DNA from: Lachnospiraceae bacterium
GTDB taxonomy: Bacteria > Bacillota > Clostridia > Lachnospirales > Lachnospiraceae
DNA: 64,000 nucleotides
Assembly: GCA_017517305.1 (NCBI GenBank)
Contig: JAFWZV010000011.1
Location: 102,192-166,191 of the forward strand
Direction of reading: 5' to 3'
Shown here: one piece after another, positions 1 to 64,000 of the stretch
How positions within the stretch are numbered: the stretch's first letter is position 1
Layout of the letters: each line of letters opens with the position of its first letter
Program-made: the position numbers and the translations under genes
The notes under the pieces: generated by a model
Told to the model about the DNA's origin: nothing
Databases searched by the model: none
What the model saw: only the letters and a program-made list of their open reading frames with translations

Positions 1-134
1 CAATCGACAAATTTTTCGGAACGAGCCTTCTGGTTTGGTTTATTGTGTTGGGAGTAATATCTGGATTTAGATCCGTTTTTATCTTAGTTCGTGGATATAT
101 AGGTGATGATAATGGGAATAAAAAAGACTCTTAA
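1..134 (+). CDS. AtpZ/AtpI-family protein, C-terminal fragment
   Basis: This is the 3' end of a small membrane protein whose start lies outside the window; the reading frame begins at base 3. The visible 43 residues hold one hydrophobic segment followed by a short charged tail (SGFRSVFILVRGYIGDD). A glycine-rich transmembrane helix with this type of ending is characteristic of the small AtpZ-like proteins at the head of many Firmicute atp operons, which are thought to help c-ring assembly or Mg uptake. It overlaps the next gene, atpI, by about 30 bases, so the two are probably translationally coupled. The identification rests mainly on position. Confidence 0.6.
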   Translation, partial: IDKFFGTSLLVWFIVLGVISGFRSVFILVRGYIGDDNGNKKDS

Positions 135-528
135 GCGTATGAGCGCAAAGCCAGAGACTAGAACCTTGCTTGAGCTTTATGTGGGCATAATAGTAAGTGG
201 TATGGTGATACTTGGTATAGGGCTTATATTTGCAAGACCTATATGGATGTATGTAGTAGGCGTTGTAGGTGGTATGTTAGGAGCAAGCTTTCAGCTATAT
301 AATATGTATGATACTATAGAGAGAGCCTTAAGTGTAGATGAGGGCAAGGCTAGAGGGTATATGACTTCTAAAAGTATGTTCAGGCTTGTCGTTTCAGCAA
401 TAATTATGATTGTAGCCTATTTTGTAGGCATAGCTACATTTGTGGGGGCGGTTATGGGACTATTTTCCCTTAAGATATCAGCACTTATTAATCCTTTCAT
501 TAAGAAGCATTTGCCTGATTTTCATTAA
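103..528 (+). CDS. atpI: ATP synthase subunit I (AtpI)
   Basis: A 141-residue protein with four hydrophobic segments (roughly residues 22-42, 46-64, 90-110 and 112-128) between two basic ends, which fits the ATP synthase I family. These proteins are accessory factors that help assemble the c-ring or insert subunits in the membrane. It is the second gene of the atp operon, directly before the gene for subunit a. The start is GTG at 103 or one of the in-frame ATG codons at 106 and 112; all overlap the preceding gene. Sequence conservation in this family is low, so the call rests on topology, size and position. Confidence 0.8.
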   Translation: MMIMGIKKTLKRMSAKPETRTLLELYVGIIVSGMVILGIGLIFARPIWMYVVGVVGGMLGASFQLYNMYDTIERALSVDEGKARGYMTSKSMFRLVVSAIIMIVAYFVGIATFVGAVMGLFSLKISALINPFIKKHLPDFH

Positions 529-693
529 CCATGAGTCAAATGAATCAAAATGTTTATACTAGGTAGAAAAGCAAATATAGGTCTACTGGATTAAGTATGA
601 AATTAGATTGATAGAGTGCAAAGCACTCTTGAAATATATACAGGGTTTAATAACTCTTTAATAAAAATAAATAACATAAAGGAGGGTGAACAT

Positions 694-1425
694 ATGACTA
701 ATGGTGTAGCCATTGAGTTGCCTATGGTAAGACCTGAGGTGGATTTCTATATACATCAGCTTTATCCAATCAACTTCTTTGGCACTACGGTATATATTAC
801 CACCACCCATGTTTGTACATTTATAGTTCTTCTGTCTATAGTGATACTTGCGCTTTGTGCTAGAAGAAGTGTACTAAAGACAAAGGATAACCCTAGCAAA
901 TTTGCCACAGGAGTTGAGTTTGCTGTAAGTGTATTGGTTAACTTTGTTGATGGTACTATGGGCAAATGTGGTAAAAAATATACCAACTACATTGGTACGC
1001 TGTTTGTATTCGTGCTATTCTCGAATATATCCGGCTTGTTTGGCTTAAGACCGCCTACAGCGGACTTTGGTACAACATTTACTATCGCGCTTGTTTCATT
1101 TGTAATGATTCAGTATGCGGCCATTAGATACCAGAAATGGGGTTATCTCAAGGGAATGTTTGAACCTATATTCTTATTCTTCCCTATTAACGTAATCAGT
1201 GAATTTGCCACACCGATTTCGCTTTCGCTCCGTCTCTTCGGTAATGTAATGGCAGGAACAGTTATGATGGCACTTTACTACGGAATGCTTCCGTGGTTAT
1301 TCCAGTTAGGTATACCATCAGCTCTACACGTATACTTCGACCTGTTCTCAGGTGCAATACAGACATATGTATTCTGTATGCTGACTATGACCTTTGTGGC
1401 GCAGAAGAGAGAGGTGGATGGATAG
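694..1425 (+). CDS. atpB: F0F1 ATP synthase subunit a
   Basis: Subunit a (243 residues) forms the stator half-channels that carry ions to and from the c-ring. The family signature SLSLRLFGN is present with the essential arginine at about residue 180, and the last helices include DLFSGAIQTYVF. Five to six transmembrane segments are visible. The frame is open from 616, but the ATG at 694 follows a strong AAGGAGGG ribosome site at the right spacing, so I start there. It lies between atpI and atpE. Given the c-subunit residues, the coupling ion is probably sodium rather than protons. Confidence 0.97.
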   Translation: MTNGVAIELPMVRPEVDFYIHQLYPINFFGTTVYITTTHVCTFIVLLSIVILALCARRSVLKTKDNPSKFATGVEFAVSVLVNFVDGTMGKCGKKYTNYIGTLFVFVLFSNISGLFGLRPPTADFGTTFTIALVSFVMIQYAAIRYQKWGYLKGMFEPIFLFFPINVISEFATPISLSLRLFGNVMAGTVMMALYYGMLPWLFQLGIPSALHVYFDLFSGAIQTYVFCMLTMTFVAQKREVDG

Positions 1426-1509
1426 ATTGCCTGACTTGAATTGGGTAATCTGTGGGTTGCTTAGCAACGTAATTATTTAAGCAAATTAATAAAATTAATA
1501 TTTAATTAA

Positions 1510-1782
<273 letters not shown>

Positions 1783-1848
1783 GATTAAGTATTTCAAATA
1801 TGTAGGTTTTAAGGATTAATACCTTAGGAACCGAAAGGAGGATTAACA

Positions 1849-2427
1849 GTGACATTAAGAGGTGCTAGTTTTAGTATGGCAAATGTATCGCTTATGGCAG
1901 AGGCAGACCAGGGACGTATATTTGGTCTTGATGCCCAGCTATTGTTTGACATATTAATACAGGGTTTAGCTGTGTTCTTACTGTTTTTATTCTTATCATA
2001 TGTTTTAATTGAGCCGGTTAAGAAGGTCATAGCCGACAGACAGGCGAAGATTAAGGGAGACTTAGACAGTGCTGCTAAGGATAAAGCAGATGCAGCGAAG
2101 CTTAAGGCAGAGTATGATGAGAAGCTTAAGCAGGCTGACGATGAAGCTGAAGAAATTCTTACAGCAGCTCGTAAGAAGGCAGTTAAGAATGAAGAAAATA
2201 TTGTAGCTGAAGCTAAGGAAGAGGCTGCTCGTATTATTAAGAGAGCCAACCAAGAGGCAGAGCTTGAGAAGAACAAGGTTAAGGACGAGGTTAAGCAGGA
2301 GATTATCGGTGTTGCAACTGCTATGGCTGGAAAGCTTGTAGAGGGTAATCTTGATGATGCAAAGCAGGCTGAGCTTATCGAAGCTACCTTGAAGGAAATG
2401 GGTGATAATACATGGCAAAGCAAGTAG
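1849..2427 (+). CDS. atpF: F0F1 ATP synthase subunit b
   Basis: A 192-residue peripheral-stalk subunit. A single transmembrane helix (about residues 33-53, DILIQGLAVFLLFLFLSYVL) is followed by a long charged alpha-helical stretch rich in Lys, Glu and Ala that would form the coiled-coil stalk dimer, ending in a delta-binding C-terminus. The start is GTG at 1849, eight bases after AAAGGAGG. The last 16 bases overlap the start of atpH, which indicates translational coupling. Length and layout are normal for the family. Confidence 0.93.
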   Translation: MTLRGASFSMANVSLMAEADQGRIFGLDAQLLFDILIQGLAVFLLFLFLSYVLIEPVKKVIADRQAKIKGDLDSAAKDKADAAKLKAEYDEKLKQADDEAEEILTAARKKAVKNEENIVAEAKEEAARIIKRANQEAELEKNKVKDEVKQEIIGVATAMAGKLVEGNLDDAKQAELIEATLKEMGDNTWQSK

Positions 2428-2951
2428 ATATAACCTATGGAAATGCTCTTTTTGAGCTTGCTTTAGAGGAAGGTAAGCTTGACGAACTCTATGAAGAGAC
2501 GATATCACTTATAGATATCCTTATAGATAATCCGGAGCTTATAAAGCTTCTTAGTCATCCACAGGTAAGCAAGGATGAAAAGCATAATATTGTTACTAAT
2601 TCATTTGATGGAAGGGTGGCAGATGAGCTTACAGGTCTTATAGCTATGGTGGTTGACAAGGGACATGTTAATGAACTTATTTCTATCCTGAATTATTTTG
2701 TTAAGCAGGTAAAGAAGGAGAAGAACATAGGTGTTGCAACAGTAGCAAGTGCTGTGGAGCTTAGTGATTCTCAAAAGCAGGCTATAGAGCAAAGACTTAT
2801 AGAAACAACAGTTTACGATACTATGGAGACCCACTACTCAGTAGACAAGTCTCTTATCGGTGGACTGGTAATTATAATTGAGGACAGAGTTGTGGATAGT
2901 TCTATTAAGACAAAGCTTGATAATATGTCCAGAACACTGGCTAACGCGTAA
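2412..2951 (+). CDS. atpH: F0F1 ATP synthase subunit delta
   Basis: A 179-residue OSCP/delta subunit that joins the b stalk to the top of the alpha/beta hexamer. The N-terminal helical domain begins with YGNALFELALEEGKLDE, as expected. The C-terminal region contains the family signature around residues 145-170 (DKSLIGGLVIIIEDRVVDSS) before a short basic end. It starts within the end of atpF and is followed by about 90 bases before atpA. Confidence 0.93.
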   Translation: MAKQVDITYGNALFELALEEGKLDELYEETISLIDILIDNPELIKLLSHPQVSKDEKHNIVTNSFDGRVADELTGLIAMVVDKGHVNELISILNYFVKQVKKEKNIGVATVASAVELSDSQKQAIEQRLIETTVYDTMETHYSVDKSLIGGLVIIIEDRVVDSSIKTKLDNMSRTLANA

Positions 2952-2991
2952 ATGAAAGAGAAATCATTTCACGTAAAATTCTAATACATGA

Positions 2992-4545
<1,554 letters not shown>

Positions 4546-4563
4546 TTTGTGAGGTGAAAAGTC

Positions 4564-5421
4564 TTGGCATCAATGAGAGACATAAAGAGACGTAAGGAAA
4601 GCGTCCAAAGCACTCAGCAGATAACCAAGGCGATGAAGCTTGTTGCTACAGTAAAGCTTCAGAAGGCCAGAGGAAAAGCAGAGAGCAATAAACCATATTT
4701 TAATATGCTCTATGATACCATCTGTTCTATCCTTTCAATGACTAAGAATGTGGACCATAGATACCTTAGAGATAACGACTGTGACAAAAAGGCAGTCATT
4801 GTTATCACCTCTAACAGAGGACTTGCAGGAGGATACAACAGTAATATAGTTAAGCTTATTACTAATGGAGACTTCAAGAAGGATGAGACCTATGTTTATG
4901 CAGTAGGTAAGAAGGGTATCGAGGGCCTTACTAGAAAGGGCTTTAGCATTCATAAGGATGACTCAGAGGTTATTAATGAACCATTGTTTTCAGATGCTAC
5001 TCAGATGACTAAGGAGCTTCTTACACAGTATACTCAAGGGGAGATAGGTGAGATATACATTGCCTATACAAACTTTAAGAATACTGTTACACAGGAGCCT
5101 GTATTAAGAAAGCTTCTACCTCTTAGTGCAGAAGACTTTGAGGAAAAAGAGATTGATGATAAGCTCTTAATGAACTTTGAGCCAACTCCGGAGGATGTTC
5201 TTGATAAAGTAATTCCAAAGTATATGTCAAATATTATATTTGGAGCATTCCTAGAGTCAGTAGCCAGTGAAAATGGTGCAAGAATGCAGGCTATGGATTC
5301 TGCTACAAGCAATGCAGAGGACATGATAGCAAGCCTGTCACTTAAGTATAATAGAGCAAGACAAAGTGCAATTACTCAGGAGCTTACTGAGATTATTGCA
5401 GGAGCTGACGCTATTTCGTAG
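4564..5421 (+). CDS. atpG: F0F1 ATP synthase subunit gamma
   Basis: The 285-residue central rotor shaft. The N-terminal helix (MRDIKRRKESVQSTQQITKAM) and the C-terminal helix (ARMQAMDSATSNAEDMI, then NRARQSAITQELTEI) match the two conserved helices that form the coiled coil inside the hexamer. The start is TTG 4564 after GAGGTG, giving MASMRDIKRR; an internal ATG at 4573 is an alternative. It follows atpA by 18 bases. Confidence 0.96.
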   Translation: MASMRDIKRRKESVQSTQQITKAMKLVATVKLQKARGKAESNKPYFNMLYDTICSILSMTKNVDHRYLRDNDCDKKAVIVITSNRGLAGGYNSNIVKLITNGDFKKDETYVYAVGKKGIEGLTRKGFSIHKDDSEVINEPLFSDATQMTKELLTQYTQGEIGEIYIAYTNFKNTVTQEPVLRKLLPLSAEDFEEKEIDDKLLMNFEPTPEDVLDKVIPKYMSNIIFGAFLESVASENGARMQAMDSATSNAEDMIASLSLKYNRARQSAITQELTEIIAGADAIS

Positions 5422-5434
5422 TCAGCACATTTGA

Positions 5435-6847
<1,413 letters not shown>

Positions 6848-6879
6848 CCTCTTAAAATAGAAAGTGAGGTATTTGAATT

Positions 6880-7287
6880 ATGGCAGACAAGTTAATGGAT
6901 GTTAAAATTATGGCTCCGGACAGAGTGTTCTATGAGGGACAGGTTTCCTTTATAGAGTTTAACACCACAGAGGGCATCTTAGGTATATATCCTAAGCATA
7001 TTCCTATGACAGTGGTAATCTCACCGGGAGTATTAAAAATCGTAGAAGAAAATGGCGAGACTAAGGAGGCAGCTCTTCTATCAGGCTTTGCAGAGGTACT
7101 TGGAGATTCAATTACAATGCTGGCTGAAAGTGTAGAGTGGCCTGACGAAATCGACATAAAAAGAGCCGAGGAAGCAAAGATAAGAGCAGAAAGACGTCTT
7201 AAGGATGACTCTCAGGATTTAAATCGTGCAGAGCTTGCCCTGAAGCGTTCCGTAGTTCGTATGCAACTCGGAGCTAAGTGGAAATAA
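6880..7287 (+). CDS. atpC: F0F1 ATP synthase subunit epsilon
   Basis: A 135-residue protein with the epsilon layout: an N-terminal beta-sandwich (about residues 1-85, including EGILGIYPKHIPMTVVISPG) and a C-terminal helical hairpin rich in Ala, Arg and Glu (residues 93-133). It regulates and couples F1 rotation. It is the last gene of the atp operon; a strong intrinsic terminator starts 16 bases after the stop codon. Confidence 0.96.
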   Translation: MADKLMDVKIMAPDRVFYEGQVSFIEFNTTEGILGIYPKHIPMTVVISPGVLKIVEENGETKEAALLSGFAEVLGDSITMLAESVEWPDEIDIKRAEEAKIRAERRLKDDSQDLNRAELALKRSVVRMQLGAKWK

Positions 7288-7302
7288 ATGATATAAGAGT
7301 TT

Positions 7303-7332
7303 AAAGCCCATCTGGTAACAGGTGGGCTTTTG
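7303..7332 (+). terminator. Intrinsic terminator of the atp operon
   Basis: The stem AGCCCATCTG pairs with CAGGTGGGCT across a GTAA loop (one T-G wobble), extended by A-T pairs, and is followed by a T run. It lies just after atpC and before the promoter of the next gene. Confidence 0.88.
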
Positions 7333-7406
7333 GTTGTATTGGAATCATGCTGCCCATGCATATAACCAAGACTAAAAATAGTAACATTAATTTTCGAAAA
7401 TATATA

Positions 7407-7436
7407 TTGACAATGCATATAAAAAAGGTGTACTAT
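7407..7436 (+). promoter_or_regulatory. Promoter of the 7509 surface protein gene
   Basis: A perfect -35 box TTGACA (7407-7412) and a -10-like TACTAT (7431-7436) are separated by 18 bases. The segment lies after the atp terminator and about 70 bases before the start codon. The -10 match is only fair. Confidence 0.5.
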
Positions 7437-7508
7437 AAAAAGGTTACTCGAAATGAGTTACCAAACTGGTTGGATGTTTTTTTAGAGTTGATACTAGGGA
7501 GGGTACAT

Positions 7509-10500
7509 ATGAAAATTGCAAGGAGTATTCACAAAGTAGTAGCTATATTATTAACGGTAATAATAGCGATTAATGTAATAGGAATTGGATGTATTGAGGT
7601 CAATGCAGCAGATCCCATACGCATTGAGGGAAGCACGGTGATTTCAAGTGCATCAACAGATTCTTATGTAATAGCACCTAAAGAAACCAATACCACGGTT
7701 ACAATGACAGTGCAAACGTCTATAGCAGGCGATGTATATTTTGGGGATAGAGAAAGTGGTGGATCAGCTATACTTGAGCTTAATTCAATGGGCTCGATAA
7801 ATGGTACAGTTTATGTTCAGGATTCTTTGATGACAGGCTCAACTATTAAAAATGATAAGGGTTATATTAACAATTTAGTTGCAAATGGAACCGTTTTGAA
7901 TATCGATGATAGTTGTGTGGGTACCTATGGCACAGTAGAAATATCAAATATTACAAGTGGCTATTATTCTTTAGATGGAAATATAGTTGAAGACAAGCTT
8001 GTTCTTGATCAAGCTGCTTGTTCTAAGACGGAATATGTATTTGTACTTCCTAATACTTATGTAGAAACAGATGGAGATGTTAACTTAGTATGCGATTATG
8101 AAGCACCTGGTTATACAGATTCATATGACTTCAGTTATGGTGGATATGTATATAATATCACCTCAGGCTCCATAGCATCAAACTACGGATGTAAGGTTAC
8201 TGTTAAACCTGGCGACGGTTGGGAGCTTGTTTTAGATAATGTATCAGGCAATAAGTATTGGTATGAAGAGGCTGTTCCTACAGTTACTTACAGAAGACTT
8301 CCAGGTTATAGTGCTCCAACAGGAACTAATTATGGCGTGACAAAAACATCCGGTAATGGAACAATAAGTACAAGCTTAGTAGATAATGTACTTTCTTTAG
8401 ATTACACCTTGGCTGCTGAGGGCACTGAGGTAAGTGAGATAGTGATTGATTTACCGGACCTTACAGAGCTTGTACCTGGTACTGTAGATATTACCATGGC
8501 GGAAAGCTTCTATGTTAATGATGAGATAGCACCGACAGTATCAACTACAGCATATACAGGTGATCCAACCATTGAATATGCAGTTAGCGGAAGTGATACA
8601 TATACTACAGTAGCTCCAACAACACCAGGTAATTATACTGTTAGAGTTTCCTATGATGCTAACTACAATTACGCTGCCTATAGCAAAACTATAGATTTTC
8701 AGGTTAAGGATTTAGAGGATGGTGTGGCAACCTTTGATGTACCTAATATTTATGAGGGACAGGAAATCGAACCAGAGTATTCAACTACAACCAATAATGC
8801 TGTTATAGAACAGGCTGAAATTACATATTCCGTAAGGGGTGAAGATGACTTTACTATTAATGATCCGGTTGCCATAGGCGATTATACGGCAAAGCTTTAT
8901 ATTCCTGCCACAGGACATTACAAAGAAATTATCGAGACCTGTGATTTTTCTATATTAGAGAAAATGGACGGATTAGCAGAAATTACAGTTGCTGATATAT
9001 ATCACGGTGAGGAGTTAGAACCACAGTGTACAACAACTACTAACACAGGTAAAGCTCCTACGGTATATTACAAGCTCCAAAGTGAGGGAGAAGAGGCTTA
9101 TCAGACAGAAGCTCCAACAGCCGTAGGTGATTATAATGCGAAGGTAGTTTATCCAGCAACTGCTGAATATAAGGAAGCAGTAGATGAGACAACCTTTAGT
9201 ATTATGTATCTGCAGGGAACAGGAAATGTTTCTGTGGAGGATGTATATGTTGGAACTCCTATTGAGCCACAGTATTCAACAACTACAAACTTAGGTGTTG
9301 AGCCTGTAGTTGAGTACAAGCTTATAATTGATGATGAGGATGCGTATAACGAAACAGAGCCTACAGCGGTGGGCGCATATAACATAAGAGTAACTTATCC
9401 GGCAACAGAGTCTCATGATGTGCTTGAATTAGTGGGTACATTTGATATTATGGCTCTTGAGACAGGAGATGGAACTCTTGATATACAGGATGTGTATGTT
9501 GGAACAAGCATCCTTCCGGTTGTCAATTCAACTAAGAATGGAATTGAGAATGTAACAGTAGAATATAGACTTCAGGGTGAGACTGAGTATACAACAACAA
9601 TTCCTACAGCTGTGGGTATGTATGAGGCAAGAGCGATTTTTGCTGCTACCTATATGTATGACGTGTTTATAGCTGATGATACATTTGAGATAAAGGCCCT
9701 AGAGCAGGGTGTTGGTGAGATTTCTGTAGAAGATGTATATGTGGGAACTGATATCAGTGTAAGCTACAGCTCAGAAACAAATACAGATAATCCTGTAATA
9801 GAGTATAAGAAGGCGGAGGAAGAAGATTCTGCATACCAGACTACAGTGCCTTCCCAGGTTGGTGATTATGTAGTGCGAGCAACATTTCCTGCAACACCTG
9901 TATACGATAAGCTTGTGGTAACAGATGAATTCGCTATTAAAGATTATGAGACAGGTTCATGCTCTGTAAAGATTGATGATGTGTACTATGGACAGTCCTA
10001 CGAACCGGTTGTAGAATCATCAACTAACGGAACTAGCGATGTTGTTATAGAGTATAAGCTTAAGGGACAGGACGATTCAGCATATACAACTACAAAACCA
10101 CAAGATATAGGAAACTATGTGGTAAGAGCTACATTTGCATCTGTTCCATATTACAAGGAAGCGGTGGCAACAGATGAATTTGCCATTAAGGATTTTGAGG
10201 ATGGCGTAGGTACTCTTGAAGTATTAGATGTGATATGTGGTGTAAATGTTAATCCTATTATAGGTTCTAATACTAACGGCGTAGAGAATGCAACTATATA
10301 CTATAAGGCGGCAGGGGCTGATGATTCTAAGTATACAACTGTAAAGCCTACTGCAGTGGGAGAATATGTTGCTAAAGCAGTTTTCGAAGCCATGGGAATT
10401 TACAAAGAAGTGACAGTGACAGATGAGTTCACTATAAGCTATCTTGCAATGCCTGAAAACCCATATGCTATAGAGGGAACACAGGGAGAAAATGAGTATT

Positions 10501-11096
10501 ATACCTCAGAGATAGTTGTAAAGGCGAAGGATGGATATCTCATATCAGATATCTTTGGAAAGGACTACAAAGAGCAGTTAACCATTAATTCGTCTACTGA
10601 GAGTAAGTATATTTACCTTATGAACAAGGAAACTGGTGAGCAAACAGCTGGAATGCTTTTGGAGAGCTTATATGTGGACCTTGTAGCACCTTCTGTAGGA
10701 GCTGTAAACAATACAGTATATTATGGAGACAAGCTGGAAATAGCCTTGACTGATGATAATCTTACTAGAGTTGTGGTGAATGGTAAGGAAATAGCTGCAA
10801 ATGAGTTAATCACACAGAATAACATTCTTACTCTTTTGTCTGAGGGTGGTGTTACAGAATACACTATAGAGGTATGGGATGTTGCAGGTAATATGACTAC
10901 CACAACAATAAGAGTTGCTTCAGAGTGGACTAAGCAGGGTGTAATCCCAACAGGTGTGGCAGTTAAGCTTCAGGCCAATACTCCATATAGCTTTGGTGAA
11001 GGTGAGTGGAATGTTGAGGGCGATAATACAAGCTACTCAGGAAACATTACCTTCTATGTGGAAGAGGAAGAAAAATTAACCTTTAATCAAAAATAA
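7509..11096 (+). CDS. Secreted surface protein with eight tandem Ig-like/MBG-like repeats
   Basis: A 1195-residue secreted protein. The frame is open from 7347, but ATG 7509 follows GGGAGG and gives a clear signal peptide with an AxA-type end (VNAADP). After an N-terminal region come eight tandem units of about 80 residues (roughly residues 333-977). Each contains a version of VEDVYVGTPIEPQYS, a Tyr-rich strand, a TAVGDY turn and a closing strand such as TDEFAIKD. The pattern resembles bacterial Ig-like or MBG-type stalk domains of cell-surface proteins. The last 200 residues include a separate domain (VDLVAPSVGAVNNTVYYGD). I see no LPXTG motif or C-terminal membrane anchor, so wall attachment is unexplained. 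The gene is transcribed alone, between its own promoter and terminator. The ligand is unknown. Confidence 0.82.
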   Translation: MKIARSIHKVVAILLTVIIAINVIGIGCIEVNAADPIRIEGSTVISSASTDSYVIAPKETNTTVTMTVQTSIAGDVYFGDRESGGSAILELNSMGSINGTVYVQDSLMTGSTIKNDKGYINNLVANGTVLNIDDSCVGTYGTVEISNITSGYYSLDGNIVEDKLVLDQAACSKTEYVFVLPNTYVETDGDVNLVCDYEAPGYTDSYDFSYGGYVYNITSGSIASNYGCKVTVKPGDGWELVLDNVSGNKYWYEEAVPTVTYRRLPGYSAPTGTNYGVTKTSGNGTISTSLVDNVLSLDYTLAAEGTEVSEIVIDLPDLTELVPGTVDITMAESFYVNDEIAPTVSTTAYTGDPTIEYAVSGSDTYTTVAPTTPGNYTVRVSYDANYNYAAYSKTIDFQVKDLEDGVATFDVPNIYEGQEIEPEYSTTTNNAVIEQAEITYSVRGEDDFTINDPVAIGDYTAKLYIPATGHYKEIIETCDFSILEKMDGLAEITVADIYHGEELEPQCTTTTNTGKAPTVYYKLQSEGEEAYQTEAPTAVGDYNAKVVYPATAEYKEAVDETTFSIMYLQGTGNVSVEDVYVGTPIEPQYSTTTNLGVEPVVEYKLIIDDEDAYNETEPTAVGAYNIRVTYPATESHDVLELVGTFDIMALETGDGTLDIQDVYVGTSILPVVNSTKNGIENVTVEYRLQGETEYTTTIPTAVGMYEARAIFAATYMYDVFIADDTFEIKALEQGVGEISVEDVYVGTDISVSYSSETNTDNPVIEYKKAEEEDSAYQTTVPSQVGDYVVRATFPATPVYDKLVVTDEFAIKDYETGSCSVKIDDVYYGQSYEPVVESSTNGTSDVVIEYKLKGQDDSAYTTTKPQDIGNYVVRATFASVPYYKEAVATDEFAIKDFEDGVGTLEVLDVICGVNVNPIIGSNTNGVENATIYYKAAGADDSKYTTVKPTAVGEYVAKAVFEAMGIYKEVTVTDEFTISYLAMPENPYAIEGTQGENEYYTSEIVVKAKDGYLISDIFGKDYKEQLTINSSTESKYIYLMNKETGEQTAGMLLESLYVDLVAPSVGAVNNTVYYGDKLEIALTDDNLTRVVVNGKEIAANELITQNNILTLLSEGGVTEYTIEVWDVAGNMTTTTIRVASEWTKQGVIPTGVAVKLQANTPYSFGEGEWNVEGDNTSYSGNITFYVEEEEKLTFNQK
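8508..10440 (+). repeat. Eight ~240-bp tandem coding repeats
   Basis: The eight protein repeats of the 7509 gene are about 80-83 codons each and start near the motif D-V-Y-x-G. They are diverged at the DNA level, so this is an old amplification rather than a recent one. The most similar neighbours are units three to six. Confidence 0.75.
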
Positions 11097-11133
11097 ATGG
11101 AGTGATAAGCGTTTATTAAAATGCTAATCCTTT

Positions 11134-11176
11134 AAAATAAGTGGACTTTCTTATGAAAGGGAGTCCACTTATTTTC
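11134..11176 (+). terminator. Intrinsic terminator after the surface protein gene
   Basis: AAATAAGTGGACT pairs with AGTCCACTTATTT; the loop contains a second small stem CTTTC/GAAAG. A T-rich tail follows. The A-rich left arm means it may work in both directions. Confidence 0.82.
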
Positions 11177-11199
11177 TTGTGGTAAATCTATTAAAAAAA

Positions 11200-11208
11200 T
11201 GCTATAAT
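11200..11208 (+). promoter_or_regulatory. Extended -10 promoter for the tmk operon
   Basis: TGCTATAAT is a perfect extended -10 element located 90 bases before tmk and directly after a terminator. No good -35 box sits at the usual distance, which is common for extended -10 promoters. Confidence 0.5.
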
Positions 11209-11297
11209 TTATTATGTATCATTGGGTGTGGTGGGCCCGTTTATAAAAATGATATTTTGTTCGATATATAAGATGAGAGAAAACAAGAGGATACATT

Positions 11298-11933
11298 ATG
11301 CAAGAAAATATGAAAGGTATATTCATATCTATGGAGGGACCGGATGGTTCCGGTAAAAGTACGCAGATAGAGCTGCTTAAGGCTTACTTAGAGGATAAGG
11401 GCTATGAGATAATTATAACCAGAGAGCCGGGCGGTACAGTTATAAGTGAGGATATTAGAAGGATAATCCTTAACAAGGATTATGCTGAGATGGGATATAT
11501 GACTGAAGCTCTTCTTTATGCGTCAGCCAGAGCTCAGCTTGTAACAGAGGTTATTAAGCCTGCGCTTGAAGCTGGAAAGGCGGTTATCAGCGATAGATTT
11601 GTGGATTCCTCTGCGGTATATCAGGGTATGGCAAGAGGTCTTGGAGTTGAGACAGCTTACCAGATTAACAGCTATGCTATTCAGGGAATTATGCCACAGC
11701 TTACTATTCATCTCGATTTACCTGCACAGGTAGGTATTAGCCGTAAAAAGAATCAGGCGGAGCTTGATAGAATGGAGCTTGAGGCTGTAGATTTCCATGA
11801 GAGAGTGGCTGAGGGGTATAGAAAACTTGCAAGTCTTGACCCTGATAGAATAAAGACTATAGATGCTACTATGAGCATAGAGGATATACACGCTAAAATA
11901 GTGGATTATGTGGAGCCACTTGTAGCAATTTAA
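11298..11933 (+). CDS. tmk: Thymidylate kinase
   Basis: A 211-residue enzyme that phosphorylates dTMP to dTDP for DNA synthesis. The P-loop is GPDGSGKS (residues 14-21); the substrate motif REPGGT and the DRF motif (VISDRFVDSS) are in place. The start ATG follows AGAGGA. It heads the tmk-yaaR-holB-ricT cluster typical of Firmicutes. Length is normal. Confidence 0.97.
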   Translation: MQENMKGIFISMEGPDGSGKSTQIELLKAYLEDKGYEIIITREPGGTVISEDIRRIILNKDYAEMGYMTEALLYASARAQLVTEVIKPALEAGKAVISDRFVDSSAVYQGMARGLGVETAYQINSYAIQGIMPQLTIHLDLPAQVGISRKKNQAELDRMELEAVDFHERVAEGYRKLASLDPDRIKTIDATMSIEDIHAKIVDYVEPLVAI

Positions 11934-11990
11934 ATCTATAATGAGAAATGCTGTTAGTAATTCCATATATAGCTATGGTTTTTGGTGAAG

Positions 11991-12027
11991 TTGGGTATGA
12001 GAGAAGAAAATAGTGTATGATACCCAA
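11991..12027 (+). other. Inverted repeat between tmk and yaaR
   Basis: TTGGGTAT and ATACCCAA form a perfect 8-bp stem with a 21-base loop in the 200-base gap after tmk. No T run follows, so a terminator is doubtful; it may limit read-through or be an RNA processing site. The rest of the gap is A-rich with no gene that I can see. Confidence 0.4.
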
Positions 12028-12133
12028 TCTGCGAGGACAAAAAATAAAACAACTTAGACAAGCAAAACAATAAATAACAAAGACAAGTAACAACAAAGAC
12101 AAGACAGCAAATAATAAAGAAAGGAGAGTAAAT

Positions 12134-12574
12134 ATGGATATAAAGATTAACCAGCTACAACAGCTTACCCAGATGGAAGCACCTAAGAATACCCAAACTG
12201 GCGGGGAAGACTTCAAATTTACTCTCATCAGTAATATTAAGGAGGATCAGCTTCAGGAGAAGCTTTCTTCTTTGATGAAGGAAATTGAGGAGCAGGGTGC
12301 TAGAATTGCTAAGCATATGGACATTAAGGATATGAAGAAGTATCGTGCTACCATCAAGGAATTTATGAATGAGGTTGTATCCCATTCCCATGAGTTTTCT
12401 AGGGAAAACTTCTTGGACAGAAGGGGTAGGCATAGAGTTTACGGTATAGTGAGACAGGTAGATAAGAACTTGGACGAGCTAGCAAGTGAACTTATAAAAG
12501 AAGAGAAGGATAATCTTGCTATATTGAGTAAGATTGATGACATAAGAGGGTTATTGCTAGATATTTCAACCTAG
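12134..12574 (+). CDS. yaaR: YaaR family protein (DUF327)
   Basis: A 146-residue, mostly helical protein of unknown function that is regularly found between tmk and holB in Firmicutes. The conserved segment [20 protein letters not shown] (about residues 82-101) and the following VDKNLDELA support the family call. The start ATG follows AAAGGAGAG. A soluble cytoplasmic protein is expected. Confidence 0.87.
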
Positions 12575-12586
12575 GGGGTGTGACTT

Positions 12587-13573
12587 ATGGATTTCAAATC
12601 AATAGTTGGACATGAGGATATAATTAAACATTTTAAGAGAAGTATAGAGCTTGGCAAGGTAAGTCACGCTTATATTATTAATGGTGAGGTTGACAGCGGT
12701 AAGAAGATGCTGGCAGGGGCATTTGCCAAAACCTTACAGTGTGAGGCTGGTGGAACAGAGCCTTGTGGAAGCTGTAAGTCCTGTATTCAGTATGATTCAT
12801 CAAATCATCCTGACATCATAATGTGTACTCATGAGAATGCCAGTCTTTTCTCTGTTAAGGAGGTAAGAGAGCAGATTGTCGGTACAATCACCACTAAGCC
12901 ATATAGATATAAATATAAGGTGTATATCGTGCCAGATGCACATCTTATGAACAAGGAGGCTCAGAACGCACTTCTTAAGAGCATAGAGGAACCACCAGAG
13001 TATGCAGTGATAATTTTACTTTCTGCTAATATTGATAAGCTTTTGCCTACAGTATTATCTAGATGTATGGTGCTTAATACTAAGCCTATCAGGGAGAGAG
13101 ACATGCTTCAGTATCTTGTGAGAGATATGGGGCTTTCTGAGGACAGAGCTTACTTCTGTCTGGACTTTGCTCAGGGTAACCTAGGTAAGGCTATTAGGCT
13201 TGCTAATAATGATGAATACGTTCAGGTTATAGACTCTGTGGTAAGTGTTATGAAGAAAATTCATACCTTAGATGTGGAGGATCTTGCTTGGGCTATGAGT
13301 AGTATTGAAAAATTCAAGCTTTCCATGGATAATTACCTAGACCTTATGATGATGTGGTACAGAGATGCCTTAATGCTTAAGGTAACAGGTCAGCCGGACA
13401 AGCTAATGTTTAAGTCTGAATATACAACTATGAGAAAGCAGGCAGGACTTATGTCCTATGAGGATATTGAGAATAAAATAGATGCTATTGCTACGGCGAA
13501 GAAGAGATTAGATGTTAATGCTAATTTTGATGTAACTATGGAGCTTCTGCTTCTTACACTGAAGGAAAACTAG
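12587..13573 (+). CDS. holB: DNA polymerase III subunit delta prime
   Basis: A 328-residue clamp-loader subunit. The P-loop region reads GEVDSGKK (residues 33-40), so the residue after the conserved Lys is not Ser/Thr; delta prime is usually a non-hydrolysing member of the AAA+ ring. The zinc module uses Cys52, Cys60, Cys63 and Cys66. SRC (TVLSRCM) and EEPPEYAVIILL are typical of DnaX-related loaders. It pairs functionally with dnaX at 38459. Confidence 0.93.
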   Translation: MDFKSIVGHEDIIKHFKRSIELGKVSHAYIINGEVDSGKKMLAGAFAKTLQCEAGGTEPCGSCKSCIQYDSSNHPDIIMCTHENASLFSVKEVREQIVGTITTKPYRYKYKVYIVPDAHLMNKEAQNALLKSIEEPPEYAVIILLSANIDKLLPTVLSRCMVLNTKPIRERDMLQYLVRDMGLSEDRAYFCLDFAQGNLGKAIRLANNDEYVQVIDSVVSVMKKIHTLDVEDLAWAMSSIEKFKLSMDNYLDLMMMWYRDALMLKVTGQPDKLMFKSEYTTMRKQAGLMSYEDIENKIDAIATAKKRLDVNANFDVTMELLLLTLKEN

Positions 13574-13626
13574 AAGAAGCAGAATAAAAGCTAGACAAAC
13601 TAGAAAATAGAGCCAGGAGATATATA

Positions 13627-14544
13627 ATGAAGGAAGTTATAGGAGTCCGTTTTAGAGAAAACGGTAAGATATATTTTTTTGATCCGCTTAGATTTAATGT
13701 TCAGGTGGGTGAGTATGTAATTGTTGAGACTGCCAGAGGAGTTGAATATGGTAAGGTAGTGCTTGGTAGAAGAGAAATTGACGAGAAGAAGATGAGCTCT
13801 GCCATTAAGCCTATTATTCGTATTGCCGAGGATAAGGATCACAAGAAATATGAGGACAACAAGGAAAAGAATAAGAAAGCGTATAACATATGTTTAGAGA
13901 AGATTACAAAGCATAAGCTTGACATGAAGCTTATAGACGCGGAGTACACATTTGATAATAGCAAGGTATTGTTTTATTTTACCGCTGATGGAAGAATCGA
14001 TTTTCGTGAGTTGGTCAAGGATTTGGCGGCAGTATTTAAGACTAGAATTGAACTTCGTCAGATTGGTGTAAGAGATGAGACTAAGATAGTAGGTGGAATT
14101 GGAATCTGTGGTAGAGAGCTTTGCTGTAATAAGCATCTCTCAGAGTTCATACCAGTATCCATTAGAATGGCTAAGGAACAGAATTTATCCTTGAATCCTA
14201 CAAAGATTTCAGGTGTATGTGGAAGACTTATGTGTTGCTTAAAGCATGAGCAGGACACCTATGAGTACCTTAATGACAGATTGCCAAATATTGGTGATGT
14301 TGTTAAGACAGCTGATGGAAGACGAGGAGAGGTTAAGTCCGTAAATGTACTTCGTCAGAAGGTAATGCTTGTATTCACTCTTGAGGATGATTCTAAGGAA
14401 CAGGAGGAATTCAAGATTGAGGACCTTCGCTTTAAGCCTAAGAAGAGAAGAAATGATGATAGAGATAGAATAAGTGATGCAGAGCTTAAGAAGCTTGAAG
14501 CACTTGAGAGACAGGAAGGAAAGTCAAAGCTAGACGATGCATAA
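13627..14544 (+). CDS. ricT: RicT/YaaT-like PSP1 domain protein
   Basis: A 305-residue protein with the PSP1 C-terminal domain. Cys-rich signatures GICGRELCC and GVCGRLMCC (about residues 160-205) are the family hallmark; in Bacillus, RicT with RicA and RicF forms an iron-sulfur complex that adjusts RNase Y activity. It follows holB as in Bacillus. The C-terminal 35 residues are a highly charged tail. The end overlaps the next gene by eight bases. Confidence 0.92.
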   Translation: MKEVIGVRFRENGKIYFFDPLRFNVQVGEYVIVETARGVEYGKVVLGRREIDEKKMSSAIKPIIRIAEDKDHKKYEDNKEKNKKAYNICLEKITKHKLDMKLIDAEYTFDNSKVLFYFTADGRIDFRELVKDLAAVFKTRIELRQIGVRDETKIVGGIGICGRELCCNKHLSEFIPVSIRMAKEQNLSLNPTKISGVCGRLMCCLKHEQDTYEYLNDRLPNIGDVVKTADGRRGEVKSVNVLRQKVMLVFTLEDDSKEQEEFKIEDLRFKPKKRRNDDRDRISDAELKKLEALERQEGKSKLDDA

Positions 14545-15283
14545 GGATTTACTTAAACCGGGAGAAAGATTAGATGATCTTCAATGTCGGGGTTATCATA
14601 TTATTCAGAATCCAGATACCTTTTGCTTTGGTATGGATGCAGTTTTGCTATCTGATTTTGCCACTGGTTGTAAGAAGGGCAGAGCCATAGATTTAGGTAC
14701 AGGTACAGGAGTTATACCTCTTCTTATGGAGGGACGTGGCAAATGTACTCACTATACAGGACTTGAGATTCAAGAATACAGTGCAGATATGGCATCAAGA
14801 AGTGTGTCCTATAATGAGCTGGAGGGTAAGATTGATATAGTAAAGGGCGATATAAAAGAGGTGCCTAATTTATTTAAGGCGGCCTCTTTTGACGTTGTAA
14901 CAAGCAATCCCCCATATATAACTCAAAGTCATGGATTAGAGAATGAATTTGAACCAAAGAACATTGCAAGGCATGAAATATTAGTAAGCTTAGAGGATGT
15001 GATTAAGGCAGCCGGCTACCTTCTTAGAGAGGGTGGTAGCTTTGCTATGGTTCATAAGCCATTTAGACTTGCAGAGATAATTAGGCTACTGTCTAAGTAT
15101 AGGCTTGAACCAAAGCGTATGTGCATGGTGCAACCTCATAAGGGTAAGGAACCTAACATGGTGCTTATAGAAAGCTTTAAGGGTGGTAGACCTATGCTTA
15201 AGGTAGAACCAACCTTGGTGGTATATAATGAAGATGGAACTTATACAGAGGATTTATTAAGTAGATACGGAGATGGATATTAA
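14537..15283 (+). CDS. TrmN6-like tRNA1(Val) adenine-N6 methyltransferase
   Basis: A 248-residue Rossmann-fold methyltransferase. The SAM motif is DLGTGTGV (residues 52-59) and the amino-methylating motif is NPPY (124-127), which is diagnostic for N6-adenine or N5-glutamine methylation. The position between ricT and rsmI corresponds to yabB of Bacillus, a TrmN6-family member. The start codon lies inside the end of ricT. The RNA substrate is inferred from the family. Confidence 0.86.
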   Translation: MHKDLLKPGERLDDLQCRGYHIIQNPDTFCFGMDAVLLSDFATGCKKGRAIDLGTGTGVIPLLMEGRGKCTHYTGLEIQEYSADMASRSVSYNELEGKIDIVKGDIKEVPNLFKAASFDVVTSNPPYITQSHGLENEFEPKNIARHEILVSLEDVIKAAGYLLREGGSFAMVHKPFRLAEIIRLLSKYRLEPKRMCMVQPHKGKEPNMVLIESFKGGRPMLKVEPTLVVYNEDGTYTEDLLSRYGDGY

Positions 15284-15352
15284 ATTAGTCTGTAAGAACT
15301 GTGATAGTTAGATTTAGACCGTGTAGATATGCAGAAGTAATGGAGGAAAAAT

Positions 15353-16198
15353 ATGAGTGGAAGCTTATACTTAGTGGCCACACCTATAGGCAATTTAGAG
15401 GATATGACATATAGGGCAGTAAGAATACTATCTGAGGTTGATTTAATTGCAGCAGAGGATACTAGAAATAGCATAAAGCTTTTGAATCATTTCCATATTA
15501 AGACGCCTATGACCAGCTACCATGAGCACAACAAATACGAGAAGGCTACAGAACTGGTTGGCAAGCTGTTAGAGGGTAAGAACCTAGCGGTGATTACTGA
15601 TGCAGGAACGCCAGGTATATCTGACCCTGGAGAGGAGCTGGTTAAGCAGTGCTACGAGGCTGGGATTAAAGTTATTCCTGTGCCAGGAGCCTGTGCTGCT
15701 GTAAATGCAGTGATAGCCTCAGGACTACCTACCAGAAGATTTTCTTTTGAGGCCTTTTTGCCAGCAGATAAAAAGGAGAAAAAATATATACTAGAGGAGC
15801 TTAAAGCTGAGACTAGAACAATGATTATCTACGAAGCTCCACATAGATTAGTTAAGACATTAAAAGAACTACTGGATGCTCTTGGTAACAGACGTGCAAC
15901 CATCTGTAGAGAGCTTACCAAAAAGCATGAGACCTTCTTCTTAACAACTCTAGAGGATGCCATAGCTCACTACGAAGCTACAGAGCCTAAGGGTGAGTGT
16001 ATAATTGTAGTAGAGGGTTTAAGCAGAGAGAGTAGTCTTGAGGAAGCCAGAAGCCAGTGGGACAATATGACTATAGAGGAGCATATAACTCACTATATGA
16101 GTCAAGGAATAGAGAAAAAAGAAGCCATAAAGCAGGTAGCAAAAGATAGAGGATTACCTAAAAGAGAGGTTTACGACAAAGCGAAAGAGATGCAATAA
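15353..16198 (+). CDS. rsmI: 16S rRNA (cytidine-1402 2'-O)-methyltransferase RsmI
   Basis: A 281-residue tetrapyrrole-methylase-fold enzyme. The N-terminus GSLYLVATPIGNLEDMTYRA, the motif EDTRNS and the loop ITDAGTPGISDPGEELV are all characteristic. It methylates the ribose of C1402 in 16S rRNA. The last codons and stop form the left arm of the downstream terminator, so termination and the coding end are physically merged. Confidence 0.97.
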   Translation: MSGSLYLVATPIGNLEDMTYRAVRILSEVDLIAAEDTRNSIKLLNHFHIKTPMTSYHEHNKYEKATELVGKLLEGKNLAVITDAGTPGISDPGEELVKQCYEAGIKVIPVPGACAAVNAVIASGLPTRRFSFEAFLPADKKEKKYILEELKAETRTMIIYEAPHRLVKTLKELLDALGNRRATICRELTKKHETFFLTTLEDAIAHYEATEPKGECIIVVEGLSRESSLEEARSQWDNMTIEEHITHYMSQGIEKKEAIKQVAKDRGLPKREVYDKAKEMQ

Positions 16199-16220
16199 TA
16201 ATTGCATCTCTTTCGCTTTT
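16178..16220. terminator. Bidirectional terminator between rsmI and the HTH gene
   Basis: GCGAAAGAGATGCAAT (16181-16196) pairs perfectly with 16201-16216 across the loop AATA, with flanking AAA and TTTT. It serves both the plus-strand rsmI and the minus-strand gene ending at 16229. It includes the final six codons of rsmI. Confidence 0.9.
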
Positions 16221-16228
16221 GCTACATA

Positions 16229-16768
16229 TTAATTATTTAATCTTAGCGTATCTCCATCGAAATTGAAGAAAGGCTTTAACTTAGGATCAGTTAATATCCA
16301 CATTTTAATTGCGTCTAGATTTGCACTTACTGTATCCATTGCTTCGAAAACATCCTGTAAATCTTTGATTTCATCATTGTCAACCTTACCGTCCTGGGTG
16401 ATTTCAACAAGCATTTTAGAAATATTTTCCATACTTTGAGTAGAGCTTAAAAACTTAAGTACAAGACGCTCGATGCTTTCAGGCTCCTTAGCCTTGGCCT
16501 GTTCTTCAAGCTTTCTAATACCAATAGGGCAAATGTTGTTGCAATAATCGGTACATAGATGAGGTGCCTTGTAGGCACAGGCCATAACATCCACCTCTTC
16601 AGCATAAGGTTCAATTTGCTCTAGCTCGATTCTGGCTAGACGACTTCTCTCAATGCCAAGCTTAGCAGCTGCTTTTTCACGACTTGAATACATTTCGTCA
16701 TTTTGTGCAGCGGCATTTCTAGCCATATAATATATATTGTCAGTTGCTTTAGAAGCTTTTCTTCCCAT
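16229..16768 (-). CDS. Helix-turn-helix protein with a four-cysteine cluster
   Basis: A 179-residue protein. Residues 24-55 look like an XRE-type HTH (SSREKAAAKLGIERSRLARIE). This is followed by Cys64 and then Cys72, Cys76 and Cys80 (CTDYCNNIC), a spacing that could hold a metal or iron-sulfur cluster. The C-terminal half is acidic and helical. The start follows GGAGGAGG. It is convergent with rsmI, near the place where Bacillus has abrB, but it does not look like AbrB. Its targets are unknown; a redox- or metal-sensing regulator is my inference. Confidence 0.72.
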   Translation of the reverse strand: MGRKASKATDNIYYMARNAAAQNDEMYSSREKAAAKLGIERSRLARIELEQIEPYAEEVDVMACAYKAPHLCTDYCNNICPIGIRKLEEQAKAKEPESIERLVLKFLSSTQSMENISKMLVEITQDGKVDNDEIKDLQDVFEAMDTVSANLDAIKMWILTDPKLKPFFNFDGDTLRLNN

Positions 16769-16916
16769 AATTTATTCCTCCTCCACAAGAAAATACTGCA
16801 ATTACCGTCATTTTATCACACAAAAAGAATTTAATAAAGTTGAAAGACTGAATATTTTACATTTTAAATTATAATTCTTAATTAAGTTTTAGGTAGATAA
16901 AAATGGTAAGACTTGT

Positions 16917-16922
16917 TATAAT
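16917..16922 (+). promoter_or_regulatory. Possible -10 box upstream of the transglutaminase gene
   Basis: A perfect TATAAT lies 75 bases before the start codon at 16997. I find no convincing -35 box, so support is limited. The divergent gene at 16768 must also have its promoter in this 228-base region, which is strongly AT-rich. Confidence 0.35.
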
Positions 16923-16996
16923 GAAATATTATAGTGAGAAACTATACCCTGTTAGGGAAGTATATAAAATACAATGCTATAGGAAGGAAGAATTAT

Positions 16997-19000
16997 ATGT
17001 TGAGAAGAAGTAAAAAAGTAATTATGTGGTTACTGACTGGGATTATGATTTTCTCAGTAGCATTTTCTTGTGAGGGCATAGTTGCAAATGCTGCAATTAT
17101 GAATCAACAGGTGGAGGCTACAGAGAATCAGGAGACAAGCTTTACAGACTACAATGAATATGCATTTGGTAGCTATGAGGAAGCTGTTGCCGCTTCAGAT
17201 AGCTTGACCGCTCAGACTAATGGTGATGAAATTGTAGATAGCGCCAATAGTGTGGAGGCTACAGCGGATTATGTAAAGTGTAGTAGTGTAGCAGCGGCTG
17301 GAAAATATGTCCGTGAGGCAATGGCTGCCAGAAAGTCTACAATTGAGTTTAATTTTAGAAACAGTGCAGGATATTCTGCAGAAACAGCTTATCGCATTAT
17401 AAAGGATGAAGTCTTTAAGGAGACAGGAGTATACAATCAGGGTGCCTATCTTGTGTGGAATTGGGGCGGCAATAAGGTATATTACGACTATCAGGATGAT
17501 GGAAGTATTTTATTTAACATTAAGGCATCATACTTATCCACACCGCAGCAGGAGAAGCTAATCGACGCCGAGGTGGCAAGACTTCTTAATAATGAGTTTG
17601 CTGGTTGGGAAAACATGCATGACTATGAGAAGGTAAAGATGGTTTACAAGTGGATGACCACAAACTTTAAGTATGTTGAGGGAGCCAACAACCATTCTAC
17701 CTATAGCGGAATGATTAATCACAGAACAGTATGTCAGGGCTTTGCTACATCTATGTATAGATTGTTGGGAGAGATGGGCTTAAATGTTCGAGTTGTGGCA
17801 AATGATGTTCATGGTTGGAATATAGTTCAACTAGGTCAGTATTGGTATAGCCTGGATGCAACCTGGGATGTGGGAAAAACAGAAACCCGTTGGGCATATT
17901 TCCTTACAGATTATACTTTATTCACAATAAAGGATCATACAAGAGGCGCAGAATATGATACTGCCGAGTATCATGAGGACCATCCTATGGCATCAGGTGC
18001 CTACGACTATAGTGCCCATAGAGATGCTGTAGGAGTTGATTACAGAACGCATGTAGAAGGCTATGGATGGCAGAATTTTGTATATGATGGTTCCATGAGC
18101 GGAACGGAAGGCGAATCTAAGAGATTAGAGGGAATTGAAATTAAGCTGGGTAATACTGGAGCCTATGATATAGGTGTTGCATATCAGACTCACATAGAGC
18201 GTTATGGCTGGGAGACAGTGTGGAAGGAAAATGGACAGATGTCTGGTACCAGTGGAGAGTCCAAGCGTCTTGAAGCCATTAGAATAAAGCTTACTGGTGC
18301 AGATGCAGATAAGTTTGACATATACTATAGAGTTCATGCTGAAAGCTACGGATGGCTTGGCTGGGCTAAGAACGGACAGGAATCAGGAACAGCAGGACAG
18401 TCTAAGCGATTAGAGGGAATACAGATTTTGATTCTTGAAAAGGGTCAGACCCCTGGCTATGGAATACTTGGCTATTCTTACATAGATTACGGTAAAAATT
18501 CAAAGTCTGCAGATGCAGCTATGGGACTTGTTAATTATAGAACTCATGTTGAACAATTTGGCTGGCAGGGCTTTGTGTATGATGGTTCAATAAGTGGAAC
18601 TAGTGGTCTTTCAAAGCGTTTGGAGGGAATCACTATAAATCTTGGCAACACAGGCTATGAGGGTGGAATAAGATATACCACTCACGTGGAGCAGTATGGT
18701 TGGCAGGGAGATAAGGACAATCCAGAGACCTGGCGTAAGGATGGAGAAATGTCAGGAACTAGTGGTGAGTCTAAGCGATTAGAGGGAATTCGAATTCAGT
18801 TATACGGAGAGGTGGCTGAGCACTATGATGTATATTATAGAGTTCATGCAGAAAGCTTTGGATGGTTAGGCTGGGCTCAAAATGGAGCTGACGCAGGAAC
18901 AGCAGGTCTCTCAAAGAGATTAGAAGCAATTCAGATAGTTATTCTCCCTAAGGGAAGTAGTGCTCCTGGCAGCACAGCCAGAGCCTTTGTGACAAAATAG
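16997..19000 (+). CDS. Secreted transglutaminase-like protein with six ChW repeats
   Basis: A 667-residue exported protein. ATG 16997 follows GGAAGGAAG and gives a signal peptide ending near ANAA. A transglutaminase-like domain spans about residues 195-320, with the triad Cys246 (TVCQGFA), His272 (VHGWN) and Asp287 (SLDATWD). Residues 347-660 hold six copies of the clostridial hydrophobic ChW repeat (for example YRTHVEGYGW followed by SGTSGESKRLE). They are arranged as two sets of three: repeats 1-3 and 4-6 correspond in order. ChW repeats are thought to mediate surface attachment or protein contacts. This may be a wall-associated protein-processing or cross-linking enzyme; the substrate is unknown. 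Confidence 0.88.
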   Translation: MLRRSKKVIMWLLTGIMIFSVAFSCEGIVANAAIMNQQVEATENQETSFTDYNEYAFGSYEEAVAASDSLTAQTNGDEIVDSANSVEATADYVKCSSVAAAGKYVREAMAARKSTIEFNFRNSAGYSAETAYRIIKDEVFKETGVYNQGAYLVWNWGGNKVYYDYQDDGSILFNIKASYLSTPQQEKLIDAEVARLLNNEFAGWENMHDYEKVKMVYKWMTTNFKYVEGANNHSTYSGMINHRTVCQGFATSMYRLLGEMGLNVRVVANDVHGWNIVQLGQYWYSLDATWDVGKTETRWAYFLTDYTLFTIKDHTRGAEYDTAEYHEDHPMASGAYDYSAHRDAVGVDYRTHVEGYGWQNFVYDGSMSGTEGESKRLEGIEIKLGNTGAYDIGVAYQTHIERYGWETVWKENGQMSGTSGESKRLEAIRIKLTGADADKFDIYYRVHAESYGWLGWAKNGQESGTAGQSKRLEGIQILILEKGQTPGYGILGYSYIDYGKNSKSADAAMGLVNYRTHVEQFGWQGFVYDGSISGTSGLSKRLEGITINLGNTGYEGGIRYTTHVEQYGWQGDKDNPETWRKDGEMSGTSGESKRLEGIRIQLYGEVAEHYDVYYRVHAESFGWLGWAQNGADAGTAGLSKRLEAIQIVILPKGSSAPGSTARAFVTK

Positions 19001-19057
19001 CATAGCAGAGGCAAAAATAGGGAATCATTTCCATATATAGCATAAAGGAGATTTGAC

Positions 19058-20308
19058 ATGAAGGAAAAAAAGCAGGCCATGAAAATGGTGCTCAGTATAA
19101 TAACCTTTACAGTGGTACTTATTTACTTGGTTAATCATACAAGTGTAATAGCTTACTTGTTAGGAAGACTAATAGCACTTATATTGCCATTTTTAATAGG
19201 CTGTGGAATAGCATTTGTTATTAATATAATAATGAAGAGTATTGAAGACGGCTTATTCAAGAAAAAGTCAGGCAAGCTCTATAAATATAAGAGACCAATA
19301 AGTATGATTATTTCATATGTTTTAGCATTGCTTGTGGTGGGTTTAGTGTTATTCGTAGTTGTGCCTGAGGTTGGTGATACCATTACCAAGATTAAGGACA
19401 AGCTTCCAGGCTTTGTGGATAGAACAAAGGCATGGATACTTCAGTACACTACTAAGTTCCCAGAGATTACGGAGGCTATTAATAATATCGAGATTAACTG
19501 GGAGGAGTTAGGATTATTTATGAAGGACGGAGGTAGTACACTTTTGTCCACAACAGTAAATATATTCTCATCCATAGTTAGCGCAGTAGTAAATATATTT
19601 ATAGGTATTGTGTTCTCCATGTATATTCTTGCTCAGAAGGAAATGCTTGGCAGACAGACAAAGATGCTTATCTACGCTATGTTTAAGGAGAATACAGCAG
19701 ATGAGCTTATGGTATTTGGAAAGATTGCAAATACTACATTTTCAAAGTTTTTTACATGCCAGTTTAGAGAAGGTATTATTCTGGGTGGTATGTTTGTAAT
19801 AGTAATGAGCTTACTTGGTATGCCATATCCACTGACTGTAGGTGTGCTTATGGCCTTTACAGCTTTGATTCCGGTATTCGGTGCATTTATTGGATGCTTT
19901 ATCAGTGCATTTTTGATTCTTGTGGAAGCACCAAAGTATGTAATATGGTTTATAGTGTTATTCTTTATACTTCAGTTTATAGAGAATTACTTTATATATC
20001 CAAAGCTTGTGGGAGGAGATATTGGGCTTGGAGCTATATGGGTTCTCCTTGCAGTGCTTGTAGGTGGAGATTTGATGGGTGTAGTAGGAATGTTCCTATT
20101 CATTCCACTTGTGTCTGTTCTCTACGCATATCTTAGAAGTTTGGTGCTTAGAAAGCTTAAGTACAAGAAGATTAATATAGATGACAAGGAAGTGTCAGAG
20201 GATGTGGTTCCTCTTATGGAGTCTAGACGTAGAATGTTTACTCCTAAGAAGAAAAATGATGAGGTGCCAAAGGAGGAAGAGCCAGCTGACACATCAGATG
20301 AGACTTGA
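19058..20308 (+). CDS. AI-2E family transporter (YtvI/PerM-like permease)
   Basis: A 416-residue membrane protein with about eight hydrophobic segments and the family's conserved C-terminal region (LGMPYPLTVGVLMAFTALIP, then QFIENYFIYPKLVG). Family members export varied small molecules; some act as sodium/proton antiporters. The charged 50-residue tail is cytoplasmic. The start follows AAAGGAG. The substrate cannot be told from the sequence. Confidence 0.88.
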   Translation: MKEKKQAMKMVLSIITFTVVLIYLVNHTSVIAYLLGRLIALILPFLIGCGIAFVINIIMKSIEDGLFKKKSGKLYKYKRPISMIISYVLALLVVGLVLFVVVPEVGDTITKIKDKLPGFVDRTKAWILQYTTKFPEITEAINNIEINWEELGLFMKDGGSTLLSTTVNIFSSIVSAVVNIFIGIVFSMYILAQKEMLGRQTKMLIYAMFKENTADELMVFGKIANTTFSKFFTCQFREGIILGGMFVIVMSLLGMPYPLTVGVLMAFTALIPVFGAFIGCFISAFLILVEAPKYVIWFIVLFFILQFIENYFIYPKLVGGDIGLGAIWVLLAVLVGGDLMGVVGMFLFIPLVSVLYAYLRSLVLRKLKYKKINIDDKEVSEDVVPLMESRRRMFTPKKKNDEVPKEEEPADTSDET

Positions 20309-20328
20309 TTTGACTTAAGGAGATTGTT

Positions 20329-21633
20329 ATGTATAAGGAATTATCCGGATTAGTATTATATAGGGATTTAGGAGAGGACAGTATTCTCTATAAAGTAGCT
20401 GAGATATTTCATGACAAGGATTTAGGAGTGTGTGACAATGCAACCTTAATTACAAGAATTTATCAGCAGATAAAGAGAATATTAGATTTAGCCACAAGCT
20501 ATGGCTTTAACAAAAATTTGTGGCAGGATTATCTTGCATTTTTGCTGGTGACAAATGAAAACTCATTTACTCTGACCTGCGAGAAGGTTGGAGCAGGTGA
20601 AGGCTCTGTAAATAAGTTTGCTGTAAGTGATTATGCAATATTTAAGAGGTTATTTCACTTTGATTTTTCTAAGCTGGAGAGTGAATTAGGAATTGACTGT
20701 TTTTCTACTATAACCAATTATCAGTCACTGCCTAAGAAATCACAGATGTATAACAAAAATGTCAGCGAGAAGGTAAGGTTTATAAGTGATTCCATAAGTG
20801 CTGCGGCTGATGAAAATCAGGTGTTTGACATAATGACCACATTTTACAAGCAGTACGGAGTGGGAATGTTTGGTTTGAATAAGGCTTTTAGAATTAAGCA
20901 TGATGATGGCAAGGATATAGAATTTATCCCAATTAACAACACAGATAGAGTTGTGCTTGATGACCTTGTGGGCTACGAGCTTCAGAAGAAAAAGCTTATT
21001 GATAACACAGAGGCCTTTGTGGCTGGTAGAAGAGCTAACAACTGTCTGTTATTTGGTGATAGCGGAACAGGAAAATCTACCTGTATTAAGGCTATTATTA
21101 ATCAGTACTATGATCAGGGACTTAGAATGATAGAGATATACAAGCATCAGTTTAAGGACCTATCAGCTGTAATATCACATATTAAGAACAGAAACTATAA
21201 GTTTGTAATATATATGGATGATCTTTCCTTTGAGGAGTTTGAGATTGAATACAAGTATTTGAAAGCGGTGATTGAGGGAGGACTTGAGAGTAAGCCAGAT
21301 AATGTATTAATATATGCTACCTCAAATCGTCGTCACCTTATTAAGGAAACCTGGAATGATAGGTCAGATTACAACGTGGAGATGCATCAGTCTGATACTA
21401 TGCAGGAAAAGCTTTCCTTGGTAAATCGTTTTGGTGTAACCATAAACTTCTCTAGACCGACTAAGAAGGAATTCAATTACATAGTAACAGAGCTTAGCAA
21501 GCGATATCCAGAGATAACTCTTACAGAGGAAGAGCTTATCCTAGAAGCAAACAAATGGGAAATGTCACATGGAGGCGTATCAGGAAGAACCGCACAGCAA
21601 TTCATCAATTACCTATGTGGTAAGGTGGAGTAA
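20329..21633 (+). CDS. DUF815 family AAA ATPase
   Basis: A 434-residue cytoplasmic protein. Walker A is GDSGTGKST (residues 243-251), Walker B is FVIYMDDL, and the ATSNRRHLI segment follows, as in the DUF815 ATPases. The N-terminal 200 residues are helical and poorly conserved. Family function is unknown. It follows the AI-2E permease by 20 bases, probably in one operon, and ends directly before a short repeat-derived hairpin. Confidence 0.87.
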
Positions 21634-21667
21634 GGGCTGGGCCAGTACAGTATATTCGCACAGCCCC
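21634..21667. repeat. Truncated copy of the CCTAGGCAGG/GGCCAGTA element, terminator-like
   Basis: GGGCTG (21634-21639) pairs with CAGCCC (21661-21666). The loop holds GGCCAGTA and TATATTCGCA, which match the right half of the larger elements at 45399 and 47796. The left half is missing. It lies between two convergent genes, as do two of the other copies. Confidence 0.65.
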
Positions 21668-21682
21668 ACAGAAATGATGTTG

Positions 21683-22303
21683 CTATTTCACATTTGATTT
21701 GATATTATTTAATTTGTTTATTATTGAGGATTTGTTAATGGTATCAAGGTTTTCAGCCACCTTTATAAGAAGGTCGATATCATTATTATGTCCCTTGGAC
21801 TTGTAAATCTCAGCCAGTAAGGTGAAGGTTTCACTTATATCCGAGCCTATGCTTAAGGAAAAACTTAAGAACTCCTTGGCAGCAGACACATTTCCCAACT
21901 CTATCAGCTCTTTGCCGATTGAATTAAGAAGTCTTATTAGCTTAAGGTAGTTGCCATCGTAATAGGATAGGGCTTCTAGATTAGCAGGTCCATACATCAG
22001 CTTAAGCTGAGTGTTAGTGTACATAGAAAGATTAATAATCTTTTCGGATGCCAGTGCTTCAAGCTCCTTGGCCCTATGGGACAAGGCGGGAAGGAGAGCA
22101 TCCATAGGGAGAAGAGAAAGGTCTAATACAATATAAGCAAGCTGTGAAATATCAGCCTTTCTAACCTGATTGGCCCTTGATTCCTGCTCCCAAAAGCTTC
22201 TGGTGTTCCTTGATGTGACTTGTTTAGAGCGAGAAATTCCTCTAGCCACCACGAAGGCACCCCAGAATAACAAAACTATAAGAAACCAGTTAATGTATTT
22301 CAT
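21683..22303 (-). CDS. Membrane-anchored protein of unknown function, TPR-like
   Basis: A 206-residue protein with one N-terminal membrane segment (residues 4-20) and a soluble, Leu/Ala-rich helical domain whose final third resembles a TPR pair (KEFLSFSLSIGSDISETFTLLAEIYKSKGHN). I do not recognise a named family. It is convergent with the DUF815 ATPase and divergent from the small peptide gene at 22330. The helical repeats suggest protein binding at the membrane. Confidence 0.6.
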   Translation of the reverse strand: MKYINWFLIVLLFWGAFVVARGISRSKQVTSRNTRSFWEQESRANQVRKADISQLAYIVLDLSLLPMDALLPALSHRAKELEALASEKIINLSMYTNTQLKLMYGPANLEALSYYDGNYLKLIRLLNSIGKELIELGNVSAAKEFLSFSLSIGSDISETFTLLAEIYKSKGHNNDIDLLIKVAENLDTINKSSIINKLNNIKSNVK

Positions 22304-22329
22304 AAGGTAATATCCTTTCGGAGGTAAGT

Positions 22330-22428
22330 ATGATTGATTTTAGTAACAAGAAAAAGATGAGAACAATTTCATTAGTAATCGTAATAGCTGTATGTGTAGC
22401 TATGGTATTAGGTCTTCTTGTTGCCTAG
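22330..22428 (+). CDS. 32-residue single-span membrane peptide
   Basis: ATG 22330 follows CGGAGG with good spacing. The peptide begins with a polar, Lys-rich segment (MIDFSNKKKMRT) and continues as one hydrophobic helix to the C-terminus. The clean ribosome site and positive-inside layout argue that it is real, but short open frames occur by chance and no homology can be tested here. Confidence 0.5.
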   Translation: MIDFSNKKKMRTISLVIVIAVCVAMVLGLLVA

Positions 22429-22487
22429 CAATAGGATAACACGCAGGATAAAAATTTTCAACCAAAGCGGTTGGTCAGGAGACTTAT

Positions 22488-23477
22488 ATGGAACAGGGAA
22501 CCCTAGGTGAGCTTTACCTTACTCGTTCAGTAACAAAGCATATTAGAAAACATAATAAGGCTGTAATTGTAGGAAACGGAGTGGGGAAGGACTATTCCCT
22601 AGTTAAGGCTGAGTCAGGATATATGGTTCAGTCAGAGGCTGTGGCAGAGTCCCCTTATATAGCGTGGGTAAAGGCCATTAATAATATTTGTGTGTCAGGT
22701 GGCGACATAGCTGGAGTAAGACTTTGCTATATGCTTCCGATAGATACCGATGAGGCTATGCTTAAGGAATTTGCAGGGGAATTTAATTCCATGGCAGATA
22801 AACAGGGTATTCAGATTGTCGGAGGTAACACTAGGATAAGCTCAGCTTATAGTAGACCAAGCTTTTTGGTGGAGGCACTTGGCAATGTTACAGCGGAAGC
22901 TGTATTACCACTGAAAGCTAAGGCAGACTATCATATAGTAATGGTTGGATACACAGCTATTCTTGGAACCAATCTAATTGTGGATGACAAATGCAAGGAC
23001 TTGCAGGAAAGATTTGCAGGAAGCTATATTGAAGAATGTAGTTTTTCTGAGAACGAATATTCCATTGGGGATATGGTAGCCGGGGTGAAGGTTTGTGCTA
23101 AGGAAACAGAAGTGGTTTATATGCATGATGTATCCTACGGTGGCGTATATGGAGCACTTTGGCAGTTGGGAGAGGCCCTAAAGCTAGGTGTTAAGGTTGA
23201 ACATAGAAGCATTCCTATAAGGCAGGAAACTGTAGAAATATGTAATTATTTTGATATAAATCCCTATATGCTAGAGGGAACAGGAGCTGTCCTTGTGGTG
23301 GCAAGAGACGGGGAAGGCTTAGTTAATAAGCTTAACCAGGCGGGATATGTTGCGTCTTCTATAGGAAGACTTACTCAGAATAAGGATCGAATAGTGGTGC
23401 TTAATACTGAGGGTGAAAAAAGATTTTTAGCACCTATTAAGGGTGATGAAATATATAAGGTTATAGCCGCATACTAA
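22488..23477 (+). CDS. AIR-synthase-related protein (PurM/HypE/ThiL superfamily)
   Basis: A 329-residue protein with the superfamily pattern: an N-terminal GxGxDYSLV-like nucleotide segment, NNICVSGGDIAGV, the VGGNTRI motif and a C-terminal half with SYGGVYGAL. Members use ATP to activate an amide, carboxyl or phosphate group. The lack of neighbouring hydrogenase or purine genes means the specific reaction is unknown. It may be co-transcribed with the Lrp regulator and aminotransferase downstream. Confidence 0.78.
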   Translation: MEQGTLGELYLTRSVTKHIRKHNKAVIVGNGVGKDYSLVKAESGYMVQSEAVAESPYIAWVKAINNICVSGGDIAGVRLCYMLPIDTDEAMLKEFAGEFNSMADKQGIQIVGGNTRISSAYSRPSFLVEALGNVTAEAVLPLKAKADYHIVMVGYTAILGTNLIVDDKCKDLQERFAGSYIEECSFSENEYSIGDMVAGVKVCAKETEVVYMHDVSYGGVYGALWQLGEALKLGVKVEHRSIPIRQETVEICNYFDINPYMLEGTGAVLVVARDGEGLVNKLNQAGYVASSIGRLTQNKDRIVVLNTEGEKRFLAPIKGDEIYKVIAAY

Positions 23478-23532
23478 TGTAAGATAAGTAAGTGGTGTGG
23501 AAATAACCAATAACAAAAAGCGAGGTAAGAGT

Positions 23533-24015
23533 ATGAACAACGACATTTTAAAGCTTCTTGAAAATGACAGTAGACTTACAGTTAAAGATATAGCCAGTAT
23601 GCTTGGTTTAGATGAGGCGGCGGTGGCCGCGGATATTAAGGCCATGGAGGATAGTAAGGTAATCTGTGGTTACCATACTATGATTGACTGGGATAAGGTT
23701 GCAGAGGAAAAGGTAACAGCCCTTATTGAGGTTAAGGTTACTCCACAGAGAGGCCAGGGCTTTGACAAGATTGCTGAGAGAATATATAACTACGAGGAGG
23801 TTAATGCAGTTTACCTTATGGCAGGTGCATTTGACTTTACAGTAATTATTCAGGGTAAGACTCTTAGAGAGGTATCACGCTTCGTATCTGAGAAGCTTGC
23901 TGTTATGGAGACAGTAATCAGTACATCAACACATTTTGTACTTAAAAAATATAAGGACCATGGCATAAAGTTTGACATGGTTAAGAAAGATGAAAGGTTG
24001 GCAATAGTACCATAA
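23533..24015 (+). CDS. Lrp/AsnC family transcriptional regulator
   Basis: A 160-residue regulator. The N-terminal winged HTH (LLENDSRLTVKDIASMLGLD) is followed by an effector domain of the RAM type (VTALIEVKVTPQRG, then VYLMAGAFDFTVIIQG). The frame is open from 23497 but ATG 23533 after GAGGTAAGAG gives the normal start. Its stop overlaps the aminotransferase start as TAATG, so an amino-acid-responsive role in that gene's control is likely. Confidence 0.92.
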   Translation: MNNDILKLLENDSRLTVKDIASMLGLDEAAVAADIKAMEDSKVICGYHTMIDWDKVAEEKVTALIEVKVTPQRGQGFDKIAERIYNYEEVNAVYLMAGAFDFTVIIQGKTLREVSRFVSEKLAVMETVISTSTHFVLKKYKDHGIKFDMVKKDERLAIVP

Positions 24016-25184
24016 TGAGAAATCCATTATCACAAACAATTACAAATATAAAGCCATCAGGCATCAGAAAGTTTTTCGATATCGTAAGCGAGATGCCAGA
24101 TGCAATATCTCTTGGTGTTGGTGAGCCTGACTTCGATACACCTTGGCATATAAGAGAAGAGGGTATCTACTCTCTTGAAAAGGGTAAAACCTTTTATACT
24201 TCAAACTCAGGTCTCCTTGAGCTTAGAGAGGAAATCTGTAAGTGGTATAAGAGAAAATATAATGTGGACTATGATTACAAGAAGGAGGCGCTTATTACCG
24301 TAGGTGGTAGTGAGGGTATAGACCTTGCCTTTAGAGCTATGCTTGATCCAGGGGATGAAGTTATTATTCCAGAGCCTTGCTATGTATCATATGTTCCTTG
24401 TGTTGAGCTTGCAGGTGGTGTGCCTGTGACCATAGCACTTAAGAATGAGAATCAGTTTAGACTTACTCCAGAGGAGCTTCTTGCGGCTATAACTGACAAG
24501 ACTAAGATTCTTATACTTGCATATCCTAGCAACCCTACAGGAGCTATAATGACCAAGGAAGACCTTGAGCCTATAGCTAAAATCTGTCAGGAGAAGGATA
24601 TATTTGTTATATCAGACGAGATTTATTCAGAGCTTACATATGGAGACGCACAGCATTGTACCATCGGTTCCCTTCCAGGTATGAAGGAGAGAACAATTAT
24701 TATAAATGGTTTCTCTAAGGCTTACGCTATGACGGGATGGAGACTTGGATATGCCCTTGCACCTCAGCTTATTGCAGAGCAGATGACTAAGGTTCATCAG
24801 TTTGCAATTATGTGTGCTCCAACTACTAGTCAGTACGCAGCTATTAGCGCTATCAAGGAGGGGGACAAGGATATTGAGCGTATGAGGACCTCATACGACC
24901 AGAGAAGACATTTCCTTATGAAGACCTTTGAGGAGATGGGACTTCCTTGCTTTGAGCCACTTGGAGCATTCTATATGTTTCCATGTATTAAGGAGTTTGG
25001 CATGACTTCCGATGAGTTTGCCACAAGACTTCTTCAGGAGGAGGAACTTGCGGTAGTGCCGGGAACTGCCTTTGGTGATTGTGGTGAGGGCTTCCTTAGA
25101 ATTTCTTATGCGTATTCAATTGATGAGCTTAGAGAGGCTATGAAGAGGCTGGCTGCATTTATAGGAAGACTTAGAGATAAATAA
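24015..25184 (+). CDS. PLP-dependent class I/II aminotransferase
   Basis: A 389-residue fold-type I aminotransferase. The PLP lysine is Lys235 in NGFSKAYAMTGWRLGYA; SNPTG (172-176) and the C-terminal Arg segment EGFLRISYA are present. It is closest in feel to the AspC/PatA-like enzymes acting on aspartate or aromatic amino acids; the exact substrate is not decidable. It is coupled to the upstream Lrp gene by a TAATG overlap, a common pairing in Clostridia. Confidence 0.92.
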   Translation: MRNPLSQTITNIKPSGIRKFFDIVSEMPDAISLGVGEPDFDTPWHIREEGIYSLEKGKTFYTSNSGLLELREEICKWYKRKYNVDYDYKKEALITVGGSEGIDLAFRAMLDPGDEVIIPEPCYVSYVPCVELAGGVPVTIALKNENQFRLTPEELLAAITDKTKILILAYPSNPTGAIMTKEDLEPIAKICQEKDIFVISDEIYSELTYGDAQHCTIGSLPGMKERTIIINGFSKAYAMTGWRLGYALAPQLIAEQMTKVHQFAIMCAPTTSQYAAISAIKEGDKDIERMRTSYDQRRHFLMKTFEEMGLPCFEPLGAFYMFPCIKEFGMTSDEFATRLLQEEELAVVPGTAFGDCGEGFLRISYAYSIDELREAMKRLAAFIGRLRDK

Positions 25185-25211
25185 TATAAAATATAAAGAG
25201 GGTTGATTTTA

Positions 25212-25703
25212 ATGCTTAATGTTATTTTGCTTGAACCAGAGATGCCTGCAAACACAGGGAATATCGGTCGTACCTGCGTAGCTACCGGTATAAGACTGCA
25301 TTTGATAGAACCCCTCGGTTTCGAGATTAATGACAAGCAGCTTAAAAGAGCTGGTCTTGATTATTGGCCTAGGTTAGATGTTACAGTTTATGAGGATTAT
25401 GAGGATTTTAAGAGAAAGAATCCTGATGCTAAAGTTTATATGGCCACAACTAAATCTAAACAAAAATATACAGATGTTAATTATCCAGAGGATGCTTATA
25501 TTATGTTTGGCCCTGAGAGTAGAGGTATACCAGAGGAGATACTTTTGGAGAACAAGGATACTTGTGTGAGAATCCCAATGATGCCGGAGGAGAGGTCTCT
25601 TAATCTCTCTAATTCTGTTGCAATTATGGTATATGAGGCACTTAGGCAACAGGGTTTTCCTGGCCTTGAGAAAGAAGGGCAGCTACATAGATATGAGTGG
25701 TAG
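25212..25703 (+). CDS. trmL: tRNA (cytidine/uridine-34 2'-O)-methyltransferase TrmL
   Basis: A 163-residue SPOUT enzyme with the trefoil-knot motifs NTGNIGRTC at the N-terminus, FGPESRGIP in the middle and the motif IPMMPEERSLNLSNSVAI near the end. It methylates the wobble ribose of leucine tRNAs. ATG 25212 is preferred over TTG 25203 on ribosome-site spacing. A terminator follows immediately. Confidence 0.96.
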   Translation: MLNVILLEPEMPANTGNIGRTCVATGIRLHLIEPLGFEINDKQLKRAGLDYWPRLDVTVYEDYEDFKRKNPDAKVYMATTKSKQKYTDVNYPEDAYIMFGPESRGIPEEILLENKDTCVRIPMMPEERSLNLSNSVAIMVYEALRQQGFPGLEKEGQLHRYEW

Positions 25704-25746
25704 AAAAATTTCCAGTGATGAAATAAGAGTCACTGGAAATTTTTTG
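25703..25746 (+). terminator. Intrinsic terminator after trmL
   Basis: AAATTTCCAGTGA pairs with TCACTGGAAATTT across an 11-base loop and is followed by TTTT. It begins directly after the stop codon. Confidence 0.88.
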
Positions 25747-25794
25747 TGGATATGAGGTGTTGTATACTCACACAAGACTGAGAAAATATTATAT

Positions 25795-25823
25795 TTGGGC
25801 ATATAGAGGAAATGTGTTAGAAT
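25795..25823 (+). promoter_or_regulatory. Putative promoter of the radical SAM gene
   Basis: TTGGGC and TAGAAT are separated by 17 bases, located about 110 bases before the start codon and after a terminator. The -35 match is partial. Confidence 0.4.
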
Positions 25824-25934
25824 AGACCCAGGTGGAGGAATAAAATCAGAAAGAAACAATAAAAACATGGGCTGTAGGGAAGAAAAAAGCTATATAGTCC
25901 AAAGGAAATCAACAAGAGGATAAGGAGAATTCAA

Positions 25935-26990
25935 ATGAATTATGTTGATTGGCTAGACAAGCCATATTATTCATTAAATGCATATTTTAAAAATACATAC
26001 GGCCAAAAAATATATAAGATTGCAGTGAATGCAGGACTGTCTTGCCCAAATAGAGATGGAAATCTTGATACTAGAGGATGTATATTTTGTAGCAAAGGTG
26101 GAAGTGGAGACTTTGCTGTGAAGCTTGATGAGAGCCTGGGTGATGAGTTAGCTGTCCAGACAGATGGAAAAGCTAGTGCTGGTAGGAAAATACTCTCTGT
26201 GAAGCAGCAGATAGTTCAAGGGAAGTCACGCTTTAATAAGGAAGCAGGAGATAGGTTTGTTATATATTTTCAAGCCTTCACTAACACCTATGGAAATCCT
26301 GAATATCTTAGAAGAATCTGGACAGAGGCCTTAGAAGAGGAAAATGTTGTAGGAATTTCCATAGCAACAAGGCCAGATTGCCTAGGTAAAGAGATTATGG
26401 AGGTGCTACGGGAACTGCAGGACAAATTCTGCAGTGAATTGGATAGTCATAGTAAATTCATCTGGGTAGAGCTTGGTCTTCAGAGCATTCATGACAAAAC
26501 GGCAGAATATATTAGAAGACATTACCCATTATCAGAGTATGAGGAGGCTGTGAGAAAGCTTCATAAGTTAAGCATACCCTATATTACACATGTGATTTTG
26601 GGACTTCCTGGGGAGACCAAAGAAGAAATGTTAGAGACGGTGTTTTATGTGGAGCAGGGGGTATTTGAACAAGATAGCCATAGTAAGATAAAACCTTTCG
26701 GTATAAAGCTACAGCTACTTCATGTGTTGGAGGACACAGATTTAGCGAAGGATTACAGACAAGGAAAGTTCCAGACTATGGAAATGGATGAGTATATTGA
26801 TTTGGTTATAGATGCTTTGCAAAGAATTAATCCTGAGATAGTAATCCATAGGGTAACAGGTGACGGACCAAAGAATATACTTATTGCGCCTACATGGTCA
26901 GGCAATAAAAAGATGGTTCTTAACACCTTACATAAGAGGATGAAGGAAAGGGAAGCAAGACAGGGAGATTATTCTATTATGCTATGGTAG
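25935..26990 (+). CDS. Radical SAM protein, YhcC/TIGR01212 family
   Basis: A 351-residue radical SAM protein. The cluster-binding cysteines have the unusual family spacing Cys37, Cys49, Cys52 (CPNRDGNLDTRGCIFC). The following VGISIATRPDC, WVELGLQSIH and HVILGLPGETKEEM segments match the YhcC group, related to Elp3-like enzymes. The reaction is not established for this family. The start ATG follows AAGGAG. Confidence 0.9.
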   Translation: MNYVDWLDKPYYSLNAYFKNTYGQKIYKIAVNAGLSCPNRDGNLDTRGCIFCSKGGSGDFAVKLDESLGDELAVQTDGKASAGRKILSVKQQIVQGKSRFNKEAGDRFVIYFQAFTNTYGNPEYLRRIWTEALEEENVVGISIATRPDCLGKEIMEVLRELQDKFCSELDSHSKFIWVELGLQSIHDKTAEYIRRHYPLSEYEEAVRKLHKLSIPYITHVILGLPGETKEEMLETVFYVEQGVFEQDSHSKIKPFGIKLQLLHVLEDTDLAKDYRQGKFQTMEMDEYIDLVIDALQRINPEIVIHRVTGDGPKNILIAPTWSGNKKMVLNTLHKRMKEREARQGDYSIMLW

Positions 26991-27120
26991 AATATTCTTG
27001 AAAAAAACAACAAAATACGATACTATAGAATTGGATTTTTGCAATTGGGTATTGGGAAGGCAAAATATCCTGGAGAATAGTTTTTACTTAACGAAAATAC
27101 ACTAGAAAAGGGGTTAGGGA

Positions 27121-28038
27121 ATGAGATTAGTTACACGTTCAGATTTTGATGGATTAGCATGTGGAGCGCTTCTTAAGGAGGCAGGAATTATTGATTGTTG
27201 GACATTTGCCCATCCAAAGGATTTGCAGGATGGACTTATACCTGTTACAGAGAATGATTGTTTGGCAAATGTACCATTTGTAGAGGGTTGTGGACTTTGG
27301 TTTGATCACCACTCAAGTGAGCATGAGAGATTAGAGCTTGAGGGAAAGTACAAGGGTGAGAGTAGAATTACTCCTTCATGTGCTAGAATTATATATGAGT
27401 ATTATGGTGGAAAGGAAAGATTTCCACAGTTTGATGATATGATGGAAGCAGTTGATAAGGTTGATTCAGGTAACCTTACTGTGGACGAGATTCTTAATCC
27501 TACTGGTTGGATTCTTATCGGATTTTTAATGGATCCTAGAACTGGACTTGGACGTTGGAGAAACTTTACTATTCCTAACTATAAGCTTATGGAGGAGCTT
27601 ATTGATGCCTGCAGAACTATGACTACAGAGGAGATTCTTAACCTCTCTGACGTTAAGGAGCGTATCGAGGTTTACAATGAGCAGACTGAGAAGTTTAAGG
27701 AGATGGTTAAGGCTCACACAAGAGTTGAGAAGGATGTTATTATTACAGATCTTCGTGGCGTGGACCCTATCTACACAGGTAACAGATTTATGATTTACAG
27801 CCTTTATCCAGAGCAGAATATCTCAGCATGGATAGTAAATGGTAAGGGTGGTAAGGGCTGTTCAGCAGCAGTTGGATATAGTATTATTAACAAGACTTCA
27901 AATGTTGACGTAGGAAGCCTTATGCTTAAGTACGGTGGCGGTGGTCACAGGAAGGTAGGAACCTGTCAGTTTACAGATGAGAATATGGATGAGATGCTTC
28001 CAAAGATGCTTGATGAGCTTGTAAACGGAGCAAAATAA
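27121..28038 (+). CDS. DHH superfamily phosphoesterase-like protein
   Basis: A 305-residue protein with an N-terminal DFDG motif (residues 8-11), the DHH triad at residues 62-64 (FDHHSSEH) and a C-terminal GGGGHRKVG motif of the DHHA1 type. This architecture covers exopolyphosphatase-like and oligoribonuclease (NrnA-like) enzymes. The precise substrate is not clear. It is monocistronic, with its own terminator downstream. Confidence 0.87.
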   Translation: MRLVTRSDFDGLACGALLKEAGIIDCWTFAHPKDLQDGLIPVTENDCLANVPFVEGCGLWFDHHSSEHERLELEGKYKGESRITPSCARIIYEYYGGKERFPQFDDMMEAVDKVDSGNLTVDEILNPTGWILIGFLMDPRTGLGRWRNFTIPNYKLMEELIDACRTMTTEEILNLSDVKERIEVYNEQTEKFKEMVKAHTRVEKDVIITDLRGVDPIYTGNRFMIYSLYPEQNISAWIVNGKGGKGCSAAVGYSIINKTSNVDVGSLMLKYGGGGHRKVGTCQFTDENMDEMLPKMLDELVNGAK

Positions 28039-28059
28039 AAATCTATCGTCGGAAATATT

Positions 28060-28097
28060 AACCGAATCGAAGAGAAATCTTCGGTTCGGTTTTTTGT
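28060..28097 (+). terminator. Intrinsic terminator after the DHH gene
   Basis: A 14-bp stem with one G-T wobble (AACCGAATCGAAGA against TCTTCGGTTCGGTT) closed by a GAAA tetraloop and followed by TTTTTT. Confidence 0.93.
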
Positions 28098-28249
28098 TTT
28101 TTAAATTTGCTGAGAAGGCTTCTAAAGCTAGAAAATAAAAGGGATTCATAAATGTTGTGACAAGCGTACAGCAAGCTTTTCATAAGAGAGAAATTCACAG
28201 TTTTTTCACAAAATGTGTAAAAACCTAACATTGGTGTAAAAAATTAGCC

Positions 28250-28288
28250 TTTACGATATTTGTACGAAGGTGATATATTTTTTGTACG
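28250..28288 (+). promoter_or_regulatory. Candidate Tad operon promoter flanked by direct repeats
   Basis: TTTACG (28250-28255) and TATATT (28274-28279), 18 bases apart, could be the promoter. The octamer TTTGTACG occurs twice (28259-28266 and 28281-28288), exactly 22 bases apart, around the -10 region. Such two-turn direct repeats are typical of dimeric activator sites. The upstream part of this gene-free stretch (28097-28249) is AT-rich and shows nothing else that I can name. Confidence 0.4.
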
Positions 28289-28289
28289 G

Positions 28290-28485
28290 TCAGCAGCTCA
28301 TGCTGAACTTAGTATTCTAGATTTTGCAGTGGTTTTTAATTCTCATGTAAAACCCAGGTTACCACTACGTATAGTTTAGGTTACCTACATGGAAATCCCC
28401 ATAAAATAATAATTGGAAAATTGGAATAATTAGATGAACAGAAAAATTGAACACTCTTTGCCACTGCAAAATCTAATATAGGAGG
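28290..28485 (+). ncRNA. Structured leader of the Tad operon, candidate cis-regulatory RNA
   Basis: A short hairpin (TCAGCA/TGCTGA, 28290-28306) is followed by a perfect 15-bp inverted repeat: 28318-28332 (TAGATTTTGCAGTGG) with 28461-28475. Within it are nested helices: CATGTA (28344-28349) with TACATG (28386-28391), GGTTACC (28357-28363) with GGTTACC (28379-28385, one T-T mismatch), and ACTA/TAGT closing a CGTA loop. The long stem ends five bases before the GGAGG ribosome site (28481). I do not recognise a known riboswitch class. A miniature transposable element with 15-bp ends is an alternative reading. Confidence 0.55.
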
Positions 28486-28493
28486 AAATCATT

Positions 28494-28964
28494 CTGAGCG
28501 CATATATAGTTATTAATATTTTAATTTTTGTGACAGTGGCTATGGTGTTTGACCTTAAGACTGGGAAAATTCCTAATTGGTATAATTTGGCTTGGCTGAT
28601 ATACGGATTAGTGTTGATAGGTTTTTTGAAAGGTGGTAAGGGACTGATATTAGGGATTTTTGGTGGTTTGATTCCAGTGATTGGGTTGATGGTGTTGTTT
28701 GTCTGGGGAGTGTTGGGGGCAGGGGACATAAAGCTTCTTGGTGTTATTGGCGTATTTGTAGGTTTGGATGTTGTATGGATTGTAATATATAGCTTTCTCC
28801 TGTGTGGAATATATGGTGGAGGCTTGGTGCTTACCAGGATAGTGAGGATGTTGGTTAAATCATCTGGCTGGAAATATGGGCACACTAAGGTGGCATTTTC
28901 AGTATTTATTCTGGGTGGCTTTATTTGGTACATATGCAAAGGGGGAGTTAACCTTGGAATATAG
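28494..28964 (+). CDS. Prepilin peptidase, A24/TadV (CpaA) family
   Basis: A membrane aspartyl protease of about 156 residues that would cut the Flp prepilin encoded at 33290. The catalytic aspartates are in VFDLKTGKIPN (about residue 20) and GAGDIKLL (about residue 78). No ATG lies near the ribosome site GGAGG at 28481-28485; in-frame CTG 28494 or ATT 28491 have the correct spacing and restore the first membrane helix, whereas GTG 28530 would remove it. It is the first gene of the Tad operon and overlaps the next gene. Confidence 0.85.
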   Translation: MSAYIVINILIFVTVAMVFDLKTGKIPNWYNLAWLIYGLVLIGFLKGGKGLILGIFGGLIPVIGLMVLFVWGVLGAGDIKLLGVIGVFVGLDVVWIVIYSFLLCGIYGGGLVLTRIVRMLVKSSGWKYGHTKVAFSVFILGGFIWYICKGGVNLGI

Positions 28965-29874
28965 AATAGGAATATGTGATGAGGATTATCATTATGTAGT
29001 TAATCTGATGGAATATATAAATTCACATAGAATAGGTGGGCTTAAGTTGGTTGCATTTTCTTCTTTGCAAGCAGTGGTTGAATATCTTGAAAAAAACTAT
29101 CTGGATGGATTACTGGTGGGACAGGTAAGAGGAGATACAAAGCCATATATAGATGAAATATTGGAGGGACATAATGGTATTATCCTAATTCCAATAAGTG
29201 TAGATATGACTGCTGATGAAGGATATTTATATAAGTATCAAAGTGCACAGGCTATAGCAAGTTATATCTTAGATAGGTTAAATGTGAGCCTGGTACCGCA
29301 ATCGGTACAGGACAAGGCTTTTTATGCGGTTTATTCTCCTATAGGTAGATGTGGAAAAACATCTTTAGCTAAAGGTTTATCTATTAGATACAGGGGAGCT
29401 TTGTATGTGGCATTAGAGGAATTTGGAACGAGAGAAGGTCTCAGTGAGGACATCTTATATCACATAGTATGTGAAAATACAAGGCTTCACAGTCTGATGG
29501 AGAAACTAAAACCCAACGAATATGGCTTTAGAGAGATAAAAGGAATATTAAGCTATATGGATATTAGACAGCTTAGTAAAGATAATTTTCAATGGTTTAA
29601 GGAGCAGCTTTTAATTGGAGGGAATTATGACAAAGTAATATTTGATATAGGTGGGGCGGTTCTGTCAGATCTAAATATTTTGCAGGTGATGGACAGAATT
29701 TATGTACCAGTTATAGAGGAGGAAGAAGCTATGGAAAAGCTACAAGCCTTTAAGGAATTGCTTAGAAACAATAATTATGTTGAGTTAGGTAATAAGTTAC
29801 AGTTTCTTAAGGTGCCAAAATGTCATTATTCTTCTGATATGATGCTTGATTTTATTAGTGAAGGAGAACTGTGA
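28954..29874 (+). CDS. TadZ/CpaE-like P-loop protein
   Basis: A 306-residue protein. An N-terminal response-regulator-like region (residues 1-110) lacks a clear phosphorylation site, and is followed by a MinD/ParA-like domain with a divergent P-loop SPIGRCGKTS (128-137). TadZ/CpaE proteins place the pilus machine at a site in the cell. The start is TTG 28954 after GGGGGAG, overlapping the peptidase gene by 11 bases. It overlaps tadA by four bases. Confidence 0.8.
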   Translation: MEYRIGICDEDYHYVVNLMEYINSHRIGGLKLVAFSSLQAVVEYLEKNYLDGLLVGQVRGDTKPYIDEILEGHNGIILIPISVDMTADEGYLYKYQSAQAIASYILDRLNVSLVPQSVQDKAFYAVYSPIGRCGKTSLAKGLSIRYRGALYVALEEFGTREGLSEDILYHIVCENTRLHSLMEKLKPNEYGFREIKGILSYMDIRQLSKDNFQWFKEQLLIGGNYDKVIFDIGGAVLSDLNILQVMDRIYVPVIEEEEAMEKLQAFKELLRNNNYVELGNKLQFLKVPKCHYSSDMMLDFISEGEL

Positions 29875-31127
29875 GAATGGAGCTTGGGGTTAGAGAAAAA
29901 CTTAGGCAAAGAATTGTGAAGGATATAGATATGACCATGGCCTTAGAGGACTGGGAAATAGCTGAAATTATAGATAGATGTATTTTAGAGGAAACTAAGG
30001 ATGAGTATTTTCCCTTAAAAGAGAAGGTGAATCTAAGAAAAGAGCTGTTTAATTCCTTTAGAAGGCTGGATGTTTTAACGGAATATCTGGAGGATGATCA
30101 GGTGTCTGAAATAATGGTAAATGGTACAGCACCTATTTTCATAGAAAAACGGGGACGCATTATTAGAACCAATAAAAGGATAGCTTCAGAAGAAAAGTTG
30201 CATTCTCTTATTCAACAGATTGTGGCTACCTGCAATAGGAGAATCAATGAGGCAAGTCCCATAGTGGATGCAAGATTAGAGGATGGTTCAAGGGTTAGTA
30301 TAGTAATTAGTCCTGTCAGTTTGTCTGGAACTACCATAACTATAAGAAGATTTCCTAAGGATAGAATTGGTATAGAAAAGCTTATAGAACTAGGAACTAT
30401 AGATGATAGCTTTGGCAAGGTATTGAAGGCACTTGTGCTTGGAAAGTATAACATTTTTATATCAGGAGGTACAGGCTCAGGCAAGACTACATTTCTCAAT
30501 GCTTTGTCTAGCTTTATTCCCAAGGATGAAAGAATTATTACAATAGAGGATTCAGCAGAATTAAATCTAGAACAGGTGGACAATTTGGTTAGATTAGAGG
30601 CTAGAAATGCCAATGTGGAGGGTGAAAACAGTGTGTCTATAAGAGATTTAATAAAGGCCAGTCTTAGAATGCGTCCAGATAGAATTATTGTTGGAGAGGT
30701 TCGAGACCAGGCGGCCATCGATATGCTTCAGGCTATGAATACAGGTCATGATGGTAGTCTTAGCACAGGTCATGCAAATTCTCCAGAAGATATGATTAGC
30801 AGATTAGAAACTATGGTTCTGACAGGAGCCAATATTCCAATTCAGGCTGTGAGGATGCAGATATCTCAGGCAGTGGATATTATTATTCATCTAGGAAGGC
30901 TTAGGGATAGGTCTAGAAAGGTGCTAAAGGTAAGTGAGGTGTTAGGTGTGGAGGATGGACAGGTTATGTTAAATACACTTTATGAGTTTGTAGAAACCGG
31001 TGAAAAGGATGGAAAGCTTATTGGTAGTCTTAGAAAGGTAAATCAGTTAATTAATGTGGACAAGCTTATACGTTGGAATGCAAAGGAGTTATATGAGGAG
31101 GGGGAAGATGGAATATTACGCATATAA
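29871..31127 (+). CDS. tadA: Tad pilus assembly ATPase TadA/CpaF
   Basis: A 418-residue secretion ATPase. Walker A is GGTGSGKT (residues 199-206), preceded by the typical ISPVSLSGTTITIRRF segment; the Asp and His boxes (TIEDSAELNL, then GHDGSLSTGHANSP) follow. It forms the cytoplasmic hexamer that powers pilin assembly. The start is GTG 29871 inside the previous stop, or ATG 29877. It is longer than bare ATPase domains because of an N-terminal helical domain, as usual for CpaF. Confidence 0.96.
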   Translation: MRMELGVREKLRQRIVKDIDMTMALEDWEIAEIIDRCILEETKDEYFPLKEKVNLRKELFNSFRRLDVLTEYLEDDQVSEIMVNGTAPIFIEKRGRIIRTNKRIASEEKLHSLIQQIVATCNRRINEASPIVDARLEDGSRVSIVISPVSLSGTTITIRRFPKDRIGIEKLIELGTIDDSFGKVLKALVLGKYNIFISGGTGSGKTTFLNALSSFIPKDERIITIEDSAELNLEQVDNLVRLEARNANVEGENSVSIRDLIKASLRMRPDRIIVGEVRDQAAIDMLQAMNTGHDGSLSTGHANSPEDMISRLETMVLTGANIPIQAVRMQISQAVDIIIHLGRLRDRSRKVLKVSEVLGVEDGQVMLNTLYEFVETGEKDGKLIGSLRKVNQLINVDKLIRWNAKELYEEGEDGILRI

Positions 31128-31842
31128 GCCTGATAAGAAGTGGTTTACTGTGGAGATATTTAAAGTGATAATGTGCTGCCTGGTAGTTGCAATTATATTC
31201 TATGACAGAATATTTGTTGCCCCATTGCTATTTCCCATGGGGGTATATATCTGGAAGAATGATAGAAAAAAATACAAGCGTTCAGTGGTATCGAAACTAA
31301 GTATGGAGTTTAAAGAATTCATTATTTTGATTTCGGGAGAGCTAAATGCCGGTTATTCCCTAGAGCAGGGGATAAGAAAGGCTTATGGGGACATAGTTAA
31401 GGATGACAGCTTTAGCATAATACCCAGGGAGCTTGCTTTGATAGTAAATGGCTTAGGGTTGAATAAGGATGTGGATGAGCTTCTTATGGAAATGGGGGAA
31501 CGATGTCAGCATAGAGACATTATAGAGTTTGCAAGATTGGTATCAACCGCCAAAAGGTTTGGTGGAAATATCAACACTATCATTCACAAAACTAAGAAAA
31601 AGCTGAATGAAAAAATAATTGTGGAACGAGAGATAGATACCATGGTGTCAGCCAAGAGCTTAGAGGGACATATTATGCTTTTGATGCCCTTTGGAATTGT
31701 ACTTTATATGAGACTGACAAATGGTGGTTACATAGAAAGCTTATATAACAGTGGTGTTGGAATATTGGTAGCTACTGTAGGACTTGTTATGGTGCTTGTA
31801 TGTGGCTTGACCATTAATAAAATAACGGAGATCGAGGTGTAA
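31108..31842 (+). CDS. Tad pilus inner-membrane protein TadB-like
   Basis: A 244-residue protein with the T2SSF fold: two N-terminal membrane segments (about 20-48), a cytoplasmic helical domain (FKEFIILISGELNAGYSLEQGI, then FARLVSTAKRFGGN) and two C-terminal membrane segments. ATG 31108 follows GAGGGGG within the end of tadA. It forms the platform with TadC. Confidence 0.9.
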   Translation: MEYYAYKPDKKWFTVEIFKVIMCCLVVAIIFYDRIFVAPLLFPMGVYIWKNDRKKYKRSVVSKLSMEFKEFIILISGELNAGYSLEQGIRKAYGDIVKDDSFSIIPRELALIVNGLGLNKDVDELLMEMGERCQHRDIIEFARLVSTAKRFGGNINTIIHKTKKKLNEKIIVEREIDTMVSAKSLEGHIMLLMPFGIVLYMRLTNGGYIESLYNSGVGILVATVGLVMVLVCGLTINKITEIEV

Positions 31843-31844
31843 AA

Positions 31845-33275
31845 ATGATTTGTATTAATGTGGTGATTATAATTGTTTCTGTAGTATTAGCCATACTTAG
31901 CAGAAAGCATTACAGCAAATATAAGGACAGAGAGGGACTTAGGGCAAGCTTTGTGGCTTTGATGCTAGGGATGGGGCATAGTGCTTGGACATTACTTAGT
32001 AATGTCGTGCCTCTAGAAGGACTAGAACATAAACTTGCCCTGCAACTAAGAAAAAATCAAATTGCATCCCCTGAGGGGATTAGCCGTATAACTGACAGAT
32101 TTATTGCAAGAAGTCTTGCTATAGGCCTAGGAGTTTTATTTACATCTAACATAATTGGACTGGGGAGTACCATTTTAAACCAATTCCTTGGGGATGAGGA
32201 AAATATTATTGAAAGAGAGGAATACGGGGGCGATGTAATAAAAGAGGAAATCTACTATGAGATGTCAGGTCAGGAGCAAACTATTGTGCTTAACGTTTCT
32301 CCTGTTAGATTATCAGAGTCGGAATTTTATGCCAAGGCCGATACGGTAGCGTCAGAGCTTGGAGAGGAGTATTTTGCTGAAGGAACAGTGATTTCTAAAG
32401 ATATGGAGCTACCATTATCTGACAGTCAGGGTGTATTTGCCATAAGCTGGGAGTCTATGAATCCTGAAATTTTGTCCTCTAGAGGGAGAATAGAAGCTCA
32501 GCTTCAGCAAATTCCTCAGGAAGCTTTTCTTAAGATGACTATATCATATTATGATTACAGTGCTACCTATGAGTTTAGTGTGCTGGTAGGTAAGCAGGAG
32601 AAGACTGCCGAGGAGCTTGTTAAGGAGGAGATATTTCAAAGCCTAAGTAACATAGAACAGGATACTGTAGAAGAAAGGGAATTTTTGATTCCTGATGAAG
32701 TAGGGGATGCGAAAATAAAGCTTGATAATAACAAGACAAAAAGTGGAAGTATATTAATGCTGGGTGTACTTATTGCAGTGATTACAATAGCAATTAGCAT
32801 AAGCAGACTTGTGGAGATAGGGCACAAAAGGGATGCTAAGCTTATGCAGGAATATCCCTTCTTTGTGGATAGTCTTTGGCTTTATATAGAGGCAGGCATG
32901 AACATAAAAAGGGCGATTAGTGAGTATGTAAATGCAGCAGAAAATGTGAATAGCTTATTGACGCAGGAGCTTAATTATACACTTAATCAGATAGATAACG
33001 GGGAAGCTGAGTATCAGTCCTACGAAGAGTTAGGAGCAAGGTTAAATTTACCTGTATATGTTAGCTTAATGCGTCATATAAGTCAGAACCTTCAGATGGG
33101 AACTAAGGATTTGAGGATGCTTATGGAAACGGAGGTTACCATTGCTTTAGAGGCAAAGAAGGAAGCTGCTAAAAAGCTGGGGGAGGAAGCTTCTACCAAG
33201 CTGGTGTTTCCTATGATAATTCTCCTAGTGGTGGTAATGATGATAATTATGACACCTGCATTTGTGGGATTTTAA
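31845..33275 (+). CDS. TadC-like platform protein with a large inserted extracytoplasmic domain
   Basis: A 476-residue protein. The C-terminal T2SSF domain (about residues 335-455; LWLYIEAGMNIKRAI, GARLNLPVYVSLM) and the last membrane helix identify it as TadC. It is far longer than usual because about 180 residues (118-300) lie between two membrane helices. Inside this insert, residues 183-215 (ISKDMELPLSDSQGVFAISW and following) resemble an atrophied bacterial Ig domain. The insert is expected outside the membrane. It follows TadB with three bases between. Confidence 0.87.
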   Translation: MICINVVIIIVSVVLAILSRKHYSKYKDREGLRASFVALMLGMGHSAWTLLSNVVPLEGLEHKLALQLRKNQIASPEGISRITDRFIARSLAIGLGVLFTSNIIGLGSTILNQFLGDEENIIEREEYGGDVIKEEIYYEMSGQEQTIVLNVSPVRLSESEFYAKADTVASELGEEYFAEGTVISKDMELPLSDSQGVFAISWESMNPEILSSRGRIEAQLQQIPQEAFLKMTISYYDYSATYEFSVLVGKQEKTAEELVKEEIFQSLSNIEQDTVEEREFLIPDEVGDAKIKLDNNKTKSGSILMLGVLIAVITIAISISRLVEIGHKRDAKLMQEYPFFVDSLWLYIEAGMNIKRAISEYVNAAENVNSLLTQELNYTLNQIDNGEAEYQSYEELGARLNLPVYVSLMRHISQNLQMGTKDLRMLMETEVTIALEAKKEAAKKLGEEASTKLVFPMIILLVVVMMIIMTPAFVGF

Positions 33276-33289
33276 GGGAGGTAGAAGAT

Positions 33290-33460
33290 ATGGAATTAAT
33301 GAAATCATTTGTTAAGTCTGAGGAAGCAATGGGAGTTGTGGAGATAATTCTAATCATCGTAGTGCTGATTTCTATGGTGGCTATATTTAAGGATGAGATA
33401 GAAGATTTGGTGGATGATATATGGGATTCTATAGAGAATAGTGCAGAAAAAATCTACTAG
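33290..33460 (+). CDS. Flp1-type type IVb pilin
   Basis: A 56-residue peptide: a short polar leader (MELMKSFVKSEEAMG), a hydrophobic helix beginning VVEIILIIVVLISMVAIF, and an acidic tail. This matches the Flp1 pilins of Gram-positive Tad loci, including the Gly before the helix where the peptidase cuts and the Glu near the start of the mature protein. The ribosome site is GGGAGG. Its place between tadC and the DUF5702 gene supports the call. It is the presumed main subunit of the pilus. Confidence 0.85.
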   Translation: MELMKSFVKSEEAMGVVEIILIIVVLISMVAIFKDEIEDLVDDIWDSIENSAEKIY

Positions 33461-33500
33461 CTTGTATCTGGTATGAAGAAAAAACAAAGGAGAGGAGAGC

Positions 33501-34889
33501 ATGAAAAATAAGGGAAGCGTCACAATATTTTGTTGTCTTATGATTACGGCAATGGTGCTTCTGGGACTGTCTGCTTTAAGAGCGGTTAGTCACCATCTTG
33601 CCAAGGCAAAAGGGGCGGTGGCAGTAAGGTCTGCTATGTCTGGTGTTAATGCAGGCTATAACAGCTATATCTTCGAGAATTATCATATTCTCCTCTTTGA
33701 TAAGTATTGTGGTGGTCGTGGTGAGGCTTATTTGGAGGAACAATTAATTAGAGATATTCAATATAATTTGGGGGATGGTTTTCAGGTTTGTCAGGTTGGA
33801 GTAAGCGATTATGAATTGCTTTTGGAGAATGATTGTCAGGCATTTAAGGAACAGATAAAAGAGTATTGTGGATATGCACTTATTGAGTCTGGTGCTAATA
33901 GTATCCTGGAGTCTACAGGAGGACAGGATGGAACAGTATCGGAATATGTATATCAGGATATTGAGGCGGCTGAGGAAAATGAAGAAATTATACCAGATAT
34001 TCCCGGAGGTGATGTGGAGGATCCCAGGGACTTTACAGAAAACCTAACTGAGGATGGTATTTTGGCTATAGTGGCTCCTGAGGATTTGACGATAAGTAGC
34101 GAAATTGTAGAGCTGTATGGAGTTCCTTCCTTGGAGAATAAAAAATTCAAGCTTCTTAATTATGAGATAGATAATGATTTTGATGACATGGATGTTCTAA
34201 GGGAGGATATTGGCAAGTACGATTCCTGGAAGGACAGCCTTATCAGTGGAGGAGCGGGAGTGGCATATGCTTCTGCAGTGTTTAACTGTGCCACAAAACA
34301 GCTTCAGGAGGATACAGTTTTTAACTTTGAATTAGAGTACATAATATGTGGCATGGATTCTGACAAAAGTAATTTAAAGGGAACCGTAAATAGGATTATA
34401 GGCATTAGACTTCCCGTAAATTATGCCTACCTGGTGTCTGATGCAGCTAAGATGGGAGAGATTGCAAAGCTATCAGTGCCACTATCTATGGCAACAATGG
34501 TTCCAGAGCCCATACTAAGATATTTAATTGCTGGGTGTTGGGCATATGTAGAAGCCATTTTTGATGTAAGGTGCCTTTTAGAAGGCCAAAGTATGGATTT
34601 TCTAAAGAACAGTACTAACTGGAAAACAGATCTTTACGATTTGGAAAGTAGTGTAAATTTGGAAGGTCAGGAGTCTGAGTCAGGACTATGCTATAAAGAC
34701 TACCTGCTCATATTGTTGTCTATGAACATGGAGGATAATTATTACAGAATGTTGGATGTGATTGAGTTAAATACCAAAAAACAATATCCAAATTTTGATA
34801 TGAATAATGCATCTGTAGGATTCTCTGCAGATGTACACATTTCTTATGATGGCAAAGATTATTATTACAGTAAAACCGTAGGGTATTAG
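33501..34889 (+). CDS. DUF5702 domain-containing pseudopilin-like protein
   Basis: A 462-residue protein with an N-terminal prepilin-like segment (KNKGSVTIFCCLMITAMVLL) and a large extracytoplasmic domain. The alignment of SVTIF, HLAKAKGAVAVRSAMSGVNA and YGVPSLEN matches the DUF5702 proteins found in Tad loci of Clostridia. It is probably a minor or tip component. The start follows GGAGAGG. A long hairpin separates it from the next gene. Confidence 0.83.
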   Translation: MKNKGSVTIFCCLMITAMVLLGLSALRAVSHHLAKAKGAVAVRSAMSGVNAGYNSYIFENYHILLFDKYCGGRGEAYLEEQLIRDIQYNLGDGFQVCQVGVSDYELLLENDCQAFKEQIKEYCGYALIESGANSILESTGGQDGTVSEYVYQDIEAAEENEEIIPDIPGGDVEDPRDFTENLTEDGILAIVAPEDLTISSEIVELYGVPSLENKKFKLLNYEIDNDFDDMDVLREDIGKYDSWKDSLISGGAGVAYASAVFNCATKQLQEDTVFNFELEYIICGMDSDKSNLKGTVNRIIGIRLPVNYAYLVSDAAKMGEIAKLSVPLSMATMVPEPILRYLIAGCWAYVEAIFDVRCLLEGQSMDFLKNSTNWKTDLYDLESSVNLEGQESESGLCYKDYLLILLSMNMEDNYYRMLDVIELNTKKQYPNFDMNNASVGFSADVHISYDGKDYYYSKTVGY

Positions 34890-34908
34890 TAGTTGATTAA
34901 TGTCTGCT

Positions 34909-34991
34909 GCCCTTAAGGTTTTCTATCCGTCCAATTATCATCGCAAATCCTCTCCAAAGGGCGCAAAGCACGGGTAGAAAGTCTTAAGGGC
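34909..34991 (+). other. Long hairpin within the Tad operon
   Basis: GCCCTTAAG (34909-34917) pairs perfectly with 34983-34991. Directly inside, 34920-34930 pairs with 34970-34980 (11 bp, one wobble), leaving a 39-base loop. There is no T run, so it is more likely an RNA stability or processing structure than a terminator. It fills the 139-base gap between the DUF5702 and TadE genes. Confidence 0.65.
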
Positions 34992-35028
34992 TGTAGAAGC
35001 TAAGGAAGTATTAAGTTGGTGATTAGAT

Positions 35029-35763
35029 ATGAGAAATGATAATAGGGGAAGCGCAACTATAGAGGCATCTCTTGCTCTTCCAATATTTATATTTGCGGTG
35101 CTTGTTATGTTTCATGGAATAAGGCTTAGGATGGCGGAAGCAATTATTTATGAGGCAGCAGCTGAAACTGTGGAATATATGGCAGAGCTATCATATATAA
35201 CAGAATGTAATTACGGGGTGCCTGCTGTAAAGCTAAAGCAATACATAGATGACAAAAAGCTTGTAGAAGACTATGTTGTAGGCGGTGTAGATGGTGTCAG
35301 CTTTTGGGGAAGCACATACCTTGATGAGGAAGGTTACGTGTGTTTAAGGGTTAATTATAGTGTGGGTATAGATGTGCCCATAATAGGAGATTTGTCTGGC
35401 AAAAGGGAATATGTAATTAGACAGAGAGCCTATATTGGTGATGGGGATAAGGATCAAGGAGATGAGCTATCTCCAGAGGAAATATACGTGTATATTACAG
35501 ATAATAGGGAAGTATATCACCTTTCAAGAGGATGCAGTCACTTGGATTTATCTATAACACCTATGTCTAAGAAGCAGGCCAAGATGGAAGGCTATTCGTC
35601 ATGCCAATTCTGTGGACAGAACGTTAAGGAAGCGGTATTGGTTACCAATCAGGGGGATAGATACCATAGTTATCCTGACTGCTTGGGTATAAAAAGAACC
35701 GTTTATAGAGTTAAAAAATCTCAGGTAGAGGGATTGGGGGCGTGCGAAAGATGCGGATATTAG
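35029..35763 (+). CDS. TadE-like pseudopilin with tandem Cys/His motifs
   Basis: A 244-residue protein. The N-terminus (RGSATIEASLALPIFIFAVL) is a TadE-type prepilin helix. The C-terminal 85 residues hold two copies of a pattern: His164, Cys169, His171, Cys192, Cys195 and then His213, Cys218, Cys239, Cys242, each ending in C-x2-C (CQFC, CERC). They resemble small metal-binding or disulfide modules and would lie outside the membrane. TadE proteins are minor pilins. It overlaps the next gene slightly. Confidence 0.84.
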   Translation: MRNDNRGSATIEASLALPIFIFAVLVMFHGIRLRMAEAIIYEAAAETVEYMAELSYITECNYGVPAVKLKQYIDDKKLVEDYVVGGVDGVSFWGSTYLDEEGYVCLRVNYSVGIDVPIIGDLSGKREYVIRQRAYIGDGDKDQGDELSPEEIYVYITDNREVYHLSRGCSHLDLSITPMSKKQAKMEGYSSCQFCGQNVKEAVLVTNQGDRYHSYPDCLGIKRTVYRVKKSQVEGLGACERCGY

Positions 35764-36059
35764 ACATTCATAACAGGGGGAGTATTACTATTGAAATGTG
35801 CTTCGTTATGCCTATAGTAATTGGAATAATAATGATGCTTATAAATATGATGCTAAAAGGCGTGGAGGAGGGAACCATTCTAGGGAATAGTCAGATGAAG
35901 GTCTATGAATATAGTGATTTATATGTAACGCAACACAGCGATGGGGATATATATGTAGAAGCAGATTTTATTTTCTCTACAGGCTGTAAACGGGAATGGA
36001 GGGTTTGTACTGACAGACTAAGGAGGTGGCAGTTATATGGAGATGTATTATGTGAGTAA
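35751..36059 (+). CDS. Second TadE/TadG-like minor pseudopilin
   Basis: A 102-residue protein with a TadE-type start (NRGSITIEMCFVMPIVIGII) and a short extracytoplasmic part. ATG 35751 is ten bases after GGGGG; GTG 35742 is too close to it. It overlaps both neighbours, which points to translational coupling within the Tad operon. Confidence 0.75.
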   Translation: MRILDIHNRGSITIEMCFVMPIVIGIIMMLINMMLKGVEEGTILGNSQMKVYEYSDLYVTQHSDGDIYVEADFIFSTGCKREWRVCTDRLRRWQLYGDVLCE

Positions 36060-36984
36060 GGGGATAAATAACTACATACAGGTTAATGGAGAACAAGATT
36101 TAATGGAAAAATCATCTCCACAATGCTATCGCTTAAAGATGATAGAAAATAATGACATAGCAGGTATTATTAGACCTGTATGCATAGAGATAGATGGAAG
36201 GCTAACCCTCAAATACAACACATGCTCCTGTTACGTTTTGGATAGATTGTTCCTTAAATTCAGACCAGATGGAGGCTTTCTTAAAATAATAATGAGTCAG
36301 CTGGAGGGATTACTTTATAGGCTGCGAGAGTATTTGCTTGAGCCAGATGATGTGGTTCTAAAGCCTGAGTATATGTTTTACAACTGGAGTGAAAAATCCT
36401 TGCGACTTATATATATTCCCGGCTATGGGATAAGTATTAAAACCCAGTTAAAGAGCTTTTTAGAGTACATAATGAAAATATTTGACCATAGGGATGAAGA
36501 GGGCGTTAAGTATATGTATGGAATGTATGATTTAATCTGTGAGGATACATTTTCCATAGATGACTTTAAATATAGTTTAGAGAGTAATTATAAAGCTGTG
36601 GTTGATAAGGGAGAGTGTAATACTACACAGGGTGAATCCACACAAACTATATCAAAAGAAATCATGCAACAACAAAATGACAAGACAATAACCAAATTGG
36701 TACCACTTACCAGTGGGGCATTGAAGGAAATTGTGGTGTCAAAATACGACGAAATGATATTAGTGGGTCGAGGAAAGAGGGAGACGGATTATAGAATTCC
36801 CACCACACAAATTAGCAGAGTTCATGCTTGCATATACCTTAGGAGTAATGGAATATTTGTAGAGGATAGGGAGTCTACTAACGGTACGTTTATTAATTCG
36901 GTCAGGCTAGAACCTTTAAAACAAGAGCAAATAAGAGTGGGGGATTTGGTGAATTTTGCAAATGAAGAGTTTTTTGTTGTTTAA
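36037..36984 (+). CDS. FHA domain protein with DUF6382-like N-terminus, Tad-associated
   Basis: A 315-residue protein. Residues 1-190 resemble the N-terminal region of the FHA proteins at 49715 and 51294. The C-terminal FHA domain (about 235-315) has the canonical phosphothreonine-binding residues: Gly-Arg in LVGRGKRETDY, Ser-Arg-His in ISRVHACI and STNGT. It is the last gene of the Tad operon, starting after AGGAGG inside the preceding gene. It likely brings pilus assembly under Ser/Thr kinase control. Confidence 0.86.
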   Translation: MEMYYVSKGINNYIQVNGEQDLMEKSSPQCYRLKMIENNDIAGIIRPVCIEIDGRLTLKYNTCSCYVLDRLFLKFRPDGGFLKIIMSQLEGLLYRLREYLLEPDDVVLKPEYMFYNWSEKSLRLIYIPGYGISIKTQLKSFLEYIMKIFDHRDEEGVKYMYGMYDLICEDTFSIDDFKYSLESNYKAVVDKGECNTTQGESTQTISKEIMQQQNDKTITKLVPLTSGALKEIVVSKYDEMILVGRGKRETDYRIPTTQISRVHACIYLRSNGIFVEDRESTNGTFINSVRLEPLKQEQIRVGDLVNFANEEFFVV

Positions 36985-37009
36985 AACGAAAAAACATATT
37001 AATTAGGAC

Positions 37010-37039
37010 TTTACAACGATATAATAAATCCGCTATAAT
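37010..37039 (+). promoter_or_regulatory. Promoter of the small gene at 37070
   Basis: TTTACA (37010-37015) and a perfect TATAAT (37034-37039), 18 bases apart. The predicted transcription start near 37046 makes the first in-frame ATG (37052) unlikely as the start codon. Confidence 0.6.
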
Positions 37040-37069
37040 ATTGGTATCAATATGAAGGGCGGTGGAAGG

Positions 37070-37249
37070 ATGGAAGGTATGACAGATAAGGAATTAGTTA
37101 CTATAACAATTGATAGCTATATGGCATTACAGCGAATCAAAAAGGCCAATGCAGGTATATCAAACGATGAGCTTGAGTATCAAATTAAAGGCATTGAAGC
37201 AAAGTTGTCAGCATTAGGAGTTAATGTAAAGGATTTAACCTTAGAATAG
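37070..37249 (+). CDS. Small cytoplasmic protein of unknown function
   Basis: About 59 residues, soluble and mostly helical, with KAGISNDELEYQIKGIEAKL-like heptads near the middle. I do not recognise it. The start may be ATG 37070 or ATG 37079; the latter has better spacing from GGAAGG (37064-37069). It has its own promoter and is followed by a terminator, so it is a single-gene unit. Confidence 0.6.
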   Translation: MEGMTDKELVTITIDSYMALQRIKKANAGISNDELEYQIKGIEAKLSALGVNVKDLTLE

Positions 37250-37303
37250 AAAAGAAAAAATATAATACATAACATAAACAGTTAATATAAGGCTGGATTA
37301 AGG

Positions 37304-37338
37304 TCAGCATCAACAATATGGTTGATGCTGATTTTTTG
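37304..37338 (+). terminator. Intrinsic terminator after the small gene
   Basis: TCAGCATCAAC pairs perfectly with GTTGATGCTGA across a six-base loop, followed by TTTTTT. Confidence 0.9.
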
Positions 37339-37415
37339 TTGTATTTACCCCATATTTTTGGTATAGTATTGGTTAGGTGTAGAGTTAAAAAATTTACTTA
37401 ACAGAGGTGAATAAA

Positions 37416-38426
37416 TTGAAGGTTAATGTATACTACGGAGGAAGAGGTTTATTAGAGGATCCTACCTTGTTTGTAATTGACAGAATCATTCAGGTTCTCG
37501 AGGAGCTTCGTGTTAATGTTACAAGATATAATATGTATGAGGATAAGGCTGGTATAGCGACTCTTCCAAATACTCTAAAGGATTGTGATGGTGTAATACT
37601 TGCTGCTAGCGTAGAGTGGTTTGGAATTGGTGGATATATGCAGCAGTTTCTTGATATGTGTTGGTTGTATGGAGATAAAGAGAAAATCAAGGAAATATAT
37701 ATGATGCCGGTTGTGGTAGCTACTGCATATGGTGAGCAGGACGGGGAGATATCTCTTAGAAAAGCATGGGATGTATTAGGTGGAATATCAGTTCCAGGCC
37801 TTGCGACCTATGTAGAAAGTCATGAGGTACTAGAGAGAAATTCTGCTTATTTGGCATATATTGAGAAGCTGGCAGAGGATTTCTATAGATGGATTAATAA
37901 GAAACAGCTTAAGCTTCCTACAAGTAGTACAGCTGTTAAGAATAACATGATTAAGACTAAGAGCATTAACCTCACCCCTCAGGAAAGCGAGCAGCTGTCT
38001 AAATTTGTGGCAGATGATGGATATGTAAAGAAGCAGAAGGAGGACATAGAGGAGCTTGCAGCTATGTTCAAACAGATGCTGGGCGGTGATGAGCCTAAGG
38101 AGGAAACTACTTATGAGGATGATATAGTGGAAGCCTTCTTCAAGAATTACTATCCAGAGAAGGATTTTACAGCCTCATATGTTATGATGATTCCTGACCT
38201 TGGGAAGAATCTTATCGTTAAGGTGGGCAAGGAGCTTACCTGTGAATATGGTGAGGACTGTGATGCAGATGTTAAGCTTAAGGCAGACAGTGACCTTATG
38301 AGAAAGATAGTATCTGGCAAGGAGACCTTCCAGAAGGGATTTATGTCAGGTGAGATTACTGCGAAGGGTAACTTTAAAACCCTTAGAATGTTAGATCAGA
38401 TATTTAGATTCAGATATGGCAAATAA
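37416..38426 (+). CDS. Flavodoxin-like reductase fused to an SCP2 sterol-carrier domain
   Basis: A 336-residue protein with two parts. Residues 1-165 look like an NAD(P)H-dependent FMN reductase or flavodoxin fold (VNVYYGGRGLLED, then DGVILAASVEWFGIGGYMQQ). Residues 230-336 resemble an SCP2 lipid-carrier domain (DADVKLKADSDLMRKIVSGK, MSGEITAKGNFKTL). TTG 37416 is preferred to GTG 37407, which lies within the ribosome site. The fusion suggests a redox reaction on a hydrophobic substrate; none can be named. Confidence 0.78.
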   Translation: MKVNVYYGGRGLLEDPTLFVIDRIIQVLEELRVNVTRYNMYEDKAGIATLPNTLKDCDGVILAASVEWFGIGGYMQQFLDMCWLYGDKEKIKEIYMMPVVVATAYGEQDGEISLRKAWDVLGGISVPGLATYVESHEVLERNSAYLAYIEKLAEDFYRWINKKQLKLPTSSTAVKNNMIKTKSINLTPQESEQLSKFVADDGYVKKQKEDIEELAAMFKQMLGGDEPKEETTYEDDIVEAFFKNYYPEKDFTASYVMMIPDLGKNLIVKVGKELTCEYGEDCDADVKLKADSDLMRKIVSGKETFQKGFMSGEITAKGNFKTLRMLDQIFRFRYGK

Positions 38427-38458
38427 TTAATTTTAGATATAGAGAGCGAGGTAGCCAT

Positions 38459-40123
38459 ATGTCATACGTGGCATTATACCGAAAGTGGCGTCCTGATGAA
38501 TTTCAGGAGGTTAAGGGACAGGAGCATATTGTTACCACCCTTAAGAATCAGATAAAACATAATAGAGTGGGCCATGCCTATTTGTTCTGCGGTACAAGAG
38601 GAACAGGTAAGACTACTATAGCAAGACTTATTGCCAAGGCGGTCAACTGTGAGAACCCTGTAGACGGAAGCCCATGTAATGAGTGTGAGAGCTGTAAGGC
38701 AATAGCTGCCGGAGCATCCATGAATGTTATAGAGATTGATGCGGCATCTAACAATGGTGTAGATAGTGTAAGACAGATTAATGATGCGGTGAGATATTCA
38801 CCCTCAGCAGGAAAATATTTGGTGTATATAATCGACGAGGTTCATATGCTTACTAATGCTGCTTACAATGCGCTTCTTAAGACCTTAGAGGAACCACCAG
38901 AATATGTAAAATTTATTCTGGCAACTACGGATGTTCAGACTATACCAGTTACAGTATTGTCCAGATGTCAGCGATACGATTTTAAGAGAATATCCCTTGA
39001 AATCATTGCAGATAGATTGGAGGAGCTGCTTAAGAGAGAAGGAATACCTGCTACCAGAGAGGCTATTAATTACGTGGCTAAGGCGGCAGATGGTTCAATG
39101 AGAGATGCCTTAAGTATTTTGGATCAGTGTATAGCCTTTAATCTTGGAGAGGAAGTAACCTATGACAAGGTACTTGAAATAGTAGGTTCTGTAGATTTAG
39201 ATATATACCTTAACTTATTTAACTGTGTTAAGGGAAGGGATACCAAGGGAGCCTTGACGGTGGTTAATGACGCAGTCTGGGCTGGTAAGGATTTATCCCT
39301 ATTTGTAAATGAGTTCACTGCATTTATGAGAGATTTACTTATGCTGAAATTCAATTCTCAGGCAACAGTGGATGTGACAAAGGAGAACCTGCCAAGACTT
39401 ATAGAAGCAGGTGCTGATGTAGAAGATGAAAAGCTAATTAGCTTTATCAATATAATGCAGGATACTGCAGGAAAGATAAAATATGCTTCCACTAAGAGAA
39501 TAGTCCTCGAGGTGGCAATAATTAAGCTATGTACTCCTCAGATGAGGCAGGATGACTCGGCTCTTAAGGAGAGACTTTTAGATATAGAAGCCAGATTAGA
39601 GCAGGGAGTAGCCGGTGGAGAAAAGGTTGTTTATGTAACTGCTCAGGAGCTTCCTGAAGGGACTGTTCCACAGCAAGTGTCGGTGCAACAAAGTGCTCCT
39701 GTGGTGTCAAGTGCTACTGATAATCCTGAGCTTGAACAGGAAATCATTAAAAACATAAATGAGAATTACAAGGAAGCAGAGCTTCTGGAGCTTAAGCAGA
39801 TATGTAAGGCTTGGGTTTTGGTGAAGCAAGAGGTAATTAAGCCTGTAAGAGAATTCTTAAGCCTTGCTAGTGTTGTGCCATCTAAGACAGCACCAAGCAC
39901 CATAGATATATTTTTGGAGGATATTCCTGAGAATGAACTAGCTTTGGGATATTTTAATGACAAGGAAAATGTAGAGGATTTAGAGAAGAAAATTGCGGCT
40001 GTTACAGAGAGAGATGTACACGTAGTGTTCAAGAAAACCGGTCGGAGAGAGATGCAATCTGACAATATTAGAAAGTGGGATTTGTCAAAAATTAATTTTG
40101 ATAACATAGAATATAAAAAATAG
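38459..40123 (+). CDS. dnaX: DNA polymerase III subunits gamma/tau
   Basis: A 554-residue clamp-loader ATPase. Walker A is GTRGTGKT (residues 45-52), the zinc cysteines are Cys64, Cys73, Cys76 and Cys79, Walker B is YIIDEVHML and the SRC motif is LSRCQRYDF. The C-terminal 170 residues are the tau-type tail. It begins the dnaX-ybaB-recR replication and repair cluster, which is strongly conserved in bacteria. Confidence 0.98.
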   Translation: MSYVALYRKWRPDEFQEVKGQEHIVTTLKNQIKHNRVGHAYLFCGTRGTGKTTIARLIAKAVNCENPVDGSPCNECESCKAIAAGASMNVIEIDAASNNGVDSVRQINDAVRYSPSAGKYLVYIIDEVHMLTNAAYNALLKTLEEPPEYVKFILATTDVQTIPVTVLSRCQRYDFKRISLEIIADRLEELLKREGIPATREAINYVAKAADGSMRDALSILDQCIAFNLGEEVTYDKVLEIVGSVDLDIYLNLFNCVKGRDTKGALTVVNDAVWAGKDLSLFVNEFTAFMRDLLMLKFNSQATVDVTKENLPRLIEAGADVEDEKLISFINIMQDTAGKIKYASTKRIVLEVAIIKLCTPQMRQDDSALKERLLDIEARLEQGVAGGEKVVYVTAQELPEGTVPQQVSVQQSAPVVSSATDNPELEQEIIKNINENYKEAELLELKQICKAWVLVKQEVIKPVREFLSLASVVPSKTAPSTIDIFLEDIPENELALGYFNDKENVEDLEKKIAAVTERDVHVVFKKTGRREMQSDNIRKWDLSKINFDNIEYKK

Positions 40124-40141
40124 AAATAGGAGGATTAAAAA

Positions 40142-40489
40142 ATGGCAAGAAGAGGTGGATATCCAGGAGGAATGATGCCTGGTAATATGAATAACCTTAT
40201 GAAGCAGGCACAGAAGATGCAGAAGCAGATGGAGGAGACAACAATGCTTCTTGAGATGAAGGAGTATGAGGCTTCAGCAGGTGGTGGAGTAGTTAAGGTT
40301 AAGATTAATGGTAAGAAGGAGATTACCTCTATACATCTTGATGAGGAGGTAGTTGACAAGGACGACATCGAGATGCTTGAGGATCTTATTATTTCTGCAG
40401 TAAATGAAGCTATTAGAATGCAGGATGAGGATCAGCAGAAGGAGATGGGCAAGATTACTGGTGGCTTAGGCGGAGGTTTTCCTTTCTAA
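40142..40489 (+). CDS. ybaB: YbaB/EbfC family nucleoid-associated protein
   Basis: A 115-residue DNA-binding protein. The helical start ([21 protein letters not shown]) and the strand segment [17 protein letters not shown] match the family, as does the position between dnaX and recR. The Gly- and Pro-rich ends are normal. The stop and the recR start overlap as TAATG. Confidence 0.96.
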
Positions 40490-41088
40490 TGGACATTTAC
40501 GGAGGACAGGTTGGTAAGCTTATAGAAGAGCTTTCGGGACTTCCGGGAATAGGTGGGAAGACTGCCCAAAGATTAGCATTTCATATTATCAATATGCCTG
40601 AGGATAGAGCGAAAAGTCTCTCTGAGGCTATAATAAATGCTAAGACCAACATAAAATATTGCAAAAGCTGTTATACTATAACTGATAGGGAAGAGTGTCC
40701 AATATGCTCATCCCCTAAGAGAGATCACAAGTTAATAATGGTAGTGGAAAGTCCTAGGGACTTAGCGGCCTATGAGAGATGTGGTCAGTATCAGGGTGTG
40801 TACCACGTACTACACGGAGTAATGAATCCTGCCCTTGGTATGGGACCAAACGACATAAAACTAAAGGAGCTCATCCTTAGACTGGAAGCAGAGGATGTGG
40901 AGGAAATCATCATCGCCACAAATTCCAGTGTAGAAGGAGAAGCCACTGCTATGTACATTTCTAAGTTAGTAAAACCATCGGGAATAAAGACAACCCGAAT
41001 AGCAAGCGGAGTCCCTGTAGGTGGAGATCTAGAATGCATAGACGAGGTTACGCTACTTAGAGCCCTAGAAGGTCGAATCGACCTATAA
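40489..41088 (+). CDS. recR: Recombination mediator protein RecR
   Basis: A 199-residue protein. An N-terminal helix-hairpin-helix ([16 protein letters not shown]) is followed by a zinc finger (Cys58, Cys61, Cys70, Cys73) and a Toprim domain ([14 protein letters not shown], then [13 protein letters not shown]). With RecO it loads RecA on gapped DNA. It ends the dnaX cluster. Confidence 0.97.
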
Positions 41089-41141
41089 GGTCAACCCGAC
41101 TGTGGACGATGCATAATTAATCTCGATGTAAACGATGCACA

Positions 41142-41266
41142 GCACAGAATGTGCCAAAAAATTTTATTCCGGCCGCGCCAGGGTGATGCGCAGCTGACCG
41201 TTTTAAGGTCAGCGAAGCATTATCCCTAGGCAGGCCGGCCAGTATGTAAATATGCGCATTCTGTGC
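41142..41266. repeat. Expanded copy of the CCTAGGCAGG/GGCCAGTA structured element
   Basis: Outer stem: GCACAGAATGTGC (41142-41154) with 41254-41266 (13 bp, one wobble). Inner stem: CCGGCC (41169-41174) with GGCCGG (41233-41238). Between them lie an extra GCGC/GCGC hairpin (41175-41191) and a perfect 7-bp hairpin GCTGACC/GGTCAGC (41193-41213), then the core CCCTAGGCAGG. It is the only copy between two same-direction genes (recR and pfkA). The rest of this 212-base gap shows no gene. Confidence 0.75.
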
Positions 41267-41300
41267 ATGAAAGAGACAAGAAGAAAAGGAGGTAGTTACT

Positions 41301-42380
41301 ATGAAGAGAATTGGTATGCTTACAAGTGGAGGCGATTGCCAGGCACTTAATGCAACAATGAGAGGTGTTGTTAAGGGGTTATATAACACATTTGATGAAG
41401 TTGAAGTATATGGTTTCTTAGAGGGATACAAGGGCCTTATCTATGGAAACTATAAGAAGCTTTCAGCTGATGACTTTTCTGGAATACTTACTAAGGGTGG
41501 AACAATTCTTGGAAGCTCAAGAACACCATTTAAGCAGATTGATGAGCCAACTCCAGAGGGCTATAACAAGGTTGAGAAGATGAAGGAGACCTATAAAAAG
41601 CTCAAGCTTGATTGCCTTGTAGTATTAGGTGGTAATGGTTCACAGAAGACTGCAAATCGTCTTAGTGAGGAGGGCTTAAATGTTATTGGTTGCCCTAAGA
41701 CTATAGACAATGATATCTGGGGAACAGATATGACCTTTGGCTTCCAGAGCGCAGTTGATATAGCTACAAATGCTATTGACTGTATTCATACAACAGCAGC
41801 TTCTCACAACAGAGTATTCATAGTTGAGGTTATGGGTCACAAGGTTGGCTGGATAACTCTTCATGCAGGTATTGCATCGGGAGCAGACATTATCCTTATA
41901 CCTGAGATACCATACGATATAAAGAAGGTTGCTAAGGCTCTTGAGAAGAGAACCAAGGCTGGAAAGGGCTTCTCCATACTTGCAGTAGCTGAGGGAGCAA
42001 TTTCTAAGGAGGTTGCAGAGCTTCCTAAGAAGGAGAGAAAGGCAGCTATTGCAGCTGCAGCTGAGAAGTACCCATCAGTTGCTTATGAGGTAGCTGATAA
42101 GATTAAAGAATTCTGTGGTATGGACATAAGAGTGACAGTTCCTGGACATACTCAGAGAGGTGGAAGTCCAGTTCCTTACGACAGAGTTATCTCAAGTCGT
42201 TTTGGTGCTAAGGCAGCAGAGCTTATTAAGGAGAAGGATTTCGGTAAGCTTGTAGTTATGAAGAACAATGAGGTTGATGCAATTCCGCTTAGCGAGACAG
42301 CAGGAAAGCTTAAGTATGTATCACCTGATGATAAGATAATTGCAGAGGCAAAGACATTAGGAATTTCTTTTGGAGATTAA
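41301..42380 (+). CDS. pfkA: 6-phosphofructokinase
   Basis: A 359-residue glycolytic enzyme. GGDCQ (residues 10-14), GGNGS (110-114) and PKTIDND (132-138, catalytic Asp136) mark the active site. Relative to E. coli numbering, residue 103 is Asn instead of Asp, 104 is Gly, and 124 is Lys. The Gly104/Lys124 combination is reported for ATP-dependent enzymes of the PPi-PFK-related groups, so ATP is the more likely phosphoryl donor, but PPi cannot be excluded. The start follows AAAGGAGG. Confidence 0.95.
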   Translation: MKRIGMLTSGGDCQALNATMRGVVKGLYNTFDEVEVYGFLEGYKGLIYGNYKKLSADDFSGILTKGGTILGSSRTPFKQIDEPTPEGYNKVEKMKETYKKLKLDCLVVLGGNGSQKTANRLSEEGLNVIGCPKTIDNDIWGTDMTFGFQSAVDIATNAIDCIHTTAASHNRVFIVEVMGHKVGWITLHAGIASGADIILIPEIPYDIKKVAKALEKRTKAGKGFSILAVAEGAISKEVAELPKKERKAAIAAAAEKYPSVAYEVADKIKEFCGMDIRVTVPGHTQRGGSPVPYDRVISSRFGAKAAELIKEKDFGKLVVMKNNEVDAIPLSETAGKLKYVSPDDKIIAEAKTLGISFGD

Positions 42381-42409
42381 CAACTTATAGTTAACTCACA
42401 TATATTATT

Positions 42410-42454
42410 ATAAGTAGACTATGGGAGATGATACATTTTCCATAGTCTGCTTAT
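42410..42454 (+). terminator. Possible terminator hairpin after pfkA
   Basis: ATAAGTAGACTATGG pairs with 42440-42454 over 15 positions (one T-G wobble) with a 15-base loop. No T run follows (GAAAATAAA), so it may instead control the gene that starts 25 bases later. Confidence 0.5.
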
Positions 42455-42479
42455 GAAAATAAATTATGTGAGGGTGGAT

Positions 42480-42827
42480 ATGAGAGAAGATATATTAAGA
42501 CAGAGAATGGTGCTTCCGGAGCTTCAGCTTGTTGATGAGGCAGAGCTTGAGGAGGACAGAGAATATCTTATGCAGATGTATCCTGCTAAGGCTAGGCTGA
42601 TAATGGTTATGGTGGAGGATGAATGCGACAAGATGGAATACGAGGGCAGTCCAATGTTTGCCCCATACCCAGATAAGGAGACTATACTTGGTTTATCTGG
42701 AAAAATTTTCAATAAGGTTACATTTGATAGAAATGATCAGCATCTAAGACATTTGATAGATGTGATGATGTGTAATGAAATCTATATTAGACGAAATAGA
42801 TATAAAAGAAGGAGAAAATTCTTTTAG
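42480..42827 (+). CDS. Conserved protein of unknown function
   Basis: About 115 residues, soluble, with an acidic first half (LPELQLVDEAELEEDREYL) and a very basic end (YIRRNRYKRRRKFF). I do not recognise a family. ATG 42480 after GAGGGTGG is the probable start; an upstream in-frame ATG at 42453 lies in the hairpin and has no ribosome site. It is three bases from the next gene and probably co-translated with it. Confidence 0.65.
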   Translation: MREDILRQRMVLPELQLVDEAELEEDREYLMQMYPAKARLIMVMVEDECDKMEYEGSPMFAPYPDKETILGLSGKIFNKVTFDRNDQHLRHLIDVMMCNEIYIRRNRYKRRRKFF

Positions 42828-42830
42828 CTT

Positions 42831-45380
42831 ATGAAGAAGAATATTATACTGAAAGTCATAGTCTTTGTTGTAATGGCGACTGTGACTGCTTTTTTTGTAA
42901 ATAAATTAAACAACGCAGGAATTGACAAGGTGGCTAAGGAAATGGGTGAGCCTACCTTGCCTATTGTATATTGCCAGGTGGAGGGTGATGTGGTCAATAG
43001 AATGTTTGGCTACACACATACCATGTCCACCAGTCTTATGCGAGAAGGTATAGTACCCCTTAATGAACAACATGGTGTAACATTGCTTGTAAATGACGAA
43101 TACAAATTCGGCAAGAAATATTCCTATCAGCTAAGAAGTATAGCTGGTGACTCTCTGGTTGAAGAGGGAGAGCTGGAATTAGGCTCTTTGGTTAGTGGAT
43201 ATAAGCAGTGTAATGTTGTGTTCAGAATGGACCTTAAGGAAAACCAGGAGTATGTTCTTGTGTTTATGGTAGAGGGTAAGGATGGTAGAACAGCAAGATA
43301 CTATACAAGAGTTGTGGATTTGGAGAAAAACAGTGCTCACAAGATAGTTGAGTATGCACATGAATTCCACAATACTGCAATTAAGAAAACCTCCAGTGCT
43401 GTTGCCAATAACGTGGTTTATGATGCTTTGCAATATACCGGATTTGATTATTATGATGACCTATCTCATGTAGATATAGCGGCGTCCTATAAGCTTATGA
43501 CCTTTGGTGAGCTTAAGCCAAATGTTATTACAGAGGTTGCTACAACCATAACAGAGATAGACAAGGATTATACAGTTGTGCATCTACAGTATGTTATGGA
43601 GGCAGAATCCGGTGGCGCCACTCACTATTATAATGTGGATGAGTATTATACAGGGGTATATAACCAAAGTAATGGAAGCGTAGAGCTGCTTGATTATCAT
43701 AGATATCAGGAGTCTATGTTTGATACAGAATATATTTACAAGGATAGTAACAGTATAGCCTTCGGTGTTACTAGTGATGATGATATAGAGTATGTAACTG
43801 CAGAGGACAATGAAAAGCTTGCCTTTGTCAGAGAGGGAGAGCTTTGGTATTACGATTATGCTACAACCAGTGTTACCAGTGTATTCAGCTTCAATCAGGG
43901 AAACTACACTGATATTAGAAGTATGAATCAAAATATGGATATAAATATTGTTAGCATGGATGATGATGGAGAGATGTATTTTGTGGTTTACGGCTACATG
44001 TGCCGTGGTGACCATGAGGGTAAAAATGGAATCTCCCTATATCATTTCAGTCCAAAAGATTACAAGATCGAGGAGCTGTTCTTCGTGGCGGTTGACGAAC
44101 CATTTGACATAATGAGACAGGAGACAGGACGCTTTACCTACTATGATAAGAAGGGACATTTCTTCTATCTCTTAGATGGAGCAATATATGATGTGGATCT
44201 TATGACTATGGAACAGACTACACTGTCAGAGGGACTTTCTTCTGACAAATATGCTGTGTCAGAGAACAGAAGAGTTGTGGCTTATCCAAATAATAGCTTG
44301 AAAGAAAATACCACAGCTATAGTAATTCGAGACTTTGCTACAGGTGATGTAACCTATGAAACTGGAGGGGAAAATGATAGATTTGACGCCTTAGGTTTTG
44401 TTGGTGATGATCTTATTATGGGCGTGGCTGATGTGGGAGATGTTTATGTGCCTTCTGATGGAGAGGCGATACTGCCTTTCTACAAGCTAAATATAATAAG
44501 TCCAATAGGTGAGGTTCTTAAGGAATATCAGAAATCCAGTGTGTACATTATGGATGCAGAGGTTCAGTCTGATAAGATTTATCTGACACGAGGAATTAAG
44601 AGAAACAACTTCTTCGAGGATGCAGAGCCAGACTTTATATCCTATAAGCCTAGAGAGGATGAAAATGCAATGATTAAGAAGACTGTCTATGATATGGCAG
44701 CCTTTGATGAGGAGCATCTTATATTCCCTTCTTATATATACATTAGCGAAAGCAACAGATATATTATGACCAAAGGAAAGGTTAATGATAGATATAAGGC
44801 TATGGAGGTTAAGACTAGCACAAATCCAGAATCCTTCTATGTATTTAACAATGTGGGATATGTAGGAGAATATGCTAGTGCAGGTACAGCTATAATAGCT
44901 GTAAATGAAATGGCAGCCGGTCAGGTAGTGGATAGCAAGGGTAATACCGTATATAGAAGTATAGCTGCGGATTCTTATAATACTGTAGCTGATCAGCTCT
45001 ACGAGGTGCCATGTAATACTATAGACCAATCCTTGCTAACCTGTGCATATATCTGTATGGAATATGAGGGAAATAGAGTGGAGCTTGACGAAATACTAGC
45101 TTGTAGTAGCTGGGAGGAAGCTTTTGAAAAGTATACCTTGGGAGTTGGAATCAACATATCAGGTATAGACCTATCAACTGCCCTATACTTCCTAGATAGA
45201 GATATACCATTTGCCGCCTGCATAGACGACGGCAGATACGTACTTGTGATTAGTTACAATGAAGCTGCTGTAAGATACTACGACCCGATTCTTGATGAAG
45301 AGGTGAGAGTATACAGAGATGAATTTGAAGAGTCGCTAAGCAAGCAGGGAAATACGATGTATACTTATACGGCTCAGTGA
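42831..45380 (+). CDS. Membrane-anchored extracytoplasmic protein with a possible beta-propeller and C39-like end
   Basis: An 849-residue protein with one N-terminal membrane helix (about residues 5-22). The middle (about 250-620) has repeated Tyr/Asp-rich beta segments that read like a propeller (GELWYYDYATTS, GISLYHFSPKD, GAIYDVDLMT). The last 120 residues resemble a peptidase C39-like fold: Cys738 lies in SLLTCAYICMEY, and DGRYVLVISY and YYDPILDEE follow, but Arg802-Tyr803 stands where the catalytic His would be expected. It may be a non-catalytic relative. Function is unknown; it is coupled to the 42480 gene. Confidence 0.6.
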   Translation: MKKNIILKVIVFVVMATVTAFFVNKLNNAGIDKVAKEMGEPTLPIVYCQVEGDVVNRMFGYTHTMSTSLMREGIVPLNEQHGVTLLVNDEYKFGKKYSYQLRSIAGDSLVEEGELELGSLVSGYKQCNVVFRMDLKENQEYVLVFMVEGKDGRTARYYTRVVDLEKNSAHKIVEYAHEFHNTAIKKTSSAVANNVVYDALQYTGFDYYDDLSHVDIAASYKLMTFGELKPNVITEVATTITEIDKDYTVVHLQYVMEAESGGATHYYNVDEYYTGVYNQSNGSVELLDYHRYQESMFDTEYIYKDSNSIAFGVTSDDDIEYVTAEDNEKLAFVREGELWYYDYATTSVTSVFSFNQGNYTDIRSMNQNMDINIVSMDDDGEMYFVVYGYMCRGDHEGKNGISLYHFSPKDYKIEELFFVAVDEPFDIMRQETGRFTYYDKKGHFFYLLDGAIYDVDLMTMEQTTLSEGLSSDKYAVSENRRVVAYPNNSLKENTTAIVIRDFATGDVTYETGGENDRFDALGFVGDDLIMGVADVGDVYVPSDGEAILPFYKLNIISPIGEVLKEYQKSSVYIMDAEVQSDKIYLTRGIKRNNFFEDAEPDFISYKPREDENAMIKKTVYDMAAFDEEHLIFPSYIYISESNRYIMTKGKVNDRYKAMEVKTSTNPESFYVFNNVGYVGEYASAGTAIIAVNEMAAGQVVDSKGNTVYRSIAADSYNTVADQLYEVPCNTIDQSLLTCAYICMEYEGNRVELDEILACSSWEEAFEKYTLGVGINISGIDLSTALYFLDRDIPFAACIDDGRYVLVISYNEAAVRYYDPILDEEVRVYRDEFEESLSKQGNTMYTYTAQ

Positions 45381-45398
45381 TGAAAGATAAGACAAATT

Positions 45399-45475
45399 AA
45401 AAGACGGTGCGAGATAATCTACAATCCGACCACCCTAGGCAGGTCGGCCAGTAAACTATATACGCACCGTCTTTT
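45399..45475. repeat. CCTAGGCAGG/GGCCAGTA structured element between convergent genes
   Basis: Outer stem: AAAAGACGGTGCG (45399-45411) with 45463-45475, 13 perfect pairs. Inner stem: CCGACC (45426-45431) with GGTCGG (45442-45447) around the loop ACCCTAGGCA. The A-rich left and T-rich right ends make it a bidirectional terminator for the 42831 gene and lysA. Compared with the copy at 47796, both stems differ by paired changes. Confidence 0.82.
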
Positions 45476-45483
45476 GTTATGTG

Positions 45484-46734
45484 TTACGCTTCCCAGAATC
45501 CATCTAGTGTAGCGAAGTAATCTTCAACAGTTTCGGCTCTACGAATCATCTTAACAGAACCATCCCCCTTAAGAAGAAGCTCAGATGACTTAAGCTTTCC
45601 GTTATAGTTATAACCCATTGCAAAGCCGTGGGCACCAGTATCGTGTATAACCAGATAATCGCCCTTGTCAATCTTAGGAAGCTTTCTGTCAATGGCGAAT
45701 TTGTCGTTGTTCTCACACAGAGAACCTGTAACATCATACATATAATCGCAAGGTTCATTTTCCTTACCAAGTACTGTGATGTGGTGGTAAGCACCATACA
45801 TAGCAGGTCTCATAAGGTTAACTGCACAAGCGTCCACTCCAATGTACTCCTTGTGAGTATGCTTCTCGTGAATTGCCTTAGTAACCAGATGACCATAAGG
45901 TGCAAGCATGAATCTTCCAAGCTCTGTAAAGATACTTAAATCTCCAAGACCAGCAGGAACTAATACCTCCTCGAATGCCTTTCTAACACCTTCACCGATA
46001 ACCATAATATCATTAGGCTCCTTGTCTGGAGTGTAAGGAATTCCAATACCGCCTGAAAGGTTGATGAAACTAAGCTCTATGCCGGTTTCATTTTTAAGCT
46101 CTACTGCAAGCTCAAATAAAAGCTTGGCAAGAGTAGGATAATATTCATTGGTTACAGTGTTGCTGGCAAGGAAGGAGTGGAGACCAAATCTCTTGGCACC
46201 GGCTTCCTTAAGCTCTACATAAGCCTTGAAAAGCTGCTCCTTGGTCATACCATACTTAGCATCTCCAGGGTTGTCCATAATAGTTGTAGAAATTGAAAAT
46301 GTTCCACCTGGATTGTATCTACAGGAGATAGTCTCAGGAATACCGCAGGTATCCTTCAAAAACTGTACGTGAGTATAATCGTCAAGGTTGATGGTAGCAC
46401 CAAGCTTTCTTGCATATACAAACTCCTCAGCAGGAGTATCATTTGAAGAGAACATAATTTCATCACCAACGATACCTATCTTCTCTGACATAAGAAGCTC
46501 TGCGTAAGATGAGCAATCAGTGCCGCAACCCTCTTCGTGTAAAATTCTAAGAATAGTTGGGTTAGGAGTCGCCTTTACTGCAAAATACTCCTTGTAGCCC
46601 TTGTTCCATGAAAAAGCTTCCTTAAGCTTTCTTGCATTCTCTCTGATTGCCTTTTCGTCATATATGTGAAATGGTGTAGGAAAATCCTTAACAATATTTT
46701 CCACCATCTCTTTGGTTACAAATGCCTTTTTCAT
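45484..46734 (-). CDS. lysA: Diaminopimelate decarboxylase
   Basis: A 416-residue fold-type III PLP enzyme. PLP-binding Lys54 lies in YFAVKATPNP, the HSFLASN segment is in the middle of the barrel, and SGGIGIPYTP and CGxxC-type active-site residues (VTGSLCENND) follow. It makes lysine from meso-diaminopimelate. The frame opens at 46800, but ATG at 46734 follows GGAGG on the minus strand. Some related enzymes act on carboxynorspermidine, but no polyamine genes are nearby. Confidence 0.88.
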   Translation of the reverse strand: MKKAFVTKEMVENIVKDFPTPFHIYDEKAIRENARKLKEAFSWNKGYKEYFAVKATPNPTILRILHEEGCGTDCSSYAELLMSEKIGIVGDEIMFSSNDTPAEEFVYARKLGATINLDDYTHVQFLKDTCGIPETISCRYNPGGTFSISTTIMDNPGDAKYGMTKEQLFKAYVELKEAGAKRFGLHSFLASNTVTNEYYPTLAKLLFELAVELKNETGIELSFINLSGGIGIPYTPDKEPNDIMVIGEGVRKAFEEVLVPAGLGDLSIFTELGRFMLAPYGHLVTKAIHEKHTHKEYIGVDACAVNLMRPAMYGAYHHITVLGKENEPCDYMYDVTGSLCENNDKFAIDRKLPKIDKGDYLVIHDTGAHGFAMGYNYNGKLKSSELLLKGDGSVKMIRRAETVEDYFATLDGFWEA

Positions 46735-46940
46735 AGTAAACCTCCGATGTATAAAAAATAAGATATTCCTTAATTTATTGATAAATGAAGCATTTGTCAA
46801 TAGATATAGGGAAAAAACACGATAAAGTTACACACTAAAGTTCACAAAAAGTTGAGATTTATACTTTGGAAATGGGGTGGAAATTGTTTCTCTCTTATGA
46901 TAAGATTTATAAGGATTTTGAACAAAGGAGTTAATGTGAC

Positions 46941-47759
46941 ATGTCAGTAGATGGAATGAATTATGATAATATGTTTATCAGATTGCTTAATAGATTAGGA
47001 GATGCAATGATACTATCCCTAATGTTTATTATAGGAAGCTTGCCTATAATAACTATTGGAACCTCTATGACCGCTACCTATTATGCGGCTATGAAGGGTG
47101 TTCAGGGAGATGATGGTTATGTGTTTAAAAACTACATCAAGAGCTACAAAGAAAACCTTAAGCAGTCAATAGTAATATGGCTTATTATGGCAGTAGTTTT
47201 ATTCGTATTCGGAGTAGACCTTTGGTTTTGGCTAAAGCAGTGGCAGGATGCAAGAGTTAGTATTGCAAAGCCTATGATTGCAGTAAGCGTTGTGCTACTT
47301 GCTGTAGCAGTGTTTATCACTATGTATGTATTTCCACTTCAGGCTAAGTTTGATAATAAAACATCAGTACAGATAAGAAATGCGTTCCTTCTTTCAATCA
47401 AGAACTTTCCAACTACACTTTTGCTTGTGGTGTTAACGGTTGTGATTGTTTGGTGCTTCTATTATCAGGTGGCAATATCAGTGGTTGCTTTTGGTTTGTT
47501 TGGGTTTGGATTTTGTGCATATATTTATGCATATTTTATGTTGAATTGTTTAAAACCATATTTGGAGCCTGTACCTGAGAAGGCACCTGATGAGTGGAAG
47601 GTTGAACTTGAGGGTGAAGAAGATGATGAGGAGGAAACCTCAGAAGAAGATGATAAGGAAGAATCCGCAGAGGACCAATCCCAAGAGATAGAAGAGGAAG
47701 AAGATTCCGCAGAGGAAGAAACCCAAGACGCAGAAGACGAAAACAAAGAAAGTGAATAG
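46941..47759 (+). CDS. DUF624 (YesL-like) membrane protein
   Basis: A 272-residue protein with about five membrane helices in residues 20-205 and the DUF624 start (NRLGDAMILSLMFIIGSLPI, then GTSMTATYYAA). The last 70 residues are an extremely acidic tail of Glu, Asp and Ser. Family members are usually next to sugar-transport genes; this one is not. The tail is cytoplasmic and may bind basic proteins or cations. Confidence 0.85.
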   Translation: MSVDGMNYDNMFIRLLNRLGDAMILSLMFIIGSLPIITIGTSMTATYYAAMKGVQGDDGYVFKNYIKSYKENLKQSIVIWLIMAVVLFVFGVDLWFWLKQWQDARVSIAKPMIAVSVVLLAVAVFITMYVFPLQAKFDNKTSVQIRNAFLLSIKNFPTTLLLVVLTVVIVWCFYYQVAISVVAFGLFGFGFCAYIYAYFMLNCLKPYLEPVPEKAPDEWKVELEGEEDDEEETSEEDDKEESAEDQSQEIEEEEDSAEEETQDAEDENKESE

Positions 47760-47795
47760 TGGAAGAAAACCAGAATAGTTTTTGATGGAAATGAA

Positions 47796-47872
47796 AAAAG
47801 CTGTGCGAGAAAATTTACATTCCGGCTCCACCCTAGGCAGGCCGGCCAGTAAATTATATTCGCACAGCTTTT
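47796..47872. repeat. CCTAGGCAGG/GGCCAGTA structured element between convergent genes
   Basis: Three nested helices: AAAAGCTGTGCG (47796-47807) with 47861-47872, AATTTAC (47812-47818) with GTAAATT (47849-47855), and CCGGC (47822-47826) with GCCGG (47841-47845). The loop contains CCACCCTAGGCAG. It lies between the DUF624 gene and the cyclophilin gene and would terminate both. Confidence 0.85.
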
Positions 47873-47899
47873 GTATATTAGTGGAACCGTTTTGTACCT

Positions 47900-48418
47900 T
47901 TAGTACTTCTCTGGCTCCTCATAGTCAACACCCATAGTGTCTACTGTAACAGAAGCAATCTTCTGCTCCTGGATTGGCTTGTCTCCCCAGCCTGTTGGAG
48001 TAGTTGCAATTTTGTCTACAACATCCATACCCTCAGTAATCTTACCGAAAGCAGCATAAGAACCATCAAGGTGTGGAGAAGTCTTATGCATGATGAAGAA
48101 CTGTGAACCAGCTGAGTTAGGCATCATAGAACGTGCCATTGAAAGTACACCTGGCTCATGCTTTAGGTTATTCTCAAAACCATTGTCTGCAAACTCACCC
48201 TTGATAGAGTAACCAGGTCCACCTGTACCAACTCCATCAGGACAACCACCCTGAATCATAAAGCCCTCGATAACTCTATGGAAGATAAGTCCATCGTAGA
48301 AGCCCTTTTTAACAAGTGAAATAAAATTTTTAACAGTGTTAGGTGCGATGTCTGGATAAAGCTCAAGCTTCATAACATCACCATTTTCCATTGTCATTGT
48401 AACTATTGGATTAGCCAT
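47900..48418 (-). CDS. Peptidyl-prolyl cis-trans isomerase, cyclophilin type
   Basis: A 172-residue cyclophilin. The active-site pattern FHRVIEGFMIQGG includes the catalytic Arg, and GSQFFIMH and AAFGKITEGMDVVD follow. There is no signal peptide, so it acts in the cytoplasm. ATG at 48418 follows AAAGGA on the minus strand; the longer frame to 48463 has no good ribosome site. Confidence 0.95.
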   Translation of the reverse strand: MANPIVTMTMENGDVMKLELYPDIAPNTVKNFISLVKKGFYDGLIFHRVIEGFMIQGGCPDGVGTGGPGYSIKGEFADNGFENNLKHEPGVLSMARSMMPNSAGSQFFIMHKTSPHLDGSYAAFGKITEGMDVVDKIATTPTGWGDKPIQEQKIASVTVDTMGVDYEEPEKY

Positions 48419-48445
48419 TGTTATAAGTCCTTTCTGATTGTTATA

Positions 48446-48468
48446 TTTTCTTGATATTTTCAAGAAAA
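48446..48468 (-). promoter_or_regulatory. Inverted repeat in the cyclophilin leader
   Basis: TTTTCTTGA and TCAAGAAAA form a perfect 9-bp inverted repeat with a five-base loop, between the promoter and the ribosome site. It could be an operator or a leader hairpin. Confidence 0.4.
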
Positions 48469-48479
48469 GGTGTTACTAT

Positions 48480-48508
48480 ATAATAGCATTATTGTAAAAT
48501 TACTTCAA
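48480..48508 (-). promoter_or_regulatory. Promoter of the cyclophilin gene
   Basis: On the minus strand, TTGAAG and TATTAT are separated by exactly 17 bases, with a TG one base before the -10 box (extended -10). The position is 62 bases before the start codon. Confidence 0.6.
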
Positions 48509-48562
48509 GTATGTAATTTTTTAAAATATTATGTAAACTAAAATGTAAAGAGGACTGGAATT

Positions 48563-49681
48563 TTGAATAACATAATTAGAATTATTAAGGGAATTATTTT
48601 GATTGTAGCATCGGTAGCATTGTGCCTTATTGTAAAGGATTACATTAAGGGCTATTATGATGCCTACAAATATGAACTAGAGGGATTCGATACTGTAGAT
48701 GGCGAGGATGTAGTAGTTACTATTCCAGAGGGAGCATCTGCGGAGGAGATTGCTAATATACTTAAGGAAAAGGGACTTATTCAGTATCCAAAGGCATTTG
48801 TTAAGAGACTTCAGGATTCTGACTATAGAGGAAGATTAAAGAGCGGAACTTATACACTTAATACAGGTATGAATACTCTTGATATGATGGCAGTTATGTG
48901 TCCGGAATATGAAGAGATACTTCCTATTGATCAATTGGTTGTTCCGGAGGGCTTCACTATCGAGATGATAGCTGCAAGATGTGAGGAGCAGGGTATATGC
49001 TCATCTGAGGAGTTCCTTAGAGAAGTAAGCTCTGTAACCTCAGACGAATTTGAATACATGAAGGATATACCTGCTGGTATTCCTGTAAAGTATAAGCTTC
49101 AGGGATATATATTCCCTGCAACCTATGACATTTATGAAGATACAACCGCAGAATCCCTGGTTGAGTGGATGCTAGAAACCTTTGATAACTATTATACAGA
49201 GGATATGAAGGCTAGAGCTGCGGAGCTTGGATATTCATCCTTTGATGTTGTGACTAGAGCGTCTATTGTTGAGAGAGAGGCTAAGGTGGCTACAGAGAGA
49301 GCTACAATTGCCGGAGTAATCGATAATAGATTAAAGTCAGGTATGAATTTGGAGATGTGTCCTACAGTTCTCTATCCATTGACAGATGGTATGTATGATC
49401 AGAGTCAGGTTTTATATGAGGATTTATCTATAGACTCAGAATATAATACCTATCTTAATTCGGGATTGCCTGTAGGTCCTATATGTAACCCTGGATTGGA
49501 TTGTATAAATGCGGTTCTCTACCCAGAGGCGCATACTTATTATTTCTACCATGTAGATGATGAGGATGCGGGTACTCACATATTTACTGAGACCTATGAG
49601 GAGCACATCGATACTCAGATTATCGGTGGTCCAAATGGAGTTCCTGTTGAGGGTGAAGAAGACGACGAAAGTGAAGAGTAG
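48563..49681 (+). CDS. mltG: Endolytic murein transglycosylase MltG
   Basis: A 372-residue YceG-family protein: an N-terminal membrane helix (about residues 6-24), a LysM-like region (VTIPEGASAEEIANILKEKG) and the catalytic domain with Glu237 in ASIVEREA and NSGLPVGPICNPG near the end. It cuts nascent peptidoglycan to end glycan strands. The start is TTG 48563 after AGAGGA. The acidic tail is unusual but short. It opens the phospho-signalling cluster. Confidence 0.95.
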   Translation: MNNIIRIIKGIILIVASVALCLIVKDYIKGYYDAYKYELEGFDTVDGEDVVVTIPEGASAEEIANILKEKGLIQYPKAFVKRLQDSDYRGRLKSGTYTLNTGMNTLDMMAVMCPEYEEILPIDQLVVPEGFTIEMIAARCEEQGICSSEEFLREVSSVTSDEFEYMKDIPAGIPVKYKLQGYIFPATYDIYEDTTAESLVEWMLETFDNYYTEDMKARAAELGYSSFDVVTRASIVEREAKVATERATIAGVIDNRLKSGMNLEMCPTVLYPLTDGMYDQSQVLYEDLSIDSEYNTYLNSGLPVGPICNPGLDCINAVLYPEAHTYYFYHVDDEDAGTHIFTETYEEHIDTQIIGGPNGVPVEGEEDDESEE

Positions 49682-49714
49682 CATACTAATATATATACGA
49701 GTAGGAGGGAAGTT

Positions 49715-51265
49715 ATGAGAGTATTTAACTTCAAGGCAAGAAACATTGGAGAAGAAAAATATCTTACTTACACTATGGGTGAAGAGTGTGAGCTAGATGA
49801 AGACGTGCTTGATTATTGCGAGGAAAATAATCTTAAGGAGCTTGTAGATATAATCTACGAGGAAGATGATGATTATGATTACCTCACCTATGATATAACT
49901 GGAAAGGTATCTTTGGAGGAACGAATTGTCTCAGAGATGAAGGCCGAGCAGGTGCTTTTCTTGGTGAGAAATGTTGCTGCAAATCTTATATCCTTTAAGG
50001 AGCAGGCAATTCAGTTGTCATATATTCTTCTCAACAGAAATTATGTATATGTTGATGAAAATATGGAGCTTCAGTATATTTGCTTACCTATAGAGAGCAA
50101 GGCAGCTGTTGCAACAGAGTTTAAGAGCTTCGTAAGACAGCTTTTAGCTAACATGAGATATGATGTAGAAGAAGATCTCTCTTATGTTGGAAAGCTTCTT
50201 ACATATATTAATGGTGACAGCTTTACTTTAAGAGGTTTGGTTGGACTTGCTGAAGCTCTTATGGAGGAAGCTGGACTTAGCTTTGAAGAGACTGGGGCTA
50301 TAGATGCTGATGGAGTAGAAGTAGTTAATGAGGAGCCTGTATTCGAGACAGAGGACACTTCTAATGTATCAGATTTTATGAGCAGTATGGATGATGCAGA
50401 TGTACTTCCAGAAATCGGCGATGACGAGGAAGAAGAGGTTGAGGATACTCAGGTTGCAGATGAGGAGCTTGATAGCATTCTTCCAGCAGGAATGGCAGCT
50501 GTTAAGGAGGAAGAAATTCCTACCATTGCAGAGCCAGATGAGGAAGCACCAAAGCCAGAGGAGGTTAAGGAGGAGCCTCCAAAGCCAGTGTTAGAAAAGC
50601 CTGTAGAAGCACCTCAGAGCAAGGAAACAGACGTTGATATAATTAAGAGTAGAATTAAAGAATTAGTTGGAACAGTTCCAACCTTAAAGCCAAATCCAGA
50701 ACCAGAGGGTGATATCAAGACATTAGATGATTTGGATCATGTGCTTGGTGCTAACAGACCACCGGTTATTAAGAAGAATGTTGTTAAGGTAAATAGAGCA
50801 GCCCTTATTCAAAGTGCCGCAGAGCATGAGGGTGAGACAGAGAAGTTAGAGGGCCCAGGTCCAGTGCCAGTTGTAGAGCCTGAAGAGGAGGAAAAGCCAA
50901 AGAGCAATTCCATCTTAAGCAAAACTGTAGCAGAGGCACCAAGAGCATCTATTTTAAATGCACCTAAGGCTATGCCTTATCTTGTTAGAGTAAATACTGA
51001 AGAGCGAATTATGCTCGGAAAAGTTATGTTTAAGATTGGTAAAGCATCTAGAGGAGTTGATTACACAGTTGATGGCAATGGAGCAATTAGCCGTCAGCAT
51101 GCAGTAATAATTCAGAAGGACGGAGTTTGCTATATAAAGGACAATAAGTCCACTAACCATACATATGTTAATGAAAAGATGGTAGAGGATGGCGTGGAGG
51201 AAATCCTCACACATGATTCAAGGATAAGACTTGGAGATGAGGAGTTCATATTCAAGATTAGATAA
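49715..51265 (+). CDS. FHA domain protein with DUF6382-like N-terminus
   Basis: A 516-residue cytoplasmic protein. The N-terminal 190 residues match the DUF6382 region (LSYILLNRNYVYVDENMELQ, then FKSFVRQLLANMRYDVEED). A long acidic, Pro- and Glu-rich linker follows, and a C-terminal FHA domain (about 420-516) with ISRQHAVI and STNHTYVN. The usual Gly-Arg is Gly-Lys (IGKASRG) and NGT is NHT, so phosphothreonine binding may be altered. It is followed by a paralogue. Confidence 0.85.
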   Translation: MRVFNFKARNIGEEKYLTYTMGEECELDEDVLDYCEENNLKELVDIIYEEDDDYDYLTYDITGKVSLEERIVSEMKAEQVLFLVRNVAANLISFKEQAIQLSYILLNRNYVYVDENMELQYICLPIESKAAVATEFKSFVRQLLANMRYDVEEDLSYVGKLLTYINGDSFTLRGLVGLAEALMEEAGLSFEETGAIDADGVEVVNEEPVFETEDTSNVSDFMSSMDDADVLPEIGDDEEEEVEDTQVADEELDSILPAGMAAVKEEEIPTIAEPDEEAPKPEEVKEEPPKPVLEKPVEAPQSKETDVDIIKSRIKELVGTVPTLKPNPEPEGDIKTLDDLDHVLGANRPPVIKKNVVKVNRAALIQSAAEHEGETEKLEGPGPVPVVEPEEEEKPKSNSILSKTVAEAPRASILNAPKAMPYLVRVNTEERIMLGKVMFKIGKASRGVDYTVDGNGAISRQHAVIIQKDGVCYIKDNKSTNHTYVNEKMVEDGVEEILTHDSRIRLGDEEFIFKIR

Positions 51266-51293
51266 TAATATATGATATATTGGGAGGAAATTT

Positions 51294-53501
51294 ATGAAGA
51301 AGGTAGATTTGACAGTTACAAAGCAGAATAACGTAGATGTAGTTAGATATGAGCTTAAGGCTACAGATGTTTATGATGAAAGAGTGTCTGATAAGGTTAC
51401 TCAGATTGCTACTATAGTTCCATTTCAGTATTCAGATGAAGATGGAATTAGAAGCATTACTTCTTACGTGAAGGATGGAAATACTCTTGAGTCTATGACC
51501 AAAAAAACTCTAGATAAGAAATCAGTATTGGCCATTATGAGTGGCTTATCAGGTGCCTTCGAGGTGGGAGCGCAAGGTGTACCTGTAAGCTATATAGTAA
51601 AGGATTTAAGTTACATATATGTTAATGAGGAGAATTACAGCGTAAAATGTTTACTTCTTCCTATTAAGCAGGATGTGATGCCTATGGCTGAGCTTCCGAA
51701 GCTTTTTAGAGAAATACTTTCAAAGCTTAGATATGATGAGCAGGATAAAGATAATTACGTGGCAAAGCTTATTACACTTGTGAATTCTGATGATTTTACA
51801 GTAGGTAAGCTTAAGGATTTAGCTGACAAAGAGCTTGAACAAATTGGATATTTCGTAAGCAAGGACAACGGTCTTAGCAGTATGAATGCAGGTAAGGCAC
51901 CAGCAACTAACAATGGGGTAAAGGTTAATAAGCTTGGTGTTATGAATAATATGATGGGTCAGCCACCAATGGGCCAGCCAATGCCAGGAGCGCCAATGGG
52001 AATGCCGGGCCAGCCACCAATGATGGGAGGAAGACCACCAATGCCAGGAACACCTCAGGCTATGATGGGTCAGCCACCAATGGGCCAGCCAATGCCAGGA
52101 GCACCAATGGGCCAGCCAATGCAGGGTCAGCCACCAATGGGCCAGCCAATGCCAGGAGCGCCAATGGGTCAGCCGATGCCGGGAGCAGGACCTAAGCTGG
52201 GAGCACCAGCGCCACAGGGAATGCCAGGCCAGCCACCGATGATGGGAGGAAGACCACCAATGCCAGGTCAGCCACCAATGGGCCAGCCAATGCCAGGAGC
52301 ACCAATGGGTCAGCCGATGCCAGGAACAGGACCTAAGCCGGGAGCACCAGCACCACAGGGAATGCCAGGCCAGCCACCGATGATGGGAGGAAGACCACCA
52401 ATGCCAGGTCAGCCACCAATGGGTCAACCGATGCCAGGGGCACCAGTGGGTCAGCCGATGCCAGGAGCAGGACCTAAGCCAGGGGCACCAGCACCTCAAG
52501 GAATGCCAGGCCAGCCACCGATGATGGGAGGAAGACCACCAATGCCAGGTCAGCCACCAATGGGACAGCCAATGCCAGGAGCACCAATGGGGCAACCGAT
52601 GCCAGGAGCACCTGCACCTCAAGGAATGCCAGGCCAGCCACCAATGATGGGAGGAAGACCACCAATGCCAAGTCAGCCACCAATGGGACAGCCAATGCCA
52701 GGTGCACCAGTTCCACAGCCAAAGGTTGAAGAACCAAAGGAAGAGGAACCAAAGGTAGAAGAGCCAAAGGTAGAGGAGCCAAAGGTAGAAGAGGCAAAGG
52801 TAGAAGAGGCAAAGGTGGAGGAGCCAAAGGTAGAAGAGGCAAAGGTAGAAGAGGCAAAGGTGGAGGAGCCAAAGGTGGAGGAATCTAAAGAGGAAGATCT
52901 TAAGCCACCAGTGATGCCAGTGGCACCAACACCAGTAGCGCCAGTGGCACCAACACCAGTAGCGCCAGCGGCACCAACACCAGTAGCGCCAGCGGCACCA
53001 ACACCAATAGCGCCAGCGGCACCAACACCAGTAGCGCCAGCGGCACCAACACCAGTAGCACCAGTGGCACCAACACCAGTAGCGCCAGCGGCACCAACAC
53101 CAGTGATGCCAACAGCACCAATGCCTAATGCAGCACCAGCTCCAAAGCCAGGTGAGTTTACTATGGGCAATATTACTGGTCAGTTAGGACAGAAGCCAGT
53201 GCCACATATTATTAGAAAGAATACAGGTGAGGCAGTTAATATTACAAAGCCTGAATTCACTATTGGAAAGTCAAAGACAAAGGCAGATTATGCTATCGAG
53301 AATAATACAGCCATTAGTAGAGTACACTGTACAATTATTCAGAAGGATGGCGTAAACTACATTATAGATAATAATTCAACTAACCATACCTATGTTAATG
53401 GTGTGGAGCTTGAGCCAGGCAAGGAAGTTCTTCTTAAGAACAAGACAGTAATTCAGCTTGGTGATGAAGAGTTTACATTCCTACTTAGAAAGGGAGAGTA
53501 A
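51294..53501 (+). CDS. FHA domain protein with long tandem-repeat linker
   Basis: A 735-residue paralogue of the preceding protein. Residues 1-200 are DUF6382-like ([20 protein letters not shown]). The linker has three repeat blocks: a Pro/Gly/Met/Gln block (about 221-475), an acidic K-V-E-E-P/A block (476-535) and an A-P-T-P-V block (538-610). The C-terminal FHA domain (about 635-735) has ISRVHCTI and STNHTYVN, with Gly-Lys instead of Gly-Arg. The linker would be extended and disordered, suiting a multivalent scaffold. PP2C starts directly after the stop. Confidence 0.86.
51957..52719 (+). repeat. 141-bp tandem repeat array encoding Pro/Gly/Met/Gln linker
   Basis: Near-identical units of 141 bp (47 codons) begin at 52188, 52329 and 52470 with the codons for Gly-Pro-Lys. 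Each contains copies of [13 protein letters not shown]. Shorter partial units precede and follow. The low divergence indicates recent or ongoing expansion, so copy number probably varies between strains. Confidence 0.88.
52720..53125 (+). repeat. 15-bp and 24-bp coding repeats in the FHA linker
   Basis: From 52720 to 52890 a 15-bp unit encodes K-V-E-E-P/A about eleven times. From 52912 to 53120 a 24-bp unit encodes A-P-T-P-V-A-P-A/V about eight times. Both are nearly perfect at the DNA level. The reverse strand is open through this region only because of the repeat. Confidence 0.82.
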
Positions 53502-53502
53502 T

Positions 53503-54273
53503 ATGGAATACATAGCGGCGTACCACACTGATGTGGGGATAAGTAAAAAGACTAATCAGGACTCCCTTGCTCTTAAGGTGGTAGAAACCAAGAAGGGTAA
53601 GGTTGCATTTGCTATTGTATGTGATGGAATGGGAGGATTGTCTAAGGGAGAATTAGCCAGTAAAGAGGTTATAATGGCCTTCAGTGACTGGTTTGACAAT
53701 ACTCTTATCGATGATATAAATGCACAGGGGATTAACGAGGAGAGACTAGTTAGTCAGTGGAACGACATAATCCAGACTCAGAACAAAAGACTTGGTGAGT
53801 ATGGAGAGAAGAATAATATAATGCTTGGAACAACTGTGTCGGCAATACTCTTATTTAATGATGATTACTATATAGTGCATGTAGGTGATAGTAGAGTGTA
53901 TTGTATGACAGATAAGGTACTTCAATTAACTAAGGATCAAACCTTTATTGCCAGAGAAATTGCAGCAGGAAGAATGACAGAGGAGCAGTCAAAGACAGAT
54001 CCTAGAAGAAGTGTACTTTTGCAATGTGTGGGAGCATCTCAGGTAGTTGAGCCAGAGTTTGTAAAGGGACATGCAGTAAAGGACGCAGTTTATATGCTTT
54101 GCTCAGATGGATTTAGACATCAGATAACCGAGCAGGAAATGATTGAAAAAATAGGTCCCGACAAGGTTAAGACAGAGCAGGACATAGAATTTGGATGTAG
54201 ATATCTTACAGAGACTGTAAAGAATAGAAAAGAATCCGATAATATTACAGTGGCAGTTGTAAAAACTGCTTAA
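53503..54273 (+). CDS. PP2C-type Ser/Thr phosphatase
   Basis: A 256-residue PPM-family phosphatase. The metal-binding motifs are present: CDGMGGLSKGE, VGDSRVY, CSDGF and the C-terminal ESDNITVAVV. ATG 53503 follows GGGAGAG; the frame is open earlier but overlaps the FHA gene. It should reverse phosphorylation by the kinase encoded next. Confidence 0.95.
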   Translation: MEYIAAYHTDVGISKKTNQDSLALKVVETKKGKVAFAIVCDGMGGLSKGELASKEVIMAFSDWFDNTLIDDINAQGINEERLVSQWNDIIQTQNKRLGEYGEKNNIMLGTTVSAILLFNDDYYIVHVGDSRVYCMTDKVLQLTKDQTFIAREIAAGRMTEEQSKTDPRRSVLLQCVGASQVVEPEFVKGHAVKDAVYMLCSDGFRHQITEQEMIEKIGPDKVKTEQDIEFGCRYLTETVKNRKESDNITVAVVKTA

Positions 54274-54345
54274 GATACCAGCTACAGTAACTACAGCTGA
54301 TATGGGGATAAGATTGAGTTACATAATTGGAAGGAATGGACAAGG

Positions 54346-56523
54346 ATGACTAAGGAAGGTACTGTATTAGACGGAAAATATGAAATATGGAAAGAGGTTG
54401 GACGAGGTGGAATGTCCATTGTTTATCTTGCAAGAGATAACAGACTTAACAAGCAGTGGGCTGTTAAGGAGATAAAGAATGATGGTTCAAAGTCTACCAC
54501 AACCTTGCTTAAGGGACTTGAGCGAGAGGCTAACATTCTTAAGAATGTTGACCATCCAGTTCTGCCTAGAATAGTAGATATTATTAATCAGGAGGGAACA
54601 ATCTATGTTGTTATGGACTTCATAGAGGGTACCACTATTCAGGACAGACTAAAGAAAGAAGGAGCCCAGCCACAGGATTTGGTTATAGAGTGGGGACTCC
54701 AGCTTGCCAGCGCCCTTGATTACTTACATAATATGAATCCACCTGTAATATACAGAGATATGAAACCTTCCAATGTTATGATAAAGCCAGAGGGAGGCGT
54801 AAAGCTTATTGATTTCGGTACTGCAAAGGAGTACATAATTGAGAACAATGCAGATACTACTGCCTTAGGAACAAGAGGATATGCAGCACCAGAGCAGTTT
54901 GGAGATTCACAGGGTAGAGGTATATATAAGACTGACGCCAGAACTGATATATATAATCTTGGAGCTACACTTTATCATATAGTAACAGGCAAAAATCCTT
55001 GTGAGCCACCTTATGAGATGAAGCCTATTAGAGAGTGGAATCCAGCTCTTTCAACTGGCTTAGAGAAAATCATTTTAAAATGTACTCAGCCTGATCCAAA
55101 TGATAGATATCAGAATTGTTCAGAGCTTATGTATGCATTGGAGCATTATACAGAGCTGGACGATGAGTATAAGAAAAAGAATAAGAATAGATTAGCAGCA
55201 TTTGTTGCAACCTCAGTATTGACAGTGGCAGCTGGAGTAACCTCCCTTGTTGGATATGCGGGTATGCAACAGATAAAGCTGGATAATTATAATGCTTATA
55301 TTGAGACAGGTAATGAATATAGAGCAGAGGGCAATTATGTTGCAGCTGCTGAGGAATACAAGAAGGCCTTTGAGCTTGATGGAAGCGACGCAGAGGCTTA
55401 TGACAAATATATTCAGGTATATGTTGATGCTTCCAATGAGATAAGAGTTGACGGAAGCACAGATTTACAGCTTGAGACAGGTCTTAATGTTGTTGCAAAT
55501 AGAATTAAGGCGGGACATGATTCGGTGAATAAGAATGATCAGGTCCTTTATAAGCTTGCCATGACATATTTTGATGAATTAGGAGATTATAAGCTTGCTA
55601 GTAAATACTTTAATATGATAGACCCTGATGATTCAAATTATGGAGAATTAGGTCAGTATTATGGCTCCGTTTCAAGACTGTTATCAGACACTAATGTTAA
55701 TGCAAGTGAATTAATGGAGAAGATAGATAGCTTTGCTATTTATAACCAGAATGAATTCACTAATCAGAATGACAACAAGTTCATTAATTATAAGACTATT
55801 GGACGTATATATGCTACTTATATTGCAGAGGACGGAGTGGCAGAGAATGCGGACAAGATTATGAATCAGGCCATAGATGATTTGGAGGAGTACACAGGTA
55901 CTACTCTTGATACCAATGATTATTTCTATTCATACTATGAAAACCTGATAGTAATTAATGAGTATTTGGCTAAGAATACAGACAATGAAAACTTGAAGGA
56001 ACAGTACAACACAGCTGTAATCAATTACACTGAAGAGTACTTGACCATTCTTAATATAAAGTTAGCTGAGAATGAAGGCATCACCATTGGAGGTGAAAGC
56101 GACAACATTTTCAATACATCCTATTATAATGTAATGTCTGGAAAGGCAGATGCTTATGCAAATATAGGAGATTACGATAATGTAATAGCAACCTATGAGG
56201 AAATTGAAGCAACTCTTGGCAAGAATAATGCTTTGAGTAATAAGGTATATGCAGACCATCTAGATTACATTTACTCCTATTGTGTAGACATCAACCAGGA
56301 TCCTGCAAATTGGAAGAAGATGTGTGCATCGGAGGTTGAGGATCTTCTTGCAATCTACGAAGAGGGTCAGGATGTAAAGGATATGGCTACAAATAGAACA
56401 TGGAACAAGCGTAAGGACACAGTGGATAAGCTGGCCAAGGGTTTGTACGATGAGGAAGAAAAGACAGAAGATGCTTCAGATGCTGATGACCAGGATGATG
56501 AAGCTGGCGAGATGGGAGAGTGA
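54346..56523 (+). CDS. Membrane Ser/Thr protein kinase with C-terminal TPR-like domain
   Basis: A 725-residue kinase. The glycine loop GRGGMSIVYLA (residues 20-30), Lys41, catalytic Asp138 in YRDMKPSN (Tyr replaces the usual His of HRD), DFG at 156-158 and APEQF are visible. A membrane helix follows at about 283-306. The outer 400 residues are helical repeats starting with a TPR-like NEYRAEGNYVAAAEEYKKAF. Unlike PrkC/PknB it has no PASTA domains, so the sensed signal is unlikely to be muropeptides. It sits in an operon with PP2C and two FHA proteins. Confidence 0.93.
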   Translation: MTKEGTVLDGKYEIWKEVGRGGMSIVYLARDNRLNKQWAVKEIKNDGSKSTTTLLKGLEREANILKNVDHPVLPRIVDIINQEGTIYVVMDFIEGTTIQDRLKKEGAQPQDLVIEWGLQLASALDYLHNMNPPVIYRDMKPSNVMIKPEGGVKLIDFGTAKEYIIENNADTTALGTRGYAAPEQFGDSQGRGIYKTDARTDIYNLGATLYHIVTGKNPCEPPYEMKPIREWNPALSTGLEKIILKCTQPDPNDRYQNCSELMYALEHYTELDDEYKKKNKNRLAAFVATSVLTVAAGVTSLVGYAGMQQIKLDNYNAYIETGNEYRAEGNYVAAAEEYKKAFELDGSDAEAYDKYIQVYVDASNEIRVDGSTDLQLETGLNVVANRIKAGHDSVNKNDQVLYKLAMTYFDELGDYKLASKYFNMIDPDDSNYGELGQYYGSVSRLLSDTNVNASELMEKIDSFAIYNQNEFTNQNDNKFINYKTIGRIYATYIAEDGVAENADKIMNQAIDDLEEYTGTTLDTNDYFYSYYENLIVINEYLAKNTDNENLKEQYNTAVINYTEEYLTILNIKLAENEGITIGGESDNIFNTSYYNVMSGKADAYANIGDYDNVIATYEEIEATLGKNNALSNKVYADHLDYIYSYCVDINQDPANWKKMCASEVEDLLAIYEEGQDVKDMATNRTWNKRKDTVDKLAKGLYDEEEKTEDASDADDQDDEAGEMGE

Positions 56524-56528
56524 TAGAT

Positions 56529-57476
56529 ATGAGTAGCGTTTATGAAATGTGTTTCTATGGCGGACTGATATTAGCTATTATCTTCCTTATAATATCCATA
56601 ATATTATTTATAGTGTTAAAGATACCGAAGGTAATCGGAGAATTATCAGGTAGAGCTGCTAAGAAGAGCATAAAAGAAAAAAGACAGGGTAAGACCCCTG
56701 AAAATAATGTTTCTAAGAAGGAACAGGCGAAGTATTATAATCAGAATACTGGCAAGATAAAGGTTAGAGATACAGTATCTCAGGAGACCAGAGCAAACAA
56801 TCAGGATGATACTACAGACAACCTTGGCAAGGGAGAGGCTCAGAAGAAGAAACCTGCATTCACACCTCAGTTTGATCCAGAGGAGACTGCAGTGCTAGGA
56901 GCAAGCGCCAAGATGGATGATGAGATTGCTAAGGCTGCTGAAGATGTTGGTGAAACACCTACAGATGTACTGAGAGATCAGGCAGACGAAGAGGCAACGG
57001 ATGTACTTAAGTCAGAGGAAGTAGATGAAGAAGCAACCGATGTACTTAAGACAGAGGAAGTAGACGAAGAAGCAACGGATGTGCTTAAGTCAGAGGAAGC
57101 AGACGAGGAAGCAACGGATGTGCTTAAGACAGAGGAAACAGACGAGGAAGCAACCGATGTACTTAAATCCGAAGCGGATGAAGATGAAACAGTAGTGCTT
57201 AAGTCGGAAGTAGATGAGGATGCAACAGATGTATTAACCTCAGATAATGCAGGAAATGAACCAAAAGCGTCGGAAATGGATGTTGACGATGATGCAACAG
57301 ACGTGTTAAGGTCAAATGATGAGGATGATGAGCCAGCCACTGATGTGCTTCGTGGAGAAGCCCCAGAGGCAAGCGATTCAACAACAGTACTTGCATCCAA
57401 GAAAACAAGACAACTAGCCCACAAGGCAAAAGTAATCTACAATATCGTAGTTGTACATACAAGCGAAAAGATTTAA
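56529..57476 (+). CDS. Membrane protein with a ladder of T-x-VL motifs
   Basis: A 315-residue protein with one N-terminal membrane helix (about 10-32), a basic segment and a long acidic region (about 117-290) containing twelve T-x-VL-type motifs (ETAVLG, PTDVLRD, five copies of EATDVLK, then ETVVLK, DATDVLT, DATDVLR, PATDVLR and STTVLA). Such threonines in an acidic setting resemble kinase sites read by FHA domains. ATG 56529 is preferred to GTG 56520. It follows the kinase directly. A phospho-docking scaffold is my inference; no family is recognised. Confidence 0.72.
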   Translation: MSSVYEMCFYGGLILAIIFLIISIILFIVLKIPKVIGELSGRAAKKSIKEKRQGKTPENNVSKKEQAKYYNQNTGKIKVRDTVSQETRANNQDDTTDNLGKGEAQKKKPAFTPQFDPEETAVLGASAKMDDEIAKAAEDVGETPTDVLRDQADEEATDVLKSEEVDEEATDVLKTEEVDEEATDVLKSEEADEEATDVLKTEETDEEATDVLKSEADEDETVVLKSEVDEDATDVLTSDNAGNEPKASEMDVDDDATDVLRSNDEDDEPATDVLRGEAPEASDSTTVLASKKTRQLAHKAKVIYNIVVVHTSEKI

Positions 57477-57487
57477 GGGGGAATAAG

Positions 57488-60400
57488 ATGAAAAGATTAT
57501 TCAGAAAGGACAACCGAATAGCTAGGCTTATAGCAATGTGGTTAGTGTTTATTATGGCACTTACACCATTTTATGAGCATTCGGGAATAAAGAATCCGAC
57601 TAAGGCGTCAAGTGGTACCATGGAGTATACACTTGATATTACTGTGACAGATTTACTCACAAAGAATGGTGATGATACAGTAGTGATGGATAATACAGAT
57701 GTCAATGCTATTCATTATCATATTATTGGAGATGATACAACTAATAACATGTATTATTGGAATTGTACTGGTTCATATAATTCTGCTACCATAAAAGCTA
57801 ATGTTAGTGGTAGCTTGAGTTATGATACTAATTCTAATGTTGGATATGAGTACAAGGTAAAGGTGTACACTAATGGTGCTACTCCAGATCCGTATTTGGC
57901 AGCAACTGATGACACGCTTAAACTTCCTACTGAAGGATTAACAGTTGATAATGTAGATGATACATATGCCATATACGTGAAGGTAAATTCTTTTTCATAT
58001 GGGAATAATAATCCTCAAGATACAGCAAGTGACACTAATAACAAGTGGTATTTGCTTGCAAAATACAAGCTTGTAGGTCAGACATCTGCTGACATTCCTT
58101 ATGGCTGGGATACTTCAGAAAGTGTTGCAAACGATGCAAGTTTAGTACAGTTTGGTGTGGTTACGGCTCCTGATGTATTTATTGGAGAGATATCGTATTA
58201 CTATATAGAAGGAAATAGTTCAGATGTAACAAGTTATACTGAGACAAATCTTATTCCTTTTGAACATTCAACAAAGCTTTATGAAGATAAGGCAGAAGAG
58301 GATGGTCGCTATGCAGGCTTTGTAAAATATAGAATTGATACAGACGAGACAAACTATTATTACTTAGGTGATGTGATTGAAATAGATAATACAAATCCTA
58401 AATATAAGGCAGATATATCAGTAGCTCTTGAAGGAACGAACCCTTCTACTGGAAATCCATTTTTGTCTAGTGCCGAGTTAGAGGATGGAGTATGGTATAT
58501 TGATGCGAGTAGACAAGGTGTTACGAATTATCAGGTTAAATTCTCCCTGATAGAAGCTAATCATCTTGATTCCTTAAACCTTAAGTTATATGATACTGAA
58601 ACTAATGTTGAACTTTCTGGAAGTGTAATTGCTGAAAAAACGACTGGCATGCCAGGCTACCCTTATTACGAAACTACTAACATAAATAATAGTACGTTCA
58701 CATTTACTCCAGGTGTGATTTACGAGCTTAGAGGAACGATTACTGATGCGGCTGGAAATAAGGCGGATGATGTTAATGGTAATAGTCTTGGCGATGATGC
58801 TAAGTTAGCAAAGCTTTGTTTTATTGATAAATCATTTAAAATAACCTCATGGAAGGTTAATGACGTAGAAGGTGGAAGTCTTATTACACCATGTAATTAC
58901 CAGCAGAAGCTTGATGTTACTGTTAGCTCAGGAAAAACATTGGGATCTATATGGGTATATTCAGATACAGACAATAATAATGTTTATACAGATGGAACAG
59001 ATGTTGAGATAGCTAACTATACATTCTCTGACGCGGAAGCATCTAATAAATCTAAGGGAGTATATACTAATTCACATCAATTTATGATTCCTGCAACAGA
59101 AGGAATATATGATAATGTAAAGGTATATGCTTGTGATTCGGATCCTGTTAATGGAAATGCAACCGTTACTGTTTCTTCAGATAAATTAGTATATGATATA
59201 ACAAATCCAGTAGTAACCTGTGCTAATGATGCCAACATATTTATCTATAAGAAAAATGCTCAGACTAGTGTATATGAACCATTACCTGCAGACCAGATAG
59301 TGTCTGGCCAGTATTCATTGGATACAGGAAAGAGTGAAGAATATAGATTATATGTTAAGGTTGAGGAAAACATTGATACAGAGCCTTCTGTAAAAGCATA
59401 CTATTATGCTGCAGGTAATGTTAGAACCCCAGTGGGCGATATGTTGCCAGAGGATCCAAATGCTAAATCATATGGATATTATTATCTCAATATGTCAACA
59501 GGAGATTTAATTACATTATTAGCAAATACAGACGCAAATAGATTATTGTTTGAAGTTGAGGTAATTGATGATGTTAACCTTAATTGTAGGGTGACATCTA
59601 ATCCAGAAATTATTATTTCTGATAAGACTCTTAGAATAGACAGTGCTTTGCTTACTGTGGGAAATACCAATCAGCCAGTTGATATTTTTACTGGAGCTGG
59701 TAACTATAGTAATAGCGAATTGTTCAAATTGACAATAACTGCTTCTTCAGGATATCCAATTACTTTGATAGAAGCAATTAAAGATGTAACTACTGCTAAT
59801 CCAACTGGTACAGCTTTTGATCCAGTGGTTCAGGCTACGTTTACAGAAGAGCAAAATACTCAGGATCCAGTTACAAAACGTTATAGTGTAACAGCCACAA
59901 TTGTTATACCAAGTAGCGTAGCTGAGGATACCTTAAACTTATTACTTGAAGAGGTTCACGTTAAGGCTACAGATAATCATACGCCTGTAGACGTTAATGT
60001 AGATCCAAATGAGGTTTATTATAGATTAGGAACACTCCTCTATGATGCTACAGATCCTGTAATGACAGATGTGGATACAGGATTAGCCTTTGTTGCTGAT
60101 GATGGAAAGTGGTATAAGGCATTAGCTGGAGAAAATTATATTGAATTAGATGCTAAATTCACAACAGGTCCACAGAATGTAGATGAATCTACATTTGAAG
60201 AAGGAAAGATTACATATGTTGTTGAAAATACAGCTGCTAATGATATTCTTGAGCCAACTAGTAATGGAGTTGTGATTAATAATGCAGATGCACTTAGCGC
60301 TACTGCCAATGTAAAAGTACCTGAGTCAAAAAATGCATATGGTACTAAGGTTACATTTAGTGCAGTGGATAAAGCAGGAAATGCTTTAGAAAATAATAAT

Positions 60401-62548
60401 TACATTGTAAGAAAGATTGATGGTCATAATCCTAGAATCACATCAGTAAAGGTTAATGGCAATGAAAGCAATTCAGTTCCATTAAGTTCTGCAGTGAAGA
60501 TAGATGCTGGAGTTTGGGATAATTTGGCTATTGATAAGATTGTGATTGATGTAAATCAGTTGGATGGAACCACTTATTATTCAAAAACTGTAGATGATGA
60601 TTTAATAAATTATGATTCAACAGAAGTGACTAAGAATGCCTCATATGAGGTAACTCTTCCTGATGGAAGCTACAAGGTAACAGTTAAGGCTTATGATATG
60701 GCTGGTTGGGAATCTATCGAGAAGAATGCTTACTTCACCGTCGACAGCACAGCTCCAGTAGTTGATGCTACAATCAGCGCTGGTACAGCAGGTAAGACAG
60801 ATTACTTCTACAAGTCAAATGTTACAGTTGCACTTACATGTACAGAGAAGCATTCAGCTAACATTACTGTAACTGACAATGGAACTCCTGTATCAGTAAC
60901 TTGGAAGACTAATTCTGAGACTGGTGTTAAGGAAGGAACTTATACAGTATCAACAGATGGCTTACATACAGTGAAGATTGAGGCTAAGGATGGTACTGGC
61001 AATGCTGCAACAGCTGATTCAGTTGCATTTATTAAGGATACTAAGGTGCCAGTTATTAACGCAATGTTAAATGGTGCAATTAACTACAGTGAGTCAGATG
61101 GTGTTAGAGTGTTTACAGCTAATACTACACTTGCGTTCTCAGAGAAAGATGATAATAAGGATGCAAATGGATTCTACTATCAGATGACTAAGACAGTACC
61201 AGATGAGACTCCTGTTGTTGGTAAGTCTGACAAGACTCCACATAGAAGCTTCTCATATACTGATGAAGCAGAGTATACTGTTAATGTCTACTCAGTAGAT
61301 ATGGCTAACAATGTTAGTGCAACAAAGACAGTTAGATTTAGAATTGATAAGACAGCACCAAGCATTAGCATTGGTGGTATAGGAGATGGTGGTTCATCAT
61401 CTAATCCAGTAACAGTTTCTCTTAATATGCAGGAGCTTTATTGGAGCGATGCTACCGGAACAGTAGAGATTTATATGAAGTCTGGTGAGGGCTTCGGCGA
61501 GGAGCTTATTGAGGAGATTCCATATACTCCAACAGGTAGAAATACTTCAATTTCAAGATCCTTTGCTGAGTCTGGAATTTATCGTATTGAGTTTAATGCA
61601 CAGGATAGTGCGGGTCATACTGCAACTACTTCAAGCTCATTTACTATAGATACAGAGGTTCCTGTAGTAACACTTGAAGGTGTAGCAAACTATGATGTAA
61701 CAGATAAGGATGTTACTATTGCATCAACTATTACAGATAAGTTCTACGCTTCTAAGAAGGTAACTATAACTGGAAGTGTGACTGACGATACTGGAAAGGT
61801 TACACCACTCACTATAGATAACTATAGTGCAACTGCTAACCCAACAGTTATCAATGAAACCTTCAGCGAAGATGGTATATATGATTTAACCATTACCTGT
61901 GTTGATATTGTAGGTAATACAGATTCTAAGTCAGTACATTTCATAATTGATAAGACTGATCCTGTAATCGGAGATTTGTCTGATTATGAGGATAAGATCC
62001 TTACTTCCTTTGTATGGGATAAGGATTTGGATGAGCTTGTATCAGACCTTACTGTATGTGATGTTCACATGTACTTGAATGGACAGGAATACAATGGTGA
62101 GGATGCAGTAGAGGATGGTTCATATATACTTCTTATTACTGCGGAGGATGAGCTTGGACACTTAGTTGAGAAGGAGGTTAAGTTCACTCTTGATACTAAG
62201 GCACCTGTATTTATTGTAACTGGTGTTGAGGATGAAGAGAGCAGAATTGAACCATACAATATCTCAGTATCACTTCAGCTTGAGGAGGATACTCTTACAT
62301 CTGTAACATTGAATGATAAGGTGGTTACAATCAATGGTAACACAGCAACATTTAGCGTAACAGAGATTGGCGAGTATAAGCTTTATATGGAGGCTGTGGA
62401 TGAGGCTGGAAATGTTTCATCAGCAGAATACGAGTTTGAGCTTGAGGCTGAGAAGGAGTTTGACTTCGGAATTATTATAGCTATCGTAGCAGTACTTCTT
62501 GTGATTATAATTTTCTTAATTATTAGAAGTAAAAGCAAGAAGAAATAA
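57488..62548 (+). CDS. Large surface protein with Ig-like domains and C-terminal membrane anchor
   Basis: A 1686-residue protein. An N-terminal signal or anchor helix (about 13-29) is followed by many beta-rich segments; those from about residue 1070 onward are clear bacterial Ig-like units (VDSTAPVVDATISAG, RIDKTAPSISI, TIDTEVPVVTLEG, LDTKAPVFIVTG). It ends with a membrane helix (FGIIIAIVAVLLVIIIFLII) and a basic tail. The start follows AAGGGGGGAA. It is the largest gene here and lies in the kinase operon, so its export or display may be the output of the signalling. Confidence 0.85.
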   Translation: MKRLFRKDNRIARLIAMWLVFIMALTPFYEHSGIKNPTKASSGTMEYTLDITVTDLLTKNGDDTVVMDNTDVNAIHYHIIGDDTTNNMYYWNCTGSYNSATIKANVSGSLSYDTNSNVGYEYKVKVYTNGATPDPYLAATDDTLKLPTEGLTVDNVDDTYAIYVKVNSFSYGNNNPQDTASDTNNKWYLLAKYKLVGQTSADIPYGWDTSESVANDASLVQFGVVTAPDVFIGEISYYYIEGNSSDVTSYTETNLIPFEHSTKLYEDKAEEDGRYAGFVKYRIDTDETNYYYLGDVIEIDNTNPKYKADISVALEGTNPSTGNPFLSSAELEDGVWYIDASRQGVTNYQVKFSLIEANHLDSLNLKLYDTETNVELSGSVIAEKTTGMPGYPYYETTNINNSTFTFTPGVIYELRGTITDAAGNKADDVNGNSLGDDAKLAKLCFIDKSFKITSWKVNDVEGGSLITPCNYQQKLDVTVSSGKTLGSIWVYSDTDNNNVYTDGTDVEIANYTFSDAEASNKSKGVYTNSHQFMIPATEGIYDNVKVYACDSDPVNGNATVTVSSDKLVYDITNPVVTCANDANIFIYKKNAQTSVYEPLPADQIVSGQYSLDTGKSEEYRLYVKVEENIDTEPSVKAYYYAAGNVRTPVGDMLPEDPNAKSYGYYYLNMSTGDLITLLANTDANRLLFEVEVIDDVNLNCRVTSNPEIIISDKTLRIDSALLTVGNTNQPVDIFTGAGNYSNSELFKLTITASSGYPITLIEAIKDVTTANPTGTAFDPVVQATFTEEQNTQDPVTKRYSVTATIVIPSSVAEDTLNLLLEEVHVKATDNHTPVDVNVDPNEVYYRLGTLLYDATDPVMTDVDTGLAFVADDGKWYKALAGENYIELDAKFTTGPQNVDESTFEEGKITYVVENTAANDILEPTSNGVVINNADALSATANVKVPESKNAYGTKVTFSAVDKAGNALENNNYIVRKIDGHNPRITSVKVNGNESNSVPLSSAVKIDAGVWDNLAIDKIVIDVNQLDGTTYYSKTVDDDLINYDSTEVTKNASYEVTLPDGSYKVTVKAYDMAGWESIEKNAYFTVDSTAPVVDATISAGTAGKTDYFYKSNVTVALTCTEKHSANITVTDNGTPVSVTWKTNSETGVKEGTYTVSTDGLHTVKIEAKDGTGNAATADSVAFIKDTKVPVINAMLNGAINYSESDGVRVFTANTTLAFSEKDDNKDANGFYYQMTKTVPDETPVVGKSDKTPHRSFSYTDEAEYTVNVYSVDMANNVSATKTVRFRIDKTAPSISIGGIGDGGSSSNPVTVSLNMQELYWSDATGTVEIYMKSGEGFGEELIEEIPYTPTGRNTSISRSFAESGIYRIEFNAQDSAGHTATTSSSFTIDTEVPVVTLEGVANYDVTDKDVTIASTITDKFYASKKVTITGSVTDDTGKVTPLTIDNYSATANPTVINETFSEDGIYDLTITCVDIVGNTDSKSVHFIIDKTDPVIGDLSDYEDKILTSFVWDKDLDELVSDLTVCDVHMYLNGQEYNGEDAVEDGSYILLITAEDELGHLVEKEVKFTLDTKAPVFIVTGVEDEESRIEPYNISVSLQLEEDTLTSVTLNDKVVTINGNTATFSVTEIGEYKLYMEAVDEAGNVSSAEYEFELEAEKEFDFGIIIAIVAVLLVIIIFLIIRSKSKKK

Positions 62549-62563
62549 TTTATAGCATTTATG

Positions 62564-62597
62564 AGAGACTGTAACCTTGTTGCAGTCTCTTTTCTTT
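62564..62597 (+). terminator. Intrinsic terminator after the large surface protein gene
   Basis: AGAGACTG pairs with CAGTCTCT, extended inward by TAAC/GTTG with one wobble, and is followed by TTTTCTTT. Confidence 0.85.
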
Positions 62598-62675
62598 GCT
62601 TGTAGTTTTATAGAAAATGTAGTACAATTTATATAGTTATTGGTATTTTTTTGAAGTTTGTAAATGGAGGTAATT

Positions 62676-63404
62676 ATGATCGATTTTTATATGTATTCAT
62701 CTCCAGGTGGTAGAGATAATAATGAGGATTACATTACTAAGGCTGAATACGGTGAGGACAAATGCTTTGTTCTTTGTGATGGCCTTGGAGGCCACGATTG
62801 TGGAGAGGTAGCATCCTCTTATGTGGCAAATGTTGTGGCAGAGGAGTTTTCGCTTTATGGAGATAGACCGGATTTTTTAGCTAATGCTTTTAATAAAGCA
62901 CAACAAGGTCTTCTTAAGCTTCAGGAGGAGCGCGGATTGACTAATGCTATGAAAACTACCTTGGTGGTACTTGTGGTTACTGAGAGTCAGATTAAGTGGG
63001 CTCATATAGGAGATAGCAGACTGTATCGTTTCTATGATAGTGGTGATAAGTACGAGAGAACCAGAGATCACAGTATGGTTCAGATACTTAAGGATATGGG
63101 TGAAATTACTGAGGCAGATATGCGTCACCATGAGGATAGGAATAAGGTATTACGAGTTATGGGCGCAGAGTGGAGTACAAAGAACTTTGATTTAAGCGCT
63201 GTTCTTGAGAGAGGTGAATCACAAAGCTTTGCTCTTATGACAGATGGATTTTGGGAATATGTTCTTGAGGAGGAGATGATGAGTCTTCTCAAGACTACAG
63301 ATAGTGCTAAGAGCTGGCTTGAGGCTATGGAACAGCTAGTGTTAGAGAGAGCTGATATGACTAAAACAGATAATTATTCAGCTATATGTGTAAAGATTGA
63401 TTAG
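62676..63404 (+). CDS. Second PP2C-type Ser/Thr phosphatase
   Basis: A 242-residue PPM phosphatase with CDGLGGHDCGE, IGDSRLY, MTDGFWE and KTDNYSAICV. It is distinct from the copy at 53503. ATG 62676 follows GGAGG; the earlier in-frame ATG at 62664 overlaps that site. It is beyond a terminator from the kinase operon and may have its own promoter in the preceding 80 bases. Confidence 0.94.
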   Translation: MIDFYMYSSPGGRDNNEDYITKAEYGEDKCFVLCDGLGGHDCGEVASSYVANVVAEEFSLYGDRPDFLANAFNKAQQGLLKLQEERGLTNAMKTTLVVLVVTESQIKWAHIGDSRLYRFYDSGDKYERTRDHSMVQILKDMGEITEADMRHHEDRNKVLRVMGAEWSTKNFDLSAVLERGESQSFALMTDGFWEYVLEEEMMSLLKTTDSAKSWLEAMEQLVLERADMTKTDNYSAICVKID

Positions 63405-63409
63405 AAATG

Positions 63410-63443
63410 TTGCCAGGCAGGTGTTATACTATTTGCCTGGCAA
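63410..63443 (+). terminator. Hairpin between PP2C and HAD genes
   Basis: TTGCCAGGCA pairs perfectly with TGCCTGGCAA over 10 bp with a 14-base loop. There is no T run (GTTAATTAG), so termination would be weak. Confidence 0.5.
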
Positions 63444-63470
63444 GTTAATTAGAGGATATGGGAGTATAAT

Positions 63471-64000
63471 ATGTTTAAGGCAGTAGTATTCGATATGGAT
63501 GGTGTCATTACAGACACAGAAAAATTATATAGACGTTATCAGCTTGAAGAAGGTAGAGCAAGAGGAATCACTGATGAAGAGATGGAGCAGGTTTGTCTGG
63601 CTATAGCAGGTGGTAACAAATATACCAATAAACCTAAATTTGAAGCAATAGTAGGTAGAGGAATAGACTATTTTGAGTATAGAGAGAAGATGATGGCCCG
63701 TATGGATGCTCATATAAAGGAACATGGTGTGGAATTAAAGGTGGGAGTAAAGGATACACTACAGTATCTTAAATCCAAGGGGATTAAAATTGGACTTGCC
63801 ACATCTACAGTAAGAGAAAGAGCCACAGGGTATCTGGTGGACCATGGAATATATGATTACTTTGATGCCCTTATATTCGGAGATATGGTGGAGCATGGTA
63901 AGCCTGCACCAGATATATTTCTTAAAGCTTGTGAAGAGCTTAAAGCTTTACCTGAGGAAACTATTGCAGTTGAGGACTCAATTAATGGAATAAAATCCGC
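63471..64000 (+). CDS. HAD family hydrolase, beta-phosphoglucomutase-like, partial
   Basis: The first 176 residues of a HAD phosphatase, cut by the window end. Motif I is FDMDGVITDTE, motif II is IGLATST, the lysine motif is GKPAPDIF, and the final visible residues VEDSINGI are motif III. The Cap domain lies between motifs I and II. Family members dephosphorylate or isomerise sugar phosphates; the substrate is unclear. Confidence 0.9.
   Translation, partial: MFKAVVFDMDGVITDTEKLYRRYQLEEGRARGITDEEMEQVCLAIAGGNKYTNKPKFEAIVGRGIDYFEYREKMMARMDAHIKEHGVELKVGVKDTLQYLKSKGIKIGLATSTVRERATGYLVDHGIYDYFDALIFGDMVEHGKPAPDIFLKACEELKALPEETIAVEDSINGIKS

What the first reader, a model, noticed from the sequence alone, without database searches (positions are those of the whole stretch)
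21634..47872. Dispersed family of nested-hairpin elements with a CCTAGGCAGG/GGCCAGTA core
Copies at 41142-41266, 45399-45475 and 47796-47872 share the core ACCCTAGGCAGG(C/T)CGGCCAGTA inside two or three nested stems; a half copy is at 21634-21667. The inner stem is CCGGC/GCCGG in one and CCGACC/GGTCGG in another, and the outer stems differ entirely but always pair: compensating changes. Three of four lie between convergent genes. This is a repeat family under structural selection, perhaps a terminator combined with a mobile or protein-binding module.
Basis: seen in the sequence. Interest (0 to 1): 0.78.

Follow-up and report, generated by a model that had tools for sequence, protein, structure and literature searches.

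The report
Gene-end hairpin repeats with swapping cores
About 45 copies of a roughly 125-base DNA hairpin lie mostly at the ends of genes in this gut bacterium and its near relatives; a conserved inner hairpin appears to be copied from site to site independently of the outer stem, which often looks like a transcription stop signal.

Summary
The core is repeated genome-wide: 43 places by covariance model, plus an interrupted copy, a half copy and the 21634 remnant. The unit is a nested hairpin: a variable outer stem P1, spacers most often 14/15 nt, P2, a conserved asymmetric loop, P3, an internal loop, P4. Covariation far exceeds shuffled and slid controls. Of 43 copies, 28 lie between convergent and 1 between divergent genes.

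I found it in one Lachnospiraceae genus only: 7 of 37 genomes with R1, diverged in two of them. Homologous gaps in relatives carry inverted or nested copies, a bare stem or plain terminator-like hairpins. Inner modules are up to 100% identical at sites with unrelated outer stems. In 23 of 31 shared-gap comparisons the closest inner module is a paralogue.

Best reading: a non-autonomous hairpin DNA repeat that spreads by copying its inner module between gene ends; P1 often looks like a terminator. No Y1 (REP-type) transposase was found beyond a fragment in one of 7 carriers. The mover is unknown.

The parts
41142..41266 (+). Copy 1, full-length element, between two co-directional ORFs (leader of the pfkA-like ORF 41301-42380)
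   Evidence: R1 123.7 bits
41142..41154 (+). Copy 1 P1 left arm GCACAGAATGTGC
41254..41266 (+). Copy 1 P1 right arm GCGCATTCTGTGC
41169..41174 (+). Copy 1 P2 left arm CCGGCC (right arm 41233-41238)
41175..41180 (+). Conserved loop strand GCGCCA (mostly GCGMCA in the family), opposite TAGGCA at 41227-41232
41181..41189 (+). Copy 1 P3 left arm GGGTGATGC (right arm 41217-41226)
41193..41213 (+). Copy 1 P4 hairpin GCTGAC...GTCAGC
41225..41244 (+). Core CCTAGGCAGGCCGGCCAGTA of copy 1
45399..45475 (+). Copy 2, short form (P3-P4 missing), between convergent ORFs; P1 45399-45411/45463-45475 extends into A and T runs; P2 45426-45431/45442-45447
45434..45453 (+). Core of copy 2
47796..47872 (+). Copy 3, short form, between convergent ORFs; P1 47796-47808/47860-47872; P2 47822-47826/47841-47845
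47832..47851 (+). Core of copy 3
21634..21666 (+). Remnant: P1 GGGCTG/CAGCCC enclosing only the right spacer GGCCAGTACAGTATATTCG; inner module absent; between convergent ORFs
   Evidence: compare the bare-stem form in relative G008

Best explanation
A lineage-restricted family of nested-hairpin DNA repeats, MITE-like and non-autonomous, that spreads by copying between sites. Shown: about 45 dispersed copies of one architecture; an inner module (P2, conserved asymmetric loop, P3, P4) that is shared between sites independently of the outer stem P1; turnover, inversion and nesting in homologous gaps; placement mostly downstream of genes, rarely between divergent ones. Inferred: the conserved loops are recognised in folded DNA by a trans-acting recombinase, or by repair factors acting on hairpins, which insert or convert the module at hairpin tips, including terminator hairpins. 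Inferred: where P1 is flanked by A and T runs the host uses it as a bidirectional intrinsic terminator, so insertions at gene ends are harmless or useful and persist.
For: 42 core matches against 0 in control; 43 places by model. Covariation: 172 both-side cells against 53 shuffled, score 0.348 against 0.115 shuffled and at most 0.130 slid; with six members of the diverged subfamily and 14 others, 0.536 against 0.168 and at most 0.157. Both alignments were made without structure, but the structures tested were derived from them. Inner modules of L032 and L033 are identical over 79 nt while the innermost 10 P1 positions match at 2; 16 of 630 pairs reach inner identity 0.95. Best inner match is a paralogue in 23, the orthologue in 7, tie in 1, of 31 comparisons (one of 32 rows dropped). 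P1 is nearly the same while the inner module differs at the L036, L039 and L045 sites. In 22 own-genome gaps aligned to G008 (by eye): element in 12, bare stem in 1, plain terminator-like hairpin in 7, neither in 2. Inverted at what looks like the same position: L035 and L046 in G008, L023 in G011. Whole elements nested inside older ones at 3 sites (G011 twice, G008 once). Convergent 28, co-directional 14, divergent 1 of 43; background gaps 53, 263, 63 of 379. T run (5 of 8) beside P1 on at least one side in 28 of 38, on both in 18 of 38.
Against: No transposase was identified, and no copy in the own genome carries a gene between its halves. No target-site duplication could be defined and no clean empty site among closely related strains was available. 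Nesting is only 3 sites, too few to prove tip targeting. In the L023 and L026 gaps the G008 element lies at a different position from the own one. Half of the parsed P1 arms (19 of 38) contain TGTGC, so P1 is not simply a pre-existing local terminator in every case. Ten of 38 own copies lack a T run on either side; only 6 of 30 G014/G024 rows have one, by a slightly different rule. Choosing the best of 39 paralogues favours paralogues. P3 shows G-U over A-C (8 to 0 fitted, 12 to 2 on A2), and P1 stems parsed with a scorer that rewards G-T gave 27 to 5; both fit RNA folding in the motif sense.
Confidence: 0.6

Rival explanations
1. A host RNA element: the hairpin is transcribed at mRNA 3' ends and in some 5' leaders, and its conserved loops bind a protein or RNase that sets mRNA stability; copies are kept for this use.
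For: Placement downstream of genes; some copies close upstream of ribosome-binding sites (pfkA-like, PTS-like, hydF-like; named by eye) also hold elements at the same place in relatives; structure strongly conserved; G-U over A-C in P3 and in the parsed P1 stems.
Against: Motif orientation relative to co-directional genes is 7 same, 7 opposite, and some copies are inverted at shared sites, so the loops would be read as different RNAs. G-U barely exceeds A-C over all stems: 31 to 24 of 2098 cells on a fitted alignment, 34 to 18 of 1176 on A2, against 11 to 0 of 155 in a small set of 7 tRNAs. No Rfam match at threshold in the window; only sub-threshold matches elsewhere.
Confidence: 0.15
2. Ordinary bidirectional terminators whose arms stay complementary because hairpins template their own repair (quasi-palindrome correction), with ectopic gene conversion exchanging the inner part; no transposition to new sites.
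For: Plain terminator-like hairpins occupy 7 of 22 homologous gaps in G008; both P1 arms change together at shared sites in at least 8 of 21 parsed comparisons (by eye; of 28 rows 6 were not parsed and one was mis-parsed); no transposase found.
Against: Conversion alone does not easily explain whole elements nested in others or elements in gaps where G008 has an unrelated hairpin; the conserved mismatched loop resists correction to a perfect palindrome; most G014/G024 rows lack T runs.
Confidence: 0.2
3. A REP element mobilised by a RAYT (Y1) transposase.
For: Palindromes at gene ends in many copies, as in REPs.
Against: No PF01797 in own genome; none in 6 of 7 carriers and only a fragment in the seventh, while 4 non-carriers also have none; far longer than 20-40 bp; no consistent GTAG beside P1 (by eye).
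Confidence: 0.03

Closest known systems
ERIC/IRU and NEMIS/Correia small mobile repeats (review PMC2229807, passages read)
   Same: About 100-200 bp, strongly folded, many copies, often intergenic, thought mobile without a proven transposase, some effect on mRNA.
   Different: Both are listed there with terminal inverted repeats and TA ends; here no common terminal sequence is seen (38 distinct parsed outer arms, half sharing TGTGC) and the conserved part is inside. Reported there from other bacteria.
REP/BIME with RAYT; GTAG- and CGTC-tagged repeats (PMC3733652 passages and abstract; PMC2817692 abstract)
   Same: Palindromes mostly downstream of genes; CGTC repeats also lack a dedicated transposase; 9 of 30 G014/G024 rows have GTC directly after the parsed P1 right arm.
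   Different: REPs are 20-40 bp hairpins with an unpaired tag; this is a 125-bp nested hairpin; no consistent tag in the own genome; no full Y1 protein found.
IS elements that insert into REP palindromes, such as IS1397 and ISPpu9 (search listing with abstract starts of PMC1525189 and PMC8450116 only; loop insertion by IS1397 is recalled)
   Same: Insertion into a hairpin repeat.
   Different: Those are IS with a transposase gene; here the inserted unit is a 125-bp hairpin of the same family.
Stem-loop repeat families of bacterial genomes (PMC2267715, abstract and outline)
   Same: Repeated, structured, mostly intergenic families.
   Different: I did not compare sequences with that set; independent inner-module exchange is not in the abstract.

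Membership tests
REP with RAYT | Y1 (IS200/IS605-type) transposase in genomes with the repeat | tested here: not met
   0 in own genome; 6 of 7 carriers without, one 36-position fragment in G015; some carriers are incomplete MAGs (80-99%)
REP with RAYT | 20-40 bp hairpin tagged GTAG or CGTC | tested here: not met
   about 125 bp; own flanks A/T-rich without consistent tag (by eye); GTC after the stem in 9 of 30 G014/G024 rows
MITE/ERIC-like element | Small, non-coding, dispersed, intergenic, structured | tested here: met
MITE/ERIC-like element | Conserved terminal inverted repeats | tested here: not met
   P1 is a terminal inverted repeat but without one common sequence: 38 distinct parsed arms, 32 distinct innermost 8-mers, TGTGC in 19 of 38; the parser misplaced a few stems (L015, L026)
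MITE/ERIC-like element | Target-site duplication and clean empty sites | tested here: inconclusive
   relatives are about 75-97% identical in flanks; empty gaps mostly filled by other hairpins
Intrinsic terminator | GC-rich stem followed by T run at gene end | tested here: inconclusive
   28 of 38 own copies with a T run on at least one side; 6 of 30 G014/G024 rows; termination itself not testable
Known Rfam RNA | Covariance-model match at the curated threshold | tested here: not met
   none in the window at gathering threshold; only sub-threshold matches, the one over an element (L098, mir-628, 27.5 of 75 bits) to an animal microRNA model

The most novel reading that the evidence does not exclude
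A hairpin cassette that inserts into the tips of other hairpins, terminators included: a roughly 107-bp module with conserved loops, flanked by two weakly similar 15-bp spacers, that is exchanged inside unrelated outer stems by an unidentified recombinase recognising folded DNA. The bare-stem form would be its empty acceptor site.
Probability: 0.25. Interest if true: 0.8.

Novelty: new variant of a known kind. Interest (0 to 1): 0.56.

Why it matters
Small structured repeats shape gene ends in bacteria, yet how those without a transposase move is open. Here the part that travels and the part the host may use as a terminator separate, at many sites in five related genomes. That makes it testable whether terminators are hosts for, or products of, mobile hairpins. 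It may also be a case in which compensating changes come from DNA-level copying rather than from RNA function, a trap for RNA-family discovery by covariation.

Tried and rejected
Rfam: nothing relevant. Viral contigs with the core pattern, plasmids and phages with one element (L032): no match. Of 43 stretches with the core in genome contigs, 39 are from four Lachnospiraceae MAGs; the four others (L119, L128, L136, L143) have no R1 match and look like chance. L108, one of the 39, had no R1 match either, and L127 only 17.4 bits; L127 is a short form by eye. Other genera: 1 of 397 genomes, the own one, with each of R1 and R2; only 8 candidates per genome were scored with stricter filters, so relatives could be missed. 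Autonomous copy: the 40 left-half motifs in the own genome all fall in places, one in the interrupted copy L040. Plain terminators with P1-like stems: 2 of 41 in 800 kb of G008, 0 of 2 in the window, 0 of 8 in outgroup loci; too few to decide. Bare-stem forms: 1 by a strict pattern in all loci held then and the window; the 21634 remnant does not pass it; another, L026:1356-1390 in the own genome, was seen by eye opposite a G008 element and folds as a stem. Direct repeat of spacers: 0.52 identity at offset -2, inverted 0.47 at the same offset; weak. Unrelated palindrome in the tip of L040: that string is in 1 of 214 loci. First identity script anchored some relatives wrongly and was replaced; L013/L131 was dropped because the relative has no element there. 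Literature: searches listed no description of this family; I judged from titles and abstract starts, and subscription journals are mostly not held.
Full report
Observation. Genome-wide the core pattern gives 12 exact matches and 42 with up to three mismatches, against none for the reversed pattern. A covariance model built from 36 full copies marks 43 places in 64 rows; the other 21 rows are the same places read on the opposite strand (my count). With an interrupted copy (L040), a half copy (L043) and the 21634 remnant, none of which the model reports, I count 46.

Anatomy. P1 is a stem of 10 to 27 positions (median 14 by the parser, A/T ends included). The 38 left arms parsed are 38 different strings; 19 contain TGTGC and the rest are varied. 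The parser misplaced a few stems, L015 and L026 for instance. Spacers, 14 nt on the left in 19 of 38 and 15 nt on the right in 16 of 38, lead to P2 (usually CCGRCC/GGYCGG), then an asymmetric loop with strands mostly GCGMCA and TAGGCA (partly paired GC/GC), P3 (GGGT.../...ACCC, variable), a G/A-rich internal loop, and P4 (usually GCTGAC/GTCAGC). Copies 2 and 3 of the window are short forms without P3 and P4. Eight sampled copies fold with z-scores from -5.4 to -10.2.

Covariation. On an alignment made without structure, 172 cells change on both sides and still pair, against 53 in shuffles; the score is 0.348 against 0.115 shuffled and at most 0.130 slid. The structure was derived from the same alignment, which favours it over the slid versions. 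In genomes G014 and G024 a diverged subfamily (24 and 7 matches) keeps the architecture with other stems and a different tip; with six of its members added to 14 others the score is 0.536 against 0.168. Compensating changes are real. Their cause is another matter: G-U pairs and A-C mismatches are nearly equal over all stems (31 and 24 of 2098 cells in 64 rows of a fitted alignment; 34 and 18 of 1176 on A2), while seven tRNAs give 11 and 0 of 155. Against this, P3 alone leans to G-U (8 to 0; 12 to 2), and P1 stems parsed with a scorer that rewards G-T gave 27 to 5.

Position. Of 43 copies tested in the own genome (not tested: the places at C2:13420, C8:14775 and the remnant, which is convergent), 28 lie between convergent, 14 between co-directional and 1 between divergent ORFs; background gaps of 40 bases or more in the window and G008 are 53, 263 and 63 (gaps that hold elements are included). 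With a stricter ORF limit the own counts are 25, 16 and 1, with one unresolved. The ORF calls are mechanical: L021, convergent, is not convergent. In G008 it is 11, 12 and 0 of 23; in G014 3, 19 and 0 of the 22 copies tested. So the shared rule is 'downstream of a gene, rarely between divergent genes', rather than 'convergent'. Orientation against co-directional genes is 7 to 7. A few copies lie just upstream of a ribosome-binding site, the pfkA-like copy 1 among them.

Comparison between species. I fetched 800 kb of relative G008 and loci of G005, G011 and G015. By equal contig lengths these correspond to Lachnospiraceae MAGs SIG296, SIG302, RGIG4033 and RGIG8543 (an inference). For 22 own-genome gaps whose two flanks align to G008 (L033 and L034 counted as one), read by eye hold an element there, 1 a bare stem with one spacer (L016), 7 a plain terminator-like hairpin (L006, L007, L015, L027, L028, L029, L039) and 2 neither (L037, L038). 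In two of the 12 (L023, L026) the G008 element lies at a different position in the gap; in the L026 gap the own genome has a bare stem, L026:1356-1390, that looks like the counterpart of the G008 element. At the sites of window copies 2 and 3, G008 has plain hairpins with T runs; at the site of copy 1 G008 has an element, and G011 has a whole element nested inside an older, degraded one (L117). Two more nested cases are L106 (G011) and the L024 gap in G008. Inverted copies at what looks like the same position are L035 and L046 (G008) and L023 (G011); one search scores 5 of 32 rows as inverted.

Inner and outer parts evolve separately. L032 and L033 have identical inner modules (79 nt) and P1 arms that match at 2 of the innermost 10 positions; 16 of 630 pairs reach inner identity of 0.95. 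At shared gaps the closest inner module is a paralogue in 23 of 31 comparisons, the orthologue in 7, a tie in 1, with flank identities of about 75-97% (the best of 39 paralogues is favoured by number, and one comparison without an element in the relative was dropped). P1 is nearly the same while the inner module differs at the L036, L039 and L045 sites; conversely both P1 arms change together in at least 8 of 21 parsed shared-site comparisons (by eye).

Distribution. R1 finds the family in 7 of 37 genomes of the genus; R2 in those and one marginal hit in G028 (E 0.02). In a sample of 397 genomes across the family only the own genome matches (shallow searches). Viral contigs, plasmids and phages give nothing.

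Mechanism. No Y1 transposase was found in the own genome or in 6 of 7 carriers, a fragment in one, none in 4 non-carriers, and no gene-bearing copy in the own genome. I favour a non-autonomous hairpin repeat moved or converted at DNA level, with P1 often serving as terminator: 28 of 38 own copies have a T run on at least one side, 18 on both. In G014/G024 only 6 of 30 rows do, so termination is not the common function of the family. The recombinase, the recognition of folded DNA and termination itself are inferences.

Known kinds. It resembles ERIC/NEMIS-type repeats and REPs (PMC2229807 and PMC3733652 passages; PMC2817692 and PMC2267715 abstracts and outlines) but lacks a common terminal sequence, the REP tag and length, and a Y1 association. 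I file it as a new variant of the structured intergenic repeat kind.

Noticed in passing
L019:1435-1458; L025:1562-1585; L042:1370-1393 and 1563-1586; L205:2146-2169: A second palindromic repeat, CCGGNACATA...TATGTNCCGG, lies beside several elements, in L042 and L141 on both sides; 7 of 256 held loci match, some of them overlapping places.
   Followed up: partly
L040:about 1340-1485: The tip of this element is replaced by a different, larger palindromic insert; relative G005 (L139) has the normal P4 there. A 21-base piece of the insert occurs in no other of the 214 loci then held.
   Followed up: partly
L026:1356-1390: A bare stem with T run in the own genome, opposite a full inverted element in G008 and beside the L026 element: possible element that lost its inner module.
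   Followed up: partly
L234, L217, L236, L228, L240, L242, L232, L251, L253: In the G014/G024 subfamily 9 of 30 rows have GTC directly after the parsed P1 right arm, and several rows have AAACA before the left arm: possible element ends.
   Followed up: partly
window 42398-42469: A long near-perfect AT-rich hairpin after the pfkA-like ORF, overlapping the start of mechanical ORF 42453-42827, unrelated to the family (chance-level matches to microRNA models).
   Followed up: no
L018, L021, L031, L046 (positions about 1400-1600): Elements just upstream of ribosome-binding sites also hold elements at the same place in relatives; some lack a T run, so a leader function is possible.
   Followed up: no
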